A stretch of 64,000 bases of DNA, taken from positions 62,001-126,000 of the forward strand of contig JAFGUG010000031.1 in the NCBI GenBank assembly GCA_016938655.1. Reading direction: 5' to 3'. How positions within the stretch are numbered: the first letter of the stretch is position 1; the number at the start of each line of letters is the position of its first letter. The position numbers were made by a program, and so were the translations under genes. The notes under the pieces were generated by a model that had not been told where the DNA came from, did not search any database, and worked only from the letters and a program-made list of their open reading frames with translations. Positions 1-64,000 of the stretch are shown in pieces. Origin of the DNA: Thiotrichales bacterium (GTDB taxonomy: Bacteria > Pseudomonadota > Gammaproteobacteria > Thiomicrospirales > Thiomicrospiraceae).

Positions 1-1453
1 GGAATTGACCTTTCTGCATATCATTCATGACACTGTTAATGTCTTGAATGGTTAAGTTGGTCTCATTCATGGCTTGTTGTGCATCATCCATAATCTGTTT
101 GTAAACACCGGAGGCTTGGTTGTTTATTTGCAGGTTATAGCGGCCATTGACCATCGCACTCATGACTTTAGACAGTTCATTCATTACCGTTGAAATATTG
201 TCCGTACTGCGGTTAATGCCCGATTTAAGTTGTGCTAAATCGCCTTGGTAATCGCCTGTCATTGGGTGTTTAAAGTCACCTTCAGAGATCAATTTAACTG
301 TATGGTTTGCGCCTTTTAAAGCCTCACTAACATTGTGCAACAGTTCATTGAGTGCTTTTGCCGTTTGACCTACTTCATCATTACTCTTTACTTCGGCACG
401 AATCGAGAAGTTACCTGTGTTAAGAATGTTACTGGTGACTTGCTGAACTTTTTGTAGAGGTGAGATAACCATGCGATTTACGGCCACGACCATTATGAAA
501 GTTAAGGCAAAAATACCAAACAAAATCCCTGCTAAAGAGATCAAAGCGGCATTTATTGCCGTATCAATCGGTTGCTGATAGACCTGTTCATCCAAAATGA
601 AGAGGTGACGACCAAAGACTTTTTGTTCTTCGTCATAGGCAGGGATGTCAATTAAAACTTTGCCGTTATGGGTGTAAACTTTTCGCTGTTCACCATCGAT
701 AGGTGAGAAGGCATTCTTGGCAAAATTAACCACATCCTCTTCAAACCATTTATTGTTTGCGAGAATGTAATCGTCATTAAAAGAGGTGTTTTGATCAATG
801 ATTGGCATACTGCCATATCGTGCTTTTACATAGCGTTTATCAACTAATAAAACCCATTGCCCGTCTTTTTCTTTAGTAAAGCTTTTACGAACGGAAGCAA
901 GCCCTTGTATCATTGAGATCATGCCTAAAAACTCTTTGTCTTGCATGACTGGAGAGATGGCGATAACAGAAACGCCACGCGCACCCAACGCCAAGGTACC
1001 AAAGGCTTGTTTCTCTGCTATGGCGCGTTTAATTATTGGGCTATTTAAAAGGTTTTGGCCGTAACTGTCTAAATCCCATGACTTAATTAAAGAGCGGCCA
1101 TCTGCGGTAATTAACTGTGTGGCAATATTTTTGTAGTTGGTTTGATTACGGTAACGTTCACGTATATTGCCAAAGAAATTTACAACATCATCACGCTCTT
1201 CAACCGATAGTGCTTCCGCAATGTAGTCTTGGATGGCCAGTGCCGAAGAACCAATAATGCCGCCTTGAATTTTCAGATCTATTTGGCTGTTGATGTAACT
1301 GGTCATCTCCTCAATCATTTTATCTTCCACTTGACCCTTTACTGGGCTGACCGTTGTGGTGTAAATAATTGAGCCAATGATAACGGCGATGATAATACCG
1401 ATTATGGCGGCTATGCTGAGCACTTTAGCGCGAAGAGATGCATTAGACAACAT
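1..1453 (-). CDS. Methyl-accepting chemotaxis protein (3' part outside window)
   Basis: The reverse strand is open from an ATG at 1453 (a second in-frame ATG lies at 1477) to the window edge, about 484 codons, so the C-terminal signalling domain is missing. A first membrane helix lies at about residues 11-33. A periplasmic sensor region of about 250 residues follows, with Cache-like features such as 'AISPVMQDKEFLGMIS'. A second helix lies near residues 295-318, then a HAMP segment ('SPLQKVQQVTSNIL') and a second HAMP-like repeat ('LISEGDFKHPMTGDYQG'). This is the layout of a transmembrane chemoreceptor that passes periplasmic ligand signals to CheA/CheW. The ligand cannot be told from sequence. 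The upstream region is shared with a divergent prenyltransferase gene. Confidence 0.85.
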   Translation of the reverse strand, partial: MLSNASLRAKVLSIAAIIGIIIAVIIGSIIYTTTVSPVKGQVEDKMIEEMTSYINSQIDLKIQGGIIGSSALAIQDYIAEALSVEERDDVVNFFGNIRERYRNQTNYKNIATQLITADGRSLIKSWDLDSYGQNLLNSPIIKRAIAEKQAFGTLALGARGVSVIAISPVMQDKEFLGMISMIQGLASVRKSFTKEKDGQWVLLVDKRYVKARYGSMPIIDQNTSFNDDYILANNKWFEEDVVNFAKNAFSPIDGEQRKVYTHNGKVLIDIPAYDEEQKVFGRHLFILDEQVYQQPIDTAINAALISLAGILFGIFALTFIMVVAVNRMVISPLQKVQQVTSNILNTGNFSIRAEVKSNDEVGQTAKALNELLHNVSEALKGANHTVKLISEGDFKHPMTGDYQGDLAQLKSGINRSTDNISTVMNELSKVMSAMVNGRYNLQINNQASGVYKQIMDDAQQAMNETNLTIQDINSVMNDMQKGQF

Positions 1454-1797
1454 GGTTATTGCTCTGGTGGATGACATATAAACAATTGCCATCTCTGTTT
1501 TTAGTATCTGTCTGATTCTTATAACCAGACTGTGACTTGATTGTAGAGAAGCAATTAAACTTTTGTAATAAGCAAAACTCTCTATAATTAAATCAGCCAA
1601 CGGCATGAGCTTGATTCGTTTGTTGAATAAGCGATGAATATGCCAGTTTTATAAAATGCTTCAATATGGCTTAATTATTGATGAAAATAATCGCCTAATA
1701 GAGCTTCTTTAAGGATTCATCATGAAAATAAGTGTGATTAAAATAGGGTTAAATTAATTCATATTTTTAAATTAAATAAAAAGAGTTGGAGCCTTCT
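1454..1797. other. Divergent intergenic region, AT-rich
   Basis: About 340 bp between the chemoreceptor and prenyltransferase genes, which are divergently transcribed. It must hold both promoters, but I see no convincing -35/-10 pair. It contains very short open frames, one (1722-1757, 11 codons) preceded by a good AAGGA. No repeat or RNA gene is recognised. Confidence 0.5.
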
Positions 1798-2712
1798 TTG
1801 AATTCAAACCTTGTAAACCACTTTAAAACGGTGTTTGGCACCATGCGTCCTAATTTTTTACTGCTAAGTATGGTGGTGGTTTTGTTGGGCACGGCTTTGG
1901 GCTTGTACGATGGTGCCGAATGGTCAGGCACTTTGTTTACACTCTTGATGTTAGGCGGTGTTCTGGCACACGCCAGTGTCAATATGTTGAATGAGTATCA
2001 AGATTATCAAACGGGTTTAGATGACTTAACCGAGCGCACGCCGTTTAGTGGCGGCAGTGGGAGTTTGCAAGATAATCCGCAAAGTGCCCCGTATGTGCTC
2101 AAAACGCTGGTGGGTTTTTTACTGATATTAATTGGTGTGGGGCTCTATTTTGTCGCCTTAAAAGGGTGGATGCTACTGCCAATAGGTGTGGTGGGTGTTT
2201 TGGTGATTGTGACCTATACCTCAACCATTACCCGTTATCCTTGGTTGTGTCTGTTTGCCCCAGGTTTTGCGTTTGGGCCCTTGATGGTGCTTGGAACCTA
2301 TTATGTGTGGACTGGCAGTTTTGCTTGGAGTGCGTTTTGGTTGTCGATGGTTCCATTCTTTTTAGTTAATAATCTGCTGTTATTGAATCAGTTCCCCGAT
2401 TTAGACGCCGACCGTAAAATTGGCCGCTACAATATTCTGATGTTGTTGGGTGAGCGTAGTGGTGCACGAATTTTTAATGGCTTTCTATTTTTGAGCTTTT
2501 TAATGCTCGTGATCGCTTACTTCTCTAGTCCATTGCCCAACACGATCCTGATCGCTTTAATGGCTTTTGTTGTTGCGATTCCTTTGTATAGAGGGGTTTC
2601 GGAGCACTATGCTCGTGTCGATAAACTGATGCCCGCGTTAGCAATGAATGTCATAATAAATCTTTTAACCCCACTTTTAATGGCTGGCGGGCTTTTTTGG
2701 GCATTGATATAA
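1798..2712 (+). CDS. UbiA-family prenyltransferase
   Basis: Integral membrane aromatic prenyltransferase of about 304 residues, which would transfer a polyprenyl chain to an aromatic acceptor in quinone or related lipid synthesis. The first Asp-rich motif is visible as N65-E-Y-Q-D69 with D75 ('NEYQDYQTGLD'). The second is 'DLDADRK' near residue 203. Eight or so hydrophobic helices span the rest. It resembles MenA/UbiA-like proteins, but no menaquinone genes are nearby, so the acceptor is unknown. I place the start at TTG 1798 because GGAG at 1788-1791 sits 6 nt upstream; an in-frame TTG at 1786 overlaps that site. A palindromic repeat copy follows the stop. Confidence 0.8.
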   Translation: MNSNLVNHFKTVFGTMRPNFLLLSMVVVLLGTALGLYDGAEWSGTLFTLLMLGGVLAHASVNMLNEYQDYQTGLDDLTERTPFSGGSGSLQDNPQSAPYVLKTLVGFLLILIGVGLYFVALKGWMLLPIGVVGVLVIVTYTSTITRYPWLCLFAPGFAFGPLMVLGTYYVWTGSFAWSAFWLSMVPFFLVNNLLLLNQFPDLDADRKIGRYNILMLLGERSGARIFNGFLFLSFLMLVIAYFSSPLPNTILIALMAFVVAIPLYRGVSEHYARVDKLMPALAMNVIINLLTPLLMAGGLFWALI

Positions 2713-2729
2713 TCTTTTTGGTTAATTTA

Positions 2730-2741
2730 AGCAGGCCTGTT
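2730..2741. repeat. Iterated palindrome copy (intergenic)
   Basis: AGCAGGCCTGTT, 17 nt after the prenyltransferase stop and 16 nt before cysM. The right arm continues as CACT, as in the extended intergenic form. Confidence 0.8.
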
Positions 2742-2757
2742 CACTACAATACCAAGC

Positions 2758-3660
2758 ATGGAAAATCGTATGCACACTCAAACACTCATGGATTTTGTTG
2801 GCAACACCCCCTTGGTGAAGCTGCAAAGAATCGTCAATCCCAACACCAATAGCGTTGTCTTAGCCAAGTTAGAGGGTAATAACCCGGCTGGATCGGTTAA
2901 AGATAGACCTGCCATTAATATGATTAAACAGGCACAGTTGCGGGGTGATATTAAACCCGGTGATACGCTGATTGAAGCGACCAGTGGTAATACCGGTATT
3001 GCACTGGCGATGGCTGCGGCGTTAATGGGTTACAAAATGAAACTGATTATGCCGGCTAACAGCAGTATGGAGCGTAAAGCCTCCATGCGCGCTTACGGTG
3101 CAGAGTTGATTGATGTCTCTAAAGAAGATGGCATGGAGGGCGCACGTGATTTTGCCGACCGAATGCAGGCAGAAGGCCAAGGTATTGTCTTAGACCAGTT
3201 TGCCAACCCTGATAACCCACTTGCGCATTATCAATCAACGGGCCCAGAAATTTGGCGAGACACTCAAGGCAAAGTCACGCATTTTGTCAGTTCTATGGGT
3301 ACAACTGGAACGATTATGGGGACCTCGATGTATCTAAAAGAACAGAACCCCAATGTGCAAATTGTCGGCGTTCAACCGGAAGATGGCGCTTCTATCCCGG
3401 GTATTCGCCGCTGGCCAGCCAAGTACATGCCGAAAATTTACCAAGCGACCCGTGTCGATCGAATTATTGATGTTTCTCAAGCTGAAGCTGAGCAGACCAT
3501 GCGAGCGTTGGCAGTTCAAGAGGGCGTGTTTGGGGGAGTCTCTTCCGGTGGGGCGTTAGCAGCCGCTTTAAAAGTAGCTGAAGAGACCGAAAACGCCGTG
3601 ATTGTAACCATTGTATGTGACCGTGGTGATCGTTATTTATCAACCGGCGTATACGGCTAA
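2758..3660 (+). CDS. cysM: Cysteine synthase B
   Basis: PLP enzyme making L-cysteine (or S-sulfocysteine) from O-acetylserine and sulfide or thiosulfate in the cytoplasm. The Schiff-base lysine is K48 in 'GSVKDR', and the phosphate-binding loop 'TSGNTG' follows. The C-terminal half has 'GGVSSGGAL' for cofactor phosphate binding. At 300 residues it is CysM-length, shorter than CysK, and 'QPEDGASIPGIRRW' is CysM-like. An in-frame ATG at 2770 is an equally good start. Thiosulfate use by CysM would suit a sulfur oxidiser, but that is inference. Confidence 0.93.
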   Translation: MENRMHTQTLMDFVGNTPLVKLQRIVNPNTNSVVLAKLEGNNPAGSVKDRPAINMIKQAQLRGDIKPGDTLIEATSGNTGIALAMAAALMGYKMKLIMPANSSMERKASMRAYGAELIDVSKEDGMEGARDFADRMQAEGQGIVLDQFANPDNPLAHYQSTGPEIWRDTQGKVTHFVSSMGTTGTIMGTSMYLKEQNPNVQIVGVQPEDGASIPGIRRWPAKYMPKIYQATRVDRIIDVSQAEAEQTMRALAVQEGVFGGVSSGGALAAALKVAEETENAVIVTIVCDRGDRYLSTGVYG

Positions 3661-3695
3661 GCGCGCCAACACGACTAAGGAACTGAGTAATTTCA

Positions 3696-4193
3696 ATGGC
3701 AAGAGAGATAGAACGGAAGTTTTTAATCAATAATCAAGACTGGAAAGCCGCGGCGCACAAACAGACGCATTTTGCACAAGGCTATTTAAATGACATCAGC
3801 CAAGCGGGTGCAAAAAGTTCGGTGCGTGTTCGTATTGAGGGTGAACGCGCTAATATGAATATTAAGAGCCTTGAAATAGGCTTAAGTCGTGATGAATACG
3901 AATTTAGTATTCCTTTGCTGGATGCGCAAAAAATGCTGCAAACTTTAATGGTGGGGCCGGTGATCGAAAAGGTACGTTACCTCGTTAAGGTGGGGCAACA
4001 CACCTGGGAAGTGGATGAGTTTTTAGGCGATAATCAAGGTTTGATTGTGGCGGAAGTTGAGATGCAATCTGAAGACGAACAGATTGAGATACCTAATTGG
4101 GCAGGGCGCGAAGTCACGGAAGAAGTGCGTTTTTATAATATAAGTTTAAGTAAACGACCGTTTAACGTATGGGATGAAGATGAAAAAAAATAA
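3696..4193 (+). CDS. CYTH-domain inorganic triphosphatase-like protein
   Basis: 165-residue CYTH domain. The signature ExExK is at residues 4-8 (EIERK). Alternating charged strands typical of the triphosphate tunnel follow, for example 'SSVRVRIEG', 'YEFSIPLLDAQ' and 'EKVRYLV', then 'WEVDEFLG'. Bacterial relatives such as YgiF and NeuTTM hydrolyse inorganic triphosphate or thiamine triphosphate with divalent metal. No CHAD domain is attached, so this is the short single-domain form. The last 20 nt overlap the start of the TolC gene, so the two are probably translated together, although no functional link is known. Confidence 0.88.
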   Translation: MAREIERKFLINNQDWKAAAHKQTHFAQGYLNDISQAGAKSSVRVRIEGERANMNIKSLEIGLSRDEYEFSIPLLDAQKMLQTLMVGPVIEKVRYLVKVGQHTWEVDEFLGDNQGLIVAEVEMQSEDEQIEIPNWAGREVTEEVRFYNISLSKRPFNVWDEDEKK

Positions 4194-5502
4194 CACAAAA
4201 TTAGTTCAAGCCTGTGCCATCGCACTTTTTGGATTTAGTGCGGTTTCAGCGCACGCCGCTGACTCCGTAGGGCTGACCGATATCTATCAAATGGCCGTGA
4301 ACCATGATGCCCAGCTAGCGCAGCAACGTGCTGAATTTGAAGCCAGCAAAGAGAGTGTTAAATCCGTCAAAGCGACGTTACTGCCTGAAATTACCGCTGA
4401 CGGTAGTTACTTTATGAATAAGAGTGATTCGGCGACCGGCGATGTGAATACTCGAGATTTATCGATCACGCTAAACCAACCTTTATACAATAAAGCGATA
4501 TGGTCGCGTTTTGAACAAGCCAAATATGTAACGGATCAAGCAAAAAGCAGTTTGCAGAATGCAGAACAAGATTTAATTTTACGGGTTGCAAACGCTTACT
4601 TTAAAGTTTTGTTGGCGCAAGAAGATGTGCGTTTATCCAATGCGCAAGAGCAAGCCGATAAACTTCAGTGGGATCGTGCGCAAGCCTCAGCAGAGGTGGG
4701 CTTAGGCAGTCGCAGTGATGTATTGCAGGCTAAGTCCAGTTACGATTTAACCAAGTCGCAACGTATCAGCAATCAAAATAATTTAGACGTCGCCTTTGAA
4801 GAGTTAATGAAATTAACCGGAAAGCCGGTTATGGCGTTGGATACCTTACAGGCGGATGCCAACTTACCGTCTGAAACGTTTGACATGGAAGAGTGGGCAA
4901 AACTCTCTGAGGACAATAACCTATTGGTTAAACAGGTTGAAGCACAATTTAAAACCGCAACCGAAGAGGTGGCGGCGCAAAAAGCGGGGCACTGGCCAGT
5001 GGTCGGTTTGCAAGCACGTATTTCGGACACACAGTACTCAAATAATTCAGCGTTTAGAACGGACAGTACGGGTAACAGCATCGGGGTGAGCGTCAGTGTG
5101 CCGCTTTATTCTGGAGGGGGCACCACAGCGAAAGTGAGTGAAGCACGTTTTAACCAAACGTCGGCTCAACAAGCCTTGCGTGATAGCCGTGAACAGGCGC
5201 GTTTAAATGCGCGTATTCAAGTGCGCAGTGTGGAACGAGGTGAGTCTCTGGTTGCCGCTTTGCGTGAAGCGGTTAAATCAAATAGCTCGTTTTTAGAGGC
5301 GGCCGAAGAGGGCTATAAAGTCGGACTTAAAAACTTATTAGAGGTGTTAACCGCCCGTTCTAACTTGTACAACGCACAGCGTAATTTAATGGAAGCGATG
5401 CATAATCAAGTACTTAACCGTTTAAACCTAGAAGCGACAGTAGGGGACTTAACGGCTGAAGATTTAATGCGTTACGATGCGTTAATGACCGCTTCTAAGT
5501 GA
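4174..5502 (+). CDS. tolC: TolC-family outer-membrane efflux protein
   Basis: 442-residue precursor with a signal peptide ending at about 'VSAHA-AD' (residue 29), followed by two outer-membrane-efflux repeats rich in coiled-coil heptads. 'LNQPLYNKA' and 'VSVPLYSGGG' are the paired beta-strand entries that mark the two repeats. TolC trimers form the outer-membrane duct for RND, ABC or MFS exporters and type I secretion. No pump genes are adjacent, as is usual for a shared TolC. The start overlaps the CYTH gene; an ATG two codons later (4180) is also possible. Confidence 0.92.
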   Translation: MKMKKNNTKLVQACAIALFGFSAVSAHAADSVGLTDIYQMAVNHDAQLAQQRAEFEASKESVKSVKATLLPEITADGSYFMNKSDSATGDVNTRDLSITLNQPLYNKAIWSRFEQAKYVTDQAKSSLQNAEQDLILRVANAYFKVLLAQEDVRLSNAQEQADKLQWDRAQASAEVGLGSRSDVLQAKSSYDLTKSQRISNQNNLDVAFEELMKLTGKPVMALDTLQADANLPSETFDMEEWAKLSEDNNLLVKQVEAQFKTATEEVAAQKAGHWPVVGLQARISDTQYSNNSAFRTDSTGNSIGVSVSVPLYSGGGTTAKVSEARFNQTSAQQALRDSREQARLNARIQVRSVERGESLVAALREAVKSNSSFLEAAEEGYKVGLKNLLEVLTARSNLYNAQRNLMEAMHNQVLNRLNLEATVGDLTAEDLMRYDALMTASK

Positions 5503-5534
5503 TAAATAAGTCCCCCACGTTTTGTATTCAAATA

Positions 5535-5546
5535 AGCAGGCCTTCT
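5535..5546. repeat. Iterated palindrome, one-sided variant (intergenic)
   Basis: AGCAGGCCTTCT followed by CACTTT. It differs from the consensus by one base in the right half. It starts 32 nt after the tolC stop and ends 4 nt before the next start codon, so its AGG lies where a Shine-Dalgarno would be. Confidence 0.65.
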
Positions 5547-5550
5547 CACT

Positions 5551-7122
5551 TTGCCTTTAATTGAACGTTCATCTAAAACCGCTAACTCTGCTCATGCCGC
5601 TTCGCTGTCGCGTAGGCAGTTTCTTAAAACCAGCGTTGCGCTTAGCAGTGCTGGTTTTTTAGTAAGCGCATTATCCGCTTGTGCGCCGCAGTCAAATCCG
5701 AATGAGATTCGTGTTGGTATTACGGCTCGCCCCAGAATGCTCGACCCGCGCAAAGCCACCGACGCACTTTCCAGTCGAGTTAATCGGCTACTCTATCGTC
5801 AGCTGATTGATTTTGATGAACAGTTCAAGCCCAAACCCGACCTGGCTGATTGGCAGCAACTCAGTCCATTACACTATCGTTTTACCTTGCAAACCGATTC
5901 GGTGTTTCATAATGGTCAACGCCTTACCTCTGCGGATGTGGTGGCAACCTATAAAAGTGTGCTCGACCCGGATTTTGGGTCGGCGCACAGCGGTTCTTTA
6001 AAGGGGATTGCAAGTATTGAAGCAGTTGGTCAATATCAAGTTGATTTTATTCTGAAAGAACCCGACCCCTTATTTGTTGGGCGTTTGGTGATTGGTATTT
6101 TGCCAAAGTCATTAATTGATTCGGAACATAAGTTTCAAGAAAGTCCCATTGGTTCGGGGGCGTGTCAGTTTGTGTTGATGAACGAGCAAAAGTTGGTGTT
6201 AAAACGTCCAGATGGCGTTGAACTGGTTTTTATCCCCGTAAAAGACGCTACGGTGCGCGTGCTTAAATTACAGAAGGGCGAACTGGATATGGTGCAAAAT
6301 GATTTGTCACCCGAATTGGTTCACTATTGTCAGCAGCAACCGGAATTAATCGTTGATTGGCGTGCCGGCACCAATTTTGGTTACGTTGGGTTTAATTTTG
6401 AAGACCCGCTTTTATCGCAGTTAGCCGTGCGTGAAGCGATTGCTATGGGCATAAACCGCCAAGCGATTATTGATGCCATGTTTGATGGCCATGCCCGATT
6501 AGCTGGGGGATTGTTAGTGCCCGAGCATTGGAGTGGCGTGCCAGAAATTAATGGCTTTGAATACAATCCAAACAAAGCCAAAGCGTTATTAAAACAAGCC
6601 AAGATTCCAGCAGGCCTGCTTAATTCGGATGGGTTGTTGGAATTTAGTTATAAAACCTCTAATGACCCAACGCGGATTCGCTTGGCGACCATCTATCAAT
6701 CTCAGCTTAAAAAGATTGGGATTCACTTGAATGTACAAAGTTACGATTGGGGAACCTTTTACAACGATATTAAAAAAGGCCGATTCCAAATGTACAGTTT
6801 GGCGTGGGTGGGGGTGAAAAGTCCGGATATCTTTCAGTATGTGTTCGATAGCGAGGCGATTCCACCAAACGGTGCCAATCGTGGGCGTTACCGAGATGCT
6901 AAGGCTGATGAACTCATTCAACAAGCGTTAGAACAAACCGATTTAGACGAGCAGGCAAAAACCTACAGAGCCTTGCAAATTCATTTGCAAAAGACACTCG
7001 CAGCCATTCCGCTTTGGTACGAAGACCAGTACACCGTTAGCCGAACAGGCATGAGTGGTTATCAACTGTTTAATGATGGCCGCTTAGATGGATTATTGAA
7101 TGTCATTAAAGTCGGTTCTTAG
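5551..7122 (+). CDS. Peptide-type ABC transporter substrate-binding lipoprotein (Tat)
   Basis: 523-residue SBP_bac_5 (DppA/OppA family) solute-binding protein. The N-terminus has a twin-arginine motif 'SRRQFLKTS' followed by a hydrophobic stretch and a lipobox 'LSAC', so it should be Tat-exported and lipidated. The family signature region is 'DALSSRVNRLLYRQLIDFDE', and the C-terminal lobe includes 'PLWYEDQYTV'. It would capture peptides or nickel/opine-type ligands in the periplasm for the two permeases downstream. The only usable start I see is TTG 5551; no ATG occurs before the RR motif. A variant palindrome lies just upstream. Confidence 0.88.
   Translation: MPLIERSSKTANSAHAASLSRRQFLKTSVALSSAGFLVSALSACAPQSNPNEIRVGITARPRMLDPRKATDALSSRVNRLLYRQLIDFDEQFKPKPDLADWQQLSPLHYRFTLQTDSVFHNGQRLTSADVVATYKSVLDPDFGSAHSGSLKGIASIEAVGQYQVDFILKEPDPLFVGRLVIGILPKSLIDSEHKFQESPIGSGACQFVLMNEQKLVLKRPDGVELVFIPVKDATVRVLKLQKGELDMVQNDLSPELVHYCQQQPELIVDWRAGTNFGYVGFNFEDPLLSQLAVREAIAMGINRQAIIDAMFDGHARLAGGLLVPEHWSGVPEINGFEYNPNKAKALLKQAKIPAGLLNSDGLLEFSYKTSNDPTRIRLATIYQSQLKKIGIHLNVQSYDWGTFYNDIKKGRFQMYSLAWVGVKSPDIFQYVFDSEAIPPNGANRGRYRDAKADELIQQALEQTDLDEQAKTYRALQIHLQKTLAAIPLWYEDQYTVSRTGMSGYQLFNDGRLDGLLNVIKVGS
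6609..6620. repeat. Iterated palindrome copy (inside CDS)
   Basis: Perfect AGCAGGCCTGCT inside the binding-protein gene, read as Ala-Gly-Leu-Leu. Confidence 0.8.
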
Positions 7123-7146
7123 CCTCCTTGATTAAAAGGCAAAGTG

Positions 7147-7158
7147 AGCAGGCCTGCT
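7147..7158. repeat. Iterated palindrome copy with long arms (intergenic)
   Basis: Perfect AGCAGGCCTGCT, 24 nt after the binding-protein stop. Flanks AAAGTG and GACTTTT (7141-7165) extend the symmetry with one mismatch, giving the best hairpin-like copy in the window. Confidence 0.85.
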
Positions 7159-7281
7159 GACTTTTGGGTGCGCTTAATTTGAGCTTGCATGATTTTATGA
7201 GCACTGTTAATTGTTTATTTAATGAATGCTTATCACACAGCCCGTTTTCGAGGGTAAAATAACCCCAACTTTAATTACCCC

Positions 7282-7776
7282 ATGCCAAAGACTTTGACCC
7301 ACTCAATCAGCATTTCCATTTCACAGCAAACGTTGTCGCTTTATCAAGGTACAAGTTTGCTTAAAACCTATGCGGTGAGTACCGCATTAAAAGGGGTAGG
7401 GTGTGAAAAGGATTCGGGTAAAACGCCGCTGGGTAAACATATTATTCGCGCTAAAATTGGCACTGATGAACCGCTTAATACCGTGTTTGTTGGTCGCCGT
7501 CCAACCGGCGAAATCTACACTAAACCCCTCGCAGATGCGCACCCCAATCGAGATTGGATTTTAAGCCGCATTCTCTGGCTTTCCGGTACCGAAGTGGGGC
7601 GCAATCGTCTTGGACAAGTCGATACCATGCAACGCTATATTTACATTCATGGCACGCCCGATACTGAACCCATGGGCATTGCGTTATCACATGGCTGTGT
7701 TCGAATGCGTAATCAAGACATTGTGGAACTGTTTGATTTAATTGAACCTTTTGCTTTCGTTGAGATTGTTGAATGA
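7282..7776 (+). CDS. L,D-transpeptidase (YkuD domain)
   Basis: 164-residue YkuD-fold protein. The catalytic motif is complete: 'YIHGTPD' then 'SHGCVRM' with nucleophile Cys139. Family members form 3-3 peptidoglycan cross-links, attach lipoproteins to murein, or cleave such bonds. I see no clear signal peptide, because the sequence opens directly with a beta strand ('HSISISISQQTLSLYQG'). The real start could lie elsewhere, or the protein could act on muropeptides in the cytoplasm. Its stop overlaps the next permease start (ATGA), so it belongs to this transporter operon. That suggests the imported ligand is a cell-wall peptide; this is inference. Confidence 0.88.
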   Translation: MPKTLTHSISISISQQTLSLYQGTSLLKTYAVSTALKGVGCEKDSGKTPLGKHIIRAKIGTDEPLNTVFVGRRPTGEIYTKPLADAHPNRDWILSRILWLSGTEVGRNRLGQVDTMQRYIYIHGTPDTEPMGIALSHGCVRMRNQDIVELFDLIEPFAFVEIVE

Positions 7777-8696
7777 TTGGCTATCTGTTTCGCCTGATCG
7801 GTTCGGTATTGTTTGTCTCATGGATTGTCGGCACGTTGGTGTTCTTTCTGATTCATTTGGTACCGGGTGACCCGGTCGCCGTTATGTTGGGGGATTGGGC
7901 AAACCCTGCCGACGAAAATGCCTTACGTATGCAACTGGGTTTAGACAAACCCATCTTAGAGCAGTACACCCACTATTTAATCGGTTTAACGCAGTTTGAT
8001 TTGGGGCAGTCGTTGTTTTTTCAACAACCCGTTTCTGAGCTCATTGCCGAACGTTTTCCGATGACTTTGCAACTGGCGGTGATGGCGTTGTTGGTTGCGG
8101 TGTTGATTGCATTTCCATTGGGGATTTGGGCGGCCTTGCGTGCAGGCAAGTGGCCTGATCATCTGGCGATGACAGTTTCGTTAGTGGGGGTGTCGATTCC
8201 TAATTTCTGGCTAGGGCCCATGTTAATTCTATTGTTCTCATTGTCATTGGCGTGGTTGCCTGTGAGTGGTGCGGAGCAACCTTATTCTTGGGTGTTGCCA
8301 GCCATTACTTTAGGGACCGCTTTGGCGGCGATTTTAGCGAGAATGTTACGTGCTTCGTTATTGGAAGTCATGCACGAAGACTACATTCGAACCGCTCAGG
8401 CAAAGGGTTTAAGTCCACGCTGGGTGTATGGCAAACATGCGTTGTTAAATGCGTTATTGCCGGTGGTCACCATTTTAGGCTTGCAGTTGGGCACGTTACT
8501 CGGTGGCGCAGTGATTACCGAGGTGGTGTTTGACTGGCCTGGGCTAGGGCAACTATTAGTTGAGTCGATTCAGCGCCGAGATTATCCGGTGGTTCAGGGC
8601 TGTATTTTGGTGATTAGTATCGCCTACATCACCATTAACGGCCTTACTGAGTTGGTGTATGCGTGGATTGATCCCAGAATTCGGGTGGCACAGTAG
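7773..8696 (+). CDS. ABC transporter permease, DppB/OppB type
   Basis: 307-residue inner-membrane permease with an N-terminal helix, the typical 'PGDPVAVMLG' early loop and six predicted membrane segments. The EAA-type cytoplasmic loop that contacts the ATPase is visible at 'EDYIRTAQAKGLSPRWV'. 'GLQLGTLLGGAVITEVVFDWPGLG' in shortened form (GGAVITEVVFDWPGLG) is a strong DppB signature. It overlaps the L,D-transpeptidase stop by 4 nt and abuts the second permease directly, so the three genes are co-translated. Confidence 0.92.
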   Translation: MIGYLFRLIGSVLFVSWIVGTLVFFLIHLVPGDPVAVMLGDWANPADENALRMQLGLDKPILEQYTHYLIGLTQFDLGQSLFFQQPVSELIAERFPMTLQLAVMALLVAVLIAFPLGIWAALRAGKWPDHLAMTVSLVGVSIPNFWLGPMLILLFSLSLAWLPVSGAEQPYSWVLPAITLGTALAAILARMLRASLLEVMHEDYIRTAQAKGLSPRWVYGKHALLNALLPVVTILGLQLGTLLGGAVITEVVFDWPGLGQLLVESIQRRDYPVVQGCILVISIAYITINGLTELVYAWIDPRIRVAQ

Positions 8697-9503
8697 ATGT
8701 TAAAATACCTGAGTTACTCGATTGTGATTATCTGGGCGTTGATGGCGTTTGCCGGCTTTTTTATTGATGAAAGTGCCAACGAAGTTTTTCTAAATTCGTT
8801 TTTAACGCCACCGAGTAGCGATGCGATTTTAGGGCGTGATGAGTTGGGTCGCCCTGTTCTAGAGCGGGTGATCCTTGGCGCACAAACCTCTTTATTAGTG
8901 GCGTTGGGGGTGGTGTTTTTCTCAGCGATTATTGGCACAACGATTGGCGTTTACAGCGGCTATATGGGCGGTTGGACAGATCGAGTGATCACTAAAATCA
9001 TTGATGTCTTTTTAGCATTTCCGGGTTTGTTGTTGGCCATTGCTCTGGCGGCCATCTTAGGGCCGGGCATTGAAAACGTAGTATTTGCGTTGGTGGTGGT
9101 GGGCTGGGTGGGCTATGCGCGTTTAGCACGAGCGCAAACTTTAAGCTTGCGTCACCGAGAGCACATATTTGCTGCGCGTGCGCTAGGGGTGGCCACGCCG
9201 CTGATTCTATTTAGACATGTGCTACCGCTCATCTTAGCGCCCTTAGGTGTTGAAGCCACCTTTGGGATTGCCGGAGCGGTGATCTCTGAAGCAGGCCTGT
9301 CGTTTTTAGGCTTGGGGGTTCAACCGCCGGAAGCCTCTTGGGGAAGCATGATTAAAGAGGGGACGCGTTATCTATTGGTGGCACCGCATTTGGTCTTAGC
9401 CCCTGGGATTGGTTTGATGTTGGTGGTGCTGGCGGTCAATTTAATCGGTGACCAATGGCGCGACCATTTGGATGTACGTTCTCGGAGTAACAACCGAAAA
9501 TAA
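8697..9503 (+). CDS. ABC transporter permease, DppC/OppC type
   Basis: 268-residue permease partner of the preceding gene, starting directly after its stop. Features are 'LGRDELGRPVLERVI' after the first helix, an EAA loop 'EHIFAARALGVATP' and the DppC hallmark 'EAGLSFLGLGVQPPEASWG'. With DppB it forms the membrane channel of a peptide importer. No ATP-binding subunits follow; the next gene is convergent. The ATPases must be encoded elsewhere or borrowed from another importer. An iterated palindrome copy encodes the Ala-Gly-Leu of the hallmark motif. Confidence 0.92.
   Translation: MLKYLSYSIVIIWALMAFAGFFIDESANEVFLNSFLTPPSSDAILGRDELGRPVLERVILGAQTSLLVALGVVFFSAIIGTTIGVYSGYMGGWTDRVITKIIDVFLAFPGLLLAIALAAILGPGIENVVFALVVVGWVGYARLARAQTLSLRHREHIFAARALGVATPLILFRHVLPLILAPLGVEATFGIAGAVISEAGLSFLGLGVQPPEASWGSMIKEGTRYLLVAPHLVLAPGIGLMLVVLAVNLIGDQWRDHLDVRSRSNNRK
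9290..9301. repeat. Iterated palindrome copy (inside CDS)
   Basis: AGCAGGCCTGTC in the DppC-type gene, read as Ala-Gly-Leu within its conserved motif. Confidence 0.75.
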
Positions 9504-9533
9504 GAGCGGTTTTTTATTTTAATATTTTATAAA

Positions 9534-9563
9534 TAACCTCTAAACACGTAACCTCTAAACACG
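9534..9563. repeat. Perfect 15-bp tandem duplication
   Basis: TAACCTCTAAACACG occurs twice back to back (9534-9548, 9549-9563), spanning the stop codon of the minus-strand MOSC gene. Because the unit is five codons, the stop itself is duplicated in frame. It looks like a recent slippage event. Confidence 0.9.
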
Positions 9564-10004
9564 CGCCAGTAACTGAACTCGGTCTCCAAGGTTTAAGGTG
9601 CCTTCTCGTAATACCTTACACCGTGCTCCGCCCCGCCAATTTGGGGTAAGGGCTTGCTTAAGTCCTGTCTGTAATGCTTCCATTCGTGCGCACGGGTCGG
9701 TCTCCTTGGTAATTTCAAGTAATACCGATCCTACTTGAATTTGTTGCCCGATCATCTGGTCATTAAATTCAATATCATCTATCAATAAGTTGGCTCGGCG
9801 TTCTGTCCAGTCAATGGATTTGCCAGCCTCTTGACACGCTAAGTTCCAGTTTTTAAGTGAGAGCAGGGTGATTTGCGTTTTCCGGTTTTTGGCGCCTTGA
9901 TAATCATTTTCTAAGCCAGATTCTTTGCTGACTTTAATAGATTGATGTTCTGTAATGGCCGCTTTTGATGTTGGGTGTGTGGCGATACCAATAAGTTTTG
10001 CCAT
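9555..10004 (-). CDS. MOSC-domain protein
   Basis: 149-residue stand-alone MOSC domain. MOSC proteins (YiiM, YcbX, C-terminus of molybdenum cofactor sulfurase) bind molybdenum cofactor or carry sulfur through a conserved cysteine, here in 'ETDPCARMEAL'. Other family features are 'SGLENDYQG', 'RRANLLIDDIEF' and the C-terminal 'GARCKVLREG' with a second cysteine. It is half the length of YcbX or YiiM, so it lacks their extra domains. No Mo-enzyme genes are next to it. A tandem duplication overlaps its stop codon. Confidence 0.82.
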   Translation of the reverse strand: MAKLIGIATHPTSKAAITEHQSIKVSKESGLENDYQGAKNRKTQITLLSLKNWNLACQEAGKSIDWTERRANLLIDDIEFNDQMIGQQIQVGSVLLEITKETDPCARMEALQTGLKQALTPNWRGGARCKVLREGTLNLGDRVQLLARV

Positions 10005-10167
10005 GATGTGTGTTTCCTTGAATGCATTATTTAACGCAACATTTTAAATGGTGAATGTGACAAACAGTTTAAGGTTACCAAACAATCTTATTTTAAGTAT
10101 CATATCGCTACTATTTTTTAACTGATGCAATCTAAGGAAACGAATGAAAGCTGCCGCAGGAGAGTCT

Positions 10168-11214
10168 ATGTCACTGGGATCCGTCATGGTGGATATTGCC
10201 GGAACCAGTTTGCAACCGCATGAAACGTCGCGTTTGATGGATCCGCTTGTAGCGGGGGTGATTTTGTTTAGTCGTAACTTTGAATCGGTTGAGCAGCTAA
10301 AAGCTTTAACGGAGTCGATTCATGCTTTGAGGCACCCAAGATTGTTAATTGGTGTTGATCATGAAGGCGGTCGTGTTCAGCGTTTTAGAGCAGGCTTTAC
10401 CCACATTCCCCCCATGCGTGTCTTGGGACAGCTACACGAAACCAACCCACAGTTAAGTTATGATAGTGCCGAAAAAATTGGCTGGTTACTCGCCAGTGAA
10501 CTCTTAGCTGTGGGCGTGGATTTTAGTTTTGCACCCGTGGTCGATTTGGACTACGGTGGCAGTAAAGTGATTGGTGACCGTGCCTTTGCAATGAATCCGC
10601 AAACGGTCAGCAAGTTGGCGTTTCATGTGATGGCTGGGATGCGTAAAGCGGGCATGGCCTCGGTCGCAAAACATTTTCCGGGGCACGGCTTTATTGAGGC
10701 CGATACCCATTTAGAGATTGCGATTGATGAACGTCCGTTTGCAGAAATTGAACAGAAGGATTTACAGCCTTTTTTGAACTTAATTGAAAATGGCGTGGAT
10801 GCGGTCATGCCCGCGCATGTTATTTATTCTAAGGTTGACAGTCTGCCTGCTGGTTTTTCGCAACACTGGTTACAAACGGTGTTGAGACAAAAGTGTCATT
10901 TTGAAGGAGCCATTATCAGCGATGATATGAGCATGAAAGCCGCCACCGAATATGGCACCGCTGCAAAACGAGTATTAACCGCACTGCAAGCAGGTTGTGA
11001 CTTGGTGTTGGTCTGTAATGACCCACTAGCGGCCGATGAAGTGCTCAGTAAAGTCACTTGGCACGCAAATGCATTATCGCACGCTCGACTTATTCGCTTG
11101 CATGCCCACAAAAAAATAGACTACGACAAGTTGCAGTACAACCCGTTGTGGCAAGCGGCAGTGTCAGTGGTTAAAAATTTAAATCAAAAAAATAATCAAC
11201 AGGAGTTAATTTAA
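10168..11214 (+). CDS. nagZ: Beta-N-acetylhexosaminidase (NagZ)
   Basis: Glycoside hydrolase family 3 enzyme that removes GlcNAc from anhydro-muropeptides in cytoplasmic wall recycling. The substrate pocket motif 'VDHEGGRVQRF', the histidine loop 'AKHFPGHG' and the nucleophile region 'ISDDMSM' are all present. About 348 residues, matching the family. I prefer ATG 10168, which has AGGAG 7 nt upstream and gives an N-terminus like E. coli NagZ. ATG 10144 in the same frame also has a good AAGGA and would add eight residues. The stop overlaps the next start by 1 nt, so the MscS gene is co-translated. Confidence 0.93.
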   Translation: MSLGSVMVDIAGTSLQPHETSRLMDPLVAGVILFSRNFESVEQLKALTESIHALRHPRLLIGVDHEGGRVQRFRAGFTHIPPMRVLGQLHETNPQLSYDSAEKIGWLLASELLAVGVDFSFAPVVDLDYGGSKVIGDRAFAMNPQTVSKLAFHVMAGMRKAGMASVAKHFPGHGFIEADTHLEIAIDERPFAEIEQKDLQPFLNLIENGVDAVMPAHVIYSKVDSLPAGFSQHWLQTVLRQKCHFEGAIISDDMSMKAATEYGTAAKRVLTALQAGCDLVLVCNDPLAADEVLSKVTWHANALSHARLIRLHAHKKIDYDKLQYNPLWQAAVSVVKNLNQKNNQQELI

Positions 11215-12320
11215 TGGACTGGTTGTTACAAACTTGGGCTGAACTGGTGGTGTTATCCGGTGAACAGGTTTGGATGCTTATTGTGGGTACCATCTTAACG
11301 GTAACGTTTGTGGTGGATGTTGTGCAGCGTTTCTTTTTACGCAAACTGCATGACCATTTGGCAAAACGTGGCAAGGTCTGGTTAGACAGTTTTGTGGATG
11401 CGGCGCGTTCGCCAGCCTCTTTCTTTATCTGGGTAAACGGAACGGTCTTGGCGGTCATCACCGTTATGAACAACTTTGGTGTCTATTCAGATTTAGTGCC
11501 TTATATCCAATCGTTTAAATCCACGATTCTGACGTTATCGTTTGGTTGGTATGTGATTCGATTAGTCCAGCGTATGGAAGGGCACTTAAAACTCTATGCC
11601 CGCAGTGACGACCGTTTAGACGAAGTGACGGTGGAAGCGCTGTCTAAAATCATTAAACTGATTGCGTTTATCTTAACCACTTTGTTCTTCTTAAACGCCT
11701 TTGGTGTGAGTTTAACAGGCCTGCTGGCATTTGGTGGTATGGGCGGTATCGCGGTTGGTTTTGCGGCCAAAGACCTCTTAGGGAATGTTTTTGGTGGTTT
11801 GATGTTATACATGGATAAACCCTTTACCGTTGGTGAATGGATTCGTTCGCCGGATAAGGAGTTAGAAGGCACGGTCGAGAAAATTGGTTGGCGTATGACC
11901 ATGGTGCGTACCTTTGATAAACGCCCGTTGTACATACCAAATGGCATTTTTTCAAATATCTCGATTGAGAACCCGTCGCGTATGACCAATCGCCGAATTA
12001 AAGAGACGGTGGGGATTCGTTATGCGGATGTCAAACAGATGCACAATATTACACAAGGCGTCAAGGCGATGTTGCGAGCGCATCCTGAGATCGACCAAGA
12101 TCAAACGATGATTGTGAACTTCAACAGTTTTGGTCCTTCGTCTTTGGATTTCTTTATCTACACCTTCACCAAAACCACTGAGTGGATTCGATATCATGAG
12201 ATTAAAGAAGATGTATTACTCAAAGTCGCTGGGGTAATTGAAGAGCACGGCGCAGAAATTGCCTTTCCATCACGCAGTATTTACATTGAGTCGGGTGAGT
12301 TTGATAAAAGTGTGAACTAG
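11214..12320 (+). CDS. MscS-family mechanosensitive channel
   Basis: 368-residue inner-membrane channel that would open under osmotic downshock. It has three or four N-terminal helices, and the pore-lining helix and following domain are very clear: 'GGMGGIAVGFAAKDLLGN' then 'FGGLMLYMDKPFTVGEWI'. The soluble beta domain follows ('GWRMTMVRTFDKRPLYIPNG'). It is longer than E. coli MscS and closer to YbdG/YnaI-like members. ATG overlaps the nagZ stop; AGGAG at 11201-11205 is its ribosome site. A strong hairpin terminator follows. Confidence 0.9.
   Translation: MDWLLQTWAELVVLSGEQVWMLIVGTILTVTFVVDVVQRFFLRKLHDHLAKRGKVWLDSFVDAARSPASFFIWVNGTVLAVITVMNNFGVYSDLVPYIQSFKSTILTLSFGWYVIRLVQRMEGHLKLYARSDDRLDEVTVEALSKIIKLIAFILTTLFFLNAFGVSLTGLLAFGGMGGIAVGFAAKDLLGNVFGGLMLYMDKPFTVGEWIRSPDKELEGTVEKIGWRMTMVRTFDKRPLYIPNGIFSNISIENPSRMTNRRIKETVGIRYADVKQMHNITQGVKAMLRAHPEIDQDQTMIVNFNSFGPSSLDFFIYTFTKTTEWIRYHEIKEDVLLKVAGVIEEHGAEIAFPSRSIYIESGEFDKSVN
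11714..11725. repeat. Iterated palindrome copy (inside CDS)
   Basis: AACAGGCCTGCT in the MscS gene, read as Thr-Gly-Leu-Leu just before the pore helix. Confidence 0.7.
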
Positions 12321-12345
12321 GCGTATCTGTTTTTGATTAAAATCG

Positions 12346-12381
12346 AAACCGTACAACTCTTTTGGCGTGTACGGTTTTTTT
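12346..12381 (+). terminator. Rho-independent terminator after the MscS gene
   Basis: AAACCGTAC (12346-12354) pairs with GTACGGTTT (12369-12377), followed by a T run. The complementary A-rich side is weak, so it mainly serves the plus strand. Confidence 0.85.
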
Positions 12382-12427
12382 GTTTTAAAAGACTGAAAAA
12401 GCGGCTTTTCCGATGTTATATAGCAGA

Positions 12428-13093
12428 TTACTTGGTTAAACCTTGACCACTTTCAACCCGTTTTTTTAAGTTGGAAAGAGAGTTTAAAGGCATATCCACT
12501 ACCATGGCATTGGTAAGCCAACTGGGAATCTCTCCGCCGGGCTCTGTGCTTACTTGTAACGTGACCTTAACACTTGGATGAGCCGTTTGAGTATTTTGGG
12601 GTTCTAACTTCCAAAAGCCCTCTAATTTAGGCACTCTAACCAGACCATCTTGGCGTGGGTAAGCGTCGGGTTGTCCAGTCATTTGAATGTTGACACTGCC
12701 GTCCGCACCATTTGTTACGGTGGCTAAAATGACCGAATCACGGTCGGATACTGGCCATGGAAGATCGGTGACTGAGTAGTTTAGAGATTGATGGTCATTC
12801 AGGCGTTTTAGTTGTTTTGCAAGTTTGGATTTGTAATACCATTTAGGCACATTTTGGGTGTCTCGGATGACACTGACAATGTCATTGAGCGGTGCATTTA
12901 TAATTACTTCACCTCTGAACGCCTTAAAATCCGAGCCTTCAACCGTTTTGGTCCAGACTTTAACGGCGCTGTCTGAGGTATCTTGATTAATATAGCTTTG
13001 CTGCTCCCAGGCGAAGCTGTATGAACTGGCCAACGGCAGAACCAGTAGGGTGCTTATTAATAGCGTTGTTTTTAACGGTGTAGATAAAAGCAT
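12428..13093 (-). CDS. Exported START-domain lipid-binding protein
   Basis: 221 residues with a signal peptide ('LLISTLLVLPLASSYSFA') and a START/Bet v 1-like fold. Supporting features are 'VWTKTVEGSDFKAFRGEV', 'VIRDTQNVPKWYYKSKLAK' and 'WPVSDRDSVIL'. Homologues in gammaproteobacteria are annotated as START-domain proteins of unknown ligand, presumably binding a lipid or hydrophobic molecule in the periplasm. The gene lies downstream of murB on the same strand with 36 nt between, and a full palindromic repeat sits 4 nt before its ATG. Confidence 0.8.
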   Translation of the reverse strand: MLLSTPLKTTLLISTLLVLPLASSYSFAWEQQSYINQDTSDSAVKVWTKTVEGSDFKAFRGEVIINAPLNDIVSVIRDTQNVPKWYYKSKLAKQLKRLNDHQSLNYSVTDLPWPVSDRDSVILATVTNGADGSVNIQMTGQPDAYPRQDGLVRVPKLEGFWKLEPQNTQTAHPSVKVTLQVSTEPGGEIPSWLTNAMVVDMPLNSLSNLKKRVESGQGLTK

Positions 13094-13097
13094 AATG

Positions 13098-13109
13098 AGC
13101 AGGCCTGCT
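13098..13109. repeat. Iterated palindrome copy (intergenic)
   Basis: Perfect AGCAGGCCTGCT, 20 nt after the murB stop (minus strand) and 4 nt before the ATG of the START gene. Outer bases TG/GAG extend it partly. Confidence 0.8.
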
Positions 13110-13129
13110 GAGTTTGTTTACATGCGTTT

Positions 13130-14152
13130 TTATATAAAAATAACTTCCGGTTCTAAGTGAATACCAAATTTGTGGTCCACCGCATCTTGAATCATCTGTG
13201 CGAGTTCGATAATGTCTTGGCCAGTTGCGCCGCCTAAATTTTCAATCACCAAAGCGTGTCGGTTAGAGACACCTGCTCGACCATTTCTCTGTCCTTTCCA
13301 GTTTGCGGCTTCAATGAGCCAAGCGGCTGGAATTTTGAAATGGCCGTCTAAGGTTTTATGGTGTGGGATATCGGGATAGTTTTCCAGAATTTCTTGAAAA
13401 TATTCGCTATTGACCACAGGGTTCTTGAAGAAACTGCCGGCGTTACCAAAGTTTTTAGGGTCGGGTAAACGTTTTCTGCGTATTTTAACAATCTCGTCAA
13501 ACACCATTTTGGGGGTAATATCCGCTTTAGGAACCTCTGCCAGTGCTTGTTTTAAGGGTTCATACATAATGTTTGGAATGCCGGCATGCAGTTTGTGCAA
13601 ACGAAAGGTGACACGATGCACAACAAGGCGATCGGTGTACTCTTGTTTAAAGATACTGGTTCGATAGCCAAAGTTGCAGTCGGCATTACGAAATTCACGG
13701 CGTTCACCATTAAACAAGTTGAGTGTTTGAACACGAGTAATCGCATCACGCGCTTCTGAACCGTAAGCACCAATGTTTTGTACCGGTGCGGCACCCACAT
13801 CTCCAGGAATCAAAGCGAGGTTTTCAAGCCCCCAGTAACCATGATTGACTGACCACTCAACCAGTTCATGCCAATCATTTCCTGCCCCCACCGAAACCCA
13901 AACATTGTCCGCGTCTTCTTTAACGATTTTAATTTGTTTATAACCGCAGTGCACCACAACCCCTTTAATGTCACCAGTAAACAGCATGTTGCTGCCGCCG
14001 CCAATGATTCTCCAAGGAAGTGAGGCGAGGGTAAGGTCGGACCTTAAAACAGTAATATCACTCTGTCTAAAGATTTCAACGTAATACTGGGCATTAACGT
14101 TGATCTTAAAGGTGTTGTGTTTTTCGAGCGGATAGTTGGCCTGAATGTGCAT
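13130..14152 (-). CDS. murB: UDP-N-acetylenolpyruvoylglucosamine reductase
   Basis: FAD enzyme that reduces UDP-GlcNAc-enolpyruvate to UDP-MurNAc in the cytoplasm. Visible are the N-terminal 'NTFKI', the FAD pyrophosphate loop 'IIGGGSNML', 'ALIPGDVGAAPVQNIGAYG', the catalytic serine in 'NAGSFFKNP' and the C-terminal acid in 'LEPEVIFI'. The loop 'NFGYRTSIFK' with an intact tyrosine insert marks a type I MurB. At 340 residues it matches the E. coli enzyme. It is divergent from a sodium-dependent transporter whose promoter abuts its start. Confidence 0.96.
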   Translation of the reverse strand: MHIQANYPLEKHNTFKINVNAQYYVEIFRQSDITVLRSDLTLASLPWRIIGGGSNMLFTGDIKGVVVHCGYKQIKIVKEDADNVWVSVGAGNDWHELVEWSVNHGYWGLENLALIPGDVGAAPVQNIGAYGSEARDAITRVQTLNLFNGERREFRNADCNFGYRTSIFKQEYTDRLVVHRVTFRLHKLHAGIPNIMYEPLKQALAEVPKADITPKMVFDEIVKIRRKRLPDPKNFGNAGSFFKNPVVNSEYFQEILENYPDIPHHKTLDGHFKIPAAWLIEAANWKGQRNGRAGVSNRHALVIENLGGATGQDIIELAQMIQDAVDHKFGIHLEPEVIFI

Positions 14153-14160
14153 TTTAGTCT

Positions 14161-14169
14161 TGTTATAAT
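14161..14169 (+). promoter_or_regulatory. Extended -10 promoter for the sodium-dependent transporter
   Basis: TGTTATAAT, an extended -10 element, 31 nt before the ATG at 14200. No good -35 is seen at the right distance, as is common with extended -10 promoters. Confidence 0.55.
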
Positions 14170-14199
14170 GTTCGAAAATACAATTATAAAGGAAGATGC

Positions 14200-15636
14200 A
14201 TGAGCCAATTAAAACTTTCTAAGGAAGGTTGGTCTAATCAGACCTTATTTATCTTAGCGGCTGTCGGTTCCGCGGTGGGTCTGGGGAATATTTGGAAGTT
14301 TCCTTACATTACGGGTGAAAATGGCGGTGGGGCATTTGTACTGGTTTACCTGGCCTGTGTACTCTTGATTGGTATTCCGGTTCTGTTATCAGAAATTGCA
14401 TTAGGACGTGCCGGTAAAGCAAACCCTGTTCAGGCTATGGCTAATTTAGCTCACGAAAATAAGGCCAGTCGGCTATGGTTTTTATTAGGATTAAATGGCG
14501 TGCTGGCCGGTGCGCTGATTTTATCGTTCTACACCGTCATTGCAGGGTGGGGCGTTGCGTATTTTTTTGAAAGTTTGCTTGGTACCTTTAATGGCATTGG
14601 CAAAGAGGCGGTTGGCGAACATTTTTCAACCATGTTAGCCAGTCCAATGCAGCTGTTATTTTGGCATACGGTTGTTTCAATAATTACGGTTTACATTGTC
14701 TCTAAAGGGGTTAAAAGTGGTTTAGAGCGCGCCATAAGCTTTATGATGCCGGGGCTGCTGTTAATTCTACTTGTGCTTTTGGGGTATGCCACCACCACTG
14801 GGGCGTTTGGTCAGAGTTTCTCTTTCTTGTTCTCGCCGGACTTCTCTAAACTAAGTTGGCAAGCGGTTCTGACTGCGATGGGTCACGCCTTTTTTACCTT
14901 AAGTATCGGTTTAGGGACCATGATGGTCTATGGCTCGTATCTTTCCAATAAATACTCCATTGTCAAAGCGGGCGTTTGGATTGCCTTTGCCGATACCGCT
15001 GTGGCATTGTTAGCAGGCCTGATTATTTTCTCGATTGTGTTTGCTAATGGGTTAGAGCCTGGTTCAGGCCCTGGTTTACTGTTTCAAACCTTACCGATTG
15101 CTTTTGGTCAAATGACTGGTGGCTGGTTCTTTGGAACGCTGTTTTTTGCATTGGTGATTATGGCGGCACTCAGTTCATCTATTTCGTTAATTGAGCCAGC
15201 CGTCAGTTGGTTTGATCAAAACTGGGGAATCAAACGTAAAAAAGCAGCATGGATTTTGGGTTCCCTGATTTGGTTTATTGGTATCGGCACGGTGCTTTCG
15301 TTTAATGAATGGTCGGATGTACACTTTTTGGGCGATCGAACTTTTTTTGACAGTGTTGATTTTATTACCGCTAATATTATGTTGCCATTGGGTGGTTTGT
15401 TGATGGCCGTTTTTGTGGCTTGGGTTGTGAGTCCTAAAGATCGCGCAGAATACATCGACTTGAACAGTCGTTTAATGAATTGGTTTGTTTTTGACTTAAA
15501 GTGGATTGCACCTGTCGCGATTTTAACGGTGTTTGCGACTAATTTAGTGGGTGCCGACAGCGTGTTATTGATGATCTTAGTGTCACTGGCTGTTTATGGG
15601 GTTTACGTGTGGAATGCTATGCGTAAAAACGGATGA
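14200..15636 (+). CDS. Sodium-dependent transporter, NSS/SNF family
   Basis: 478-residue member of the neurotransmitter:sodium symporter family. The first helix has the hallmark 'AVGLGNIWKFPYITGENGGG' that binds Na+ and substrate. About eleven helices are predicted, as in bacterial homologues. Substrates of bacterial relatives are amino acids such as leucine, tryptophan or tyrosine; the specificity here is unknown. 'AAAGGAAG' in front of the ATG is a good ribosome site. It ends at a perfect bidirectional terminator shared with the convergent cyclic-nucleotide-binding gene. Confidence 0.92.
   Translation: MSQLKLSKEGWSNQTLFILAAVGSAVGLGNIWKFPYITGENGGGAFVLVYLACVLLIGIPVLLSEIALGRAGKANPVQAMANLAHENKASRLWFLLGLNGVLAGALILSFYTVIAGWGVAYFFESLLGTFNGIGKEAVGEHFSTMLASPMQLLFWHTVVSIITVYIVSKGVKSGLERAISFMMPGLLLILLVLLGYATTTGAFGQSFSFLFSPDFSKLSWQAVLTAMGHAFFTLSIGLGTMMVYGSYLSNKYSIVKAGVWIAFADTAVALLAGLIIFSIVFANGLEPGSGPGLLFQTLPIAFGQMTGGWFFGTLFFALVIMAALSSSISLIEPAVSWFDQNWGIKRKKAAWILGSLIWFIGIGTVLSFNEWSDVHFLGDRTFFDSVDFITANIMLPLGGLLMAVFVAWVVSPKDRAEYIDLNSRLMNWFVFDLKWIAPVAILTVFATNLVGADSVLLMILVSLAVYGVYVWNAMRKNG
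15012..15023. repeat. Iterated palindrome copy (inside CDS)
   Basis: AGCAGGCCTGAT inside the NSS transporter gene, read as Ala-Gly-Leu-Ile. Confidence 0.7.
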
Positions 15637-15675
15637 TATGGTTGTGGTTCCGTTAGGATAAACATTTTAAACAGA

Positions 15676-15710
15676 CACAAAAAAGGAGGCATTTAGCCTC
15701 CTTTTTTGTG
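15676..15710. terminator. Bidirectional terminator
   Basis: A 15-bp perfect stem (left arm 15676-15690, ending GGAGGC; loop ATTTA) with A and T runs inside the stem. It serves both convergent genes on either side. Confidence 0.92.
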
Positions 15711-15723
15711 GGTGGTTTGACGG

Positions 15724-16203
15724 TTAATAATGAGCGGTGTATTGGTTTTGAACCATCCGATACATCTCTAAGTATTTACTGTTGATTTTACGTTGTAAGG
15801 TGTGTGAGTAGCGCAAAATAGATCGCATAACATGGTAAGTGAGCAATGGATGGTTCTCAACCAAAGATTCAAATTCATCACGATGTAACATCAAGACTTC
15901 ACTGTCCTTTTTAGCAATAACGCGCATAGTGTGAGCCACACCATCAACAAACGTCAATTCGCCTGTCATAGAGCCTTCTTGCAACACGTCAATTGAAATT
16001 GTGTTGCCGCCTGGAAACACATTGAGGACTTCTAATTTACCTGTGATAAGCAAGTAAAGAATGTCATCCTTAGAACCCGCTTCAAAAAGTACTTCGGCAG
16101 GTTGCAGTTGTCTGATTTTGACGATGGTTGCTAATACATCACACTCTTCTGAGGTTAAGTCTTGACCTAAGAGCGATCCAGCAATTTTTTTTGAGTTTGG
16201 CAT
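15724..16203 (-). CDS. Cyclic-nucleotide-binding-domain protein
   Basis: 159 residues forming one cNMP-binding beta-barrel. 'VLFEAGSKDDILYLLITGKL' and 'GSMTGELTFVDGVAHTMRVI' are the strand pattern and phosphate-binding cassette. The cassette reads GELTFVDGVAHT, where canonical cAMP sites have RxA-type 'GE..L....R.A', so real nucleotide binding is uncertain. There is no DNA-binding helix-turn-helix, so it is not a CRP-type regulator. It may be a stand-alone sensor or adaptor. AAAGGAAA precedes the ATG. Confidence 0.8.
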   Translation of the reverse strand: MPNSKKIAGSLLGQDLTSEECDVLATIVKIRQLQPAEVLFEAGSKDDILYLLITGKLEVLNVFPGGNTISIDVLQEGSMTGELTFVDGVAHTMRVIAKKDSEVLMLHRDEFESLVENHPLLTYHVMRSILRYSHTLQRKINSKYLEMYRMVQNQYTAHY

Positions 16204-16321
16204 GGCTTTCCTTTTTCGTTAATTTTTAGTTATCTTAAGGTGAACCGAGAGTGATTACTAGAGAAGCGTTCCAAGAAAAGTCGATTCAGACTATTTTTGA
16301 TAAAACAGACCTTGTTTTGGT

Positions 16322-16591
16322 TTAGGGTGCAGGTGTTTCTGCAGGCGCAACGTCTAGTCGTTCAATAGGGAAGAAAATATCAAAAAATGCCCCCATTCCG
16401 TATAGAAATACAAAAATCATTACTAAAACAATAATAATTGAGAAGGCTTGCTTGTTATCAACGAACTTCTTTTTCCAGGGTTCTGCTTTTACATAAGGCC
16501 AAATGATGTATACGAAGATGCCAACAGCAAGCAGTTGTAGCGCAATAAGCACATATTGAAGCCAGTGCGGGAGTTCTTGTTCATTCATCAT
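16322..16591 (-). CDS. Small membrane protein of unknown function
   Basis: 89 residues with two clear membrane helices ('YVLIALQLLAVGIFVYIIW' and 'FSIIIVLVMIFVFLYGMGAF') joined by a basic segment 'KAEPWKKKFVDNK' and a proline-rich tail. I do not recognise the family. The positive loop suggests both ends lie outside the cytoplasm. It sits between dapE (same strand, upstream) and the cyclic-nucleotide-binding gene (same strand, downstream). The start has two ATGs in a row (16591 and 16588). Confidence 0.65.
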   Translation of the reverse strand: MMNEQELPHWLQYVLIALQLLAVGIFVYIIWPYVKAEPWKKKFVDNKQAFSIIIVLVMIFVFLYGMGAFFDIFFPIERLDVAPAETPAP

Positions 16592-16646
16592 AAAAGTAGC
16601 GCCTAAATTGGGGACGGTATAGTGTCTTAGTTTTGTTTGATTTGTT

Positions 16647-17780
16647 TTACTTGGTTAAAAGGTTGACTAAGGTTTGGTAGTAAATCTCGGTCAACTGGTT
16701 CAGGTCGGTCACGCTGACACGTTCATCAACTTGATGGATGGTTGCATTTAATGGACCTAACTCGATGACTTGTGCACCGGTTGGTGCAATAAAGCGGCCG
16801 TCTGAAGTGCCACCACCGGTTGATAAAACCGGTTCGTATCCCATCACCTTATTGGTTGCGATTTTAACGGCCTGAATCAGCTCGCCCTGCGCAGGAGTAA
16901 TAAATGGCAGGCCTGATAAGTTCCATTCAAGATCATAGTCTAGGTTGTGGTGATCTAATACCGCGTGAACACTCTCCATTAAAGATTCAGGCGTGTGTTC
17001 AGTTGAAAAACGGAAATTAAATAACAAGTTTACGTTACCCGGTGTAACGTTCGTTGCGCCTGTTCCGGCGTTAATATTTGAGATTTGGAATGAGGTAGGC
17101 GGGAAGTATTCGTTGCCGTGATCCCATTTCATGTGTACCAGTTGTTCTAAAGCCGGTGCCAGTGTATGAATCGGGTTTTCAGACAGTTCAGGGTAAGCAA
17201 TGTGCCCTTGAATGCCTTTTATGGTTAGGTTGCCATTTAAAGAACCACGACGACCATTTTTGATAGAGTCCCCTAATTTTTTACTACTAGACGGCTCACC
17301 CACCAAACAATAATCGATTTTTTCATTTCGATTTTCTAAGGTTTCAATGACCTTGACGGTACCGTTGATGGCTGGGCCTTCTTCATCGCTGGTAATCAAA
17401 TAACCAATTGAGCCTTTATGATCAGGGTAGGTTTCAACAAACCGTTTACTGGCTACCATAAAACAGGCAATGGAACTTTTCATGTCTGCACTGCCACGAC
17501 CGTACATCATGTCGCCATCAATGTGCGCAGAGAAAGGTGGGAACGTCCAAGATTCAGCAGGACCAGTAGGTACAACATCTGTGTGACCAGCAAACACAAT
17601 AAATGGACTGCTATCACCTTTACGAGCCCACACATTATCAACTTCGCCAAACGGGATGTTCTCAATCTTGAATCCTAATGGACTGAGGTAGTCACTAATA
17701 AGCGTTTGACAACCTTTATCATCTGGCGTGACGGAGTCAATTTGAATAAGTTTTTGGGCTAAGTCGATGGTTTCGCTCAT
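16647..17780 (-). CDS. dapE: Succinyl-diaminopimelate desuccinylase
   Basis: Di-zinc M20 peptidase-family enzyme, 377 residues, that removes succinate from N-succinyl-LL-diaminopimelate in lysine and murein precursor synthesis. Metal ligands and catalytic residues are in 'FAGHTDVVPTG', 'GRGSADMKSS', 'TSDEEGPA' (catalytic Glu-Glu) and the C-terminal 'NATIHQVDE'. It is in a cluster with dapD, which catalyses the step two earlier; the aminotransferase DapC is not here. The small ArsC/YffB gene lies between dapE and dapD, the usual gammaproteobacterial neighbour. Confidence 0.96.
   Translation of the reverse strand: MSETIDLAQKLIQIDSVTPDDKGCQTLISDYLSPLGFKIENIPFGEVDNVWARKGDSSPFIVFAGHTDVVPTGPAESWTFPPFSAHIDGDMMYGRGSADMKSSIACFMVASKRFVETYPDHKGSIGYLITSDEEGPAINGTVKVIETLENRNEKIDYCLVGEPSSSKKLGDSIKNGRRGSLNGNLTIKGIQGHIAYPELSENPIHTLAPALEQLVHMKWDHGNEYFPPTSFQISNINAGTGATNVTPGNVNLLFNFRFSTEHTPESLMESVHAVLDHHNLDYDLEWNLSGLPFITPAQGELIQAVKIATNKVMGYEPVLSTGGGTSDGRFIAPTGAQVIELGPLNATIHQVDERVSVTDLNQLTEIYYQTLVNLLTK
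16906..16917. repeat. Iterated palindrome copy (inside CDS)
   Basis: GGCAGGCCTGAT inside dapE; on the coding strand it reads Ser-Gly-Leu-Pro. Confidence 0.7.
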
Positions 17781-17847
17781 GCGGATTCTCGGTAATTATT
17801 TTGGATAAGCTATTTTACGCTGTTTGTCGTGCAGTTTGAAAACAAAA

Positions 17848-18195
17848 TTAGAGCGTGTCTATTAAGGTTTGGTAGTCAGTTTCTTTGAAACCAACCAGCA
17901 GTTGGGTGTTGTGTGCAAGCACCGGGCGCTTAATAAGTGTCGGCATATCAATCAGAGGCGCAAGATCGCTGCCGTCTGTTAAGCCTTGTTTTTGGTTGTC
18001 GCTAAGTTGCTTCCAGCTGGTACTGCGTTTATTCACTAGACAGTCAAGCGGTTGTAACTGTAACCATTTGTTAAAGGTTTCAAGGTCAAAACCGTCTTTT
18101 CTGAAATCATGGAACGTAAATTCAATGTTGTTTTTTTCTAGAAATTTACGTGCTTTACGTACCGTGTCACAGTTGGATATGCCGTATAAAATCAT
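17848..18195 (-). CDS. yffB: ArsC/Spx-family protein (YffB-like)
   Basis: 115-residue thioredoxin-fold protein of the ArsC family. The N-terminus 'ILYGISNCDTVRKARKFLE' has a single cysteine and no CxxC, as in YffB. YffB-type proteins are glutathione-dependent thiol reductases of unclear role and commonly sit beside dapE. I use ATG 18195 because AAAGGA lies 5 nt upstream. A longer frame to 18246 has no ribosome site and adds residues not in the family. Confidence 0.86.
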   Translation of the reverse strand: MILYGISNCDTVRKARKFLEKNNIEFTFHDFRKDGFDLETFNKWLQLQPLDCLVNKRSTSWKQLSDNQKQGLTDGSDLAPLIDMPTLIKRPVLAHNTQLLVGFKETDYQTLIDTL

Positions 18196-18342
18196 AATAA
18201 TCCTTTTAAATAAGTTGAGTCTAAATTGCTGCCTATGAATGAGCATAATCTTACAATATTTAACGTAGTTATTTAACGGAATAGCCTATTCGAAGTTTGT
18301 TAATGGATTTACCCAAAAAATTGGTTTTTATCCTTGGATTGG

Positions 18343-18372
18343 TTGTCTGATTAGCAACAGAGAAGGTATACT
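18343..18372 (+). promoter_or_regulatory. Sigma-70-type promoter for dapD
   Basis: TTGTCT (18343-18348), 18-nt spacer, TATACT (18367-18372), 40 nt before the dapD ATG. Confidence 0.6.
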
Positions 18373-18412
18373 TGTCGGTTAATTTATTTATAACTTTTTG
18401 AGAGAAAGCATT

Positions 18413-19312
18413 ATGACAATCAAGCGAATTGGACATCGTTACAGCGATACGAAAACTGGTGCAACTTTAGACGTGTGGTTTCCGCGTTCTAATAAAGAGA
18501 TTGCTCGTAACTGTTTAGCGTTGCAAGCGGGTTTAATTAAAGGCGATTTTGTCACAGTTGAAATCGATTCTGTGGATGACGCGCCAAAATCTGCAGAGGA
18601 TGCTTATCTTCGTCTGCACCTATTGTCTGAGTGTGCCGTTAAGCCGAACGAAATTAACCTAGAAGGTGTGTTTGGTCTGTTGAGCAATGTGGCGTGGACT
18701 ACGGCTGGCCCAGTTTTACCGGCTGAAGTTGAGAACCTGAGAGAAGCCATTGCGGTTGAAGTTCACCAGTTTAATGTGACTTGTGTTGATAAATTTCCTC
18801 GTATGACGGACTACGTTATTCCTGAAGGTGTTCGCATTGGTAACGCCGACCGTGTTCGTTTAGGTGCACATTTAGCGCCTGGTACAACCATTATGCATGA
18901 AGGCTTTGTTAACTTTAATGCGGGTACCTTGGGTAACTCAATGGTGGAAGGTCGAATCAGTGCCTGTGTGGTGGTGGGTGAAAATACCGATATTGGTGGT
19001 GGTGCATCTATTATGGGAACCTTGTCCGGTGGCGGTAAGCAAGTTATCTCAATGGGTAAAAGAAACCTATTGGGGGCCAATGCAGGATTGGGTATTTCTT
19101 TAGGCGATGATTGCATCGTTGAATCTGGTTTGTATTTAACGGCGGGTACCAAGGTAAAAATGCCAGATGGTTCCATTGTTTCTGCTCGTGATTTGTCGGG
19201 TGAATCAAAACTACTCTTTAGACGCCACAGCCAAACCGGTGCCGTTGAAGCGATTATTACCGATGGCTCGGTTTGGGGTGGTTTAAACACGGCCCTGCAT
19301 AGCAATGATTAA
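18413..19312 (+). CDS. dapD: Tetrahydrodipicolinate N-succinyltransferase
   Basis: 299-residue left-handed beta-helix acyltransferase using succinyl-CoA in diaminopimelate and lysine synthesis. Hexapeptide turns run from 'VIPEGVRIGNADRVRLGAHL' through 'GGGASIMGTLSGGGK' to 'GDDCIVESGLYLT'. It is the longer Pseudomonas/actinobacterial-style DapD, not the 274-residue E. coli type. ATG 18413 follows GAGAGAAAG; the frame also extends to TTG 18398, with no support. It is divergent from the dapE cluster and ends before a hairpin and a terminator. Confidence 0.93.
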   Translation: MTIKRIGHRYSDTKTGATLDVWFPRSNKEIARNCLALQAGLIKGDFVTVEIDSVDDAPKSAEDAYLRLHLLSECAVKPNEINLEGVFGLLSNVAWTTAGPVLPAEVENLREAIAVEVHQFNVTCVDKFPRMTDYVIPEGVRIGNADRVRLGAHLAPGTTIMHEGFVNFNAGTLGNSMVEGRISACVVVGENTDIGGGASIMGTLSGGGKQVISMGKRNLLGANAGLGISLGDDCIVESGLYLTAGTKVKMPDGSIVSARDLSGESKLLFRRHSQTGAVEAIITDGSVWGGLNTALHSND

Positions 19313-19349
19313 TCAATCGTTCTAGATAACGAGATGGTTTTTTAATATT

Positions 19350-19401
19350 CTGCACACTCTGTAAAGTCACTTCTTTTTAAAAAGAAACCTTTACTGTGCA
19401 G
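19350..19401. repeat. Large imperfect inverted repeat
   Basis: Left arm CTGCACA (19350-19356) + GTAAAG (19361-19366) + TTCTTTTT (19371-19378) pairs with AAAAAGAA (19379-19386) + CTTTAC (19389-19394) + TGTGCAG (19395-19401). That gives 21 pairs in three blocks with no central loop. It could be a cruciform or an operator, or a structured transcript end of dapD. Confidence 0.8.
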
Positions 19402-19433
19402 AGTTAACCAGCGGTAAGTTTGGTTTTTTATTG

Positions 19434-19455
19434 AGCGTTATTTAACGCTTTTTTT
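19434..19455 (+). terminator. Terminator downstream of dapD
   Basis: AGCGTTA/TAACGCT hairpin with a 2-nt loop followed by a run of T. It lies 23 nt before the ATG of the next gene, so it could also act as an attenuator for it. Confidence 0.75.
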
Positions 19456-19478
19456 ATGTCTTATTTTTAGGAATATTT

Positions 19479-19856
19479 ATGTCTAAGGTGCTGGGATTAG
19501 ATCACATTAGTATCATTGTAAGAGATGCGGATGCCTCATTAAGGTTTTATCAAAATCTTCTAGGGCTAGAGTGTTTGCCTAGACCCGACCTTGGGTTTCC
19601 TGGTTATTGGTTAGATTTACAAGCTGGGCAAACGATTCATATAATGCAACTGGATAATCCGAATGCGGATACGCTCAGACCAGGGCATGGTGGCCGTGAT
19701 TATCATTTTGCTTTACGGGTGGAGTCGATAGACTTCTTTATTAACATCTTGTCAGAGATGAAGCATGACTTTAGCTTAAGTAAGTCCGGTAGAAAGGCGT
19801 TGTTTGCACGAGATTTGGATAATAATGCGTTTGAATTGTTTGAGTATCAAAGCTAA
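19479..19856 (+). CDS. Glyoxalase/VOC-fold protein
   Basis: 125-residue vicinal-oxygen-chelate protein with two beta-alpha-beta modules: 'LDHISIIVRDADASLRFYQ' with a metal-ligand-like His, and 'DYHFALRVESIDFF' later. 'DLDNNAFELFEY' at the end carries the usual glutamate ligand. Such small proteins are metal-dependent lyases, dioxygenases or resistance proteins; the substrate cannot be assigned. It is not glyoxalase I itself (GloA motifs differ). Convergent with glnD, with a full palindromic repeat in the gap. Confidence 0.82.
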   Translation: MSKVLGLDHISIIVRDADASLRFYQNLLGLECLPRPDLGFPGYWLDLQAGQTIHIMQLDNPNADTLRPGHGGRDYHFALRVESIDFFINILSEMKHDFSLSKSGRKALFARDLDNNAFELFEYQS

Positions 19857-19898
19857 AACGTAAAAGCGAAAAACAAAAAAATACCCAAATTAAAAGTG

Positions 19899-19910
19899 AG
19901 CAGGCCTGCT
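19899..19910. repeat. Iterated palindrome copy (convergent gap)
   Basis: Perfect AGCAGGCCTGCT with AAAAGTG before and TAGTTT after, 42 nt from the VOC stop and 38 nt from the glnD stop on the other strand. A related AGGCCT follows at 19921. Confidence 0.85.
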
Positions 19911-19948
19911 TAGTTTAAGTAGGCCTCTTAATTTGTAAACACCGTTGT

Positions 19949-22597
19949 TTAAGGTTTACCATCCTCTTCAATGAGTGCAATTAAAGCTTGGGTTAATTCC
20001 TCTTTTTTGGCCGAGTTATCAACCGCCATATTATGTATATCACTGATTAAGAAAATATCTTCTGCCTTTTCTCCCACGGTATGAATCTTGGCATCATGCA
20101 GTCGAATGTTGCACGATTTAAGCGCACAACCAATTCGTGCCAATAAACCTGGGACATCTTTGGTGTGTATCGATAATTCTGTAACGTGTTTGTTGAGTTT
20201 ATGGAAGCTGATTTCAGTTGGCGTTTCAAAACAGCGCATTCTTCTAGCATTAAGCGTTTTACGGAACTCAATCGGGTCTATCTCGCTATCGTTAAGTTGT
20301 TCAGCAATAAAATTGATAATTTCTTGGGGATCTTGCTCCTCAATATCTGATTGATAATCTTCGCTTAAGAAGTGAATGATCACCAATGTCATGTTATCCG
20401 AAGTAGAGAATATTTTTGCTTCCACAACGTTAAAGTGAAGTTTATCCAGTGCATAGGCAATATGTGCAAACAGGTAGTCGCGATCTTTTAAATAAAGCAT
20501 TAACTCAGCTGCACCTTTGGATGTCTTAGCTTGCAGGTGAATTTGAGGGGTGTCGTGGTTGACGTTATAGAGCATTTTGGTTGCACGTGCGACATCATTC
20601 GCGCTTTGCCGACTAAAAAATTCACTGCCTGTTAAGCTGTTCCAAAAATTCTGGTAATCGATTGAGGATAGCCCGCGTTTTGAGAGTAAATCCTTGGCTT
20701 TTTCTTGTGTTTGCAAGGCTTTTTTAGTTTTGTTTTTAGGGCTGTTTGAGGCTTCGGAAAGCGCTTTAGAAGTTTCATTATAGAGTTCTAAAAAGAGCGA
20801 GTTTTTCCAGTCATTCCAAACGTCATCGGAGGTTGCGCATACATCTGCAACGGTAAGCAAGTAGAGATAATCAAGATGTTCTTGGTCACCCACCAGTTCT
20901 GCAAAATAGTGTATTACTTTGGGGTCGGAAAGGTCTTTTTTCTGAGCAATGCTTGAAAAGTCTAGATGTTGACGAACTAACCAGCTTAAAAGGGCGCCAT
21001 CTTTTTTAGAGAGGTTGTGGCGGAAAGCGAACTCATTAGCCTCTTCTGCGCCTAAGACCTCATGTGATCCGCCGCGACCTTTGGCAATGTCATGGAACAG
21101 GCCTGCCAAAAAAAGTATTTCAGGTTTGCAGATGTTGGTGGCAATTTGATGTGCCGTTGGAAATTCGTACGCAAACTCATCTACAAAGAAACGGCGTAAG
21201 TTTCGAATGGTTAAAATCGTATGATCATCAACAGTATAGGCGTGAAAGATATTAAATTGCATTAACCCAGTTATTTTCTGAAAAGCGGGTAAATAAGCAC
21301 CCAAAATACCATAAGCGTGGAGTCGCTTCACGGAGGCGTTAACGCGTTTGGGTTGGCGGAATATTTCTAAGAATAGTGCCTTATTAATTGGGTCTTTACG
21401 GAAGTCTTCATCAATCAGATACAAGTCTTCACTGATTGAACGAATTGCATTTGAACGAAGGCCGCGAATATTGGGGTAGTTCTCTAAGATGATGAACACT
21501 TCCAGTAACGCAGTTGGGTTGTTTTTGAATACGTCTGGGTGCTTGATGTCCAGGTATTGGTCAACCACTTGAAACTGTCGGTTTACAGAGGTGATAACGG
21601 GCTCGTCTTGCTTGAACAGTTCCTCTCTAAAGTGTTGCAATAAAATATCATTCATTTTCACAACGCTGTGAACATTACGGTAATAACTGCTCATAAACTG
21701 TTCAACCGCCATTTTTTCAGGCGTGTCTTGGTAGCCGAAACTTTCAGCGATGATTTGCTGATTATCAAATTGCAGTCGATCTTCTTTTCGGCATCGCATG
21801 TGGTGTAGTGCAAATCGGACACGATTTAAATAGCGATAACCTGCTTCAATTTCTCGGAACTCTTCAGAAGATAAGAAGTTATGTTGAATTAACTCATTAA
21901 TTGAAGAAGCGTTAAAGTGTCGTTTTGCCACCCAGTAAATGGTTTGTATATCTCTTAAACCACCCGGGCTCTCTTTTACATTTGGTTCAAGTTGATAGAC
22001 CGTATCATTAAAGCGTTTGTGGCGATTTTTTTGTTCTCTCACCTTGGCTTTAAAAAAGTCTTTACTTGGCCAAAAGGTCAGGTTGTTCCAGATGGTCTGC
22101 ATCTCTTGGTAGAGTTCGTATTCTCCTGTAATCCAACGAGATTCAAGTAAACTGGTGGCGGTAGAGATGTCTTTTTGCCCCTCTTCAAAGCAGTCATTTA
22201 TGGTTCTTACCGAATGCCCTAAGTCAAAACCAAGATCCCAAAGGAAGGTTATAAAACCAGACACATTTTCGTTAGCGAGTTGTTCATTTTCAATTAGAAT
22301 TAAAATGTCGATGTCGGAGAAAGGCAGTAACTCTCCTCGGCCATAACCCCCAATGGCCAAAAGGGCAACATTCTGAGACTCCGGGATAAAGTGTTTCCAA
22401 ATCTTCTTTAATACTTGGTCGATGTAAGTTGAACGTTCTTTAACGAGTCCACTTACCGCAGCGCCTTCTTCATACTGGTTAAATTGGTGTTGTTGAAACT
22501 GTTTCAGTGCTTCTCGACCGAGCTTCATGGCCTGGAGTAAGTTACCACTGTTAAGCGTTTCTACAAATCCTGGAAGAGAGGGGCGTTCGGTGCTCAT
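19949..22597 (-). CDS. glnD: PII uridylyltransferase/uridylyl-removing enzyme
   Basis: 882-residue nitrogen sensor that uridylylates PII (GlnB/GlnK) when glutamine is low and removes UMP when it is high. The nucleotidyltransferase motif 'GGYGRGELLPFSDIDIL' is at residues 83-99, with Asp95/Asp97. The HD hydrolase motif 'LFHDIAKGRGGSH' is near residue 500. Two ACT glutamine-sensing domains lie at about 700-780 ('DRDYLFAHIAYALDKLHFNV') and 810-880 ('TKDVPGLLARIGCALKSCN'). Full length and apparently intact. It sits upstream of nothing on its strand; map precedes it on the same strand, the standard order. Confidence 0.97.
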   Translation of the reverse strand: MSTERPSLPGFVETLNSGNLLQAMKLGREALKQFQQHQFNQYEEGAAVSGLVKERSTYIDQVLKKIWKHFIPESQNVALLAIGGYGRGELLPFSDIDILILIENEQLANENVSGFITFLWDLGFDLGHSVRTINDCFEEGQKDISTATSLLESRWITGEYELYQEMQTIWNNLTFWPSKDFFKAKVREQKNRHKRFNDTVYQLEPNVKESPGGLRDIQTIYWVAKRHFNASSINELIQHNFLSSEEFREIEAGYRYLNRVRFALHHMRCRKEDRLQFDNQQIIAESFGYQDTPEKMAVEQFMSSYYRNVHSVVKMNDILLQHFREELFKQDEPVITSVNRQFQVVDQYLDIKHPDVFKNNPTALLEVFIILENYPNIRGLRSNAIRSISEDLYLIDEDFRKDPINKALFLEIFRQPKRVNASVKRLHAYGILGAYLPAFQKITGLMQFNIFHAYTVDDHTILTIRNLRRFFVDEFAYEFPTAHQIATNICKPEILFLAGLFHDIAKGRGGSHEVLGAEEANEFAFRHNLSKKDGALLSWLVRQHLDFSSIAQKKDLSDPKVIHYFAELVGDQEHLDYLYLLTVADVCATSDDVWNDWKNSLFLELYNETSKALSEASNSPKNKTKKALQTQEKAKDLLSKRGLSSIDYQNFWNSLTGSEFFSRQSANDVARATKMLYNVNHDTPQIHLQAKTSKGAAELMLYLKDRDYLFAHIAYALDKLHFNVVEAKIFSTSDNMTLVIIHFLSEDYQSDIEEQDPQEIINFIAEQLNDSEIDPIEFRKTLNARRMRCFETPTEISFHKLNKHVTELSIHTKDVPGLLARIGCALKSCNIRLHDAKIHTVGEKAEDIFLISDIHNMAVDNSAKKEELTQALIALIEEDGKP
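21096..21107. repeat. Iterated palindrome copy (inside CDS)
   Basis: AACAGGCCTGCC inside glnD; on the coding strand it reads Ala-Gly-Leu-Phe, directly before the HD motif. Confidence 0.7.
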
Positions 22598-22692
22598 GAA
22601 ATATCAACTCGTATGTTGTGGCCAACCCCCCTCCAAGTTTGAGTGGGTTAGCAATAGTAGAAATCGGCGGGATTACATTATGACAACCTGCT

Positions 22693-23475
22693 TTAGGGTA
22701 AAACAGGTACTTCACCATGACGTAAAGTGAAAATTTCGTAACCGTCGTCGGTGACGGTTAGAGTGTGTTCCCATTGAGCAGATAGCTTACGGTCTTTAGT
22801 GACGACTGTCCAATTGTCGCCTAACAGTTTGACAGGTGCTTTCCCTTGGTTAATCATCGGTTCAATGGTAAAGACCATACCTGGCTTGAGTACAATTTCT
22901 TTTAACTCTTCTGCAGCATAATGAAGTACCTGAGGCTCTTCGTGGAAGTCTGCACCAATACCGTGCCCACAATACTCTCGAACCACAGAGTAATTATTCG
23001 CTTCGGCGTGTTGCTGAATGGCAAAGGCGACATCATATAAAGTTGCTTCAGGTTTTACTTGTTCAATGCCTAGCCAAAGGCATTCACGTGCAACCTGACA
23101 TAAGCGACTTGCAAACGGCTTGACAGCGCCGATTTCGAACATCATGGATGTGTCGCCATGATAGCCATCTTTTATGACGGTAACGTCAATATTAACAATA
23201 TCGCCGTTTTTGAGCTTTTTAGCGTTATCCGGAATCCCATGGCAAACCACTTGGTTAACGGAGATACAGCTTGAAGCAGGGAATCCGTGATAGTTTAAAG
23301 TTGCAGGAATGGTGCCTTGTTCATTTACCATAAAGTCGTGCATAATTTGGTTCAATTCACCCGTTGAAATACCTGCAACAACATGGGGGGTAATCTTATC
23401 TAGTACGTTTGCAGCCAGCTGACCTGCTACTCTCATTTTTTGAATTTCTTCTGCCGTTTTGATTTTAATAGCCAT
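22693..23475 (-). CDS. map: Methionine aminopeptidase type I
   Basis: 260-residue cotranslational protease that removes N-terminal methionine. The dinuclear metal ligands are all visible: Asp in 'NIDVTVIKDGYHGDTS', His in 'EYCGHGIGADFHEEP', Glu in 'VFTIEPMIN' and Glu in 'QWEHTLTVTDDG'. The length is normal. Divergent from rpsB with a 250-bp gap, the classical arrangement in gammaproteobacteria; glnD lies downstream. Confidence 0.97.
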   Translation of the reverse strand: MAIKIKTAEEIQKMRVAGQLAANVLDKITPHVVAGISTGELNQIMHDFMVNEQGTIPATLNYHGFPASSCISVNQVVCHGIPDNAKKLKNGDIVNIDVTVIKDGYHGDTSMMFEIGAVKPFASRLCQVARECLWLGIEQVKPEATLYDVAFAIQQHAEANNYSVVREYCGHGIGADFHEEPQVLHYAAEELKEIVLKPGMVFTIEPMINQGKAPVKLLGDNWTVVTKDRKLSAQWEHTLTVTDDGYEIFTLRHGEVPVLP

Positions 23476-23553
23476 GCGTTTTCCGTAGCAATGTTTAGAG
23501 ATACTTTAACGGTTGCCCAGAGCGGTTTGTGTGGGTCAATAGTCAAAATAAAA

Positions 23554-23582
23554 TTGTGAATTTAGGCGGAGTGTGATATAAA
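23554..23582 (+). promoter_or_regulatory. Sigma-70-type promoter for rpsB-tsf
   Basis: TTGTGA (23554-23559), 17-nt spacer, TATAAA (23577-23582) with TG at the extended -10 position. Transcription would begin near 23589, giving an unusually long leader of about 140 nt before the rpsB ATG. Confidence 0.7.
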
Positions 23583-23589
23583 TGCCGCA

Positions 23590-23726
23590 CCTTTCGAATG
23601 AGAGGAATTTTAACAGAAAATCCGCACGTTTATCGAGACATAAAACGGGGTGCCTTAATCACTTAAATGGATTGGGTTCGTTTTATGGGTAAACGGAGGC
23701 CTAACCCCAATTTGGAGAAAAAAATC
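23590..23726 (+). promoter_or_regulatory. Long 5' leader of rpsB (candidate S2 autoregulation site)
   Basis: About 137 nt between the predicted start of transcription and the rpsB ATG. It holds AAACGGGGT (23643) and TAAACGGAGGCCTAACCCC (23691-23709), so GGGGT and ACCCC could pair. A conserved S2-binding leader is known in gammaproteobacteria; whether this one folds the same way is inference. GGAG at 23714-23717 is the ribosome site. Confidence 0.4.
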
Positions 23727-24458
23727 ATGGCAAAAGTTACCATGCGTCAAATGCTAGAAGCCGGTGTTCACTTCGGTCACCAAACACGTTATTGGAACCC
23801 TAAAATGGGCGAGTACATCTTCGGAGCTCGTAACAAGATCCATATCATTAACTTAGAAAAAACATTGCCGTTATTCAACGATGCGTTGAACATGATTGGT
23901 GGCGTTGCGGCTAATAAAGGTCGCGTACTATTTGTTGGTACTAAGCGCGCTGCATCAGACATCGTTGCTGAAGAAGCAAAACGTTGTGGTATGCCATACG
24001 TTAACCACCGTTGGTTAGGTGGGATGTTAACTAACTTCAAAACAATCAAGCAGTCAATTAAGCGTTTGAAAGAACTTGAAGTGATGGAACAAGATGGTAC
24101 TTTTGAAAAAGTAACTAAAAAAGAAGCGTTAATGATGAGCCGTCAAAAAGAGAAGCTAGAGCTTTCTCTAGGTGGGATCAAAGACATGCGCGCTATGCCA
24201 GATGCTATCTTTATTATCGATACTGGTAACGAAGGGATTGCTATCCAAGAAGCTAAAAACCTAGGTATTCCAGTTATCGGTGTGGTTGATACAAACAACG
24301 ATCCACGTGATATTGACTATGTTATTCCGGGTAACGATGACGCGATTCGTGCAATTAAATTGTACTTATCAGCGGTTGCTGATGCAGTGATTGAAGGTAA
24401 AGATTCAATTACGACTGCGCCAGCTGGTGATGATTTCGTAGAAGCTGAAGCTAACTAA
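23727..24458 (+). CDS. rpsB: 30S ribosomal protein S2
   Basis: 243-residue S2. Family motifs are '[21 protein letters not shown]' in part ([17 protein letters not shown]), '[12 protein letters not shown]' and '[20 protein letters not shown]'. The start is ATG 23727, preceded by TTGGAGAAA; the open frame extends upstream to 23667, but those residues are leader sequence, not S2. The protein helps assemble the small subunit with S1. Co-transcribed with tsf. A palindromic repeat sits 15 nt after its stop. Confidence 0.98.
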
Positions 24459-24473
24459 TCAGCTCAATAACTA

Positions 24474-24485
24474 AGCAGGCCTGTT
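24474..24485. repeat. Iterated palindrome copy (intergenic)
   Basis: AGCAGGCCTGTT followed by CACTTT, 15 nt after the rpsB stop in the rpsB-tsf gap. This is where many bacteria have a partial terminator between the two genes. Confidence 0.8.
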
Positions 24486-24549
24486 CACTTTAAAGTTTAA
24501 CAGGCTGTTTGCATTTACGAATTTAGAACAAACGAAAAGGAATAATAAT

Positions 24550-25434
24550 ATGGCTATTACAGCTTCTATGGTTAAAGACCTACGTACTGCAACTGGCGCA
24601 GGCATGATGGATTGCAAAAAAGCACTGTCGGAAACAGACGGTGATATGGACGCAGCAATTGAGTTTCTTCGTAAGAAGGGTATGGCGGGCGCAGATAAAA
24701 AAGCGGGTCGTGTTGCAGCTGAAGGCGTCATTGCGATTGCTGTTTCTGATGATAAGAAAACAGGTATTATCGCTGAAGTGAACTGTGAAACAGACTTTGT
24801 TGCAAAAGGTGATGAGTTTAAAGCCTTCGCTAATGAAATCGCTGCAAAAGCACTTGCTGCTGATACCACTGACGTTGAAACCATTATGGGTTTAACAATG
24901 GATTCTGGAAAGACGATTGATGAAACTCGTCGTGCAATGATTGCACGTATTGGTGAGAACATGGCATTACGTTTTGCACAAAAAATCGAATCTAATGGCA
25001 TTATTGGTATGTACCAGCACGGCGAGAAAATCGGTGTTGCAGTTGCGATTGATGGTGGAGATGACGTTTTAGCTCGTGATATCGCAATGCACATTGCAGC
25101 GGCTAACCCTGCAGCGATTTCTGCAGATGACGTTGATCAGGATATGCTTGCTAAAGAGCGTGCTTTCCAAATTGATCAGGCTAAAGAGTCTGGTAAGCCA
25201 ATGGAAATCATTGAGAAAATGATTGAAGGGCGTATGCGTAAGTACCTTGCAGACATCACGCTTGTTGGTCAGCCATTTGTTAAAGACCCAGACACAACGA
25301 TCGAAAAACTATTAAAAGCAAACGGTGCGACCGTGACGGCCTTTACACGTTTAGAAGTCGGTGCAGGGATTGAGATTGAAGAAACAAACTTTGCGGACGA
25401 AGTAGCATTAGCAGCTAAAGCGGTCACGGGTTAA
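24550..25434 (+). CDS. tsf: Elongation factor Ts
   Basis: 294-residue nucleotide-exchange factor for EF-Tu. The UBA-like N-terminus 'MVKDLRTATGAGMMDCKKAL' and the core 'EVNCETDFVAKGDEF' with the TDFV nucleotide-release motif are intact. The dimerisation region and C-terminal module follow. GGAATAATAAT precedes the ATG. It is downstream of rpsB with 91 nt between and ends at a strong terminator. An open frame on the opposite strand (24471-25094) is antisense and not a gene. Confidence 0.98.
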   Translation: MAITASMVKDLRTATGAGMMDCKKALSETDGDMDAAIEFLRKKGMAGADKKAGRVAAEGVIAIAVSDDKKTGIIAEVNCETDFVAKGDEFKAFANEIAAKALAADTTDVETIMGLTMDSGKTIDETRRAMIARIGENMALRFAQKIESNGIIGMYQHGEKIGVAVAIDGGDDVLARDIAMHIAAANPAAISADDVDQDMLAKERAFQIDQAKESGKPMEIIEKMIEGRMRKYLADITLVGQPFVKDPDTTIEKLLKANGATVTAFTRLEVGAGIEIEETNFADEVALAAKAVTG

Positions 25435-25453
25435 TTTCGGATTGATTCAAATG

Positions 25454-25509
25454 AGCCATAGCGACCTTAGCTGTTAAGTTAAGTCGCTATGGCTTTTTTG
25501 TAAGTTAAA
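25454..25509 (+). terminator. Terminator after tsf
   Basis: AGCCATAGCGAC (25454-25465) pairs perfectly with GTCGCTATGGCT (25493-25504), followed by six T. It ends the rpsB-tsf transcript. Confidence 0.92.
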
Positions 25510-25544
25510 TTTAGTTAGAGTGGTTTGAAAAATAAATTGTCTAT

Positions 25545-25574
25545 TTGGTTTTCAAAATGCTTTAATCTTATAAG
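25545..25574 (+). promoter_or_regulatory. Possible promoter for pyrH-frr
   Basis: TTGGTT (25545-25550), 18-nt spacer, TATAAG (25569-25574), 25 nt before the pyrH ATG. Plausible because a terminator lies just upstream. Confidence 0.45.
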
Positions 25575-25599
25575 TTAGTAAATGTGAGGATAGTCTGCT

Positions 25600-26310
25600 A
25601 TGGCGCTGAAATATAAACGAATTCTTTTAAAATTTAGTGGCGAAGCCTTAATGGGGTCAGGTGACTTTGGTTTATGTGCTGAAACCTTAAAGAGTGTCGT
25701 AGCAGAAGTTAAGTCATTAAGAGATTTAGGCGTTGAAGTGGGCATTGTTGTGGGTGGAGGAAATATCTTTCGCGGCGCGCAAATTCAGGGGTCAGGTATT
25801 CAACGTACGACGGGTGACCACATGGGAATGATGGCAACGGTCATTAATGCACTGGCATTACGTGATGTGATTGAGAGTCAGGGGATGCGTTCGCAGGTGT
25901 TATCAGCGATGAGCATCGAAGGGGTTTCGACTGGCTTTAATGCTAACCAAGTTAAGAAGAATTTAGCGGATGGGGATGTGGTTGTGTTTGCCGCAGGCAC
26001 CGGAAGCCCATTCTTTACAACGGATACGGCTGCCGCATTGCGTGGGATTGAGATTGATGCGGAAATAGTTTTAAAAGCTACGAAAGTCGATGGTATTTAC
26101 ACCGCAGATCCAAAAAAAGACCCATCTGCAACCCGCTATGCCAGTCTTTCATATGATGAAGTGATTCAGAAAAATTTACAGGTAATGGATCAGACTGCGT
26201 TTGTTTTATGCCGTGACCATCAGATGCCGATTCGTGTTTTTGATATGTTTAAAGAAAATGCGGTCATTCGAATTGTTCAAGGTGATGATGAAGGTACCTT
26301 GGTAAGCTAA
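25600..26310 (+). CDS. pyrH: Uridylate kinase
   Basis: 236-residue amino-acid-kinase-fold UMP kinase making UDP for RNA, murein and LPS precursors; hexameric and allosterically controlled by GTP/UTP in the family. 'ILLKFSGEALMG' (phosphate loop), 'GIVVGGGNIFRG', 'GTGSPFFTTDTAAALR' and 'DGIYTADPKKDPSA' are diagnostic. Preceded by GAGGATA and its own promoter candidate; frr follows after 19 nt with AGGAG, so the two are one unit. Confidence 0.97.
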   Translation: MALKYKRILLKFSGEALMGSGDFGLCAETLKSVVAEVKSLRDLGVEVGIVVGGGNIFRGAQIQGSGIQRTTGDHMGMMATVINALALRDVIESQGMRSQVLSAMSIEGVSTGFNANQVKKNLADGDVVVFAAGTGSPFFTTDTAAALRGIEIDAEIVLKATKVDGIYTADPKKDPSATRYASLSYDEVIQKNLQVMDQTAFVLCRDHQMPIRVFDMFKENAVIRIVQGDDEGTLVS

Positions 26311-26329
26311 CAATCTTTAGGAGAATAAA

Positions 26330-26887
26330 ATGTTAAATGAAATTCGTGACGATGCCCGTGAAAGAATGGAAAAGTCAATTGCAAACCTAGAAGCGAACTT
26401 TGCCAAAATTCGTACCGGGCGTGCGCATCCAAGTATTTTAGATTCGGTTATGGTCGATTACTACGGGTCAGAAGTGCCTATCAGTCAAGTTGCTAATATC
26501 AATGTAGAAGACGCGCGTACCTTAACCGTTCAGCCATGGGAGCAGCCAATGGTTGCCGTGGTCGAGAAAGCGATTATGAAGTCAGACTTGGGGGTTAACC
26601 CAGTCACTAACGGTAATGTCATGCGCATTCCAATGCCAGTATTAACGGAAGAGCGTCGTAAAGACCTCACGAAAGTGGCAAGAGCGGAAGCTGAAAATGC
26701 ACGTATTGCGGTTCGTAATGTCCGTCGTGATGCAAACGGTGATATTAAATCGCTGTTAAAAGACAAAGACATTACTGAAGATGATGCACGTCAAGGTGAA
26801 GATTCGATACAGAAGATTACCGATGAAATGATTGCCAAAGTGGATGCTGCTTTGAAGGAAAAAGAAGACACATTGATGGAAATTTAA
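26330..26887 (+). CDS. frr: Ribosome recycling factor
   Basis: 185-residue RRF that splits post-termination ribosomes with EF-G. Clear family sequence: '[20 protein letters not shown]' in the first helix, '[20 protein letters not shown]' in domain II, and '[17 protein letters not shown]' entering the last helices. Length as in E. coli. Downstream are two hairpins and no gene for 120 nt, so the operon may partly stop here before uppS. Confidence 0.98.
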
Positions 26888-26935
26888 TTCGATATTTATG
26901 CCGTTTTACGGCATAATCTAATTAGTTTTTTCTAT

Positions 26936-26983
26936 AAAACGGCCAATTAACAGTTAAGTTTTTGATTGTTAAAGGCCGTTTTT
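26936..26983 (+). terminator. Hairpin(s) after frr
   Basis: AAACGGCC (26937-26944) pairs with GGCCGTTT (26974-26981), then a T run. A smaller perfect hairpin, ATGCCGTTTTACGGCAT, lies just before at 26898-26914. Together they look like a terminator or attenuator inside the frr-uppS gap. Confidence 0.65.
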
Positions 26984-27007
26984 CATATCTTGTATTCGGG
27001 GTTTGGT

Positions 27008-27745
27008 TTGCTTAAACAACAAAATCAACAGGTTAATGTTCCTAAACACATTGCCATTATTATGGACGGCAATGGTCGCTGGGCAAAAAAGCGCCTCTTA
27101 CCCCGTTTTATAGGTCACCAAAAAGGTTTAAATGCGGTTAAACGTGTTGTAACCCACTGCGCTGAAATTGGCGTAGAATCACTCACTTTGTTTGCTTTTA
27201 GTACCGAAAATTGGCGACGACCACCTGAAGAGGTGAACAAGCTTATGGGGCTTTTTTTAAAAGCTTTGCAACGTGAAGTCTCTAAACTAGATGATAATAA
27301 TGTCAAATTGCAAATCATCGGTGACCGCAGTGCCTTTAATGATGAAATTCAGACCCATATCGAACTTGCCGAAGCTCAGACCGCGGATAATGATGGCTTA
27401 GTGTTAAATATCGCTGCTAACTACGGTGGTCGTTGGGATATGGTTGAAGCAGTGAAACGATGGCAACTTGCTAACCCGGATTTAGATGTGTCTCACCTTG
27501 ATGAATCGGCTCTGTCTAAATACGTCTGTTTAGCTGAGCAGGCGGAACCCGATTTACTGATTAGAACGGGTGGCGAAGAACGTATCAGTAACTTTTTGAT
27601 TTGGCAGATGGCTTACGCAGAATTTTATTTTACCGACACCTTATGGCCAGACTTTAACGAAAAGTCGATTGATGATGCTGTTCATTCGTTTAATCAACGT
27701 GAGCGTCGTTTTGGGCAAACAGGGGATCAAGTCAAGTCATGTTAA
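27008..27745 (+). CDS. uppS: Undecaprenyl diphosphate synthase
   Basis: Cis-prenyltransferase making the C55 lipid carrier for peptidoglycan and O-antigen. 'IAIIMDGNGRWAKKR' has the catalytic Asp; 'LTLFAFSTENWRRP' and 'PDLLIRTGGEERISNF' are the other conserved blocks. I place the start at TTG 27008, which has GGGG 6 nt upstream and gives 245 residues. The frame continues upstream through the frr terminator hairpin to 26966, which is unlikely to be translated. Overlaps cdsA by 7 nt. Confidence 0.95.
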   Translation: MLKQQNQQVNVPKHIAIIMDGNGRWAKKRLLPRFIGHQKGLNAVKRVVTHCAEIGVESLTLFAFSTENWRRPPEEVNKLMGLFLKALQREVSKLDDNNVKLQIIGDRSAFNDEIQTHIELAEAQTADNDGLVLNIAANYGGRWDMVEAVKRWQLANPDLDVSHLDESALSKYVCLAEQAEPDLLIRTGGEERISNFLIWQMAYAEFYFTDTLWPDFNEKSIDDAVHSFNQRERRFGQTGDQVKSC

Positions 27746-28554
27746 AGCAACGAATCATAACCGCGATTATTTTGGCCGTTGGAGCTATCTGGGCACTTTT
27801 TAAAGCTTCGCCAGATATTTGGGCTGTGTTACTTTTGGGCATCGGTTTGATTGCGGCTTGGGAGTGGGCTGGGTTTGCAAAGATCACTTCGCTATGGCAA
27901 AAAGCCCTTTATGCTATTTTCATAACAATGACGAGTTACGCTGGTATTGAGTTTTTAAATGACGAAGCCATTATTGGTTCAACCGCTCTTGAAGCGCTTG
28001 TCTTGATAGCGGTGGTTTCAGCTTATCAGTACTTTAAAGGTGAATCAAAACCCTCTTCAATGGGCCTCATTCTGCTTTTTGGAGGCCTTTTTATCTCGTT
28101 GTTTGTCATAACTATGATTCTGTTCAGAGCCCACTTCTCTGCTGAAGCGCTATTGATGAGCTTGGTCGTTATTTGGGCGATTGACACGGGTGCTTATTTT
28201 AGTGGACGCAAATTTGGACGCAAAAAACTAGCACAGTATGTGAGTCCTGGTAAAACTTGGGAGGGCGTTTATGGCGGTGCCATCTTGGCCTTTGTTGTTG
28301 CCATAATCGGTCTTTACATACTGCAACCGACACTCAATGTTCATTTTGCTTTGTTTGCTTTAATGGCCGCATTGATTGCTCTGTTCTCTGTGTTTGGTGA
28401 TCTTTTTGAGAGTGTTTTAAAACGCCAAGTCGGCTTAAAAGACAGTGGCTCAATCTTACCTGGCCATGGTGGCGTTCTTGACCGGATTGATAGTTTGATT
28501 ATAGCCGTGCCGATGTTCTATATTCTTTGGACTTACGGGAGTGTGCTCGCGTGA
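27739..28554 (+). CDS. cdsA: Phosphatidate cytidylyltransferase
   Basis: 271-residue membrane enzyme forming CDP-diacylglycerol, the branch point of phospholipid synthesis. Eight or so helices, and the C-terminal signature is complete: 'ESVLKRQVGLKDSGSILPGH' then 'GGVLDRIDSL', with the Asp pair binding metal. Starts inside the end of uppS and ends with GTGA overlapping the rseP start. The usual neighbour dxr is absent between cdsA and rseP. Confidence 0.96.
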   Translation: MLKQRIITAIILAVGAIWALFKASPDIWAVLLLGIGLIAAWEWAGFAKITSLWQKALYAIFITMTSYAGIEFLNDEAIIGSTALEALVLIAVVSAYQYFKGESKPSSMGLILLFGGLFISLFVITMILFRAHFSAEALLMSLVVIWAIDTGAYFSGRKFGRKKLAQYVSPGKTWEGVYGGAILAFVVAIIGLYILQPTLNVHFALFALMAALIALFSVFGDLFESVLKRQVGLKDSGSILPGHGGVLDRIDSLIIAVPMFYILWTYGSVLA

Positions 28555-29921
28555 GCTTTTTGTGGTCAATCCTGGGTTTTATCCTTGTAATCGGTATTTT
28601 AGTTGCCATTCATGAGTGGGGACATTACCAGGTTGCTCGTTGGTTTGATATCAAAGTCATTCGATTCTCGATTGGGTTTGGTAAGCCTATTTGTACTAAG
28701 CAGGGCAAAGAGACCGAATTTCAGGTTGCTATGATCCCTATTGGTGGTTACGTTAAGTTTGTCGATGAGCGTGAAGGGCCTGTTGACGAAGAAGATGTGC
28801 CTCGTGCGTTCAATCGACAAAGTGTTTATAAACGATTTGCCGTGGTTGCAGCAGGGCCTTTAATTAATCTTATTTTTGCTTGGCTTGTTTTTACCGCAAT
28901 CTACTTGATTGGCGTATCAGGCATTAAACCGATATTTGAACAGCCTCTCCCCGGTTCTCCTTTAGAGCAGGTTTTGCCAAATAATCAGCAGGCCTGGTTA
29001 GTTTTAGAGGCTAATGAGAAGCCGGTTACCAGTTGGATGACCATTCGTGATCAATTATTAAAAGCTCTGATTGACGACCAGAGTACTTTTTCATTAAAAC
29101 TTGAATCGATTGATACCGGCGAAGTGAAGTATTTAGGGTCAATTCCCTTAAGCAATTTAGATTTAGAGGATAAAAAGCAGGATTGGATGAAAGCGTTTGG
29201 TTTTCAACGTTATGCCATTCCTCTTCCGCCTCATATTGGGTCGCTTAAAGAGGACGCACCAGCTGCATTAGCCGGGATTGAAGTTGGCGACCTGATTACC
29301 AAAATAGATGGTCAGTCAATTTCAGTTTGGCAAGACCTTGTTAAAACAGTCTCAAATTTAGCAAATCAGACGGTTGAAGTGGAGCTTCAACGCGGCTCTG
29401 TTTTATTAACTAAGCAGGTAACCATTGTTGAAAACAGTGCGGATACGTCAAAAGGGTATTTGGGCGTTGGGGTTTATGTGGATGAAAGTTTAATGAAATC
29501 CTATACGATTACGTCTCAATATGGTTTGTTTGAATCGATTCAACTTGGCTGGCAAAAGAATTTAGACTTTATAGATATGAGTCTGGTTATGATGAAGAAA
29601 ATGTTGTTTGGAGAGGTTGGTTTAGATAATTTATCAGGCCCGGTAAGTATTGCTCAGTTTTCAGGTCAAGCGTTACAAACTGGGGTAATCTCGTTTTTAA
29701 CGCTGCTTGGCCTGCTCAGTTTAAGTTTAGGTATTTTAAATTTACTGCCAATTCCAGTGTTAGATGGTGGGCACTTAGTTTATTATATTGTCGAAATGAT
29801 AAAAGGCTCCCCAGTCAGTGAAGGGGTCATGGTGTTTGGCCAAAAAATAGGCCTATTATTAATTATTAGTTTAACGGTGTTAGCGTTAACAAACGATCTC
29901 ATAAGAATTACAAATGGATAG
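28551..29921 (+). CDS. rseP: Site-2 intramembrane zinc metalloprotease
   Basis: 456-residue RseP, which cleaves anti-sigma factor RseA within the membrane in the sigma-E envelope stress response and clears signal peptides. The zinc motif 'HEWGHY' is in the first helix, with the third ligand in 'PVLDGGHLVYY'. Between them are two PDZ domains, the second around 'IGSLKEDAPAALAGIEVGDL'. I use GTG 28551, overlapping the cdsA stop; the frame extends to 28527 inside cdsA. It precedes bamA, as expected for an envelope-assembly cluster. Confidence 0.95.
   Translation: MSFLWSILGFILVIGILVAIHEWGHYQVARWFDIKVIRFSIGFGKPICTKQGKETEFQVAMIPIGGYVKFVDEREGPVDEEDVPRAFNRQSVYKRFAVVAAGPLINLIFAWLVFTAIYLIGVSGIKPIFEQPLPGSPLEQVLPNNQQAWLVLEANEKPVTSWMTIRDQLLKALIDDQSTFSLKLESIDTGEVKYLGSIPLSNLDLEDKKQDWMKAFGFQRYAIPLPPHIGSLKEDAPAALAGIEVGDLITKIDGQSISVWQDLVKTVSNLANQTVEVELQRGSVLLTKQVTIVENSADTSKGYLGVGVYVDESLMKSYTITSQYGLFESIQLGWQKNLDFIDMSLVMMKKMLFGEVGLDNLSGPVSIAQFSGQALQTGVISFLTLLGLLSLSLGILNLLPIPVLDGGHLVYYIVEMIKGSPVSEGVMVFGQKIGLLLIISLTVLALTNDLIRITNG
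28987..28998. repeat. Iterated palindrome copy (inside CDS)
   Basis: AGCAGGCCTGGT inside rseP, read in the second frame as Gln-Ala-Trp. Confidence 0.65.
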
Positions 29922-32217
29922 AATGAAACCGAAACACTTTAGATACAGCGCTTTGTGCGGCCTTATGTTAGGTTTAATGGGTGGAGCCAATCAGGCTTAT
30001 GCATTTACTATCAACAAAATCGAGGTTGAAGGTACACAAAGAATTGGTTTTGAAACCATTAATAGTTATTTACCGGTTTCTGTCGGTCAAGACTTAAATG
30101 GTCCCTTAATTCAGCAGAGTATCCAGAAGCTATATAAAACCGGTTTTTTTAAAGATGTATCTTTGTTTGAGCGTGCGCCGGGTGTCTTGGTTATTAAGGT
30201 TGTAGAAAGACCTTCTATTACCGAAGTCAGTATTGATGGGAACGCATTAATTGAAACCGAAGATTTCATGGAAGCGTTGGGATCACTTGGAATTAAGCAA
30301 GGACGAATCTTTAATCAAACGCAATTGGACAGAGTGGTTCTAGATTTAAAACGTCGTTATCAAGGCCAAGGTTATTACGCTGCAGAGATCGCTTTTAAAG
30401 TTGAAGAGTTACCAAGAAATCGCGTTAATTTAAAAATTGAAGTAGAAGAGGGCAAGGCGGCTACGATTGGCGCCATCAACTTAGTTGGTAACGATACTTA
30501 TCAAGATTCGGTTTTAAAATCACTTTTATTGTTATCAGAAAAATCCATACTTGGAGAGACTGACGAATACTCTCAGCCAAAGATGCAAGCAGACATCGAA
30601 ACCATCCGTTCATACTATCTAGACCGTGGTTTTGCTGAGTTTGAAATTCGATCGAATCAAGTTAGCCTCTCGTTAGACAAAACCAAAGTATTCATAACCA
30701 TCAACATGACTGAGGGTACACAATACAAAGTGGCCTCGGTAAAGTATACGGGTGACACTCGAATTTCTAATGAAGAGATTGCGAAGCTTCAGGCCATCTC
30801 TTCTGGAGATCTGTTTTCAAGAACACAAGTGATTCAAACAATGAACGCTTTTCGTGACAGACTCAGTGAGGAAGGTTATGCTTTTGCGGATGTGAAACCC
30901 GATACCAAGTTGAACAAAGAAGCCAAAACCGTTGATATTAAATTTGATGTGACGCCAAAAGAACGAGTTTACGTTCGCAATATCAACATTGAAGGCAATA
31001 CACGAACTCGCGATTATGTTATTCGTCGTGAACTTCGCCAGTTAGAGAGTGCACCTTACTCGTTAAGCCAGGTTCGCTTATCAACCGCACGTTTAAATCG
31101 ATTAGGTTACTTCACACGGGTTGATATTGATACTCAGCAGGCCTCGCCTGATCAAATTGATTTGGTTGTGAAAGTTGAAGAACAATCAACGGGTTCCTTT
31201 ACCGCTGGTTTAGGGTTTTCTCAGTTGGACGGAGTCAGCTTCAATATAGGCGTTTCAGAACGCAATTTTATTGGCAGTGGTAATCAGCTTGATTTTAAGA
31301 TCAGTTCGTCTGCGGCTAGAAAGTCAGCCGATATTGGGTTGACCAACCCATACTTTACCGCCGATGGCGTGAGTTTTGGTACCGGGTTTTATCTGAGTGA
31401 AATTGATGCAGAAGAACTGGGTATTTCTGATTATACAACCAATAATTACGGTATCCGTTTTTCACTTGGTTACCCCTTAAGTGAATACAGCCGAATTAAT
31501 TACGGTTTAAAACTTAATAATCAAACACTGGTTTGTTCAGACACATTCAATGTTTGTAATGATTACTTAGTTGATAATAAAGAAGATCAAACTTCGGCTA
31601 TTTTGTCTGCAGGTTGGACTTACGACACAAAGAATTCCTTCTATTTTCCGTCGGCTGGACAAACCTTTAGTGTTTCCGCTGAAGTTGAAACGCCAATAAA
31701 TTCAGATGTGTCGCTTTACAAGCTATTTATGGACGAAAAATGGTATTATCCGTTAACCTCTGATTTCAGTTTGAGCTTAAAACTCGGTTTAGCCTATGGA
31801 GATGGGTTTGGTTCGACCAAAGAGTTACCGTTCTATGAGCGATTCTATACCGGGGGTATTAGTTCTGTTCGCGGTTATGAGCCAAACTCATTGGGTGACA
31901 ATTATGATCTAACCATTGATGGTAGTGATCGTCCAATTGGAGGTTCATCAAGAGTGAATACGTCGGCAGCAATTGTTTTCCCAGTGCCGTTTATTGATGA
32001 TTCGAGTAATGCAAGATTTAGTCTGTTCTTTGATGCCGGTAATGTTTATGCCAAAGGACAGAAGGTTGATTTTGCTGAGTTAAGAACCTCAACGGGTATT
32101 GGCCTATCATGGATAACGCCGGTCGGTCCACTGTCATTTAGTTATGCCAGACCCATTAACTACACCAAAGATGATGAGTTACAAGCATTTCAGTTCAACT
32201 TAGGGATTCCCCTTTAA
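29914..32217 (+). CDS. bamA: Outer membrane protein assembly factor BamA
   Basis: 767-residue Omp85 protein that inserts beta-barrel proteins into the outer membrane. A signal peptide ends near 'NQAYAF'. Five POTRA domains follow to about residue 420 ('FTINKIEVEGTQRIGFETI' is the first, 'ERVYVRNINIEGNTRTRDYV' the last), then the 16-strand barrel with the conserved lid motif in 'GISSVRGYEPNSLG'. A little shorter than the E. coli protein (810), mostly in extracellular loops. ATG 29914 overlaps the rseP stop; ATG 29923 is also possible. Confidence 0.96.
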   Translation: MDRMKPKHFRYSALCGLMLGLMGGANQAYAFTINKIEVEGTQRIGFETINSYLPVSVGQDLNGPLIQQSIQKLYKTGFFKDVSLFERAPGVLVIKVVERPSITEVSIDGNALIETEDFMEALGSLGIKQGRIFNQTQLDRVVLDLKRRYQGQGYYAAEIAFKVEELPRNRVNLKIEVEEGKAATIGAINLVGNDTYQDSVLKSLLLLSEKSILGETDEYSQPKMQADIETIRSYYLDRGFAEFEIRSNQVSLSLDKTKVFITINMTEGTQYKVASVKYTGDTRISNEEIAKLQAISSGDLFSRTQVIQTMNAFRDRLSEEGYAFADVKPDTKLNKEAKTVDIKFDVTPKERVYVRNINIEGNTRTRDYVIRRELRQLESAPYSLSQVRLSTARLNRLGYFTRVDIDTQQASPDQIDLVVKVEEQSTGSFTAGLGFSQLDGVSFNIGVSERNFIGSGNQLDFKISSSAARKSADIGLTNPYFTADGVSFGTGFYLSEIDAEELGISDYTTNNYGIRFSLGYPLSEYSRINYGLKLNNQTLVCSDTFNVCNDYLVDNKEDQTSAILSAGWTYDTKNSFYFPSAGQTFSVSAEVETPINSDVSLYKLFMDEKWYYPLTSDFSLSLKLGLAYGDGFGSTKELPFYERFYTGGISSVRGYEPNSLGDNYDLTIDGSDRPIGGSSRVNTSAAIVFPVPFIDDSSNARFSLFFDAGNVYAKGQKVDFAELRTSTGIGLSWITPVGPLSFSYARPINYTKDDELQAFQFNLGIPL
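31136..31147. repeat. Iterated palindrome, degenerate copy (inside CDS)
   Basis: AGCAGGCCTCGC inside bamA; the left half matches, the right half has lost the core G. Confidence 0.45.
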
Positions 32218-32251
32218 TTGATCGGTTAGATCATAAAAATAGGAAAGATTA

Positions 32252-32791
32252 ATGGTTAAGTTTTTAAAACTTTTTATTGTAAGTTCAATGTTGTCTTTCA
32301 GTGCTAACGCATTGGCAGAAGAGTCGCCTGTTAAGTTAGGCGTGGTGAATGTTGCCCTGCTACTTGAGCAAGCACCGCAAGCCAAGAATGCCAGTTCTAA
32401 CTTAGAAAAAGAGTTTTCTCCTCAGCAAGCAGAACTTAAGTCTTTAGGCAGTAAGTTTGAAAAGCAGCAGAGTGATTACCAAAAAAATAAAGCGGTGATG
32501 AGTGACAGTCAGAAAATGACTAAAGAGCGTGAGTTGACTATGATGACTCGGGAAATTCAACGCCGTCGTAATGATGTACAAGAACTACTCAACCTGAGAA
32601 GAAACGAAGAGTTGGCCAAACTTCAGTCCATAGTGAACGACGCTATTAAAGCGATTGGTAAGCAGCAAAGTTTTGACTTAATTTTGTATGAAGGGATTGC
32701 ATATACCAACAATCGTGTTGATGTCACTCAAGATGTTTTAAAACATCTGCAGGACATGAGTAACAAACAACGTTCTGAATTTAATAAGTAA
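32252..32791 (+). CDS. skp: Periplasmic chaperone Skp/OmpH
   Basis: 179-residue precursor with a signal peptide ending at 'ANALA-EE'. The mature part is mostly long charged coiled-coil ('KFEKQQSDYQKNKAVMSDSQ'), with the family ends 'KLGVVNVALLLEQAPQAKN' and 'FDLILYEGIAYTNNRVDVT'. Skp trimers hold unfolded outer-membrane proteins for BamA. It lies 34 nt after bamA and 11 nt before lpxD, the canonical position. Confidence 0.94.
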   Translation: MVKFLKLFIVSSMLSFSANALAEESPVKLGVVNVALLLEQAPQAKNASSNLEKEFSPQQAELKSLGSKFEKQQSDYQKNKAVMSDSQKMTKERELTMMTREIQRRRNDVQELLNLRRNEELAKLQSIVNDAIKAIGKQQSFDLILYEGIAYTNNRVDVTQDVLKHLQDMSNKQRSEFNK

Positions 32792-32802
32792 GAAAGTGCT
32801 CT

Positions 32803-33837
32803 ATGCAGTTAACAAACGTTATCGATCACTTACATCAGGTTGGAATAGAGACTGAGCTTTTTGGAGACGCCTCTTTAGAGGTGTCACAAATAGCCAGTCT
32901 TCAAACTGCTCAGGCTTCCAATATAAGTTTTCTATCTGATAAACGCAGAGTGAATGAGTTAAAAGAGACTCAAGCGGGTGTGGTTCTGGTTAAACCTGAA
33001 CATAAAGACACGAGCGATGCAGTTAAAATCATTGTAAGTGACCCTTATTACGCGTATGCGGTAGTCGCCCAGTTATTAAATCCTGTTTTTAAAGAACCTC
33101 ATGGTATTGCGCCATCCGCTTCGGTTGATGCCTCTTCTGAGTTGGCAGACTCTGTATCGGTTCTTGCCCATGCATCGGTCGACCAAAATTCTAAAATTGG
33201 TGAAAATACAGTCGTTATGGCTGGTGCAAGGATTGGCCGAAACGTTCAAATTGGTCGAAACGTTCAAATTGGCCCTAATGTCGTTGTGATGCATGATTGT
33301 GTTATTGGCGACGATGTAACCATTGAAGCCGGATCTGTGATTGGTGGCGATGGCTTTGGTTGGGCAAATCATAAAGGCCAATGGATTAAAGTTCCTCAGA
33401 TTGGCCGTGTTGTGATTGGTAATCGAGTGTCAATTGGTAACAACTGTACTATTGATCGCGGAGCCATCGAAGATACCATTATTGAGGACGGCTGCATAAT
33501 CGATAACCTTGTTCATATTGCTCATAATGTGGTTCTCGGAGAGGGCAGTGCGATTGCCGGGCAGGTTGGTTTTGCAGGCAGTACCACGCTTGGCAAGCAC
33601 TGCACGGTTGCTGGCCAAGCTGGCTTTGCCGGTCACCTAGAAGTCGGTGATCAAGTGCATATTTTAGCCAAAGCAGGGGTCACACACAGTTTACCAAAAG
33701 CAGGTGTTTATGCCGGCTTTCCAGCAATTAATGCGTCTGACTGGCAAAAAAACAGCGTTCGCAGCCGTAACTTAGATAAAATGGCCAAGCAGATTAAATC
33801 TTTAGAAAAAGCCATTTATTCTGAAACCCAAAACTAA
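32803..33837 (+). CDS. lpxD: UDP-3-O-acyl-glucosamine N-acyltransferase
   Basis: 344-residue left-handed beta-helix enzyme adding the second 3-hydroxyacyl chain in lipid A synthesis. An N-terminal uridine-binding domain precedes hexapeptide turns. The catalytic His lies in 'IIDNLVHIAHNVVLGEGSAI', and 'DGFGWANHKGQWIKVPQIGR' is a clear LpxD block. A perfect hexapeptide duplication ('RNVQIG' twice) occurs near residue 145. Sits between skp and fabZ as usual. Confidence 0.96.
   Translation: MQLTNVIDHLHQVGIETELFGDASLEVSQIASLQTAQASNISFLSDKRRVNELKETQAGVVLVKPEHKDTSDAVKIIVSDPYYAYAVVAQLLNPVFKEPHGIAPSASVDASSELADSVSVLAHASVDQNSKIGENTVVMAGARIGRNVQIGRNVQIGPNVVVMHDCVIGDDVTIEAGSVIGGDGFGWANHKGQWIKVPQIGRVVIGNRVSIGNNCTIDRGAIEDTIIEDGCIIDNLVHIAHNVVLGEGSAIAGQVGFAGSTTLGKHCTVAGQAGFAGHLEVGDQVHILAKAGVTHSLPKAGVYAGFPAINASDWQKNSVRSRNLDKMAKQIKSLEKAIYSETQN
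33234..33274 (+). repeat. 18-bp tandem repeat in lpxD
   Basis: GAAACGTTCAAATTGG recurs with an 18-bp period (around 33239 and 33257), encoding Arg-Asn-Val-Gln-Ile-Gly twice. One repeat equals one beta-helix turn, so gain or loss keeps the fold. Confidence 0.75.
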
Positions 33838-33882
33838 ACAGAATTTTACTCACTAAACGAAATAAACCGGATAAAAGCCACT

Positions 33883-34317
33883 ATGGAAGTTAAAGAAATT
33901 TTTGATTATTTACCACATCGATACCCATTTTTATTGGTCGATCGTGTAACCGAGTTTGTTTCTGGTGAGTCATTGAAGGCTTTTAAAAATGTGACCTTTA
34001 ATGAACCTCAATTTACCGGACATTTCCCAAATAACCCTATTATGCCGGGTGTGCTTATTATAGAGGCGATGGCGCAATGTACAGGAATTTTGGCGTTTAG
34101 AAGCCAAGGTGTTAAGCCCGATGGTTCAACTATGTACTATTTGGCCGCAGTAGATAATTGTCGCTTTAAAAAACCAGCCATTCCCGGTGATCGGTTGGAT
34201 TTTGAAGTTGTCACTAAAGGCAACAAGCGTGGTATTTGGAAGTTTGAATGTGTCACCAAAGTTGACGGTAAGGTGATTGCTACCGCTGATCTTTTGTGTG
34301 CAGAAAGAAAGGTATAA
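33883..34317 (+). CDS. fabZ: 3-hydroxyacyl-ACP dehydratase FabZ
   Basis: 144-residue hot-dog-fold dehydratase of fatty acid elongation, competing with LpxA for hydroxyacyl-ACP. The catalytic His is in '[20 protein letters not shown]' and the Glu in the same segment; '[13 protein letters not shown]' opens the protein. Length is typical. Followed at 3 nt by lpxA, so strongly coupled. Confidence 0.97.
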
Positions 34318-34320
34318 GCC

Positions 34321-35091
34321 TTGATTCACGCCACAGCCATTATTGATCCGAAGGCGATGATTGCCGAGGATGTAAAAATCGGACCTTATTGTGTTATTGA
34401 AGGGGACGTTTTCATTGGCGCCGGAACAATTCTGGAGGCGCATGTTGTCATTCAAGGGCCAACTCAAATTGGTGAAAATAATCATTTCTTTCAGTTTTCA
34501 TCGATTGGTGCGGCACCGCAAGATAAAAAGTATGCCGGTGAACCTACCCGTTTAGTGATAGGTAATGGCAATACATTTCGTGAAAATGTCACGGTTAACC
34601 GTGGAACGGTCCAAGATTTAGGTGAAACTCGAATTGGTGACGATAACTGGGTCATGGCCGGTGTGCATATTGCTCATGACTGCATTATTGGTCATCACTG
34701 TATATTAGCGAATGCGGTGGCTTTAGCAGGGCACGTAACCGTTAATGATTGGGCCATTCTTGGCGGTTATAGTTTAGTTCATCAATTTTGTCATATTGGG
34801 GCGCATAGCTTCTGCGGAATGGGCAGCGTTATTAACCAAGACGTGCCCAATTTTGTTGTCGTTTCAGGAAACTTAGCCAATCCTCGTGGGATCAATCTAG
34901 AAGGCGTTAAACGTCGTGGCTTCACACCACAACAAGTCAGTTGCATCAAAAAGGCTTACCGCTCGATTTACCGTTCTGGTAATAAATTAACGACAGCCAT
35001 TGAAGAGATTGAAACGCTCAATGACGAAACGGGTACGCTCGATTCACTTGTTCACTTTTTAAAGAATTCCAAGCGTGGTATTGTCCGTTAA
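34321..35091 (+). CDS. lpxA: UDP-N-acetylglucosamine acyltransferase
   Basis: 256-residue first enzyme of lipid A synthesis, a homotrimeric left-handed beta helix. The catalytic His is in 'MAGVHIAHDCIIGHHC', and the C-terminal helical domain begins 'EGVKRRGFTPQQVSCIKKAY'. The start codon is TTG at 34321; AAGG at 34309-34312 is the ribosome site. It overlaps lpxB by 17 nt. Confidence 0.96.
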   Translation: MIHATAIIDPKAMIAEDVKIGPYCVIEGDVFIGAGTILEAHVVIQGPTQIGENNHFFQFSSIGAAPQDKKYAGEPTRLVIGNGNTFRENVTVNRGTVQDLGETRIGDDNWVMAGVHIAHDCIIGHHCILANAVALAGHVTVNDWAILGGYSLVHQFCHIGAHSFCGMGSVINQDVPNFVVVSGNLANPRGINLEGVKRRGFTPQQVSCIKKAYRSIYRSGNKLTTAIEEIETLNDETGTLDSLVHFLKNSKRGIVR

Positions 35092-36262
35092 TTTCGCTTC
35101 TCGTCCTAAGCTAAACAGCGCTTCACCGGTAATCGCTATGGTTGCAGGTGAATCTTCTGGTGATACCTTAGGGGTTGATTTACTTCTTAGTTTAAAACAA
35201 CGTTATCCGAATGCACGATTTGTTGGCATTGGGGGACCCAAAATGGTTTCGCAGGGTTTTGAAACTTGGGTGCCGATGGAAAAACTTTCTGTCATGGGTT
35301 TCTTTGAAGTGTTAAAGCACCTTCGTGAACTGCTTAAAATACGTAAGCAATTGATTTCTGATTTGTTGGCGCTTCGTCCCGATGTGTTTATTGGTATTGA
35401 TGCACCCGATTTCAATTTTAAAGTGGAGTCAATCTTAAAAGAACAGGGCATTAAAACTGTTCATTATGTTGGCCCCTCTGTCTGGGCTTGGCGTGAAAAA
35501 CGTCTGCAGAAAATTCGTTCTGCGGTAGATGGCGTGTTAGTTTTGTTTCCGTTCGAACCCGATTATTATCACCGCTACAATATTCCCGTTAAATTTGTTG
35601 GTCATCCTTTAGCCCATCAGTTTCCAGACCATCCAGATTCTGCAAAAGCACGCGCAGTATTATCTTTACCTCTTAATAGTCCGATTACCGCCATCTTACC
35701 TGGTTCACGCATGAGTGAAATTGAAGCGATGGCTGATATTTATATGCAAGCGGCAAGTAAACTGCACGAAATTTACCCAAATATGATTTTTATCGTTCCG
35801 TGTGTGCATGATAAAGCCAAACTTCGCATACAAGCGGCGGTTGAAAGGTTTGCATCTAAACTTGATGTAAGACTTTTTGAGCAAAAATCTAGGGAGGTTT
35901 TAGAGGCCTGTGATCAAGTCATTGTGACATCTGGAACGGCGACCTTAGAGTGTGCCTTAATGAAACGCCCTATGGTCTTAGCGATTAAAGTACATCCTAT
36001 TTCTTATTGGATTATGAAGCGACTGGCTACCACGCAATGGATTGGCTTGCCGAATATTCTGGCTGGCAAAACCATCGTTACTGAACTGATTCAAGAAAAT
36101 GCAACGCCTGATAAAATCGCTTTAAGTTTAGGGCGTTTAGTGGTCGATAAAGCCAATCGAACTAAGCAGATAACGGCGTTTGAACAACAGCACCAATCTC
36201 TTAAACAGAACGCCTCTGAATTGGCTGCGGATGCCATTCAAAAGTGGGCAGGCCTGCCATGA
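35075..36262 (+). CDS. lpxB: Lipid-A-disaccharide synthase
   Basis: GT19 glycosyltransferase joining UDP-diacyl-GlcN and lipid X. Motifs: '[16 protein letters not shown]', '[10 protein letters not shown]', '[14 protein letters not shown]' and '[10 protein letters not shown]'. As read from GTG 35075 it has 395 residues, a little longer at the N-terminus than E. coli LpxB (382), so a later start such as TTG 35081 is possible. The last codons contain GGCAGGCCTGCC, and the TGA overlaps the rnhB ATG. Confidence 0.95.
36247..36258. repeat. Iterated palindrome, perfect variant (inside CDS end)
   Basis: GGCAGGCCTGCC, a perfect 12-bp palindrome with G/C outer bases, ends directly at the rnhB ATG and encodes Ala-Gly-Leu-Pro of LpxB. 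Its AGG is 6 nt before the ATG and can serve as the ribosome site. Confidence 0.75.
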
Positions 36263-36882
36263 TTCAGCATCAGGACGTACTATTTAACCCGGAAGTTGCT
36301 GAGGGGTTTGACTATATAATTGGCGTGGACGAAGTGGGCCGAGGCCCTTTAATTGGTGATGTCGTCACCGCAGCGGTTATTCTTCCTGCAGATTGCAGTT
36401 TACCTTTAAACGATTCTAAAAAACTCTCCGAAAAAAAACGCCAACACCTTTCCCTAGAGATTAAACAGCAAGCGATCGCTTACGCTATTTGTAAAGCAAG
36501 CCCCGAAGAGATTGACGAATTAAATATTTTGCATGCCACAATGCTTGCAATGCAACGTGCCATTATTGCCGTAGCTCAGCAGGTAAGTGGTAACATTAAG
36601 GTCTTAGTAGACGGCAATCGCTGCCCCAAAGTCGAGTTTAGCTGTGAGGCAATAGTGAAAGGGGATGCAAAAGTTGCCGAAATTAGTGCAGCATCCATTC
36701 TTGCAAAGGTACATCGTGACCAGCAAATGCTAGATTTAGACGTTTTATACCCAGAATATGGTTTTGCACAGCATAAAGGTTACCCAACGGTAAAACATTT
36801 AGCTGCAATTAAGGAGTTTGGCATGATTTCTGGTTACAGAAAGTCATTCAAACCCATTCGAGAATTGTTGAATCAAAGTTAG
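36259..36882 (+). CDS. rnhB: Ribonuclease HII
   Basis: 207-residue enzyme that cuts RNA in RNA-DNA hybrids and removes misincorporated ribonucleotides. Catalytic acids: '[15 protein letters not shown]' (Asp-Glu), '[10 protein letters not shown]' and '[20 protein letters not shown]'. '[15 protein letters not shown]' is also diagnostic. The start at ATG 36259 overlaps the lpxB stop (ATGA). The TAG stop lies inside a palindromic repeat. dnaE, the usual next gene in enterics, is not here. Confidence 0.96.
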
Positions 36883-36892
36883 CAGGCCTGCT
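36881..36892. repeat. Iterated palindrome copy overlapping the rnhB stop
   Basis: Perfect AGCAGGCCTGCT with AAAGTT before and TATTTT after, so nearly the full long-arm form. The TAG stop of rnhB (36880-36882) provides its first two bases. Confidence 0.85.
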
Positions 36893-36997
36893 TATTTTCA
36901 AAAAAAGCGCTGTATTCATTGGAGAACATCTCGATATTTCGATTTAGCGCTTGGTTAAATCACTCACTTTTCATAAATGGTAGGTTAGGTTTTTACG

Positions 36998-37993
36998 ATG
37001 AGTACCATGTTAGAACAGATTGAAAAAACAGCGCAGTTAAGTAAAAACAATCAAATGAGCTTGATGATATTTCAAGTGCAATTTCCCAGGAACGGATCAC
37101 ATCCGCCTTATTACGGAATGAATGTTTTTAAGGTTCGCGAAGTCCTTGAAGCACGGGCTTATGATGTTTCCCCTATGCCCGATGCTAACCCATTAATTGA
37201 AGGCATGATTGAGTTGCGCGGTGTTTATCTGCCTGTAATCGACCTGCCCAAATGGATGGGCTTTGATATGACGGATGAAGAGCGAGAAAAATCGATTATT
37301 ATCGTCTCTGATTTCAGTCATAACTTTGTTGGACTGCGTGTTTCTTATATTCACGGTGTAGAAGAGAAGGATTGGGCAGAAATTCACCCAGCTGGTAATT
37401 ACAAGGTAGATGTTAATACCAACCAAATCATTAACCACACCTATTTATCAAACAGTGATGACCTCTGTTTTATTCTTGATATCGAAAAACTGTTAATTGA
37501 AGCAATGCCTACCATGGCTGAAAAAATCTTTGCTTCTGCTAAAGCGGTTGATCAACGAACACACAGATTTAGTAATGACATCTATGACCGAACTATTTTG
37601 TTTGCTGAAGACAGTATGGCCATTCAAAAATACATGGGTATGGTGTTTGATCAGTTAAATCTCAAGTATTTGGCGTTTGATAATGGACGGTTACTGCTAG
37701 ATTATGTGGATTCATTAGACAGCTTAGATGAAATATCGATGGTATTTACTGATTTAGAGATGCCGGTTGCATCAGGGCACACGGTTATTAAAGAGTTAAA
37801 GCTCAGTCCAAAATCACGACATTTACCTATTATTGTGCACACGTCTATGACTAGCGAAAACAACAGTCGACAAGTCTTAGATATGGGGGCAGATTATTTT
37901 ATAGGTAAGGTTGATACCGATTTGATTGTTGATACAGTCGCAAAAGTCGATCATGTTCTATATGGAACGCCTTTACCAGAAGTTAATATCTAA
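36998..37993 (+). CDS. cheV: Chemotaxis coupling protein CheV (CheW-REC)
   Basis: 331 residues: a CheW-like domain (about 20-175, 'YYGMNVFKVREVLEARAYDV', 'MIELRGVYLPVIDLPKWMG') joined to a response-regulator receiver (about 200-325). The receiver has 'ILFAEDSMAIQKYM', the phospho-acceptor Asp in 'VFTDLEMPVASGH' and the switch Thr/Ser in 'IIVHTSMTSEN'. CheV links receptors to CheA and is tuned by phosphorylation. It is alone here, with no other che genes, but a chemoreceptor lies at the window's start. A shared terminator separates it from the convergent rpmJ. Confidence 0.94.
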   Translation: MSTMLEQIEKTAQLSKNNQMSLMIFQVQFPRNGSHPPYYGMNVFKVREVLEARAYDVSPMPDANPLIEGMIELRGVYLPVIDLPKWMGFDMTDEEREKSIIIVSDFSHNFVGLRVSYIHGVEEKDWAEIHPAGNYKVDVNTNQIINHTYLSNSDDLCFILDIEKLLIEAMPTMAEKIFASAKAVDQRTHRFSNDIYDRTILFAEDSMAIQKYMGMVFDQLNLKYLAFDNGRLLLDYVDSLDSLDEISMVFTDLEMPVASGHTVIKELKLSPKSRHLPIIVHTSMTSENNSRQVLDMGADYFIGKVDTDLIVDTVAKVDHVLYGTPLPEVNI

Positions 37994-38048
37994 AGCCCTA
38001 TATCTTGGGGCTGTCTAAGTCCCATTAAGTTGACTAAATTGTAGGCAT

Positions 38049-38080
38049 AAAAAAAGGCGCATGATCAGTGCGCCTTTTTT
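38049..38080. terminator. Bidirectional terminator
   Basis: AAAAAAAGGCGC, 9-nt loop, GCGCCTTTTTT. It lies between cheV (plus) and rpmJ (minus), with A/T runs on both sides. Confidence 0.92.
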
Positions 38081-38098
38081 AACTCTAGAGTGTCAATA

Positions 38099-38224
38099 TT
38101 AACGTTGACGAGCTTTAAATCTAGGGTTAGTTTTGTTGATTACGTACACTTTACCGCGACGTTTAACAACTTGACAGTCTTTATGACGTGTTTTGGCAGA
38201 TTTTAATGATGATAAGATTTTCAT
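38099..38224 (-). CDS. rpmJ: 50S ribosomal protein L36, zinc-independent type
   Basis: A 41-codon gene on the minus strand: begins [17 protein letters not shown] and continues '[19 protein letters not shown]' to 'KARQR'. This closely matches the YkgO/L36B pattern (KxLxSLxxAKxRHxDCQxVKRxGxxYVIxKxNPRFKA). It keeps one cysteine only, so the four-ligand zinc ribbon of normal L36 is missing. In E. coli such paralogues are Zur-controlled substitutes for zinc-starved cells; in some bacteria it is the only L36. The zinc-binding version usually sits in the spc operon, outside this window. Upstream is about 270 bp with nothing else recognised. Confidence 0.9.
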
Positions 38225-38497
38225 TATTTTATTCCATAATTATGGTCGGCTTTTGTCGAGAGCCGATTGGTTTTAGTTCAAATTTGACGCGGCGTATGTT
38301 ACTGATAAATAAGCCGCTTGTCTAGTTTAATTGCATTAAAAGCTTAAAAAATACAACATTTAGTAGTCATAGCCGTTTATTAATCTATCCAGCACCTTAT
38401 CTAGTGTGTATTTAGAACACAATTCAATCCATTCTCAGCTTCCATTCAGTATAATTCCAACACTTAAATAAGAACGACCTTTGCCAAGGAAGCCCGC

Positions 38498-40483
38498 ATG
38501 TCTGCTAAAAAAAATGTTGCTGAAAAACTGACTGTGGACTTAGTGATGGGAAAAGACTCAACACTCGCCCAGTATGTTGACGGCTACCAGCCAAGGCAAG
38601 CGCAGTTGGATATGGCGCATGAGGTCGCAGAACTGATTGATGATGAAGGGACGTTACTTGCTGAAGCGGGAACAGGCACGGGTAAGACCTTTGCTTATTT
38701 AGTGCCGGCGCTCCTGTCGGGTAAAAAAATCATCGTATCCACGGCAACTAAAACCTTGCAAGAACAGCTGATTCAAAAAGATTTGCCAATGTTATTAAAG
38801 GCTTGCAAGGTAAAAGGTAAAGCGCGTTTATTAAAAGGGCGTGATAACTATCTGTGTCCGCAACGTCTTGAAATTACTGAAACATCAGAGCAACATAGCA
38901 AAGAGGACTGGAAAAAGTTAGCAGAAATTCGCCATTGGTCAGAACGCACCAAGCAAGGTGACCGTGCTGAACTGGAAAGTGTGCCAGAAAACGATCTGAT
39001 TTGGCGCAAAGTCACTTCAAGACTGGAGTTTTGCCAAGCTGCCGGTTGTCAGTCCGAATCAGGCTGTTTTTACCCGATTGTTAAAGAACGCGCTGCGGAA
39101 GCGCAGGTTTTGGTGGTCAATCACCACCTTTTCTGCGCCGATTTAGCGCTTCGAGAGCAGGGGTTTGGAGAATTATTACCAGACGCGGACATCTATATTT
39201 TCGATGAAGCTCATCAGTTACCTGATATTGCCGCTCAGTTTTTAGGTTTTTCAATCACGCGTGGTCAACTCGAAGAGTTGGTACGCGATATACGTCAAGC
39301 GCAGAAGCAAGAGTCACCTGATAGCCAATCGATCAGTGATTTAGCCACTAAATTTGAACTTCAACTCAAAGCCTTAAGCGAACTTTTTGGTAAATGGGAC
39401 AAGCGTTGGACTTGGGAGCAACTCGAAAACGATAAGCCGTTTAATGAAGCGGTTAAGATTTTGCGTAATCAACTTGGTTTTTTAGTTGAAAGCTTAAAAG
39501 AGATTACTGAAAGAGGTAAGCAGATAAGTGCGGTTTATAAACGTGCTAAGGACTTTGAGTCTCAATTTACCGAATGGATGAAGCAAACCTCTGAAAATAA
39601 AATTCGTTGGGTAGAAACGTCACAAGCACGCTTTAAGTTTAACTTAACCCCCTTGAGCGTTGCAGGCCCTTTTAGCCGACAACGTGAGGAAATTGGTGGT
39701 GCTTGGTTGTTCACTTCGGCCACACTCAGTGTTCGTGATAATTTTGATTATTTTGCACATCGTTTAGGCTTAGGTGATGCCAAAACCAGTCGCTGGCCAA
39801 GCCCGTTTGACTACCAAACTCAAGGGGTGATTTACCACCCGGTTGGTTTGCCAGAACCCCGAAGTCCAGACTATGTCAAAATTTGTTTACGTGCGGCTTG
39901 GCCGTTGCTTAAGGCCAGTGAAGGTCGAGCCTTTATGTTGTTTACCAGTCATCGAGCTTTACAAGAAGCGCATGCGATATTAAAGCAACATTGGCAAGGA
40001 CCACTACTTGTGCAGGGTGACCAACCTAAATTGACGTTGTTATCCGAATTTAAAAAACAGGACAATGTCATACTTTTGGGTACCAGTAGCTTCTGGGAGG
40101 GCGTGGATGTTAAAGGCGAAGACTTACAGTTGGTGATCATTGATCGAATACCATTTTCTCCGCCAGATGACCCAATTGTACAAGCGCGAGAAGCGTTTTT
40201 AAAAGAGAAAGGGTTGAATGGGTTTGTGCATTTTCAACTGCCTGAAGCGGTGATGGCAATGAAGCAAGGCGCTGGACGCTTAATTCGTGATGTCACTGAT
40301 ACCGGTGTTTTAATGCTTTGTGATCCACGTTTAAGTGGAAAGCAATATGGTTCAGTTATTCGAGCCAGTTTACCGGATTTTCCTTGGGTATATGAGGCAG
40401 ATCAAGCGATAGAAAAATTGACGGCCAGCAGCAAGGGTAAATTAGATAAAGCATCTGTTAAATCCAATAAGCTGAATGAGTAA
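38498..40483 (+). CDS. yoaA: DinG/YoaA-family ATP-dependent DNA helicase
   Basis: 661-residue XPD-like superfamily 2 helicase acting in DNA repair. Walker A is 'EAGTGTGKT' at residues 56-64, and the DEAH box is in 'IYIFDEAHQLPDI'. Four cysteines that can hold a 4Fe-4S cluster are at 120, 179, 184 and 190. Motifs V-VI appear as 'GTSSFWEGVDVKGEDLQL' and 'AMKQGAGRLIRD'. The length fits YoaA (636) better than DinG (716). It precedes tsaB as yoaA does in E. coli. Confidence 0.93.
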   Translation: MSAKKNVAEKLTVDLVMGKDSTLAQYVDGYQPRQAQLDMAHEVAELIDDEGTLLAEAGTGTGKTFAYLVPALLSGKKIIVSTATKTLQEQLIQKDLPMLLKACKVKGKARLLKGRDNYLCPQRLEITETSEQHSKEDWKKLAEIRHWSERTKQGDRAELESVPENDLIWRKVTSRLEFCQAAGCQSESGCFYPIVKERAAEAQVLVVNHHLFCADLALREQGFGELLPDADIYIFDEAHQLPDIAAQFLGFSITRGQLEELVRDIRQAQKQESPDSQSISDLATKFELQLKALSELFGKWDKRWTWEQLENDKPFNEAVKILRNQLGFLVESLKEITERGKQISAVYKRAKDFESQFTEWMKQTSENKIRWVETSQARFKFNLTPLSVAGPFSRQREEIGGAWLFTSATLSVRDNFDYFAHRLGLGDAKTSRWPSPFDYQTQGVIYHPVGLPEPRSPDYVKICLRAAWPLLKASEGRAFMLFTSHRALQEAHAILKQHWQGPLLVQGDQPKLTLLSEFKKQDNVILLGTSSFWEGVDVKGEDLQLVIIDRIPFSPPDDPIVQAREAFLKEKGLNGFVHFQLPEAVMAMKQGAGRLIRDVTDTGVLMLCDPRLSGKQYGSVIRASLPDFPWVYEADQAIEKLTASSKGKLDKASVKSNKLNE

Positions 40484-40572
40484 CGTTTCAGCAGGCCATG
40501 GCTTGCCATCGATACGATTAAAATTTACTATCCAATTACTTATTAAAAAAGACTTAAATTAAGAACTCGTTT

Positions 40573-41292
40573 ATGAAAACCATTTTAGCGATTGAAACTT
40601 CAACGGCAGCTTGCTCCGTAGCTTTGTCTTACCAAGGTGACCTATTCCATATTTTTGAGATGTTACCGCAACGCCATGCGCATCGTGTATTGGAGATGGT
40701 TGACGAGGTTTTACAGCAAGCAAAGATCACCGATGCCGATATAGAACTTTTAGCTTACGGTGAGGGGCCTGGCGCCTTTACTGGGATTCGAATTGCCACG
40801 GGCGTGATCCAAGGCTTGGCGTTAGGTTGGAATAAACCTGTGATTGCGACTTCATCGCTTGAAGCCATGGCGTTTTCTGGATTAACTAAAGTCTTACAGG
40901 CGAATCAAGAGCAACCTCCGCAAACAATTAATTGGGTTGCTCTCATGGATGCAAGAATGAACGAAATTTATTGGCAAGCGGGGACTTACTGTACTCAAAC
41001 ACATGCATGGAAGGCAGGAGCAGCAGAACTTTTATCAGAAGAGGGTATCAAAGCACGTTTAGCTGAGAATGCGTTTTATGTAATTGGCGATATTGATCAA
41101 GCCTATCCAGATTTGGTAAATAAGATTGTTCATTGGCATCACCGCTTACCTTCAGCAAAAGCCGTGGTTCAGCTTGCAGGAAAGCAATTACAAAAGGCTA
41201 AATACCTATCTGAACACATTCCAGTACCGGTTTATTTACGCAATAATGTTGCTGAAACGACTGCTCAAAGAGCCGCCAAAAAAGGTAATTGA
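40573..41292 (+). CDS. tsaB: tRNA t6A modification protein TsaB
   Basis: 239-residue inactive ASKHA-fold partner of TsaD in N6-threonylcarbamoyl-adenosine (t6A37) synthesis. Signature blocks: 'AIETSTAACSVAL', 'QRHAHRVLEMVDEVL' and 'YGEGPGAFTGIRIATGVIQG'. In E. coli it follows yoaA, as here. The C-terminus is normal in length (E. coli 231). Confidence 0.94.
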   Translation: MKTILAIETSTAACSVALSYQGDLFHIFEMLPQRHAHRVLEMVDEVLQQAKITDADIELLAYGEGPGAFTGIRIATGVIQGLALGWNKPVIATSSLEAMAFSGLTKVLQANQEQPPQTINWVALMDARMNEIYWQAGTYCTQTHAWKAGAAELLSEEGIKARLAENAFYVIGDIDQAYPDLVNKIVHWHHRLPSAKAVVQLAGKQLQKAKYLSEHIPVPVYLRNNVAETTAQRAAKKGN

Positions 41293-41329
41293 TAACGGTT
41301 TTGGTTTAGGTTGTAAAAAATGCATGGAG

Positions 41330-41348
41330 CTGCTTAAAATTTAAGCAG
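41330..41348. repeat. Inverted repeat after tsaB
   Basis: CTGCTTAAA-A-TTTAAGCAG, 9-bp arms. No T run follows, so it is a weak terminator or a protein-binding palindrome. Confidence 0.6.
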
Positions 41349-41409
41349 ATTAAGAGAACATTAAGACTTTATTACACTTTTAGGTGTTTACCATTGTTTA
41401 CGCACAATC

Positions 41410-41432
41410 TTATCCACAGCAAATGTGGAAAA
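41410..41432. promoter_or_regulatory. Pair of inverted DnaA-box-like sites
   Basis: TTATCCACA (41410-41418), the canonical DnaA box, faces TGTGGAAAA (41424-41432), which is TTTTCCACA on the other strand. They are 5 nt apart and 45 nt before the start of the stress protein gene. Confidence 0.5.
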
Positions 41433-41476
41433 CAATCTGCCTACTTTTGAGCAGGATTTGAATTAAGGAGTTTTGC

Positions 41477-41935
41477 ATGCAACCTTATCAATCGATATTA
41501 GTGGCCGTTGATTTTTCGGGACACTCTGAACGGGCTTTATTACGTGGGGTTGAGCTTGCTAAACAGACTGGGGCAAGCATTCAGGTTTTGCATGTGATGG
41601 AGTTGCCAACCTATCCCATTTTAGAGGACATAGCCGTTTTGGGTTTGCCAGGTGTCTGGGATGCAGAAATCACGGAACAGGTGAGTACACAGTCAAAAAA
41701 ACGGCTTAACGCAATGTTGTTACAATCGGGTTTGGAATTAGAGCAGGGTAACCTGCTTGTGGGTATTGCTAAGCACGAAATCTTGGATTATTCGCAACAC
41801 ATCGCTGCCGATTTGATTGTGATAGGCAGCCATGGTGTTCATGGTTTTAGCAAGAGACTTGGTTCCACTGTGGATAATGTATTGCATCTGGCAACCTGCG
41901 ATGTCTTAACGGTTCGCTTGAATAATGAATCATAA
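41477..41935 (+). CDS. Universal stress protein, UspA family
   Basis: 152-residue single UspA domain. 'SILVAVDFSGHSERALLRG' opens the fold, and the ATP-binding loop is 'VIGSHGVHGFSKRLGSTVD' (G-x2-G-x9-GS pattern). So it probably binds ATP, like UspFG/MJ0577-type members. Role: stress or growth-arrest response, details unknown. AAGGAG 6 nt before the ATG; two DnaA-box-like sites lie upstream. The next gene is an exported unknown protein 35 nt away and may be co-transcribed. Confidence 0.9.
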   Translation: MQPYQSILVAVDFSGHSERALLRGVELAKQTGASIQVLHVMELPTYPILEDIAVLGLPGVWDAEITEQVSTQSKKRLNAMLLQSGLELEQGNLLVGIAKHEILDYSQHIAADLIVIGSHGVHGFSKRLGSTVDNVLHLATCDVLTVRLNNES

Positions 41936-41970
41936 AATAGAAACGTCTAAATAAAAAATAGGTTTATTGA

Positions 41971-42816
41971 ATGTTAAAGAATGTAAGTTGGTTAAAAGCA
42001 GCAGGCCTGTTGATTTTGATGCTGAGTGTGACACAAGGTGTTAAAGCCAGTGATTTTGTTAAAGGTGAAACGGTGTTTGTGGCCTTTCCAGCCACCAATA
42101 TTAAAGATGACGCCTTTATTATTGGTAAAGTTACCGCCATAACTGACAAGGGTGATTACCAAGTTGCCGTTTTAGATTATGTTGAAGGTCACGATTATGG
42201 ATCATCTTGTGTGCCCATCAGTAAATATGAAACTACCGATCAAGGCATGGGAAATGGCTGGGAAATCTGGACTGACACCACTAAATTAGATACTCAGCAA
42301 CTTGAATATGTCGTGCCCAAAGAAAAGGTACTTAAGTTGGCATACGGTAAGTTATTTTTTGTTGAACGAAATAACGTGTTTATTGTGTTTGGGCGTTGGA
42401 AATCGGATGCCCCTGTTTTAACGTTAGACCGACTGGATCAAGCAATCAGTCAGGCAAAGTCAGCAGGCCTGTCAGAAATGCAACCGGCATTTGAATTAGC
42501 CAAGTTGCATCGCCAAAGTTATTACGGTGACTTTGAACGTCCTTTAATGCCTTATGAAAGCATTGCGCCGCTTAATAAAGCGTTAAAAACGGTTCTAGAG
42601 TATTTAGCCGCGGATCCAAGATTAGAAGCCTTATGGCGTGCAAACCCACGAGATTGGAAAGCGATCAGCGAAACGACAAAACATTATTTCTTAGTGGAAG
42701 CGATTGATAAACTGGTAAGGGATGCCAAAAATGCAATTTATGAGGAAGGAGTAGAGCAGGCCGATGCAACCAGTTTGGCGGAATTGAAAGAGCGGTTAAG
42801 TATCTTAAAACGCTAA
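41971..42816 (+). CDS. Exported protein of unknown function
   Basis: 281 residues with a signal peptide ('WLKAAGLLILMLSVTQGVKA-SD'). The first half is beta-rich and resembles a small SH3/Tudor-like barrel: 'DFVKGETVFVAFPATNIKDD', 'IIGKVTAITDKGDYQVAVLD'. The second half is helical, with 'LDRLDQAISQAKSAGLSEM' and a coiled C-terminus 'SLAELKERLSILKR'. I do not recognise the family. It follows the universal stress gene and ends at a strong terminator. Two palindromic repeat copies lie within it, one in the signal peptide. Confidence 0.7.
   Translation: MLKNVSWLKAAGLLILMLSVTQGVKASDFVKGETVFVAFPATNIKDDAFIIGKVTAITDKGDYQVAVLDYVEGHDYGSSCVPISKYETTDQGMGNGWEIWTDTTKLDTQQLEYVVPKEKVLKLAYGKLFFVERNNVFIVFGRWKSDAPVLTLDRLDQAISQAKSAGLSEMQPAFELAKLHRQSYYGDFERPLMPYESIAPLNKALKTVLEYLAADPRLEALWRANPRDWKAISETTKHYFLVEAIDKLVRDAKNAIYEEGVEQADATSLAELKERLSILKR
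42000..42011. repeat. Iterated palindrome copy (inside CDS)
   Basis: AGCAGGCCTGTT in the signal peptide of the unknown exported protein, read as Ala-Gly-Leu-Leu. Confidence 0.75.
42462..42473. repeat. Iterated palindrome copy (inside CDS)
   Basis: AGCAGGCCTGTC in the same gene, read as Ala-Gly-Leu-Ser; two copies in one gene. Confidence 0.75.
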
Positions 42817-42834
42817 TTAAATTAAAAATTAACC

Positions 42835-42869
42835 AAAAAAAGAGGGATGTGATATCCCTCTTTTTTTTT
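42835..42869. terminator. Bidirectional terminator
   Basis: A run of A, AGAGGGAT (42841-42848), short loop, ATCCCTCT, then nine T. Lies between the convergent unknown-protein and cytochrome genes. Confidence 0.92.
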
Positions 42870-42894
42870 ATTTAAAACGTGTTTTAACTGCGTT

Positions 42895-43179
42895 CTACAT
42901 TGGGTGCTTGTAGTACTCTTTATTTAAATATTCTGCCAGCTGTTCAACTTCGTCTTCAAAAAAACCAGCATTTAAGTTGTCGTTACAAAATTGAACCATC
43001 TTAACCAGTTTTGGGTAAGTATCGGTTTTAGAAGGGTCGTAAGGTTTTGCCGCATGACATTTCATGCAATCGGCTTGTTCGTGAAGCGCCTTACCAGGCA
43101 TCTCTGAAGCCACTGCAGCTTGGCTCATAAATACGCTTAAAGCTAAACCGGTAAAAACCATTGAGAATCGTTTTTTCAT
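42895..43179 (-). CDS. Small monohaem c-type cytochrome
   Basis: 94-residue precursor: signal peptide to about residue 25 ('AAVA-SE'), one haem-binding motif C38-M-K-C41-H42, then about 50 residues with no second motif. 'EDEVEQLAEYLNKEYYK' forms the C-terminal helix typical of class I cytochromes. It may carry electrons in the periplasm, perhaps in sulfur oxidation or to an oxidase, but no partner gene is adjacent. Methionine 27 or the last residue Met94 could give the sixth ligand. Divergent from ycaO. Confidence 0.86.
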   Translation of the reverse strand: MKKRFSMVFTGLALSVFMSQAAVASEMPGKALHEQADCMKCHAAKPYDPSKTDTYPKLVKMVQFCNDNLNAGFFEDEVEQLAEYLNKEYYKHPM

Positions 43180-43339
43180 AAAAGCTCCATACTGTTTTGA
43201 TTTGATTACAACATGATTTATTCTACTGATTTCAAAATAAATAAATACTAATTTAATTTATTGATACATAACAAAATTTATATCGACATTTACTGATATT
43301 AGTTGATACTGAGCATCCCATTAACCTAAGGAATTATTC

Positions 43340-45055
43340 ATGATTGAAGTCACATATATCAAAGGCAAAGACGCCTGTTTAGAAGACTCTATTTCACGTA
43401 TGCAAACCATACTCAAAAAAGCGGGGTTTGATATTGTGGAAGCGTCTTGGCTTAATCCTGTCCCGAGCGTCTTTTCGGTGCACATTCATGATAAAAATTG
43501 TCCGGGGTTATTTACTAATGGTAAAGGCACCAGTCGTAAATCGACGTTAGCGAGTGCGTTAGGTGAGTTTTTAGAACGCCTTTCAACCAACTATTTTTTC
43601 TCAGATTATTGGTTAGAGTCACACTTTAGAGCCTGTGATGCGACCTGGCTCTATTATCCTGATGAAAAACAGTTTGCCTTAAGTGATTTTAACCAGTGTC
43701 TTACCCCTGAATTGTGGGCGTTTTACGATAACCAGAACACTTATCAGCCAGAAGATCTATTGGGGTTTAACGACAGCGCTGATGTGATTCGAACCTTGCC
43801 ACTTATTGCACAAAAAACCGGTGAAACCGTGTACTTTCCAATGAGCCTCTTCAGTAACCTGTATGCCAGTAATGGGCTTTCTGCCGGTAATACGTTTTTA
43901 GAAGCGCAGGTGCAAGGGTTGTCTGAGGTCTTTGAACGTTGGGTTAAAAACAAAATTATGCGTGAAAACTTGTGCTTGCCAGAGGTGCCTGACGAGGTGG
44001 TGAATCAATTTAAAGACGTCGTTGCCGCGCGTGATGCGCTCATTAAAGAGGGCATTGAACTTTCTATTCGCGATGCCTCTTTAGGCGGACAGTTCCCGGT
44101 TATTAACGTGACGTTGTTTGAACAAAAAACCGGGCGTTGTTTTGCCTCTTTTGGTGCGCACCCGATTTTTGAAGTGGCCTTAGAACGCACCTTAACAGAA
44201 TCTTTGCAAGGCAGACAACTCGGCAACCTGGACGGATTTCAAACCCCTGTGTTTGATGAGGATGCGGTGGCTGAAGATGAAAACATTGAAAACCATTTTA
44301 TTGACTCGAGCGGCTTGATTCATGCGCGTTTTGTGTCAAGTGAATTTGATTATGAGTTTGTGCATTGGGATTTCTCAGGCTCAACCGAGTCTCAATGGCA
44401 AAAGTTAGTTGAACTGGTTCACCAACAACAAACCGATGTATATGTCGCACAGTATGGACACTATGATTTTCCAACCTGCCGTCTAGTGGTGCCAGGCATG
44501 TCTGAAATCTATCCGTGTGAAGAGTTGACTGAGAGCAACCAGAATATTGGTCGAGCATTGCGTGACCATTTAATTGCCCTCACCGAAGACTCGGACTTTA
44601 ACGGCTGTTTAGAAGAGGTTGATGCTCTTGGCTTGAGTGAGCACCAAGGTGTGGCATCATTGATAGGTTTGATGCCAGATCCGGGCAGTTTTTGGTCACA
44701 AATCCAAGTGTCAGATTTACGTTTTTGGTTGGCTTTAGCCGCCGGCGAGCATGAAACTGCCCTTGAAGCATTACAAGAAGCACTGTATTTTGTGGATGCA
44801 ACCAGTGAGCGCGGGGTGCGTTACAAAGCATTTGAATATGCGTTAGAAATGCGATTAGCCAATCAGGTGTGTAAAACCTCACTAACAACCCTTTTTGGTG
44901 AAGCGTTAAGCGCTAAAGTTTGGTTGGGAGTGGCGCAGGAAGAGCTGTTTTTTGGTGCAGAAATCGGACTTGATATTTTTACGAGTTCGCAGCGTCATCA
45001 AGCGATGCTGTCCATTTATGACATGAGTCGAGAGGTTAAACGTTTAAAAGCATAA
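43340..45055 (+). CDS. ycaO: YcaO-domain protein (ribosomal S12 methylthiolation accessory type)
   Basis: 571-residue protein close in length and layout to E. coli YcaO (586), which is linked to RimO-dependent methylthiolation of S12. An N-terminal segment leads into the ATP-binding YcaO fold ('SRKSTLASALGEFLERLSTN', 'LEAQVQGLSEVFERWVKNK', 'FEVALERTLTESLQGRQL'). A helical tetratricopeptide-like C-terminal tail follows ('HETALEALQEALYFVDATSE'). No peptide precursor or TfuA gene is nearby, so a natural-product role is not suggested. 'CxxxE'-type ATP residues are in the ExxER helices listed. Confidence 0.88.
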   Translation: MIEVTYIKGKDACLEDSISRMQTILKKAGFDIVEASWLNPVPSVFSVHIHDKNCPGLFTNGKGTSRKSTLASALGEFLERLSTNYFFSDYWLESHFRACDATWLYYPDEKQFALSDFNQCLTPELWAFYDNQNTYQPEDLLGFNDSADVIRTLPLIAQKTGETVYFPMSLFSNLYASNGLSAGNTFLEAQVQGLSEVFERWVKNKIMRENLCLPEVPDEVVNQFKDVVAARDALIKEGIELSIRDASLGGQFPVINVTLFEQKTGRCFASFGAHPIFEVALERTLTESLQGRQLGNLDGFQTPVFDEDAVAEDENIENHFIDSSGLIHARFVSSEFDYEFVHWDFSGSTESQWQKLVELVHQQQTDVYVAQYGHYDFPTCRLVVPGMSEIYPCEELTESNQNIGRALRDHLIALTEDSDFNGCLEEVDALGLSEHQGVASLIGLMPDPGSFWSQIQVSDLRFWLALAAGEHETALEALQEALYFVDATSERGVRYKAFEYALEMRLANQVCKTSLTTLFGEALSAKVWLGVAQEELFFGAEIGLDIFTSSQRHQAMLSIYDMSREVKRLKA

Positions 45056-45105
45056 TTTAAAACGCTGCCTACCTAAACGCTAAACGGGCAGGCAGAGTCG
45101 TCAAG

Positions 45106-45834
45106 CTAGAAGTCGTAAATAACCGTTAAGGTTGTTTGCGTATCTGTTTTTTTAGCGCCAGCGCCAGGCTCACTATTGTGGCGGTATTGGAAGCCGGCTT
45201 TCAAGCTAAGGTCACCCGCAAGTGCCACTTTTAAACCTGAGTTGGTTTCAAGTTTTGTTTGGTTGTCACCCGCATAAACAATGGCATCTTGCGTAAAAGC
45301 AACATGCTCATTTACTTGGTAAGCGTAATCGGCTTTTAAGCGAACCACCATCTGCTCTTCATCTTCTGCTAAATCATAATCGGTGGTTTGAAAACCGATA
45401 CCTGCTTCCGCGTTTAATAAATTTTTCTCATCTTTAATAAGTGTTTTACCAAGACCAATGGTATAGAGAGAGTCGAGTTTTAAGTCAGCAAACTCATCTT
45501 TTTCAAAACGTGCTTGTGCAAAGCTGTAGTAGCTTTTATCCGCAGCGTAAAAGCGGTTGTACTGCAAGTCTGCAACATAACGCTTTTGAGTTTGAACATT
45601 GTTTTCAGACTTATTGTTTACCGAAAAAGCACTTTTTATTTCGTATACCGGCTGAACGTAGTCAATTTTAACCAAACCTAAAACACTTTGGCTCTCGGTG
45701 TTCCCTGTGTTTTTTGTAAAACCAAATTCACCTGCGCCACTAAAGCCAGTGTCATCTGCAAAAGTGTTCATGCTGGCAACCGATAGAATGGCAATAGAAG
45801 CCACTTTAAATGTGTTTTTTTTCATTGTAATCAT
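45106..45834 (-). CDS. DUF481 outer-membrane beta-barrel protein
   Basis: 242 residues: signal peptide to 'NTFA-DD', then the DUF481 (YdiY) barrel beginning 'GFSGAGEFGFTKNTGNTESQ' with many alternating aromatic strands and ending in 'TTLTVIYDF', the C-terminal Phe signature of outer-membrane barrels. Proteins of this family are often salt- or acid-induced in enterics; the function is unknown. A closer start is ATG 45825 (MKKN...). A palindromic repeat lies about 96 nt upstream. Confidence 0.85.
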   Translation of the reverse strand: MITMKKNTFKVASIAILSVASMNTFADDTGFSGAGEFGFTKNTGNTESQSVLGLVKIDYVQPVYEIKSAFSVNNKSENNVQTQKRYVADLQYNRFYAADKSYYSFAQARFEKDEFADLKLDSLYTIGLGKTLIKDEKNLLNAEAGIGFQTTDYDLAEDEEQMVVRLKADYAYQVNEHVAFTQDAIVYAGDNQTKLETNSGLKVALAGDLSLKAGFQYRHNSEPGAGAKKTDTQTTLTVIYDF

Positions 45835-45929
45835 CTCAATTTCAAAGGTTAATTAAATTTAAATTTGAGTGGATTATAAATTAATTTTATCTCTGTTTAC
45901 AAAGTTAAATCCCAGTAATGACATAACTT

Positions 45930-45941
45930 AGCAGGCCTGCT
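45930..45941. repeat. Iterated palindrome copy (divergent intergenic)
   Basis: Perfect AGCAGGCCTGCT with TACTTTAAA on the right. It is between the divergent DUF481 and accA genes and is the only intergenic copy not close to a stop codon. Confidence 0.8.
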
Positions 45942-46068
45942 TACTTTAAATGTGTGTTCGATTTAAGTTCATTTATATAAAAATTTGAGTGATTAGTACG
46001 CCTATTTACAAGGAACTTTGTTAGAATGCGACATTACTTCTTAGTTGATTTGATAATGGAATTGAAGC

Positions 46069-47025
46069 ATGAAATTAGACTTTTTAGATTTTGAACAACC
46101 GATCGCCGAGCTTGAAGCTAAAATCGACGAGCTCCGTCATATGGATGGCGGCGGCATGGATTTGATTCAAGAGATCGCAAGCTTAGAAGAAAAAAATAAG
46201 AATATGACGGAGTCTATTTTTAGAAATTTAACGGATGTTCAAATTGCGCAGGTAGCACGTCATCCGCAACGTCCTTATACGTCTGACTACATCAAATCAA
46301 TTTTTACCGATTTTAAAGAGCTACACGGTGACCGTGCGTTTTCTGATGACTGGGCAATTATTGCTGGTTTAGCCCGCATTGATGGTCAGCCAGTGATGGT
46401 GATTGGTCAAGAGAAAGGCCGTGATACTAAGGAGAAAATCAAACGTAATTTTGGTATGCCACGCCCAGAAGGTTACCGTAAAGCGTTACGCTTGATGAAA
46501 ACCGCTGAACGTTTTGGTCTGCCCATCGTCACTTTTATTGACACCCCCGGTGCTTATCCAGGAATTGATGCTGAAGAGCGTGGTCAGAGTGAAGCGATTG
46601 CGCGTAACTTGATTGAGATGGCAGAGTTAAAAGTTCCGGTTATTTGTACGGTGATTGGTGAAGGTGGTTCGGGTGGTGCTTTAGCAATCGGTGTGGGTGA
46701 CGTTACCATGATGATGCAGTACAGTACCTATTCGGTTATCTCGCCTGAAGGGTGTGCATCGATTTTGTGGAAAAATGCGGCTAATGCAAAAGATGCGGCG
46801 GAAGCCTTAGGGATTACCGCCCCCCGTTTGAATGAACTGGGGCTGGTTGATCAAATTATCCCTGAACCGATGGGTGGGGCGCATAGAAATCCTCAGCAAG
46901 CGGCTGATAACTTAAAAATCGCTCTTAAAGTTCAACTTTCACAACTAGCAGAACGGCCAATTGAAGAGTTGTTAGATGCCCGTTATCAACGTTATATGAG
47001 TTACGGCAACTTTGAAGATGCGTAA
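46069..47025 (+). CDS. accA: Acetyl-CoA carboxylase carboxyltransferase, alpha subunit
   Basis: 318-residue subunit of the committed step of fatty acid synthesis, partner of AccD. '[20 protein letters not shown]' opens it. The core has '[20 protein letters not shown]', '[20 protein letters not shown]' and '[15 protein letters not shown]' for the biotin and CoA pockets, then '[12 protein letters not shown]'. Length as in E. coli. It starts the accA-tilS-pyrG-kdsA-eno-ftsB run and is followed by its own terminator. Confidence 0.97.
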
Positions 47026-47076
47026 TCACCTTAATATCTAACAAAGTTAAGCATTAACTAAAACAAAACAAACACT

Positions 47077-47113
47077 AAATCACTGACGATTCTAAAATCT
47101 CAGTGATTTTTTT
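47077..47113 (+). terminator. Terminator after accA
   Basis: AAATCACTGA (47077-47086) pairs with TCAGTGATTT (47100-47109), followed by T residues. Confidence 0.85.
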
Positions 47114-47139
47114 ATTTAACCCCTCTAATTAGGTCTAAA

Positions 47140-48567
47140 GTGCAACTTTCTTACCCAACGCTATTAACTGAATTTGAGCAGTTTAAAAAACAAACTGAGC
47201 ATCGGTCTTTTCTGGTCGCGTTTAGTGGTGGGTTGGACTCTACGGTACTATTGCACCTTCTTGCACACGATGCTGAACTGCATGCACGTACCCGAGCGTT
47301 ATATGTTGATCATCAGATACAGTCTGAATCAGCTGTTTGGGGGTTGCACTGTGAGAAGGTTTGCCACAATTGGGCCATTCCATTTCAGTCTATTCAAGTC
47401 ACTCTGGGTACTGAGCATCGGCAAGGGTTAGAGGCTCGAGCTCGAAAAGCGCGTTATTCGGCACTTTATAAGGCCTTGCTACCCGATACTTTATTGTTGA
47501 CGGCACATCATCAGCGCGATCAGGTTGAAACCTTTCTTTTGAATTTGACTCGAGGCAGTGGGGTAGCGGGGTTAGCAGCCATGCCATATCAAAAGTCCAT
47601 GACTGTTCAGAACCACAAAAAAACGGATCATATCCGTCCGCTCTTAAGGGTGCCTTACCAAGAGTTGGTAGCCTATGCCGATCACTTTATGCTTGATTGG
47701 GTCGAGGACCCCAGTAATTTAGATCATCGTTATGCTCGTAATTTGGTGCGCAATCAACTGCTTCCTCAATTTGAACAGGCCTGCCCAAATATTCAATCAC
47801 AAATTGCCAAATCGGCTGAGTATCAAGCTGAAGCATTCGGCTTACTCGATCGACTGGCTGAACAAGATTTAAAACGAGGAGTATTTAATGTTCACTGCAT
47901 TACGCTATCAAGTTACGCAGAACTGGATTGGCCGAGCTTGAAGAATGTCTTGCGATACTGGGGCAAGACGCTGTTGAATGTGCAATTCAGCGCTGACCAT
48001 TTAGAATGGATTAAACTTTATGGCTGTGATCAGTGTTCAGCCACAGCAAGTCTAAAAATGCGTTCGGGTTCATTAAGGTTTTATCGAGATAATCTCTACT
48101 ATGTCGTTGATTCTTATAATAACTACTCATTTAACCTGTCTGAATTTAAAGCTCAGTTAAGCGATCAGTCAAAAGGCGCTAGTCGTTTGGAAGAGCACTT
48201 TGAAACACGCCAGTTTGATTTGACATTACCGCATTTATGGGTGCACGAATATAAAGATCGCTTAACCGTTAGGAACCTTAGAGAGGGCGAGCCTTTTAAC
48301 CGACAGAAAGCTAAAAAATGGTTTCAAGAGCAGGGGGTTCCAACTTGGCAAAGAGGATTTTGGCCGGTGCTTTTTTTGGATGAGACCCCTTTGTTTTTAT
48401 GTGGAGCTGATATTAAAAAAGGCTGGCTAAGCCCTGAATTAGTAGACCGCTATCAGGCACAACTCATGCATAATGATGCTGGTTCAGAGAAAGTCAGTTA
48501 CCGTTTTACTGAGCATGATGTTGTGAGTTTTTTTCAAGACGAACACGTCAAAATTAAATCGATTTGA
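47140..48567 (+). CDS. tilS: tRNA(Ile)-lysidine synthetase
   Basis: 475-residue N-type ATPase that converts C34 of tRNA-Ile(CAU) to lysidine. The PP-loop 'AFSGGLDSTVLLHL' is intact, with 'LLTAHHQRDQVETFLLNLTR' and 'LLRVPYQELVAYA'. C-terminal TilS domains follow ('KDRLTVRNLREGEPFN', 'KKWFQEQGVPTWQR'). Start GTG 47140 with AGG 7 nt before. Slightly longer than E. coli TilS (432). Standard position between accA and pyrG. Confidence 0.94.
   Translation: MQLSYPTLLTEFEQFKKQTEHRSFLVAFSGGLDSTVLLHLLAHDAELHARTRALYVDHQIQSESAVWGLHCEKVCHNWAIPFQSIQVTLGTEHRQGLEARARKARYSALYKALLPDTLLLTAHHQRDQVETFLLNLTRGSGVAGLAAMPYQKSMTVQNHKKTDHIRPLLRVPYQELVAYADHFMLDWVEDPSNLDHRYARNLVRNQLLPQFEQACPNIQSQIAKSAEYQAEAFGLLDRLAEQDLKRGVFNVHCITLSSYAELDWPSLKNVLRYWGKTLLNVQFSADHLEWIKLYGCDQCSATASLKMRSGSLRFYRDNLYYVVDSYNNYSFNLSEFKAQLSDQSKGASRLEEHFETRQFDLTLPHLWVHEYKDRLTVRNLREGEPFNRQKAKKWFQEQGVPTWQRGFWPVLFLDETPLFLCGADIKKGWLSPELVDRYQAQLMHNDAGSEKVSYRFTEHDVVSFFQDEHVKIKSI
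47774..47785. repeat. Iterated palindrome copy (inside CDS)
   Basis: AACAGGCCTGCC inside tilS, read in the second frame as Gln-Ala-Cys-Pro. Confidence 0.7.
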
Positions 48568-48626
48568 GAAAATGGACTTAATGGATTTTTTAGCCTAGTT
48601 TTGTTTGTTCCAACTATTAAATAACA

Positions 48627-48655
48627 TTGCTGAAATACAGGATTTGGGCTATAAT
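48627..48655 (+). promoter_or_regulatory. Sigma-70 promoter for pyrG
   Basis: TTGCTG (48627-48632), 17-nt spacer, TATAAT (48650-48655), 60 nt before the pyrG ATG. One of the strongest promoter matches in the window. Confidence 0.75.
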
Positions 48656-48715
48656 TCCCACCCATTCTGATTCATCTAATTCTTAGATTTAAAACGTTCA
48701 ATAAAGTGTAGATTA

Positions 48716-50356
48716 ATGACTAAATTTATTTTTGTGACTGGTGGGGTTGTTTCATCCTTAGGTAAGGGAATCGCGGCTGCATCATTGGGTGCATTGCTTG
48801 AAGCACGCGGTCTTAGAGTCAGCATGTTAAAAATGGATCCGTATATCAACGTCGATCCTGGTACCATGAGCCCACTTCAGCACGGCGAAGTGTTCGTTAC
48901 CGACGACGGTGCGGAAACCGATTTGGATTTAGGTCATTATGAACGTTACGTTCAGCGTCATTTTAAGCGCCGCAACAGCTTCTCTACCGGTCAGGTGTAT
49001 GAGAGTGTTATCCGCAATGAACGTCGTGGTGACTATTTAGGCGGTACGGTTCAAGTTATTCCACACATTACAGATGAAATCATCAGACGCATTAAGTATG
49101 CGGCCTCTGAAGCGGATATTGTTTTAGTGGAAGTGGGGGGTACCGTTGGGGATATTGAATCTTTACCTTTCCTAGAAGCGATTCGTCAATTAAGCATTGA
49201 AGTAGGGCGTGATCGTGCATTGTTTATGCATCTTACGCTGCTTCCTTACATTGCCGTGGCAGGTGAAGTGAAAACCAAACCGACCCAGCATTCGGTTAAA
49301 GAGTTGCGCTCAATCGGTATTCAGCCGGATATTCTAGTTTGCCGTTCTGAAATCCCATTAGAAGACAACGAAAAACGCAAAATTGCCTTGTTTACCAATG
49401 TGCAAGAGAAAGCGGTTATCAACTCACTTGATGCACGTACCATTTATGAAGTACCTCGTATGCTTCATGAACAGGGCTTAGATGATTTAGTGATCGATCG
49501 TTTCCGTTTAACAGATACACCTGCAGCAGATTTATCGGATTGGGATAAAGTGGTTTTTGATCAACTTAACCCTGTACAAAATGTTGACATTGCCATGGTC
49601 GGTAAATACGTTGATTTAACCGAAGCATACAAATCCTTAATTGAAGCTTTAATTCATGCAGGCATTCACACCAAAACAAAAGTCAATATTCATTATCTCG
49701 ATTCAGAAGTGCTTGAAACGACGGGGATTGATATCTTAAAAACCATGGATGCGGTTTTAGTTCCAGGTGGATTTGGTTCACGAGGCGTTGAGGGCAAAAT
49801 CCAGGCCATTCAGTATGCGCGTGAAAATAAAGTGCCTTACCTAGGTATTTGTTTAGGTATGCAGATGGCCGTTACCGAATTCGCACGTCATGTTGCTGGC
49901 TTAGATGGCGCGCACAGTACCGAACTCAACCCAAATACGCCGCATCCGGTGGTGGCACTGATTACCGAATGGACAGATGAAAATGGTCAGACGGTTGAAC
50001 GTGACGAGAACGCCGATTTGGGCGGCACTATGCGTTTGGGTGCTCAAAACTGTCACCTACAAGCGGGGTCTAAAATTGCTGAAGTGTATGGTAGTGAGTT
50101 AATCAGTGAGCGTCACCGTCATCGTTACGAAGTAAACGACGGTTATGTTGCTCGATTAGAAGAAGCCGGCTTAATTTTTGCCGGTCGTTCAGAAGATGGC
50201 AGCTTGGTTGAGACCATTGAAATTGCTGATCACCCTTGGTTTGTTGCGTGTCAATTCCATCCGGAATTTACCTCAACCCCCAGAAACGGTCACCCACTAT
50301 TTTCGGCATTTGTAAAAGCTGCAAATGCGCACAAAACATCGCAAGAGACTCATTAA
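48716..50356 (+). CDS. pyrG: CTP synthase
   Basis: 546-residue glutamine-dependent enzyme making CTP from UTP. The synthetase domain has the P-loop '[18 protein letters not shown]' and '[17 protein letters not shown]'. The glutamine amidotransferase has '[11 protein letters not shown]', the catalytic Cys in '[11 protein letters not shown]' and the His-Glu pair in 'CQFHPEFTS'. Abuts kdsA (the stop ends at 50356, the next ATG at 50357). Full length and intact. Confidence 0.98.
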
Positions 50357-51193
50357 ATGAAACTATGTCACTTTGAAGCGGGAATTGACCAGCCGTTATT
50401 TTTAATCGCTGGGCCTTGTGTTATTGAGTCAGAACAACTTGCGCTCGATACCGCAGGTTTGTTAAAAGAGATAACAGATGAATTAGGCATTCCATTCATC
50501 TACAAATCCTCTTATGACAAAGCAAATCGAACTTCAACCAGCAGTTTTCGTGGTTTAGGTGTGGATGAAGGGCTACGAATTTTACAAAAAGTAAAAGACG
50601 AAATTGGTGTTCCGGTTTTAACGGATGTTCATGAAGACACGCCTTTGGATGAAGTCGCTTCTGTGGTTGATGTCATGCAAACGCCTGCGTTTTTAGTTCG
50701 TCAAACCAATTTTATTCAAAATGTCTGTCGTCAAGGTATTCCCGTTAATATTAAAAAGGGACAGTTTCAAGCGCCTTGGGATATGGACCAAGTGGTCGCC
50801 AAGGCGCGTGAAGTGGGCAATGAAAATATCATGGTTTGTGATCGCGGGACTTCATTTGGTTACAACACCTTAGTTTCAGACATGCGCGGTTTGCCAAGAA
50901 TGCGTCAAACAGGCTGTCCAGTGGTATTTGATGCCACCCACTCGGTTCAGCAACCGGGTGGTCAAGGTGCAACCTCAGGCGGGCAACGTGAAATGGTACC
51001 CGTTTTAGCACGGGCTGCAGTCGCCGCTGGTATTTCAGGCCTGTTTATGGAGACACATCCCGATCCTGCCAATGCCTTAAGTGATGGACCAAACATGTGG
51101 CCAATCCATAACTTAAAACCGTTATTACAAACTTTAAAACGATTAGACGACCTGGTTAAGTCAGAAGGCTTTATTGAAGATTCAATTAAATAA
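50357..51193 (+). CDS. kdsA: 3-deoxy-D-manno-octulosonate 8-phosphate synthase
   Basis: 278-residue TIM-barrel enzyme condensing arabinose 5-phosphate and PEP to KDO-8-P for the LPS inner core. '[10 protein letters not shown]', '[20 protein letters not shown]', '[16 protein letters not shown]' and '[14 protein letters not shown]' are family blocks. Asn in 'DKANRTS' and no metal Cys in the first strand suggest the metal-independent class. Directly adjacent to pyrG; eno follows after about 100 nt. Confidence 0.97.
51034..51045. repeat. Iterated palindrome copy (inside CDS)
   Basis: TTCAGGCCTGTT inside kdsA, read as Ser-Gly-Leu-Phe. Confidence 0.65.
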
Positions 51194-51286
51194 ACGAAGT
51201 TTTCTCAACAAAAAACAAAGTTGTCATACGGTTGAAATATCAGCCGTTTATAATCACTCAGATTCATAAATTTTTAGAAAAGATAG

Positions 51287-52576
<1,290 letters not shown>

Positions 52577-52630
52577 TTGAAAGTTTATCGTCGCTTTAAT
52601 TAATTAACACAATGAAATAACAGGTTTCTT

Positions 52631-52975
52631 ATGAAAATACTCTATATTTCATTGGCGTTAATTATTTTAGTGCTTCAAGCTCGTTTATTGTCTTCCGAGG
52701 GAGGCATTAGCGAGCTTTTTGCGTTACAGAAACAGCTAAATCAATTGGAAGTTGAATTGGCGGAGCAGCAAGCGCTGAACGCTGAGTTGGCACAAGAGGT
52801 TAAGGTGTTGCAAACGCAAGACAGTGCTATAGAGACAATCGCTCGACAAACATTGGGCATGGTCGCTAAAGATGAAGTTTTTATCGAAGTCATTGAACTT
52901 CCAGAGGTCGCGACTCAACCGCTTTTGACCAAAGAGATGCCACTAACAAACGCCCCAGAAACCCTTTCAGAATAG
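52631..52975 (+). CDS. ftsB: Cell division protein FtsB
   Basis: 114-residue inner-membrane divisome protein: an N-terminal helix ('ILYISLALIILVLQARLL'), a leucine-zipper coiled coil ('FALQKQLNQLEVELAEQQAL'), and the 'ETIARQTLGMVAKDEVFIEV' segment typical of FtsB, which partners FtsL and FtsQ. The position after eno supports the call. ispD, usually next, is absent. A full palindromic repeat lies 17 nt after the stop. Confidence 0.92.
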   Translation: MKILYISLALIILVLQARLLSSEGGISELFALQKQLNQLEVELAEQQALNAELAQEVKVLQTQDSAIETIARQTLGMVAKDEVFIEVIELPEVATQPLLTKEMPLTNAPETLSE

Positions 52976-52992
52976 TTTAAATGATCAAAATG

Positions 52993-53004
52993 AGCAGGCC
53001 TGCT
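52993..53004. repeat. Iterated palindrome copy (convergent gap)
   Basis: Perfect AGCAGGCCTGCT with TTATTTT on the right; 17 nt after the ftsB stop and 50 nt from the Smr-gene stop on the other strand. Confidence 0.82.
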
Positions 53005-53054
53005 TATTTTTAATTGTTCCTTTCAGTTTTTTTAAATAAACCTTAATTGCAAAT

Positions 53055-53621
53055 TTATTGTGCCTTTAACAAGACGTAAACACTGCCTGTGCCGCCATCT
53101 TTTGGTAAGCTGCTGCAGAATGCAATCACTTTTTTGATTTGTCTTAATCGCATATTGACCAAGTTTTTTAATACGGGCGCACTGGCTTCTGAGTTATAGC
53201 CTTTGCCGTGAATCACCAAAGCACAACGCTTTTTATGTTGATAACATCGGTTTATGAAGTTTTGCAACGCTTCATCCGCCGCCACTTCGGTTAAACCGTG
53301 CAGATCCAACTCGGCCTCAATTGGATATTCGCCTCTTTTTAAACGGGTTAAATCCTGCAAGCGCAGTCCTTTTCGGTGGTGCATCAAACTTTCGTAAGCA
53401 CTGACCGGTTCTAATTTATCGTATTGACTGACCGTTCCTTGACTACCCATTTTATTCTGTTGCTGACGATTTTTTTCGCGAAGCGCCTTCATGGTTTCCT
53501 GGTAACGTTTGGTTTGCTGTGTTTCACGATCCGTTTTAAGGATGTTCGAGGATTTAATTGGTGAAACATCTTGCATTGCCGAAGCAAATAGGGATTTCTC
53601 TTCATCTGACAACTTAGACAC
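53055..53621 (-). CDS. Smr-domain protein (SmrA/SmrB-like)
   Basis: 188 residues with a charged coiled N-terminus and a C-terminal Smr (MutS2-related) domain. Motifs are 'AELDLHGLTEVAADEAL' and 'ALVIHGKGYNSE' (the HGxG motif), then 'LPKDGGTGSVYVLLK'. Stand-alone Smr domains are endonucleases; E. coli SmrB cleaves mRNA at collided ribosomes. Which of SmrA/SmrB this matches cannot be settled by eye. Divergent from surE. Confidence 0.88.
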   Translation of the reverse strand: MSKLSDEEKSLFASAMQDVSPIKSSNILKTDRETQQTKRYQETMKALREKNRQQQNKMGSQGTVSQYDKLEPVSAYESLMHHRKGLRLQDLTRLKRGEYPIEAELDLHGLTEVAADEALQNFINRCYQHKKRCALVIHGKGYNSEASAPVLKNLVNMRLRQIKKVIAFCSSLPKDGGTGSVYVLLKAQ

Positions 53622-53665
53622 TATATAATCTGCCTTAATATTTTTTAATGTGGATAGTGTACCCG

Positions 53666-54430
53666 ATGAAGATTCTTCTCTCCAATGATGATGGTTATTT
53701 AGCCCCAGGGATTCAAGTGCTCTTCCAAGCGTTACAACAAGCCAATCTTCATGAGCAGATTATTCTTTTAGCGCCTGATCGTAATCGTAGTGCTGCAAGT
53801 AATTCCTTAACGTTGCTTGACCCTTTACGTATTCAAGATCAAACGCCTATAGGCCTGGATGAGAGTCTTAAAGTTTATTCACTAAACGGTACGCCAACGG
53901 ATTGTGTGCACATGGGCGTGAATGGTGCGTTAGACTTTCAGCCTGACATTGTGATTTCCGGTATTAATGATGGTGCGAATATGGGGGATGATGTTATCTA
54001 TTCGGGTACGGTCGCCGCTGCGACCGAAGGGCGTTTTTTAGGCAAGCCCTCCATTGCTATTTCACTGTGTGGTGATCAAAATTTTGATACCGCCGCCTAT
54101 GTTTTAATCTCTTTTTTACGAGATATGCCACAGGTGAGTTCTGATACCATTATTAACATTAATGTTCCGGATATCCCATTAGAAACGCTTAAAGGCATTC
54201 AGATTACTCGGTTAGGTAAGCGCCACTGTTCAGAAGCCGTGGTTAGGCAGATTGATCCGCGTGGTAAACCTATTTTTTGGATTGGGCCCGCCGGTGAAGC
54301 GGCGGACGCCAGCATTGGTACTGACTTTCATGCAGTTGAGCAGGGGTACGCTTCGATTACCCCACTCAAAATTGATCTAACGCATTATGAGATGATGGAG
54401 CCTTTAGCACAGTGGGCAAAGGCGTTGTAA
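53666..54430 (+). CDS. surE: 5'/3'-nucleotidase SurE
   Basis: 254-residue phosphatase acting on nucleoside monophosphates. The metal-binding start 'MKILLSNDDGYLAPGI' has the Asp-Asp pair; 'APDRNRSAASNSLTL' and 'VVSGINDGANMGDDVIYSGT' in part (SGINDGANMGDDVIYSGT) follow. I use ATG 53666 by the family N-terminus; ATG 53648 is in frame but adds non-family residues. The stop overlaps the pcm start by 1 nt, a common surE-pcm arrangement. Confidence 0.95.
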   Translation: MKILLSNDDGYLAPGIQVLFQALQQANLHEQIILLAPDRNRSAASNSLTLLDPLRIQDQTPIGLDESLKVYSLNGTPTDCVHMGVNGALDFQPDIVISGINDGANMGDDVIYSGTVAAATEGRFLGKPSIAISLCGDQNFDTAAYVLISFLRDMPQVSSDTIININVPDIPLETLKGIQITRLGKRHCSEAVVRQIDPRGKPIFWIGPAGEAADASIGTDFHAVEQGYASITPLKIDLTHYEMMEPLAQWAKAL

Positions 54431-55164
54431 TGCAAACTCATCCCTATCCGCCTCGAACGAATCTTTTTGATACAGTGTTAACCTACCCAAACGAGGCATT
54501 TCGTCAAAAACAAGGTGTGGGTATGACCTCTCAGCGTACTCGAGATAGGTTGGTTAAGCGACTGATTGAGTTAGGGATTTATGATGAGCGGGTTTTAAAT
54601 GCGATGCGCCAAGTACCGCGCCACTGTTTTTTAGATGAGGCGATGGGCAGTCGCTCGTATGAGGATACGGCGTTACCGATTGGCTATGGTCAAACCATCT
54701 CTCAACCGATTGTAGTGGCAACCATGACGCAATGGCTGCTTGCAGATACGGATCACCGTCCTATGAAAAAGGTTCTGGAAATTGGAACGGGTTCCGGTTA
54801 CCAAACGTCAATTTTATCGTTGTTAATTGACGAAATTTACACCGTTGAACGCATTGCACCTTTAATGGCGCGTGCCCGAGATGTTTTAAACGATTTACAA
54901 TTATCTAACATTACTTTTAACTTAAATGATGGTCACTGGGGCTGGCAAGATGAGGCACCGTTTGACGGCATTATTTCTGCGGCTTCGCCGGCAAAACTTC
55001 CAGAAGAATTGATAAGCCAACTCAAAGAGGGCGGTCGTCTGGTGATGCCCATTGGTGAGCAGCAGCAACTGCTTTATGGGTTTGAGAAAACGGCAACGGG
55101 TGTTAAAGAGACCTGTTTAGGTGAGGTGATGTTTGTGCCAATGAAACAAGGAATTGAAGCGTGA
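54430..55164 (+). CDS. pcm: Protein-L-isoaspartate O-methyltransferase
   Basis: 244-residue SAM-dependent repair enzyme for isoaspartyl residues in damaged proteins. 'MTSQRTRDRLVKRLIELGI' is the usual N-terminus, preceded by about 30 extra residues here. 'DTALPIGYGQTISQPIVVA', 'VLEIGTGSGYQTSIL' (SAM motif I) and 'GGRLVMPIGEQQQL' are diagnostic. ATG 54430 overlaps the surE stop with AAGG upstream; an ATG at 54523 would give the usual shorter protein (about 213). The stop overlaps the next gene. Confidence 0.93.
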   Translation: MQTHPYPPRTNLFDTVLTYPNEAFRQKQGVGMTSQRTRDRLVKRLIELGIYDERVLNAMRQVPRHCFLDEAMGSRSYEDTALPIGYGQTISQPIVVATMTQWLLADTDHRPMKKVLEIGTGSGYQTSILSLLIDEIYTVERIAPLMARARDVLNDLQLSNITFNLNDGHWGWQDEAPFDGIISAASPAKLPEELISQLKEGGRLVMPIGEQQQLLYGFEKTATGVKETCLGEVMFVPMKQGIEA

Positions 55165-55739
55165 GTCTTTTTTCTTCACTGTATGATAAAACCCTAATGT
55201 GGGCTAAGCATCCGAAAGCCCCATGGTATTTAGGCGGCATGAGTTTTGCCGAATCCTCTTTCTTTCCCATTCCACCCGACGTTATGCTGATGCCAATGGC
55301 GTTAGCGAAGCCAGATAAAGCCTTTCAATATGCTTGGATTACCACGATATTTTCGTTATTGGGTGGTGTTTTGGGGTATGCCATCGGTTATTGGATGCTG
55401 GATATGGTGTGGCCGTTAATTGAGTCAATTGGCTATGTTGAAAAGTACCGTAAAATTGAAGGTTTTTTTGCTGAGTATGGCGTTTGGATTGTGTTTATAG
55501 CCGGGTTCAGCCCCATTCCTTATAAACTGTTTACCGTGACCGCTGGCGCAACCGGTATGGCGTTACTGCCTTTTATTATTGCTTCGTTTATTGGTCGTGG
55601 CGCGCGTTTCTTTTTGGTCGCTTGGCTAATGAAGGTGGGTGGGGAGCGTTACGAACCTAAAATCCGTCAATGGATAGATTGGATTGGTTGGTTTGTGATT
55701 GCTCTCGTGATCTTCTATATTATTCACAAAGTCACCTAG
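55161..55739 (+). CDS. yqaA: YqaA/DedA-type (VTT-domain) membrane protein
   Basis: 192-residue inner-membrane protein. 'FAESSFFPIPPDVMLMPMAL' is the DedA/VTT re-entrant helix, and 'IVFIAGFSPIPYKLFTVTAG' has the conserved Gly-Phe-x-Pro segment with the acidic and Arg residues following. The family is thought to flip or move lipids (undecaprenyl phosphate, phosphatidylethanolamine). GTG 55161 overlaps the pcm stop. The pcm-yqaA-nlpD order is common in some gammaproteobacteria. Confidence 0.88.
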   Translation: MSLFSSLYDKTLMWAKHPKAPWYLGGMSFAESSFFPIPPDVMLMPMALAKPDKAFQYAWITTIFSLLGGVLGYAIGYWMLDMVWPLIESIGYVEKYRKIEGFFAEYGVWIVFIAGFSPIPYKLFTVTAGATGMALLPFIIASFIGRGARFFLVAWLMKVGGERYEPKIRQWIDWIGWFVIALVIFYIIHKVT

Positions 55740-55775
55740 GGTAGGTAATAGAGTCATGCGAGGTGAGATTTAATA

Positions 55776-56618
55776 ATGATCATGAACGGCTTTATGACTC
55801 AATCCAATATTGGCCGTGCCTTAAAGAGAGGCATGGAGGTCATATTTGTCATTATGTTGATGTTGGTGGTGAGTGGATGCAGCAATCATTCCGTGAAACG
55901 CTCTTATCTTGAACCTTCGACCGATTTAGAACCGATTAAAAACAGTGCCTCGGATCACTTAAATAAAAACGCTTCTGAAAAATCATTAAAACAGTCATCT
56001 AAGCAGGCCTGCTCAAATTCTTATAAGGTGGTGTCAGGCGACAGTTTAAGCCTGATTTCAGCCAAGTGTAACATTAAACTTTCCGCCTTAGCGAAAGCGA
56101 ATAACTTAAAAAAACCTTACCTTATTCGTATTGGTCAACGACTAACGATTCCTACCTTAACAGCCAGTACAGTCAGACAAGCTGGATCGATATCTAAAAC
56201 GCCTGTTCACCGTTTGCCGAGTTCGACTGAAGTGCGAAAGAGCTATCAGTTAGCTAACTGGCAATGGCCGATGGAACAAAGATTAGAGCACCGATTTATT
56301 CGAGATGGCGCAGGCATTACGGGCTTAGAGATTAATGCGTTTCCGGGTATGGCGGTCATGGCTGTGGCGGACGGTGAAGTGGTCTATGTTGGCAGTGGTA
56401 TTATGCAATTTGGGTTAATGGTGATGTTGAAGCATGCCAGTGGTCATATGAGTGTTTATGCGCATAATAGCCAAGTTTTTGTGAAAGAGGGGCAAGTCGT
56501 AAAAGTCGGGCAGAAGATTGCCAATTCCGGTGCAACCGGCTTAACAGATCGTCCAAAGGTCTATGTGGAGGCACGATACAAAGGTAAGAAGGTAGATATA
56601 AAAAAGCTATTTGATTAG
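55776..56618 (+). CDS. nlpD: NlpD-like murein hydrolase activator lipoprotein
   Basis: 280 residues: lipoprotein signal with lipobox 'VVSGC' (Cys35), a LysM murein-binding domain at about 84-127 ('YKVVSGDSLSLISAKCNIKL'), a linker and a C-terminal M23 fold. The M23 zinc ligands are lost: the usual HxGxD is 'GLEI' and the usual HLHFE is 'KVYVEAR'. Like E. coli NlpD, it should be a non-catalytic activator of AmiC at the septum. Cys78 and Cys93 near LysM are unusual. rpoS, normally next, is absent. A palindrome copy is in the linker and another follows the gene. Confidence 0.9.
   Translation: MIMNGFMTQSNIGRALKRGMEVIFVIMLMLVVSGCSNHSVKRSYLEPSTDLEPIKNSASDHLNKNASEKSLKQSSKQACSNSYKVVSGDSLSLISAKCNIKLSALAKANNLKKPYLIRIGQRLTIPTLTASTVRQAGSISKTPVHRLPSSTEVRKSYQLANWQWPMEQRLEHRFIRDGAGITGLEINAFPGMAVMAVADGEVVYVGSGIMQFGLMVMLKHASGHMSVYAHNSQVFVKEGQVVKVGQKIANSGATGLTDRPKVYVEARYKGKKVDIKKLFD
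56002..56013. repeat. Iterated palindrome copy (inside CDS)
   Basis: Perfect AGCAGGCCTGCT inside nlpD just before LysM, read in the second frame as Gln-Ala-Cys. It supplies the cysteine at residue 79 or thereabouts. Confidence 0.8.
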
Positions 56619-56648
56619 AAGTGCGTTATGAGCAAGCTTCTCAAATCA

Positions 56649-56660
56649 GACAGGCCTGCT
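56649..56660. repeat. Iterated palindrome copy (convergent gap)
   Basis: GACAGGCCTGCT, 30 nt after the nlpD stop and 28 nt from the stop of the minus-strand gene. CAGACA (56646-56651) and TGTCTG (56666-56671) can pair around it. Confidence 0.75.
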
Positions 56661-56688
56661 AATTTTGTCTGTGTAAATTAAGCCGATT

Positions 56689-57069
56689 TTATTGCTCAAA
56701 ATCCATAATTAACCCGAGTACGACTTCTCGGTCTTCGGTTGTCAAAACATTGTAGGTTCGGCAAGCCGCTAGGTTATTCATTACCTCGAGACCCACACCT
56801 CGCTGTGAGCAATAAGCAAACAGTCTCGGTTCTGGAAAAACTTGGGTTTCGCCCGTACCTAAAATAATTACTTCGGGTTGCAAGCTTAAAAGTTCATCCA
56901 GTAAATCGGTTTCTAACAAGCTAATATGTCGGCAACTCCAGTCTTTAACCAGCTCTTTTTGGTTTAAAAAACAGCTATTTTTGAGCACCTGGTCATTAAT
57001 TTTAACTTCCCCTTGCTCATAGTGTTTAACGGCATTAATATTTGAGTCGCGGTGTTCGGTAAATTTCAT
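56689..57069 (-). CDS. Mth938-like domain protein
   Basis: 126-residue member of the Mth938/NDUFAF3-like family (DUF498). 'PEVIILGTGETQVFPEPRLF' is the conserved nucleotide-like loop, and 'GVGLEVMNNLAACRTYNVLT' in shortened form (VGLEVMNNLAACRTYNVL) the second. Bacterial members have no firmly established role; the eukaryotic relative aids complex I assembly. Alone on its strand, opposite nlpD and divergent from alaC. Confidence 0.85.
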   Translation of the reverse strand: MKFTEHRDSNINAVKHYEQGEVKINDQVLKNSCFLNQKELVKDWSCRHISLLETDLLDELLSLQPEVIILGTGETQVFPEPRLFAYCSQRGVGLEVMNNLAACRTYNVLTTEDREVVLGLIMDFEQ

Positions 57070-57232
57070 AAAAACTCATCTTATTTACTGGAATTTGCAA
57101 TATCCAATAATGGCTTTGTAAAAGCACTATTAAAGCGGATTTATTGCAACTAATCAATTGACGAAACAAATAGTTTCTGTAAAATTTACCGATTATAAAA
57201 AATTTTTATTAATACGCTTTTTGCGTGGCTTA

Positions 57233-58444
57233 ATGAAGGCTAAATTCGTGAAAGAAGATTTCCCTAGGATTAACAGACTCCCTCCTTACGTGTTCAACAT
57301 TGTTGGCGAATTAAAAGCCGAAGCACGCCGTCGTGGAGAAGATATTATCGATTTTGGTATGGGTAACCCAGACCAAGACACGCCTAAGCACATTGTTGAT
57401 AAGCTGATTGAAGTCGTTCAGCGTGAAGGCACACACCGTTATTCGGTATCACAAGGGATCCCTCGCTTACGCAAGGCTATTTGCAACTGGTATCAAACTA
57501 AATTTGACGTCGAGCTTAATCCTGACACGGAAGCGGTGGTCACCATCGGTTCAAAAGAGGGGTTGGCGCACTTGGCGATGGCAGTGGTCGACAAAGGAGA
57601 TACGGTGTTGGTTCCAAATCCGGCTTACCCTATTCACCCATACGGGTTTGTTATTGCAGGTGCTGATATCCGTCATGTAAAAATGACGCCAGATGTTGAC
57701 TTCTTTGAAGAGTTAGAGCGTGCCATTAAAGAGACCTGGCCTAAGCCAAAAATGTTGGTATTGAATTTTCCTGGCAATCCTACCACTCAGACTGTTGAGT
57801 TAGACTTCTTTGAAAAGGTCGTTGCCATTGCCAAAGAGCACGGTATTTGGGTTATTCACGATTTGGCTTATGCCGATATTGTGTTTGATGGTTATGTTGC
57901 CCCTTCAATTATGCAGGTGGAAGGCGCTAAAGATGTCGCCGTTGAATTTTATACCTTGTCAAAAAGCTACAATATGCCAGGTTGGCGTGTTGGGTTTATG
58001 GTTGGTAACCCAGTATTAGTTAATGCGTTAAAACGTATGAAGTCGTATTTGGATTACGGTACCTTCACGCCAATTCAAGTGGCGGCGATTACGGCATTGG
58101 AAGGGCCACAGGAGTGTGTGCAAGAAATTTCAGATATGTACAAAGTGCGTCGTGATGTGCTTTGTCAAGGATTGAATGCCATTGGTTGGAATGTCACTCC
58201 GCCTAAAGCGACCATGTTTGTTTGGGCGCCGATTCCGGAAGAGTATAAAGCGATGGGCTCAATTGAGTTCTCTAAAAAACTGTTAACCGAAGCGAAGGTT
58301 GCGGTCTCTCCCGGTATCGGGTTTGGTGATTACGGCGATGATCACGTGCGTTTTGGTTTAATCGAAAATGAGCATCGCACAAGACAGGCAGTTCGCGGTA
58401 TTCGTGATATGTTCCGTAAAGATGGATTAATTAAGCAAGACTAA
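57233..58444 (+). CDS. alaC: AlaC-type class I aminotransferase
   Basis: About 403-residue PLP aminotransferase very like E. coli AlaC (glutamate-pyruvate transaminase): '[20 protein letters not shown]' then '[16 protein letters not shown]', '[17 protein letters not shown]' and the cofactor lysine in '[15 protein letters not shown]'. I choose ATG 57233 over TTG 57158 because the added 25 residues are outside the family. The ribosome site is weak, so GTG 57248 is also possible. It sits upstream of hom and thrC, suggesting supply of amino groups in the aspartate-family pathway. Confidence 0.92.
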
Positions 58445-58557
58445 TTGAAATCATGCTTACCCGTTAGCGCAAGTCTCATTGTCTTGTCTTAACGGGTTGT
58501 AAATTGCGTTAACTGCAATAAAAGCTGCAATAAAAGCTGTAATAGGAAATAAAAAGA

Positions 58558-59871
58558 ATGAAAACAATCAGAGTGGGTCTATTAGGATTAGGAACTGTCG
58601 GTGGTGGAACGCTGGATATTCTGCAAAACACGTTACCAGAGATCCAGTGTCGATTAGGCCAAACGATTGAAGTGACTATTATTGCTGTTAGAGATTTAAA
58701 TCGTGCACGTTCCGTTGATACAACGGGTATTCAAATGACCGACAATACCCAGGATGTGGTTACCGATCCTGATGTGGATGTTGTCATTGAGTTGATGGGC
58801 GGTACAACCTTAGCGAAAGAGCTGTTAGAAACCGCCATTAAAAACGGTAAGCATGTTGTCACTGCCAATAAAGCATTAATTGCGGAATTCGGTAATGAGT
58901 TGTTTAGCTTGGCCGAACAACACAACGTGATTATTGCTTATGAAGCGGCTGTAGCAGGTGGGATTCCCGTGATTAAGGCCGTGCGTGAAGGCTTGGCTGC
59001 AAATAAAATTGAGTGGATTGCTGGCATTATTAATGGTACTGGTAACTATATTCTGACTGAGATGAAAAAACCCGGTGCCGACTTTGCTCAGGTATTAAGC
59101 GTTGCGCAAGAGCTAGGGTATGCCGAAGCGGATCCGACATTCGACGTTGAGGGGATTGATGCGGCGCATAAGTTAACCATCCTAGCGTCTATCGCATTTG
59201 GGATCGAGTTGCAGTTTAATAAGGTCTATACTGAAGGGATTAGCAAGGTAACCGCTGAAGATATTCGTTTTGCTTCGCAGTTAGGCTATGAAATTAAACA
59301 CTTAGGTATCGCCAAACGCTCCGAAGAAGGGTTCTCTTTACGTGTTCACCCAACCTTGATTCCAAAGGAAGTGCTAATTGCAAACGTCAACGGTGTCATG
59401 AATGCCGTAATGGCGTATGGTAATCACGTTGGGCCAACCATGTATTACGGACCTGGTGCGGGAGCTGGACCAACAGCGAGTTCAGTGGTGGCCGACGTTA
59501 TTGATGTTATTCGTGCGCAACACCAGCCTAAAGAAGACCGAGTACCCGCTTTAGGTTTTAAAGCGGATCAAATGCAAACAGCCCCAGTACTGGATATTGA
59601 TGCCATTGATTCCGCTTATTACATTCGCTGTTTTGCAAAAGACCATACGGGTGTTTTAGCAAAAGTCACAGCTCTTTTGGCGCAATCAAATATCAATATT
59701 GAACACTTGCATCAAGAGCCATGTAAGCAAAACCGTGATGATGCGACTTTGGTTATGATTACCGACGAGACTAAAGAATCGAACTTAAATCAGGCTTTGA
59801 TCGCACTGCAAGCTTTAGATGAGATTGTCGGTGATGTCATGCGAATTCGTGTCGATTCATTAGGCGCGTAG
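58558..59871 (+). CDS. hom: Homoserine dehydrogenase
   Basis: 437-residue NAD(P)-dependent enzyme turning aspartate semialdehyde into homoserine. 'VGLLGLGTVGGGTL' is the Rossmann loop, 'NKALIAEFGNELF' and 'GIINGTGNYILTEMKKPG' the substrate site, and the C-terminal ACT domain ('RCFAKDHTGVLAKVTALLAQ') gives threonine feedback. It is a monofunctional enzyme with no aspartokinase fusion. alaC is upstream and thrC downstream. Confidence 0.97.
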   Translation: MKTIRVGLLGLGTVGGGTLDILQNTLPEIQCRLGQTIEVTIIAVRDLNRARSVDTTGIQMTDNTQDVVTDPDVDVVIELMGGTTLAKELLETAIKNGKHVVTANKALIAEFGNELFSLAEQHNVIIAYEAAVAGGIPVIKAVREGLAANKIEWIAGIINGTGNYILTEMKKPGADFAQVLSVAQELGYAEADPTFDVEGIDAAHKLTILASIAFGIELQFNKVYTEGISKVTAEDIRFASQLGYEIKHLGIAKRSEEGFSLRVHPTLIPKEVLIANVNGVMNAVMAYGNHVGPTMYYGPGAGAGPTASSVVADVIDVIRAQHQPKEDRVPALGFKADQMQTAPVLDIDAIDSAYYIRCFAKDHTGVLAKVTALLAQSNINIEHLHQEPCKQNRDDATLVMITDETKESNLNQALIALQALDEIVGDVMRIRVDSLGA

Positions 59872-60040
59872 TTAACTGCCATTACGTGCCTTTTGCCTGT
59901 GCTGCAAACTTGTGGCAGCAGGGTGATAAATAACCCCAAAGTACAAACAAACGCTTCATATTGTTGTGGTCACAAAGCCTTAGCAAATAACCTAACACTG
60001 ATTACGCCAATCACAGAAATAATGGATTTGGATTTTACCT

Positions 60041-61516
60041 ATGAATTTTATTGAAACACGTGGCAATGACGGTCACCGCCCTAAGCAAATTACTTTTTCA
60101 CAGGCAATATTAAGCCCTATGTCCTCTTTTGGTGGACTGTATTCGCCAGAAAAACTACCTGATTTAGGAATTCCATTTTTAGAGAAACATATACAGTCCG
60201 ACTATAAAACCTTAGCGACAGCCATTTTGTCAGAGTTTGATGTAGATATTGATGCGGCGGTGATTGAAGAGGCGATGTCTCTGTATGATCAATTTGATGA
60301 CCCAAAACACCCTGTGCCAGTTGTGAAGGTGTTTGACGAATTGTATGTGAGTGAGTTGTATCACGGTCCAACACGTGCCTTCAAAGATATGGCTTTGCAG
60401 CCATTTGGAACGGTCTTATCCGCAGTTGCACGTAAACGAAACGAAAAGTATCTTATCTTAGCTGCAACCAGTGGCGATACCGGGCCAGCAGCGTTAGATA
60501 CCTTCCGTGGTAGAGACAATGTGATGGTGGCTTGTCTGTATCCAGAAGGTGGAACGTCGGATGTGCAACGACTACAAATGGTGACTGAGGATGCCGAGAA
60601 CTTAAAGGTTATTGGGATTAAAGGCGATTTTGATGATGCTCAAAGTGCGCTTAAAACGTTACTGACTTCGGATGCCTTTAAAGCCACTTTGCTTGACAGT
60701 GGTATTTCGCTCTCAGCTGCCAATTCAGTGAACTTTGGACGAATTATTTTCCAGACACTTTACCATGTGCACAGTTACCTTGAGTTAGTTCGTCAAGGTG
60801 CAATTTCAATGGGTGAGAAGATATATCTTAATGTCCCAAGTGGTAACTTTGGTAATGCACTGGGTGGTTACTACGCCCTTAAAATGGGTCTGCCAGTTGA
60901 ACAAATTCACATCGCCTCAAACAATAACAATGTGTTAACTAAGTTTATTAAAACCGGTGTTTACGATCTAAGAGATTTAGGCGTGATTCCAACGACTTCG
61001 CCGGCTATGGATATTCTAAAATCTTCCAACATTGAGCGTATTTTGTTCGATCTATTTGGCGGCGAGCGAACTAAAACACTCATGTTAGCATTGGATCATG
61101 AAAAGCACTACGAGCTAACTGAAGATGAGCTTGCACAGCTTCAGGCTATCTTTGCAGCAGACTTTTGTACCGATGAAGAGGTGAGTCGTTTTATTAAGCG
61201 TTCGTTTGATGCAGGCTATTTAATGGATCCGCATACAGCAACGTGTTTTAAAGCCTATGATACTTGTCGTGCTGATAAAACAATCAAAACCATTTTTTAT
61301 TCTACTGCTGAGTGGACAAAGTTTTCACCTATGATTGCCGCCGCACTTACAGGTGAAGAAGGATTGCATGATATTGAGGCGCTAAAATCGATTGCTGAAA
61401 AAGCAAAGGTAAAAATTCCTGCTAAAATTGAAAAACTGTTTCAGCAGCCAATTGCACAATCGACGGTGATTGATAAAAAAGACATTGAAAAATCTATTTT
61501 AAGTTTCTTAAAATAA
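60041..61516 (+). CDS. thrC: Threonine synthase
   Basis: 491-residue long-form (E. coli/yeast-like) PLP enzyme converting O-phosphohomoserine to threonine. 'NFIETRGNDGHRPKQITFSQ' is the N-terminus; the cofactor lysine is in 'HGPTRAFKDMALQPFG', and 'AATSGDTGPAALDTFRGRDN' follows. It lies 170 nt after hom. The homoserine kinase gene thrB is not between or after them. A clear terminator follows. Confidence 0.96.
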   Translation: MNFIETRGNDGHRPKQITFSQAILSPMSSFGGLYSPEKLPDLGIPFLEKHIQSDYKTLATAILSEFDVDIDAAVIEEAMSLYDQFDDPKHPVPVVKVFDELYVSELYHGPTRAFKDMALQPFGTVLSAVARKRNEKYLILAATSGDTGPAALDTFRGRDNVMVACLYPEGGTSDVQRLQMVTEDAENLKVIGIKGDFDDAQSALKTLLTSDAFKATLLDSGISLSAANSVNFGRIIFQTLYHVHSYLELVRQGAISMGEKIYLNVPSGNFGNALGGYYALKMGLPVEQIHIASNNNNVLTKFIKTGVYDLRDLGVIPTTSPAMDILKSSNIERILFDLFGGERTKTLMLALDHEKHYELTEDELAQLQAIFAADFCTDEEVSRFIKRSFDAGYLMDPHTATCFKAYDTCRADKTIKTIFYSTAEWTKFSPMIAAALTGEEGLHDIEALKSIAEKAKVKIPAKIEKLFQQPIAQSTVIDKKDIEKSILSFLK

Positions 61517-61558
61517 ACCTGTTTTTCATGGTCATATTGGCACCATCTAACAAATAAT

Positions 61559-61582
61559 AAACCGGGGTAACCCGGTTTTTTT
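61559..61582 (+). terminator. Terminator after thrC
   Basis: AAACCGGG, GTAA loop, CCCGGTTT, then T residues. Confidence 0.92.
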
Positions 61583-61613
61583 ATCCTATTTTTTTAGTTT
61601 ATTGAGACCGATT

Positions 61614-62645
61614 ATGAGCAAAGCCATTACCTTATGGATTCCAGACTTTTTAAATAAGCAGCGCATTATTGAATCTGAGCAGGCCTGGTTGGATTTGTCT
61701 CTTCCTGCTCTGCGCACGCTTTTAAAAAAGGCAGATCTATTTCCTGTTCATTCAAAAAATAATCAACCCGTTGACGACTTTTACGCAACGGCCAGTAATT
61801 TGTTTCATCAAAACCAAACGTTACCGGTTGCCGCTACCATGGCGAAACACTTTCTTGAAGCATTTGATGATGGTTTGTTTTGGATGAAAATTGACCCTGT
61901 GCAGATGGTGCCCGATCGAGATACGTTGGTGTTAATTCCAGGTGCCGATTTGCAAATTTCTGAACAAGAGGCTTTGGCATTAATAGACGCTTTTAATCAA
62001 CACTTTCAACAAGATAAGGTGGTTATTGAGTACGGTTCGCCAACCGATTGGTTTTTAAATATTAAACAAGTTGTGGATATTAAAACGACCTCTTTAAATG
62101 AGGCAAGCTATCAGCAACTTCATGAAAAATACCCAACTGGGCATGCCGCTCAATATTGGCGTCAGCTGTTAAACGAAGCCTCTATGTTGTTTTATACCCA
62201 TCCGGTCAATGAGAAACGTCGTGAAGCGGGATTACCTGAAATAAATGGCGTTTGGCTTTGGGGAGAGGGGCGTTTAAAAGACGTCAATCTATACCCCAGA
62301 GCGACGGCAAACATAGCGTCTGAAAACTCGTATTTAGCCGGCATGGCTAAATTAACTCGTGCGCAAAGCAGTGCGTTTCCAGAAAGTTTGCAGGCCTGCT
62401 TAGATTCTGATCAAACGCATCATCTGTTGATGCCTGAATTTATTAATCTGAGTTTAGACAAGTTGACACAAGAGGCGTGGATTGAATCAGTTAACTGGTT
62501 GGAGTCCGACTGGATGGCGCCGATCCTAACCGCTTTAAAACAGAAAAAAATTCACTCTCTATTATTAGAACTGGGTGATGGCCATCGTTATCACATCGAA
62601 CCGAAACACCTTAATCGATTTTGGCGTTTTAAAAATCGAATCTAA
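61614..62645 (+). CDS. RpfE-like phosphoglycerate-mutase-family protein (tentative)
   Basis: 343 residues, soluble, no signal peptide. The motif 'SMLFYTHPVNEKRREAGLPE' then 'INGVWLWGEGRL' resembles proteins annotated as RpfE/phosphoglycerate mutase-like in Xanthomonas and other proteobacteria. I recall no tested activity for them, and none of the alkaline-phosphatase-superfamily metal motifs is complete here. ATG 61614 has GAG 7 nt before; an in-frame TTG at 61602 is less likely. Two palindromic repeat copies lie inside the gene. Confidence 0.55.
   Translation: MSKAITLWIPDFLNKQRIIESEQAWLDLSLPALRTLLKKADLFPVHSKNNQPVDDFYATASNLFHQNQTLPVAATMAKHFLEAFDDGLFWMKIDPVQMVPDRDTLVLIPGADLQISEQEALALIDAFNQHFQQDKVVIEYGSPTDWFLNIKQVVDIKTTSLNEASYQQLHEKYPTGHAAQYWRQLLNEASMLFYTHPVNEKRREAGLPEINGVWLWGEGRLKDVNLYPRATANIASENSYLAGMAKLTRAQSSAFPESLQACLDSDQTHHLLMPEFINLSLDKLTQEAWIESVNWLESDWMAPILTALKQKKIHSLLLELGDGHRYHIEPKHLNRFWRFKNRI
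61678..61689. repeat. Iterated palindrome copy (inside CDS)
   Basis: AGCAGGCCTGGT, read in the second frame as Gln-Ala-Trp. Confidence 0.65.
62389..62400. repeat. Iterated palindrome copy (inside CDS)
   Basis: TGCAGGCCTGCT followed by TAGATT, read in the second frame as Gln-Ala-Cys-Leu. Confidence 0.75.
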
Positions 62646-62985
62646 TAAATTAGGCTACCGTTCATTTTAGCTTTTAATTTATAAACTCCTATCGCCTCCC
62701 TTTTCTGATCCGCAGTAAGACACTAGTCTTTTGTTTTATCTGCGTATTGCTGCCTGCTTATCACAATAAAGACGTTTAAAGAACTCTGTTTGTTTTTAAT
62801 TGTTAATAAATGTAAGTCATTTGTTAATTAATGTAAGGGCGTGCTTTTAATTGTTCAATAATGGTGCACAATTAAATAATAAAACTCTTATATTTAAATA
62901 TAAGTTATTGTAATTAAATGATTAATATTTTAATGGCACCTAATAAGCTAAGGTTGTATTAATAGTAACTTATTGGAGCATTAAC
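62646..62985. promoter_or_regulatory. AT-rich control region upstream of the ABC operon
   Basis: 340 bp with no gene. It holds two near-identical 17-mers, TTGTTAATAAATGTAAG (62800-62816) and TTGTTAATTAATGTAAG (62821-62837), exactly 21 bp apart, and a weaker third, TTGTTCAATAATGG, at 62851. A perfect 18-bp palindrome CTTATATTTAAATATAAG lies at 62887-62904. GGAG at 62973-62976 serves the ATPase gene. The repeats look like stacked sites for a regulator, which I cannot name. Confidence 0.55.
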
Positions 62986-63780
62986 ATGAACGCATCAAAT
63001 ATTTGGGTCTCAGATTTAACTCATTATTACAATCGAAAGCAACTTTCGCCTACTTTAGAAGACATTAATCTTAATATCCCAAAAGGGCAGTTAACTGCTC
63101 TTATTGGTCGCAGTGGATGCGGTAAATCAACCCTTTTGCAAATGTTAGCAGGCCTGCTTGTTCCTACTGAAGGTGTGATTCGTATTAATGGCCACACGGT
63201 TTTAAAACCCAATGCTAAATGGAACATGATGTTTCAAAAACCTTCTTTATACCCTTGGATGACTGTTCGTGAAAACGCTGCGCTCTCGCTTGTGTTTGCC
63301 GGTACTTACAAAGGAAACGAGTCACGTGTCGAAGATTTACTGGATATGGTTGGCCTGAGTGAGCATAAAGACAAAAATGTCCAACAACTCTCTGGTGGTC
63401 AGCAACAACGTGTTGCGCTAGCCCGTTCCCTTGCTGCCGAACCAGAGGTTCTATTGTTAGATGAACCTTTCTCAGCGCTGGATGCTTTTACGCGTTCTGC
63501 TTTGCAAACTGAAGTGGCTCAAATCTGTCACGACCAAGGTATCACGATGGTATTGGTGACCCATGACATTGAAGAGGCGAACGCCATGGCTGACAAGGTC
63601 ATCATTATGAATCACAACCCAGGGCGAATTGTCGGCTCTTTAGAGGTTCCAGTTAGCTATCCGCGTGATCGAAATGCAGATGACTTCGTTGCCTTAAAGG
63701 AAGAGTTATTCGCTGAATTCGAGAAGATTGATCAAGCCAAACAAAAAGAGTTGCAAGAGATTAAAGATCTTGCCTCATAA
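62986..63780 (+). CDS. ABC transporter ATP-binding protein, nitrate/sulfonate/bicarbonate type
   Basis: 264-residue ATPase of the NrtD/SsuB/TauB/CmpD group. Walker A 'GRSGCGKST' begins at residue 41, the signature is 'QQLSGGQQQRVALARSLA', Walker B 'EVLLLDEPFSALDAFTRS' and the H-loop 'VLVTHDIEEANAMAD'. 'WMTVRENAALSLVFAG' and the C-terminal 'VPVSYPRDRNADDF' are typical of this group. It is the first gene of its operon, an unusual order, and is followed by a twin-arginine protein, so transport of a small anion (nitrate, bicarbonate, cyanate or sulfonate) is possible but not proven. Confidence 0.88.
   Translation: MNASNIWVSDLTHYYNRKQLSPTLEDINLNIPKGQLTALIGRSGCGKSTLLQMLAGLLVPTEGVIRINGHTVLKPNAKWNMMFQKPSLYPWMTVRENAALSLVFAGTYKGNESRVEDLLDMVGLSEHKDKNVQQLSGGQQQRVALARSLAAEPEVLLLDEPFSALDAFTRSALQTEVAQICHDQGITMVLVTHDIEEANAMADKVIIMNHNPGRIVGSLEVPVSYPRDRNADDFVALKEELFAEFEKIDQAKQKELQEIKDLAS
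63147..63158. repeat. Iterated palindrome copy (inside CDS)
   Basis: Perfect AGCAGGCCTGCT in the ATPase gene just after Walker A, read as Ala-Gly-Leu-Leu. Confidence 0.8.
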
Positions 63781-63831
63781 CCTCAATTATTTATCAAATT
63801 TTTAAATTATCTACGTTTTAGGAGAATAGCC

Positions 63832-64000
63832 ATGTGCAATCTTTGTGATATTAACGAACAATCAGCCAAAGAAGAGTATAAATTTAACCCTGCCAAAGGA
63901 AGACGAGAATTCATTCTTGATAGTTTAGCGACAGCCGGTGGTTTAGCGGCCGCAATGAGTATTCCTATGGATGCTTTGGCTAAAATGGAAATGCCCGAAG
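63832..64000 (+). CDS. Twin-arginine exported protein, N-terminus only
   Basis: 56 codons before the window ends. It starts MCNLC (a CxxC at residues 2-5), then a polar stretch and a twin-arginine motif 'GRREFILDSLATAGGLAAAM' that predicts Tat export. AGGAG lies 7 nt before the ATG. Following an ABC ATPase of the nitrate/bicarbonate type, it is probably the substrate-binding protein, but a Tat-exported enzyme is also possible. The Met-Cys-x-x-Cys start is unusual for a binding protein. Confidence 0.6.
   Translation, partial: MCNLCDINEQSAKEEYKFNPAKGRREFILDSLATAGGLAAAMSIPMDALAKMEMPE

Follow-up and report, generated by a model that had tools for sequence, protein, structure and literature searches.

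A mostly palindromic motif repeated throughout genomes of the Thiomicrospira/Hydrogenovibrio group is a candidate DNA-uptake-type signal

ABUNDANCE OF THE MOTIF

A short, mostly palindromic motif with the core CAGGCCTG recurs throughout the genome of a sulfur-oxidizing Thiotrichales bacterium and in many of its relatives, and it may be a DNA-uptake-type signal of self-recognition, a reading that we hold to be about evenly balanced on the sequence comparisons presented here. If the motif is an uptake signal, the family would be the third known to have one. The window (the whole stretch of 64 kb that was analyzed) contains 25 exact copies of the core, whereas 100 dinucleotide shuffles gave 0.43 on average and never more than 3; the whole 12-mer AGCAGGCCTGCT is present at 9 of the 25, and sites with up to two mismatches number 27, compared with 1.56 expected. 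The original prediction had counted the same 25 cores and nine 12-mers, together with two one-sided variants (AGCAGGCCTTCT at 5535 and AGCAGGCCTCGC at 31136), and had put the chance level at about one copy or less per window; our recount and the shuffles agree with these figures, and the coordinates are correct.

It had also taken the repeat for a genome-wide signal, and this is borne out by the whole genome (2,933,684 bases), in which the core occurs 1173 times, about once per 2.5 kb, and the 12-mer 411 times, compared with 2 and 0 for the reversed controls. In the 384 kb of this source genome (G000) used for the site-level analyses, 182 cores were found, whereas Markov models of orders 1 to 4 predict 3.8, 4.2, 4.4, and 14.0. 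Orders 5 and 6 predict 89 and 161, because words that long already hold most of the motif. The two outcomes that would have spoken against the claim, a count near Markov expectation and an enrichment limited to the window, were looked for and did not occur. Literature searches yielded neither a published description of the motif nor a named family with a matching consensus, in agreement with the original prediction on the latter point.

The sites in the window are as follows; none carries a strand assignment.

2730..2741, AGCAGGCCTGTT site, intergenic
5535..5546, degenerate one-sided variant AGCAGGCCTTCT, between genes
6609..6620, full 12-mer within an extracellular solute-binding-protein gene (SBP_bac_5)
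7147..7158, full 12-mer, intergenic, context AAAGTGAGCAGGCCTGCTGACTTT
9290..9301, AGCAGGCCTGTC site within a transporter permease gene
11714..11725, AACAGGCCTGCT site within a mechanosensitive-channel gene
13098..13109, full 12-mer, intergenic
15012..15023, AGCAGGCCTGAT site within an SNF-family symporter gene
16906..16917, GGCAGGCCTGAT site within an M20 peptidase gene
19899..19910, full 12-mer, intergenic, convergent genes on either side
21096..21107, AACAGGCCTGCC site within a glnD-like gene
24474..24485, AGCAGGCCTGTT site in the rpsB-tsf spacer; spacer occupied in 12/12 high-count species compared and in G020
28987..28998, AGCAGGCCTGGT site in rseP; codons CAG GCC TGG the same in 12/12 high-count species compared
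36247..36258, GGCAGGCCTGCC site in the lpxB/rnhB overlap; common to G005 only
36881..36892, full 12-mer in the rnhB-cheV spacer; spacer occupied in 9/12 high-count species compared
42000..42011, AGCAGGCCTGTT site within ORF 41971-42816; assigned in 0 others of 21 genomes compared
42462..42473, AGCAGGCCTGTC site within ORF 41971-42816; assigned in 0 others of 21 genomes compared
45930..45941, full 12-mer, intergenic, before accA; assigned in 0 others of 21 genomes compared
47774..47785, AACAGGCCTGCC site within tilS; common to 5/12 high-count species compared
51034..51045, core CAGGCCTG (51036-51043) in the ORF after pyrG (kdsA by position); common to G027 only
52993..53004, full 12-mer after eno, convergent genes on either side; spacer occupied in 9/12 high-count species compared
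56002..56013, full 12-mer within an nlpD-like gene (LysM, M23 peptidase)
56649..56660, GACAGGCCTGCT site, intergenic, convergent genes on either side; spacer occupied in 5/12 high-count species compared
61678..61689, AGCAGGCCTGGT site within ORF 61602-62645 (no Pfam match)
62389..62400, TGCAGGCCTGCT site within ORF 61602-62645 (no Pfam match)
63147..63158, full 12-mer within an ABC-transporter ATPase gene

ARCHITECTURE OF THE SITE

The core is hard and the flanks are soft. Against 73 perfect 12-mer sites in the 384 kb (146 when counted on both strands), the outer half-site positions account for 24 and 35 one-off sites, and the four core positions for 1, 2, 0, and 0. The core in G000 is palindromic and its two flanks agree in the unsymmetrised consensus, with AG on both sides in 73 of 182 sites; the flanks agree likewise in G014, with AC on both sides in 81 of 146 sites, but AC stands on both sides in only 9 of 43 in G035. 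The cross-genome logos pool both strands and are uninformative on symmetry. A reading in which one side is enough was not supported: the two sides of the site matter together. A/T tracts lie one helical turn from the site center and are clear in G000, visible in several other genomes, and weak in G035.

DIALECTS AND REPLACEMENT WORDS IN THE FAMILY

We surveyed 62 genomes of the Thiomicrospira/Hydrogenovibrio group, the family of the source genome. At least 236 copies are present in 32 of them (236 to 1173 sites per high-count genome) and at most 74 in the other 30; all nine genomes of genus g5 have at least 840. The core is constant, and the flanks differ by lineage. One low-count relative, G023, uses a shifted palindrome, ACCGGCCGGT, with 24 copies of CCGGCCGG in 60 kb compared with 0.23 expected. 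Another, G020 (grouped with G005 at a split support of 0.979), uses the asymmetric word AAACTCAACAGGCCGGGT; its 10-mer ACAGGCCGGG occurs 22 times in 120 kb compared with 0.3 expected, and palindromes are few. Among the remaining 28 low-count species, 14 were searched over 20 to 60 kb each, and none showed a clear replacement word. The motif has been lost or altered in several lineages within one genus. Species with the motif, without it, and with an altered form are intermixed in that genus, so comparison of close relatives offers a way to look for the receptor or enzyme concerned.

Some site positions are conserved across species and two genera, and the codons at the rseP site are invariant in all 12 high-count species compared while the flanking residues change. 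Of the 37 sites compared, 22 occur in one genome only. In the 40-kb comparison, no shared gene or spacer could be matched to 25 cores; G018, in which gene order breaks, accounts for 12 of these.

Three roles had been offered for the motif in the original prediction: an uptake signal, a nucleoid or segregation-protein site, and a HIP1-like palindrome protected by methylation. In the last of these, a methyltransferase or other modification enzyme would read the core, and linked repair or selection would accumulate the word. According to the available portion of the report on cyanobacterial HIP1 and alternate HIPs (Elhai 2015, PMC4390886), these are iterated palindromes with palindromic extensions, their one-off variants lie mostly at outer positions, and another palindrome substitutes for them in some relatives. 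The motif shares all of these properties, being a heavily iterated octamer-type palindrome that is replaced by another palindrome in G023. HIPs generally accompany matching methyltransferases, as the same portion of that report states, and here the motif differs: the presence of PF00145, PF01555, and PF02086 does not track motif counts in the 62 genomes, and a link to methylation through these families was rejected. The C5 methylase PF00145 was found in 24 of the 62 genomes and in 0/9 of genus g5, for all its high counts; PF01555 was found in 24 and PF02086 in 10. At E <= 0.001, none of these three families has a match in 9 of the 26 high-count genomes that are at least 99% complete (G014, G017, G021, G025, G027, G033, G312, G330, and G332), and the HIP1-like role is weakened because of this. 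Further differences from HIPs are the non-palindromic word of G020 and the A/T tracts, which at the distance of a full helical turn are unusual for methylase sites. We consider this role improbable.

ORIGIN AND DISTRIBUTION OF THE COPIES

Copies arise via substitution. Motif-free orthologous genes show no alignment gaps outside the rnhB N-terminus and two other cells: the nine coding site rows of the LpxB region, three of which contain the lpxB/rnhB overlap, comprise 131 ungapped and 32 gapped cells, and 30 of the latter are at the rnhB N-terminus. This bears on the proposal that the copies are short mobile or hairpin elements (of the REP/MITE or terminator-module type) scattered by insertion between genes, a proposal that several aspects of the distribution would suit. 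The density in G000 is 1.4 to 1.7 per kb between genes, compared with 0.30 to 0.31 within them; the two ORF classifications give slightly different intergenic densities because they treat open-ended ORFs differently. Divergent spacers are poor in copies (0/49 in G014 and 9/74 in G000, compared with about 20% of spacer bases), and convergent spacers hold more than expected. By eye, the copy in the rpsB-tsf spacer resembles, in several species, one arm of a terminator hairpin, and 57 of 1236 terminator-like hairpins in G000 contain the core, compared with 21.7 expected from its density, as judged with a crude terminator finder. The hairpin excess is also present in G014, G025, and G020, with little in G035 (6 versus 4.0), and a general preference for spacers could explain it.

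However, 102 of the 182 copies in G000 lie within genes, in line with the original prediction that copies occur both in and between genes, and G035 has a higher density within genes than between them, with no intergenic enrichment. The origin by insertion that marks REP and MITE repeats was not found, and complementary covariation outside the core is absent at positions 1 to 7 (z <1.7), although positions 8 and 9 reach a z of about 3. The same covariation result led us to reject an RNA hairpin or terminator as the principal cause. The original prediction had excluded a mobile element, and the copies indeed do not behave like one, with their ungapped ortholog alignments and substitution origin; we regard the mobile or hairpin element as largely refuted and its probability as minimal. 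Carriage by phages was also rejected: viral contigs were scanned twice, with 15 stretches from one scan and 41 from the other, every stretch bearing a single site and two contigs yielding two stretches.

Along the chromosome of G014, the one genome sampled in this way, no origin or terminus bias was observed: 20 evenly spaced stretches hold 3 to 10 sites per 20 kb on both replichores. Site spacing in G014 is somewhat more even than random (index of dispersion of 0.51), unlike that in 260 kb of G000 (CV of 1.08 compared with 0.99 +/- 0.09). These results concern a chromosomal DNA-binding protein, a nucleoid-organizing, occlusion, or repair/recombination factor that would bind, as a dimer, a symmetric site some 24 to 34 bp long, each site being kept because it is functional in place. 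The symmetric A/T tracts of the palindrome in G000, the joint importance of its two sides, the conserved positions, including the rseP codons, and the somewhat more even spacing in G014 are consistent with such a factor. The sites of matS, parS, Noc, and SlmA are likewise palindromic, protein-type, and of similar length, but they are fewer and regionally biased, whereas the motif numbers 236 to 1173 sites and is unbiased in the sampled chromosome; the regional or strand bias typical of segregation and terminus signals (matS, parS, KOPS) was not found there, and the segregation-type role is weakened because of this. The loss or alteration of the motif in several lineages of one genus and the 22 sites confined to one genome also speak against functional retention in place, and the asymmetric word of G020 is ill suited to a strictly dimeric site. 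A chromosomal protein of this kind is possible but, in our opinion, unlikely.

A Chi-like recombination hot-spot signal, read by an enzyme of the RecBCD/AddAB type, would also be expected to have a short hard core, hundreds of copies, and lineage-specific forms. Known Chi words, however, are asymmetric and strand biased, whereas the motif is palindromic, with A/T tracts and intergenic enrichment in G000, and we hold this explanation to be very unlikely.

THE MOTIF AS A CANDIDATE UPTAKE SIGNAL

Of the three roles, the uptake signal gains most, because of the lineage dialects, the hard core with soft flanks, the A/T tracts, the wide spread, and the asymmetric form in one relative. We suggest that a cell-surface or periplasmic receptor of the competence machinery might prefer DNA in which CAGGCCTG is set in the flanks and A/T tracts typical of the lineage. 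Preferential uptake and recombination of relatives' DNA would then spread copies that arise by point mutation and keep existing ones, and drift of the receptor's preference between lineages could produce the dialects, the shifted palindrome ACCGGCCGGT, and the asymmetric AAACTCAACAGGCCGGGT, with loss in some lineages. We infer all three elements: the receptor reading the motif, its membership in the uptake machinery, and biased uptake as the driver of accumulation. The motif may be a label by which cells recognize their own DNA.

This interpretation is supported by the substitution origin of the copies, their scarcity in divergent spacers, and the lack of origin or terminus bias in G014. The motif is also nearly absent from one low-GC 20-kb stretch with a carboxysome/RuBisCO cluster, which holds 1 copy; depletion in recently acquired DNA would suit an uptake signal, but this is the only such region seen, and its acquisition is putative. 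ComEC, the sole competence gene tested, is present in 56 of the 62 genomes, G000 included. High-count genomes have it in 31 of 32 cases and low-count genomes in 25 of 30, so the motif is not tied to this competence gene. The Neisseria receptor model ComP_DUS (PF16732) had no match above the cut-off in the 62 genomes and one below it, in the low-count G019. The minor-pilin model GspH matched three genomes, all low-count, and PilM_2 matched 56 from both groups, with weak scores in almost every case; neither gave a receptor candidate, and a search of family stretches for a prepilin pattern produced a single hit, which is not credible as a pilin. Against the uptake signal are its palindromic word, with both sides needed together, whereas known uptake signals are non-palindromic; the missing intergenic enrichment and weak A/T tracts of G035; and the 14 low-count species that, G020 and G023 apart, showed no clear replacement word.

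We consider it plausible, as a prospect not quite even, that the family represents a third, independently evolved case of family-wide, sequence-specific uptake of self-DNA, in free-living sulfur-oxidizing autotrophs, with a palindromic signal, shifts of dialect and core, switches between symmetric and asymmetric forms, and several losses within one genus. Such a case, outside hosts and mucosa, would test selection against mere receptor bias as the origin of uptake signals, and the losses would be natural knock-outs. If the motif does not serve uptake, these autotrophs would still have a genome-wide DNA code, as yet unexplained, that is subject to selection or to biased maintenance.

COMPARISON WITH KNOWN UPTAKE SIGNALS

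The available part of the work on the USS of Pasteurellaceae (PMC7811141, PMC12616744) describes a gammaproteobacterial signal whose GC-rich core is hard and whose flanks are soft, with A/T tracts next to the core and dialects within one family, all of which the motif shares; the USS AAGTGCGGT is non-palindromic and unrelated to it in sequence, and its receptor is predicted to be PpdA/ComN. For the DUS of Neisseriaceae, the available part of Frye et al. (2013, PMC3630211) gives dialects and counts of about 940 to 3240; G000 has 1173 cores. The shared features are very high copy number, a conserved core, lineage dialects, and placement in permissive gene regions as well as between genes. As described there, the DUS is a non-palindromic 10-12-mer with the receptor ComP and a demonstrated uptake bias, whereas the motif is mostly palindromic (asymmetric in G020), with a putative role and no ComP_DUS match above the cut-off. 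The DUS also often stands in inverted pairs near terminators according to the same source; here, two copies of ACAGGCCGGG in G020 form one tight inverted pair.

Abundance of the palindrome

The original prediction held that a palindrome recurs in the window far beyond chance, and this is borne out. The core 8-mer CAGGCCTG occurs 25 times, nine of them within the full 12-mer AGCAGGCCTGCT, whereas across 100 dinucleotide shuffles it averaged 0.43 copies and never exceeded 3. The enrichment is neither restricted to the window nor close to a Markov expectation. The window comes from G000, a genome of 2,933,684 bases in 108 contigs that contains 1173 8-mers and 411 12-mers, compared with 2 and 0 of the reversed control words. 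In 384 kb of it there were 182 cores, where Markov models of orders 1 to 4 predict 3.8 to 14; models of orders 5 and 6, which come close to including the word itself, predict 89 and 161. No paper describing the motif (CAGGCCTG, GCAGGCCTGC, CCAGGCCTGG, ACCAGGCCTGGT, AGCAGGCCTGCT) was found in the open-licence literature, nor was it present among the best-matching open-licence papers on uptake sequences (searched with genus names) or iterated palindromes.

Spread among relatives

The window's family is the Thiomicrospira/Hydrogenovibrio group, with which the carboxysome and RuBisCO genes of G000 are compatible, and we infer that its genus g1 is Thiomicrorhabdus. In a sample of 274 genomes of the class, three of them from this family, the top CAGGCCTG count among the other 271 was 338 (reversed control, 20). 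Two genomes of another gammaproteobacterial family, G142 and G258, have 320 and 338 copies versus reversed controls of 34 and 20, which may reflect composition or another iterated word. The 62 family genomes split cleanly into 32 high-count genomes with 236 to 1173 cores and 30 low-count genomes with 0 to 74. High counts occur in 15 of 32 genomes of genus g1, 7 of 11 of g6, all nine of g5, the single one of g3, and none of the nine of g2, g4, and g226.

Site architecture and dialects

The consensus of 80 intergenic copies in G000 is ttttaAAAnTnAGCAGGCCTGCTnAnTTTtaaaa, with AAA/TTT blocks centered about 10.5 bp, or one helical turn, from the center; the blocks are also present, more weakly, in 102 coding copies. 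Besides 73 perfect 12-mer sites (146 on both strands), there are sites that differ by one base: the two outer half-site positions account for 24 and 35 of them, the core positions for 1, 2, 0, and 0. Complementary covariation across the core was absent at positions 1 to 7 (z < 1.7), so that maintenance of an RNA stem is improbable; at positions 8 and 9, z was about 3. The quality of one flank correlates positively with that of the other in coding copies (rho = 0.22), with no relation between the two in intergenic copies (rho = 0.04).

Across lineages the core is unchanged, and the two bases on either side are lineage-typical.

Flanking dinucleotides of the core by genome
AG: most frequent in G000
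AC: G018, G014, G030, G021, G008, G036, G311/G312, G325/G326
Mixed, AA commonest or joint commonest: G025, G005
AC, then AG: G035

The 43 sites examined in G035 (stretches L017 to L020) include nine AC/AC, nine AC/AG, and three AG/AG, as if two dialects coexisted. Two low-count genomes carry other words. G023, with 12 cores, has CCGGCCGG 24 times in 60 kb versus 0.23 expected; 22 of these copies read ACCGGCCGGT, and one lies in the rpsB-tsf spacer, where other species have CAGGCCTG. G020, with 74 cores, groups with G005 (split support, 0.979) and has an asymmetric word with the consensus AAACTCAACAGGCCGGGT, which retains the half of the palindrome with the A-tract and differs in the other half. 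In 120 kb there are 22 copies of its 10-mer ACAGGCCGGG versus 0.3 expected, two of which, 14 bp apart, are arranged as an inverted pair. Fourteen of the remaining 28 low-count species, examined over 20 to 60 kb each, showed no clear new word.

Evolution at the lpxB region

The lpxB region (40 kb, less at contig ends) was compared between G000 and 20 relatives; these 21 genomes include 12 of the 32 with high counts and 9 of the 30 with low counts. Names based on Pfam are rpsB, tsf, pyrH, rseP, bamA, lpxD, lpxB, cheV-like, dinG-like, ycaO, accA, tilS, pyrG, eno, pcm, and nlpD-like; map, frr, uppS, cdsA, skp, fabZ, lpxA, rnhB, kdsA, and others are presumed from position. High- and low-count species intermingle on a tree built from 15 concatenated proteins, and an ancestral motif would imply no fewer than five losses or alterations (G020; G003; G022-G028-G029; G313; G019-G026-G023).

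The rpsB-tsf spacer is occupied in all 12 high-count species and in G020, the rnhB-cheV and eno spacers in nine of 12 each, and two coding places in six species each; spacer places were matched at the level of the spacer, not the base. A further 22 of the 37 places were seen in a single genome, and 25 cores in the 21 genomes had no assignable place. The rseP site is present in all 12 high-count species with identical codons CAG GCC TGG, and the adjoining residues vary; the nine low-count species retain TGG with different preceding codons, the closest being CAG TCC in G020 and CAA CCT in G003. Because residues common to all 12 seldom keep a single codon in this region (2 of 65 Gln and 2 of 174 Ala columns, those of rseP counted), the identity looks like selection or biased maintenance at the DNA level. 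At coding sites in a 20-kb part, motif-less relatives align mostly without gaps (131 ungapped and 32 gapped cells, 30 of the latter at the rnhB N terminus); copies therefore originate by substitution rather than insertion.

In the stretch between tsf and pyrH (25435 to 25599 of the window; L213 to L232), many relatives share a similar hairpin of terminator type, GCCATAG...CTATGGCTTTTTT with variants, that is free of the motif. L047 (G313), L049 (G318), and L055 (G326) contain dense local repeats of other kinds, such as the CACAGCGA, AGGGGTAAGG, and GTGGGAAC families, with no relation to the motif; these are perhaps CRISPR or repeat-protein regions.

Candidate functions

The combined features resemble the known DNA uptake sequences DUS and USS more closely than any other known type considered: a hard GC core with soft flanks, A/T tracts one turn off, dialects following lineage, wide spread, accumulation by point substitution, and an asymmetric form in one relative. 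We put at about even the chance that the motif is such a signal for recognition of self-DNA. Against this stand its palindromic form, its losses in ComEC-bearing species, and the failure to find a receptor with the models searched. The competence gene ComEC is present in 31 of the 32 high-count genomes and 25 of the 30 low-count ones, but the receptor models gave no candidate in the 62 family genomes: ComP_DUS had no match above the cut-off, GspH matched three, every one low-count, and PilM_2 matched 56, nearly all weakly. The strongest rival to an uptake signal, a dimeric chromosomal protein binding the palindrome, seems unlikely to us, though less so than a HIP-like palindrome driven by modification, which we consider improbable. 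The C5 methylase family PF00145 and PF01555 each occur in 24 of the 62 genomes and PF02086 in 10; PF00145 is absent from all nine g5 genomes, each with at least 840 cores, and nine of 26 high-count genomes at least 99% complete match none of the three.

Distribution on the chromosome

Core density in G000 is 0.30/kb in genes and 1.73/kb in spacers (0.31 and 1.41 with a second gene set). Spacers are also preferred in G014, G025, and G023 and by the G020 word; G035 shows no such preference (40 coding vs 3 intergenic copies). The 74 spacer copies in G000 fall 30, 35, and 9 between convergent, codirectional, and divergent genes, which hold 20%, 59%, and 21% of spacer bases; the 49 in G014 fall 14, 35, and 0 (16%, 64%, and 20%). 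Convergent spacers are in excess in G000, and divergent ones are in deficit in both. According to PMC13020248, as many as 22% of terminators in some Pasteurellaceae species and 37% in some Neisseriaceae species contain uptake words. The coding copies in G000 are read as nCA GGC CTG (67), CAG GCC TGn (32), or AGG CCT (3).

Twenty evenly spaced stretches of the single-contig G014 chromosome held 3 to 10 cores each (index of dispersion, 0.51) with no origin/terminus trend. Over 260 kb of G000, spacing is near random (CV of 1.08 vs 0.99 ± 0.09), with one gap at 160 to 180 kb of contig 3 (one core; GC of 0.40 to 0.41). This stretch (L009, 160001 to 180000) holds a carboxysome (CsoSCA, CsoS2, BMC) and RuBisCO cluster and was possibly gained later than the rest of the genome. 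Three core pairs 25 to 26 bp apart lie between convergent genes of G000 (L005, 5087/5112 and 19527/19553; L011, 10001/10026).
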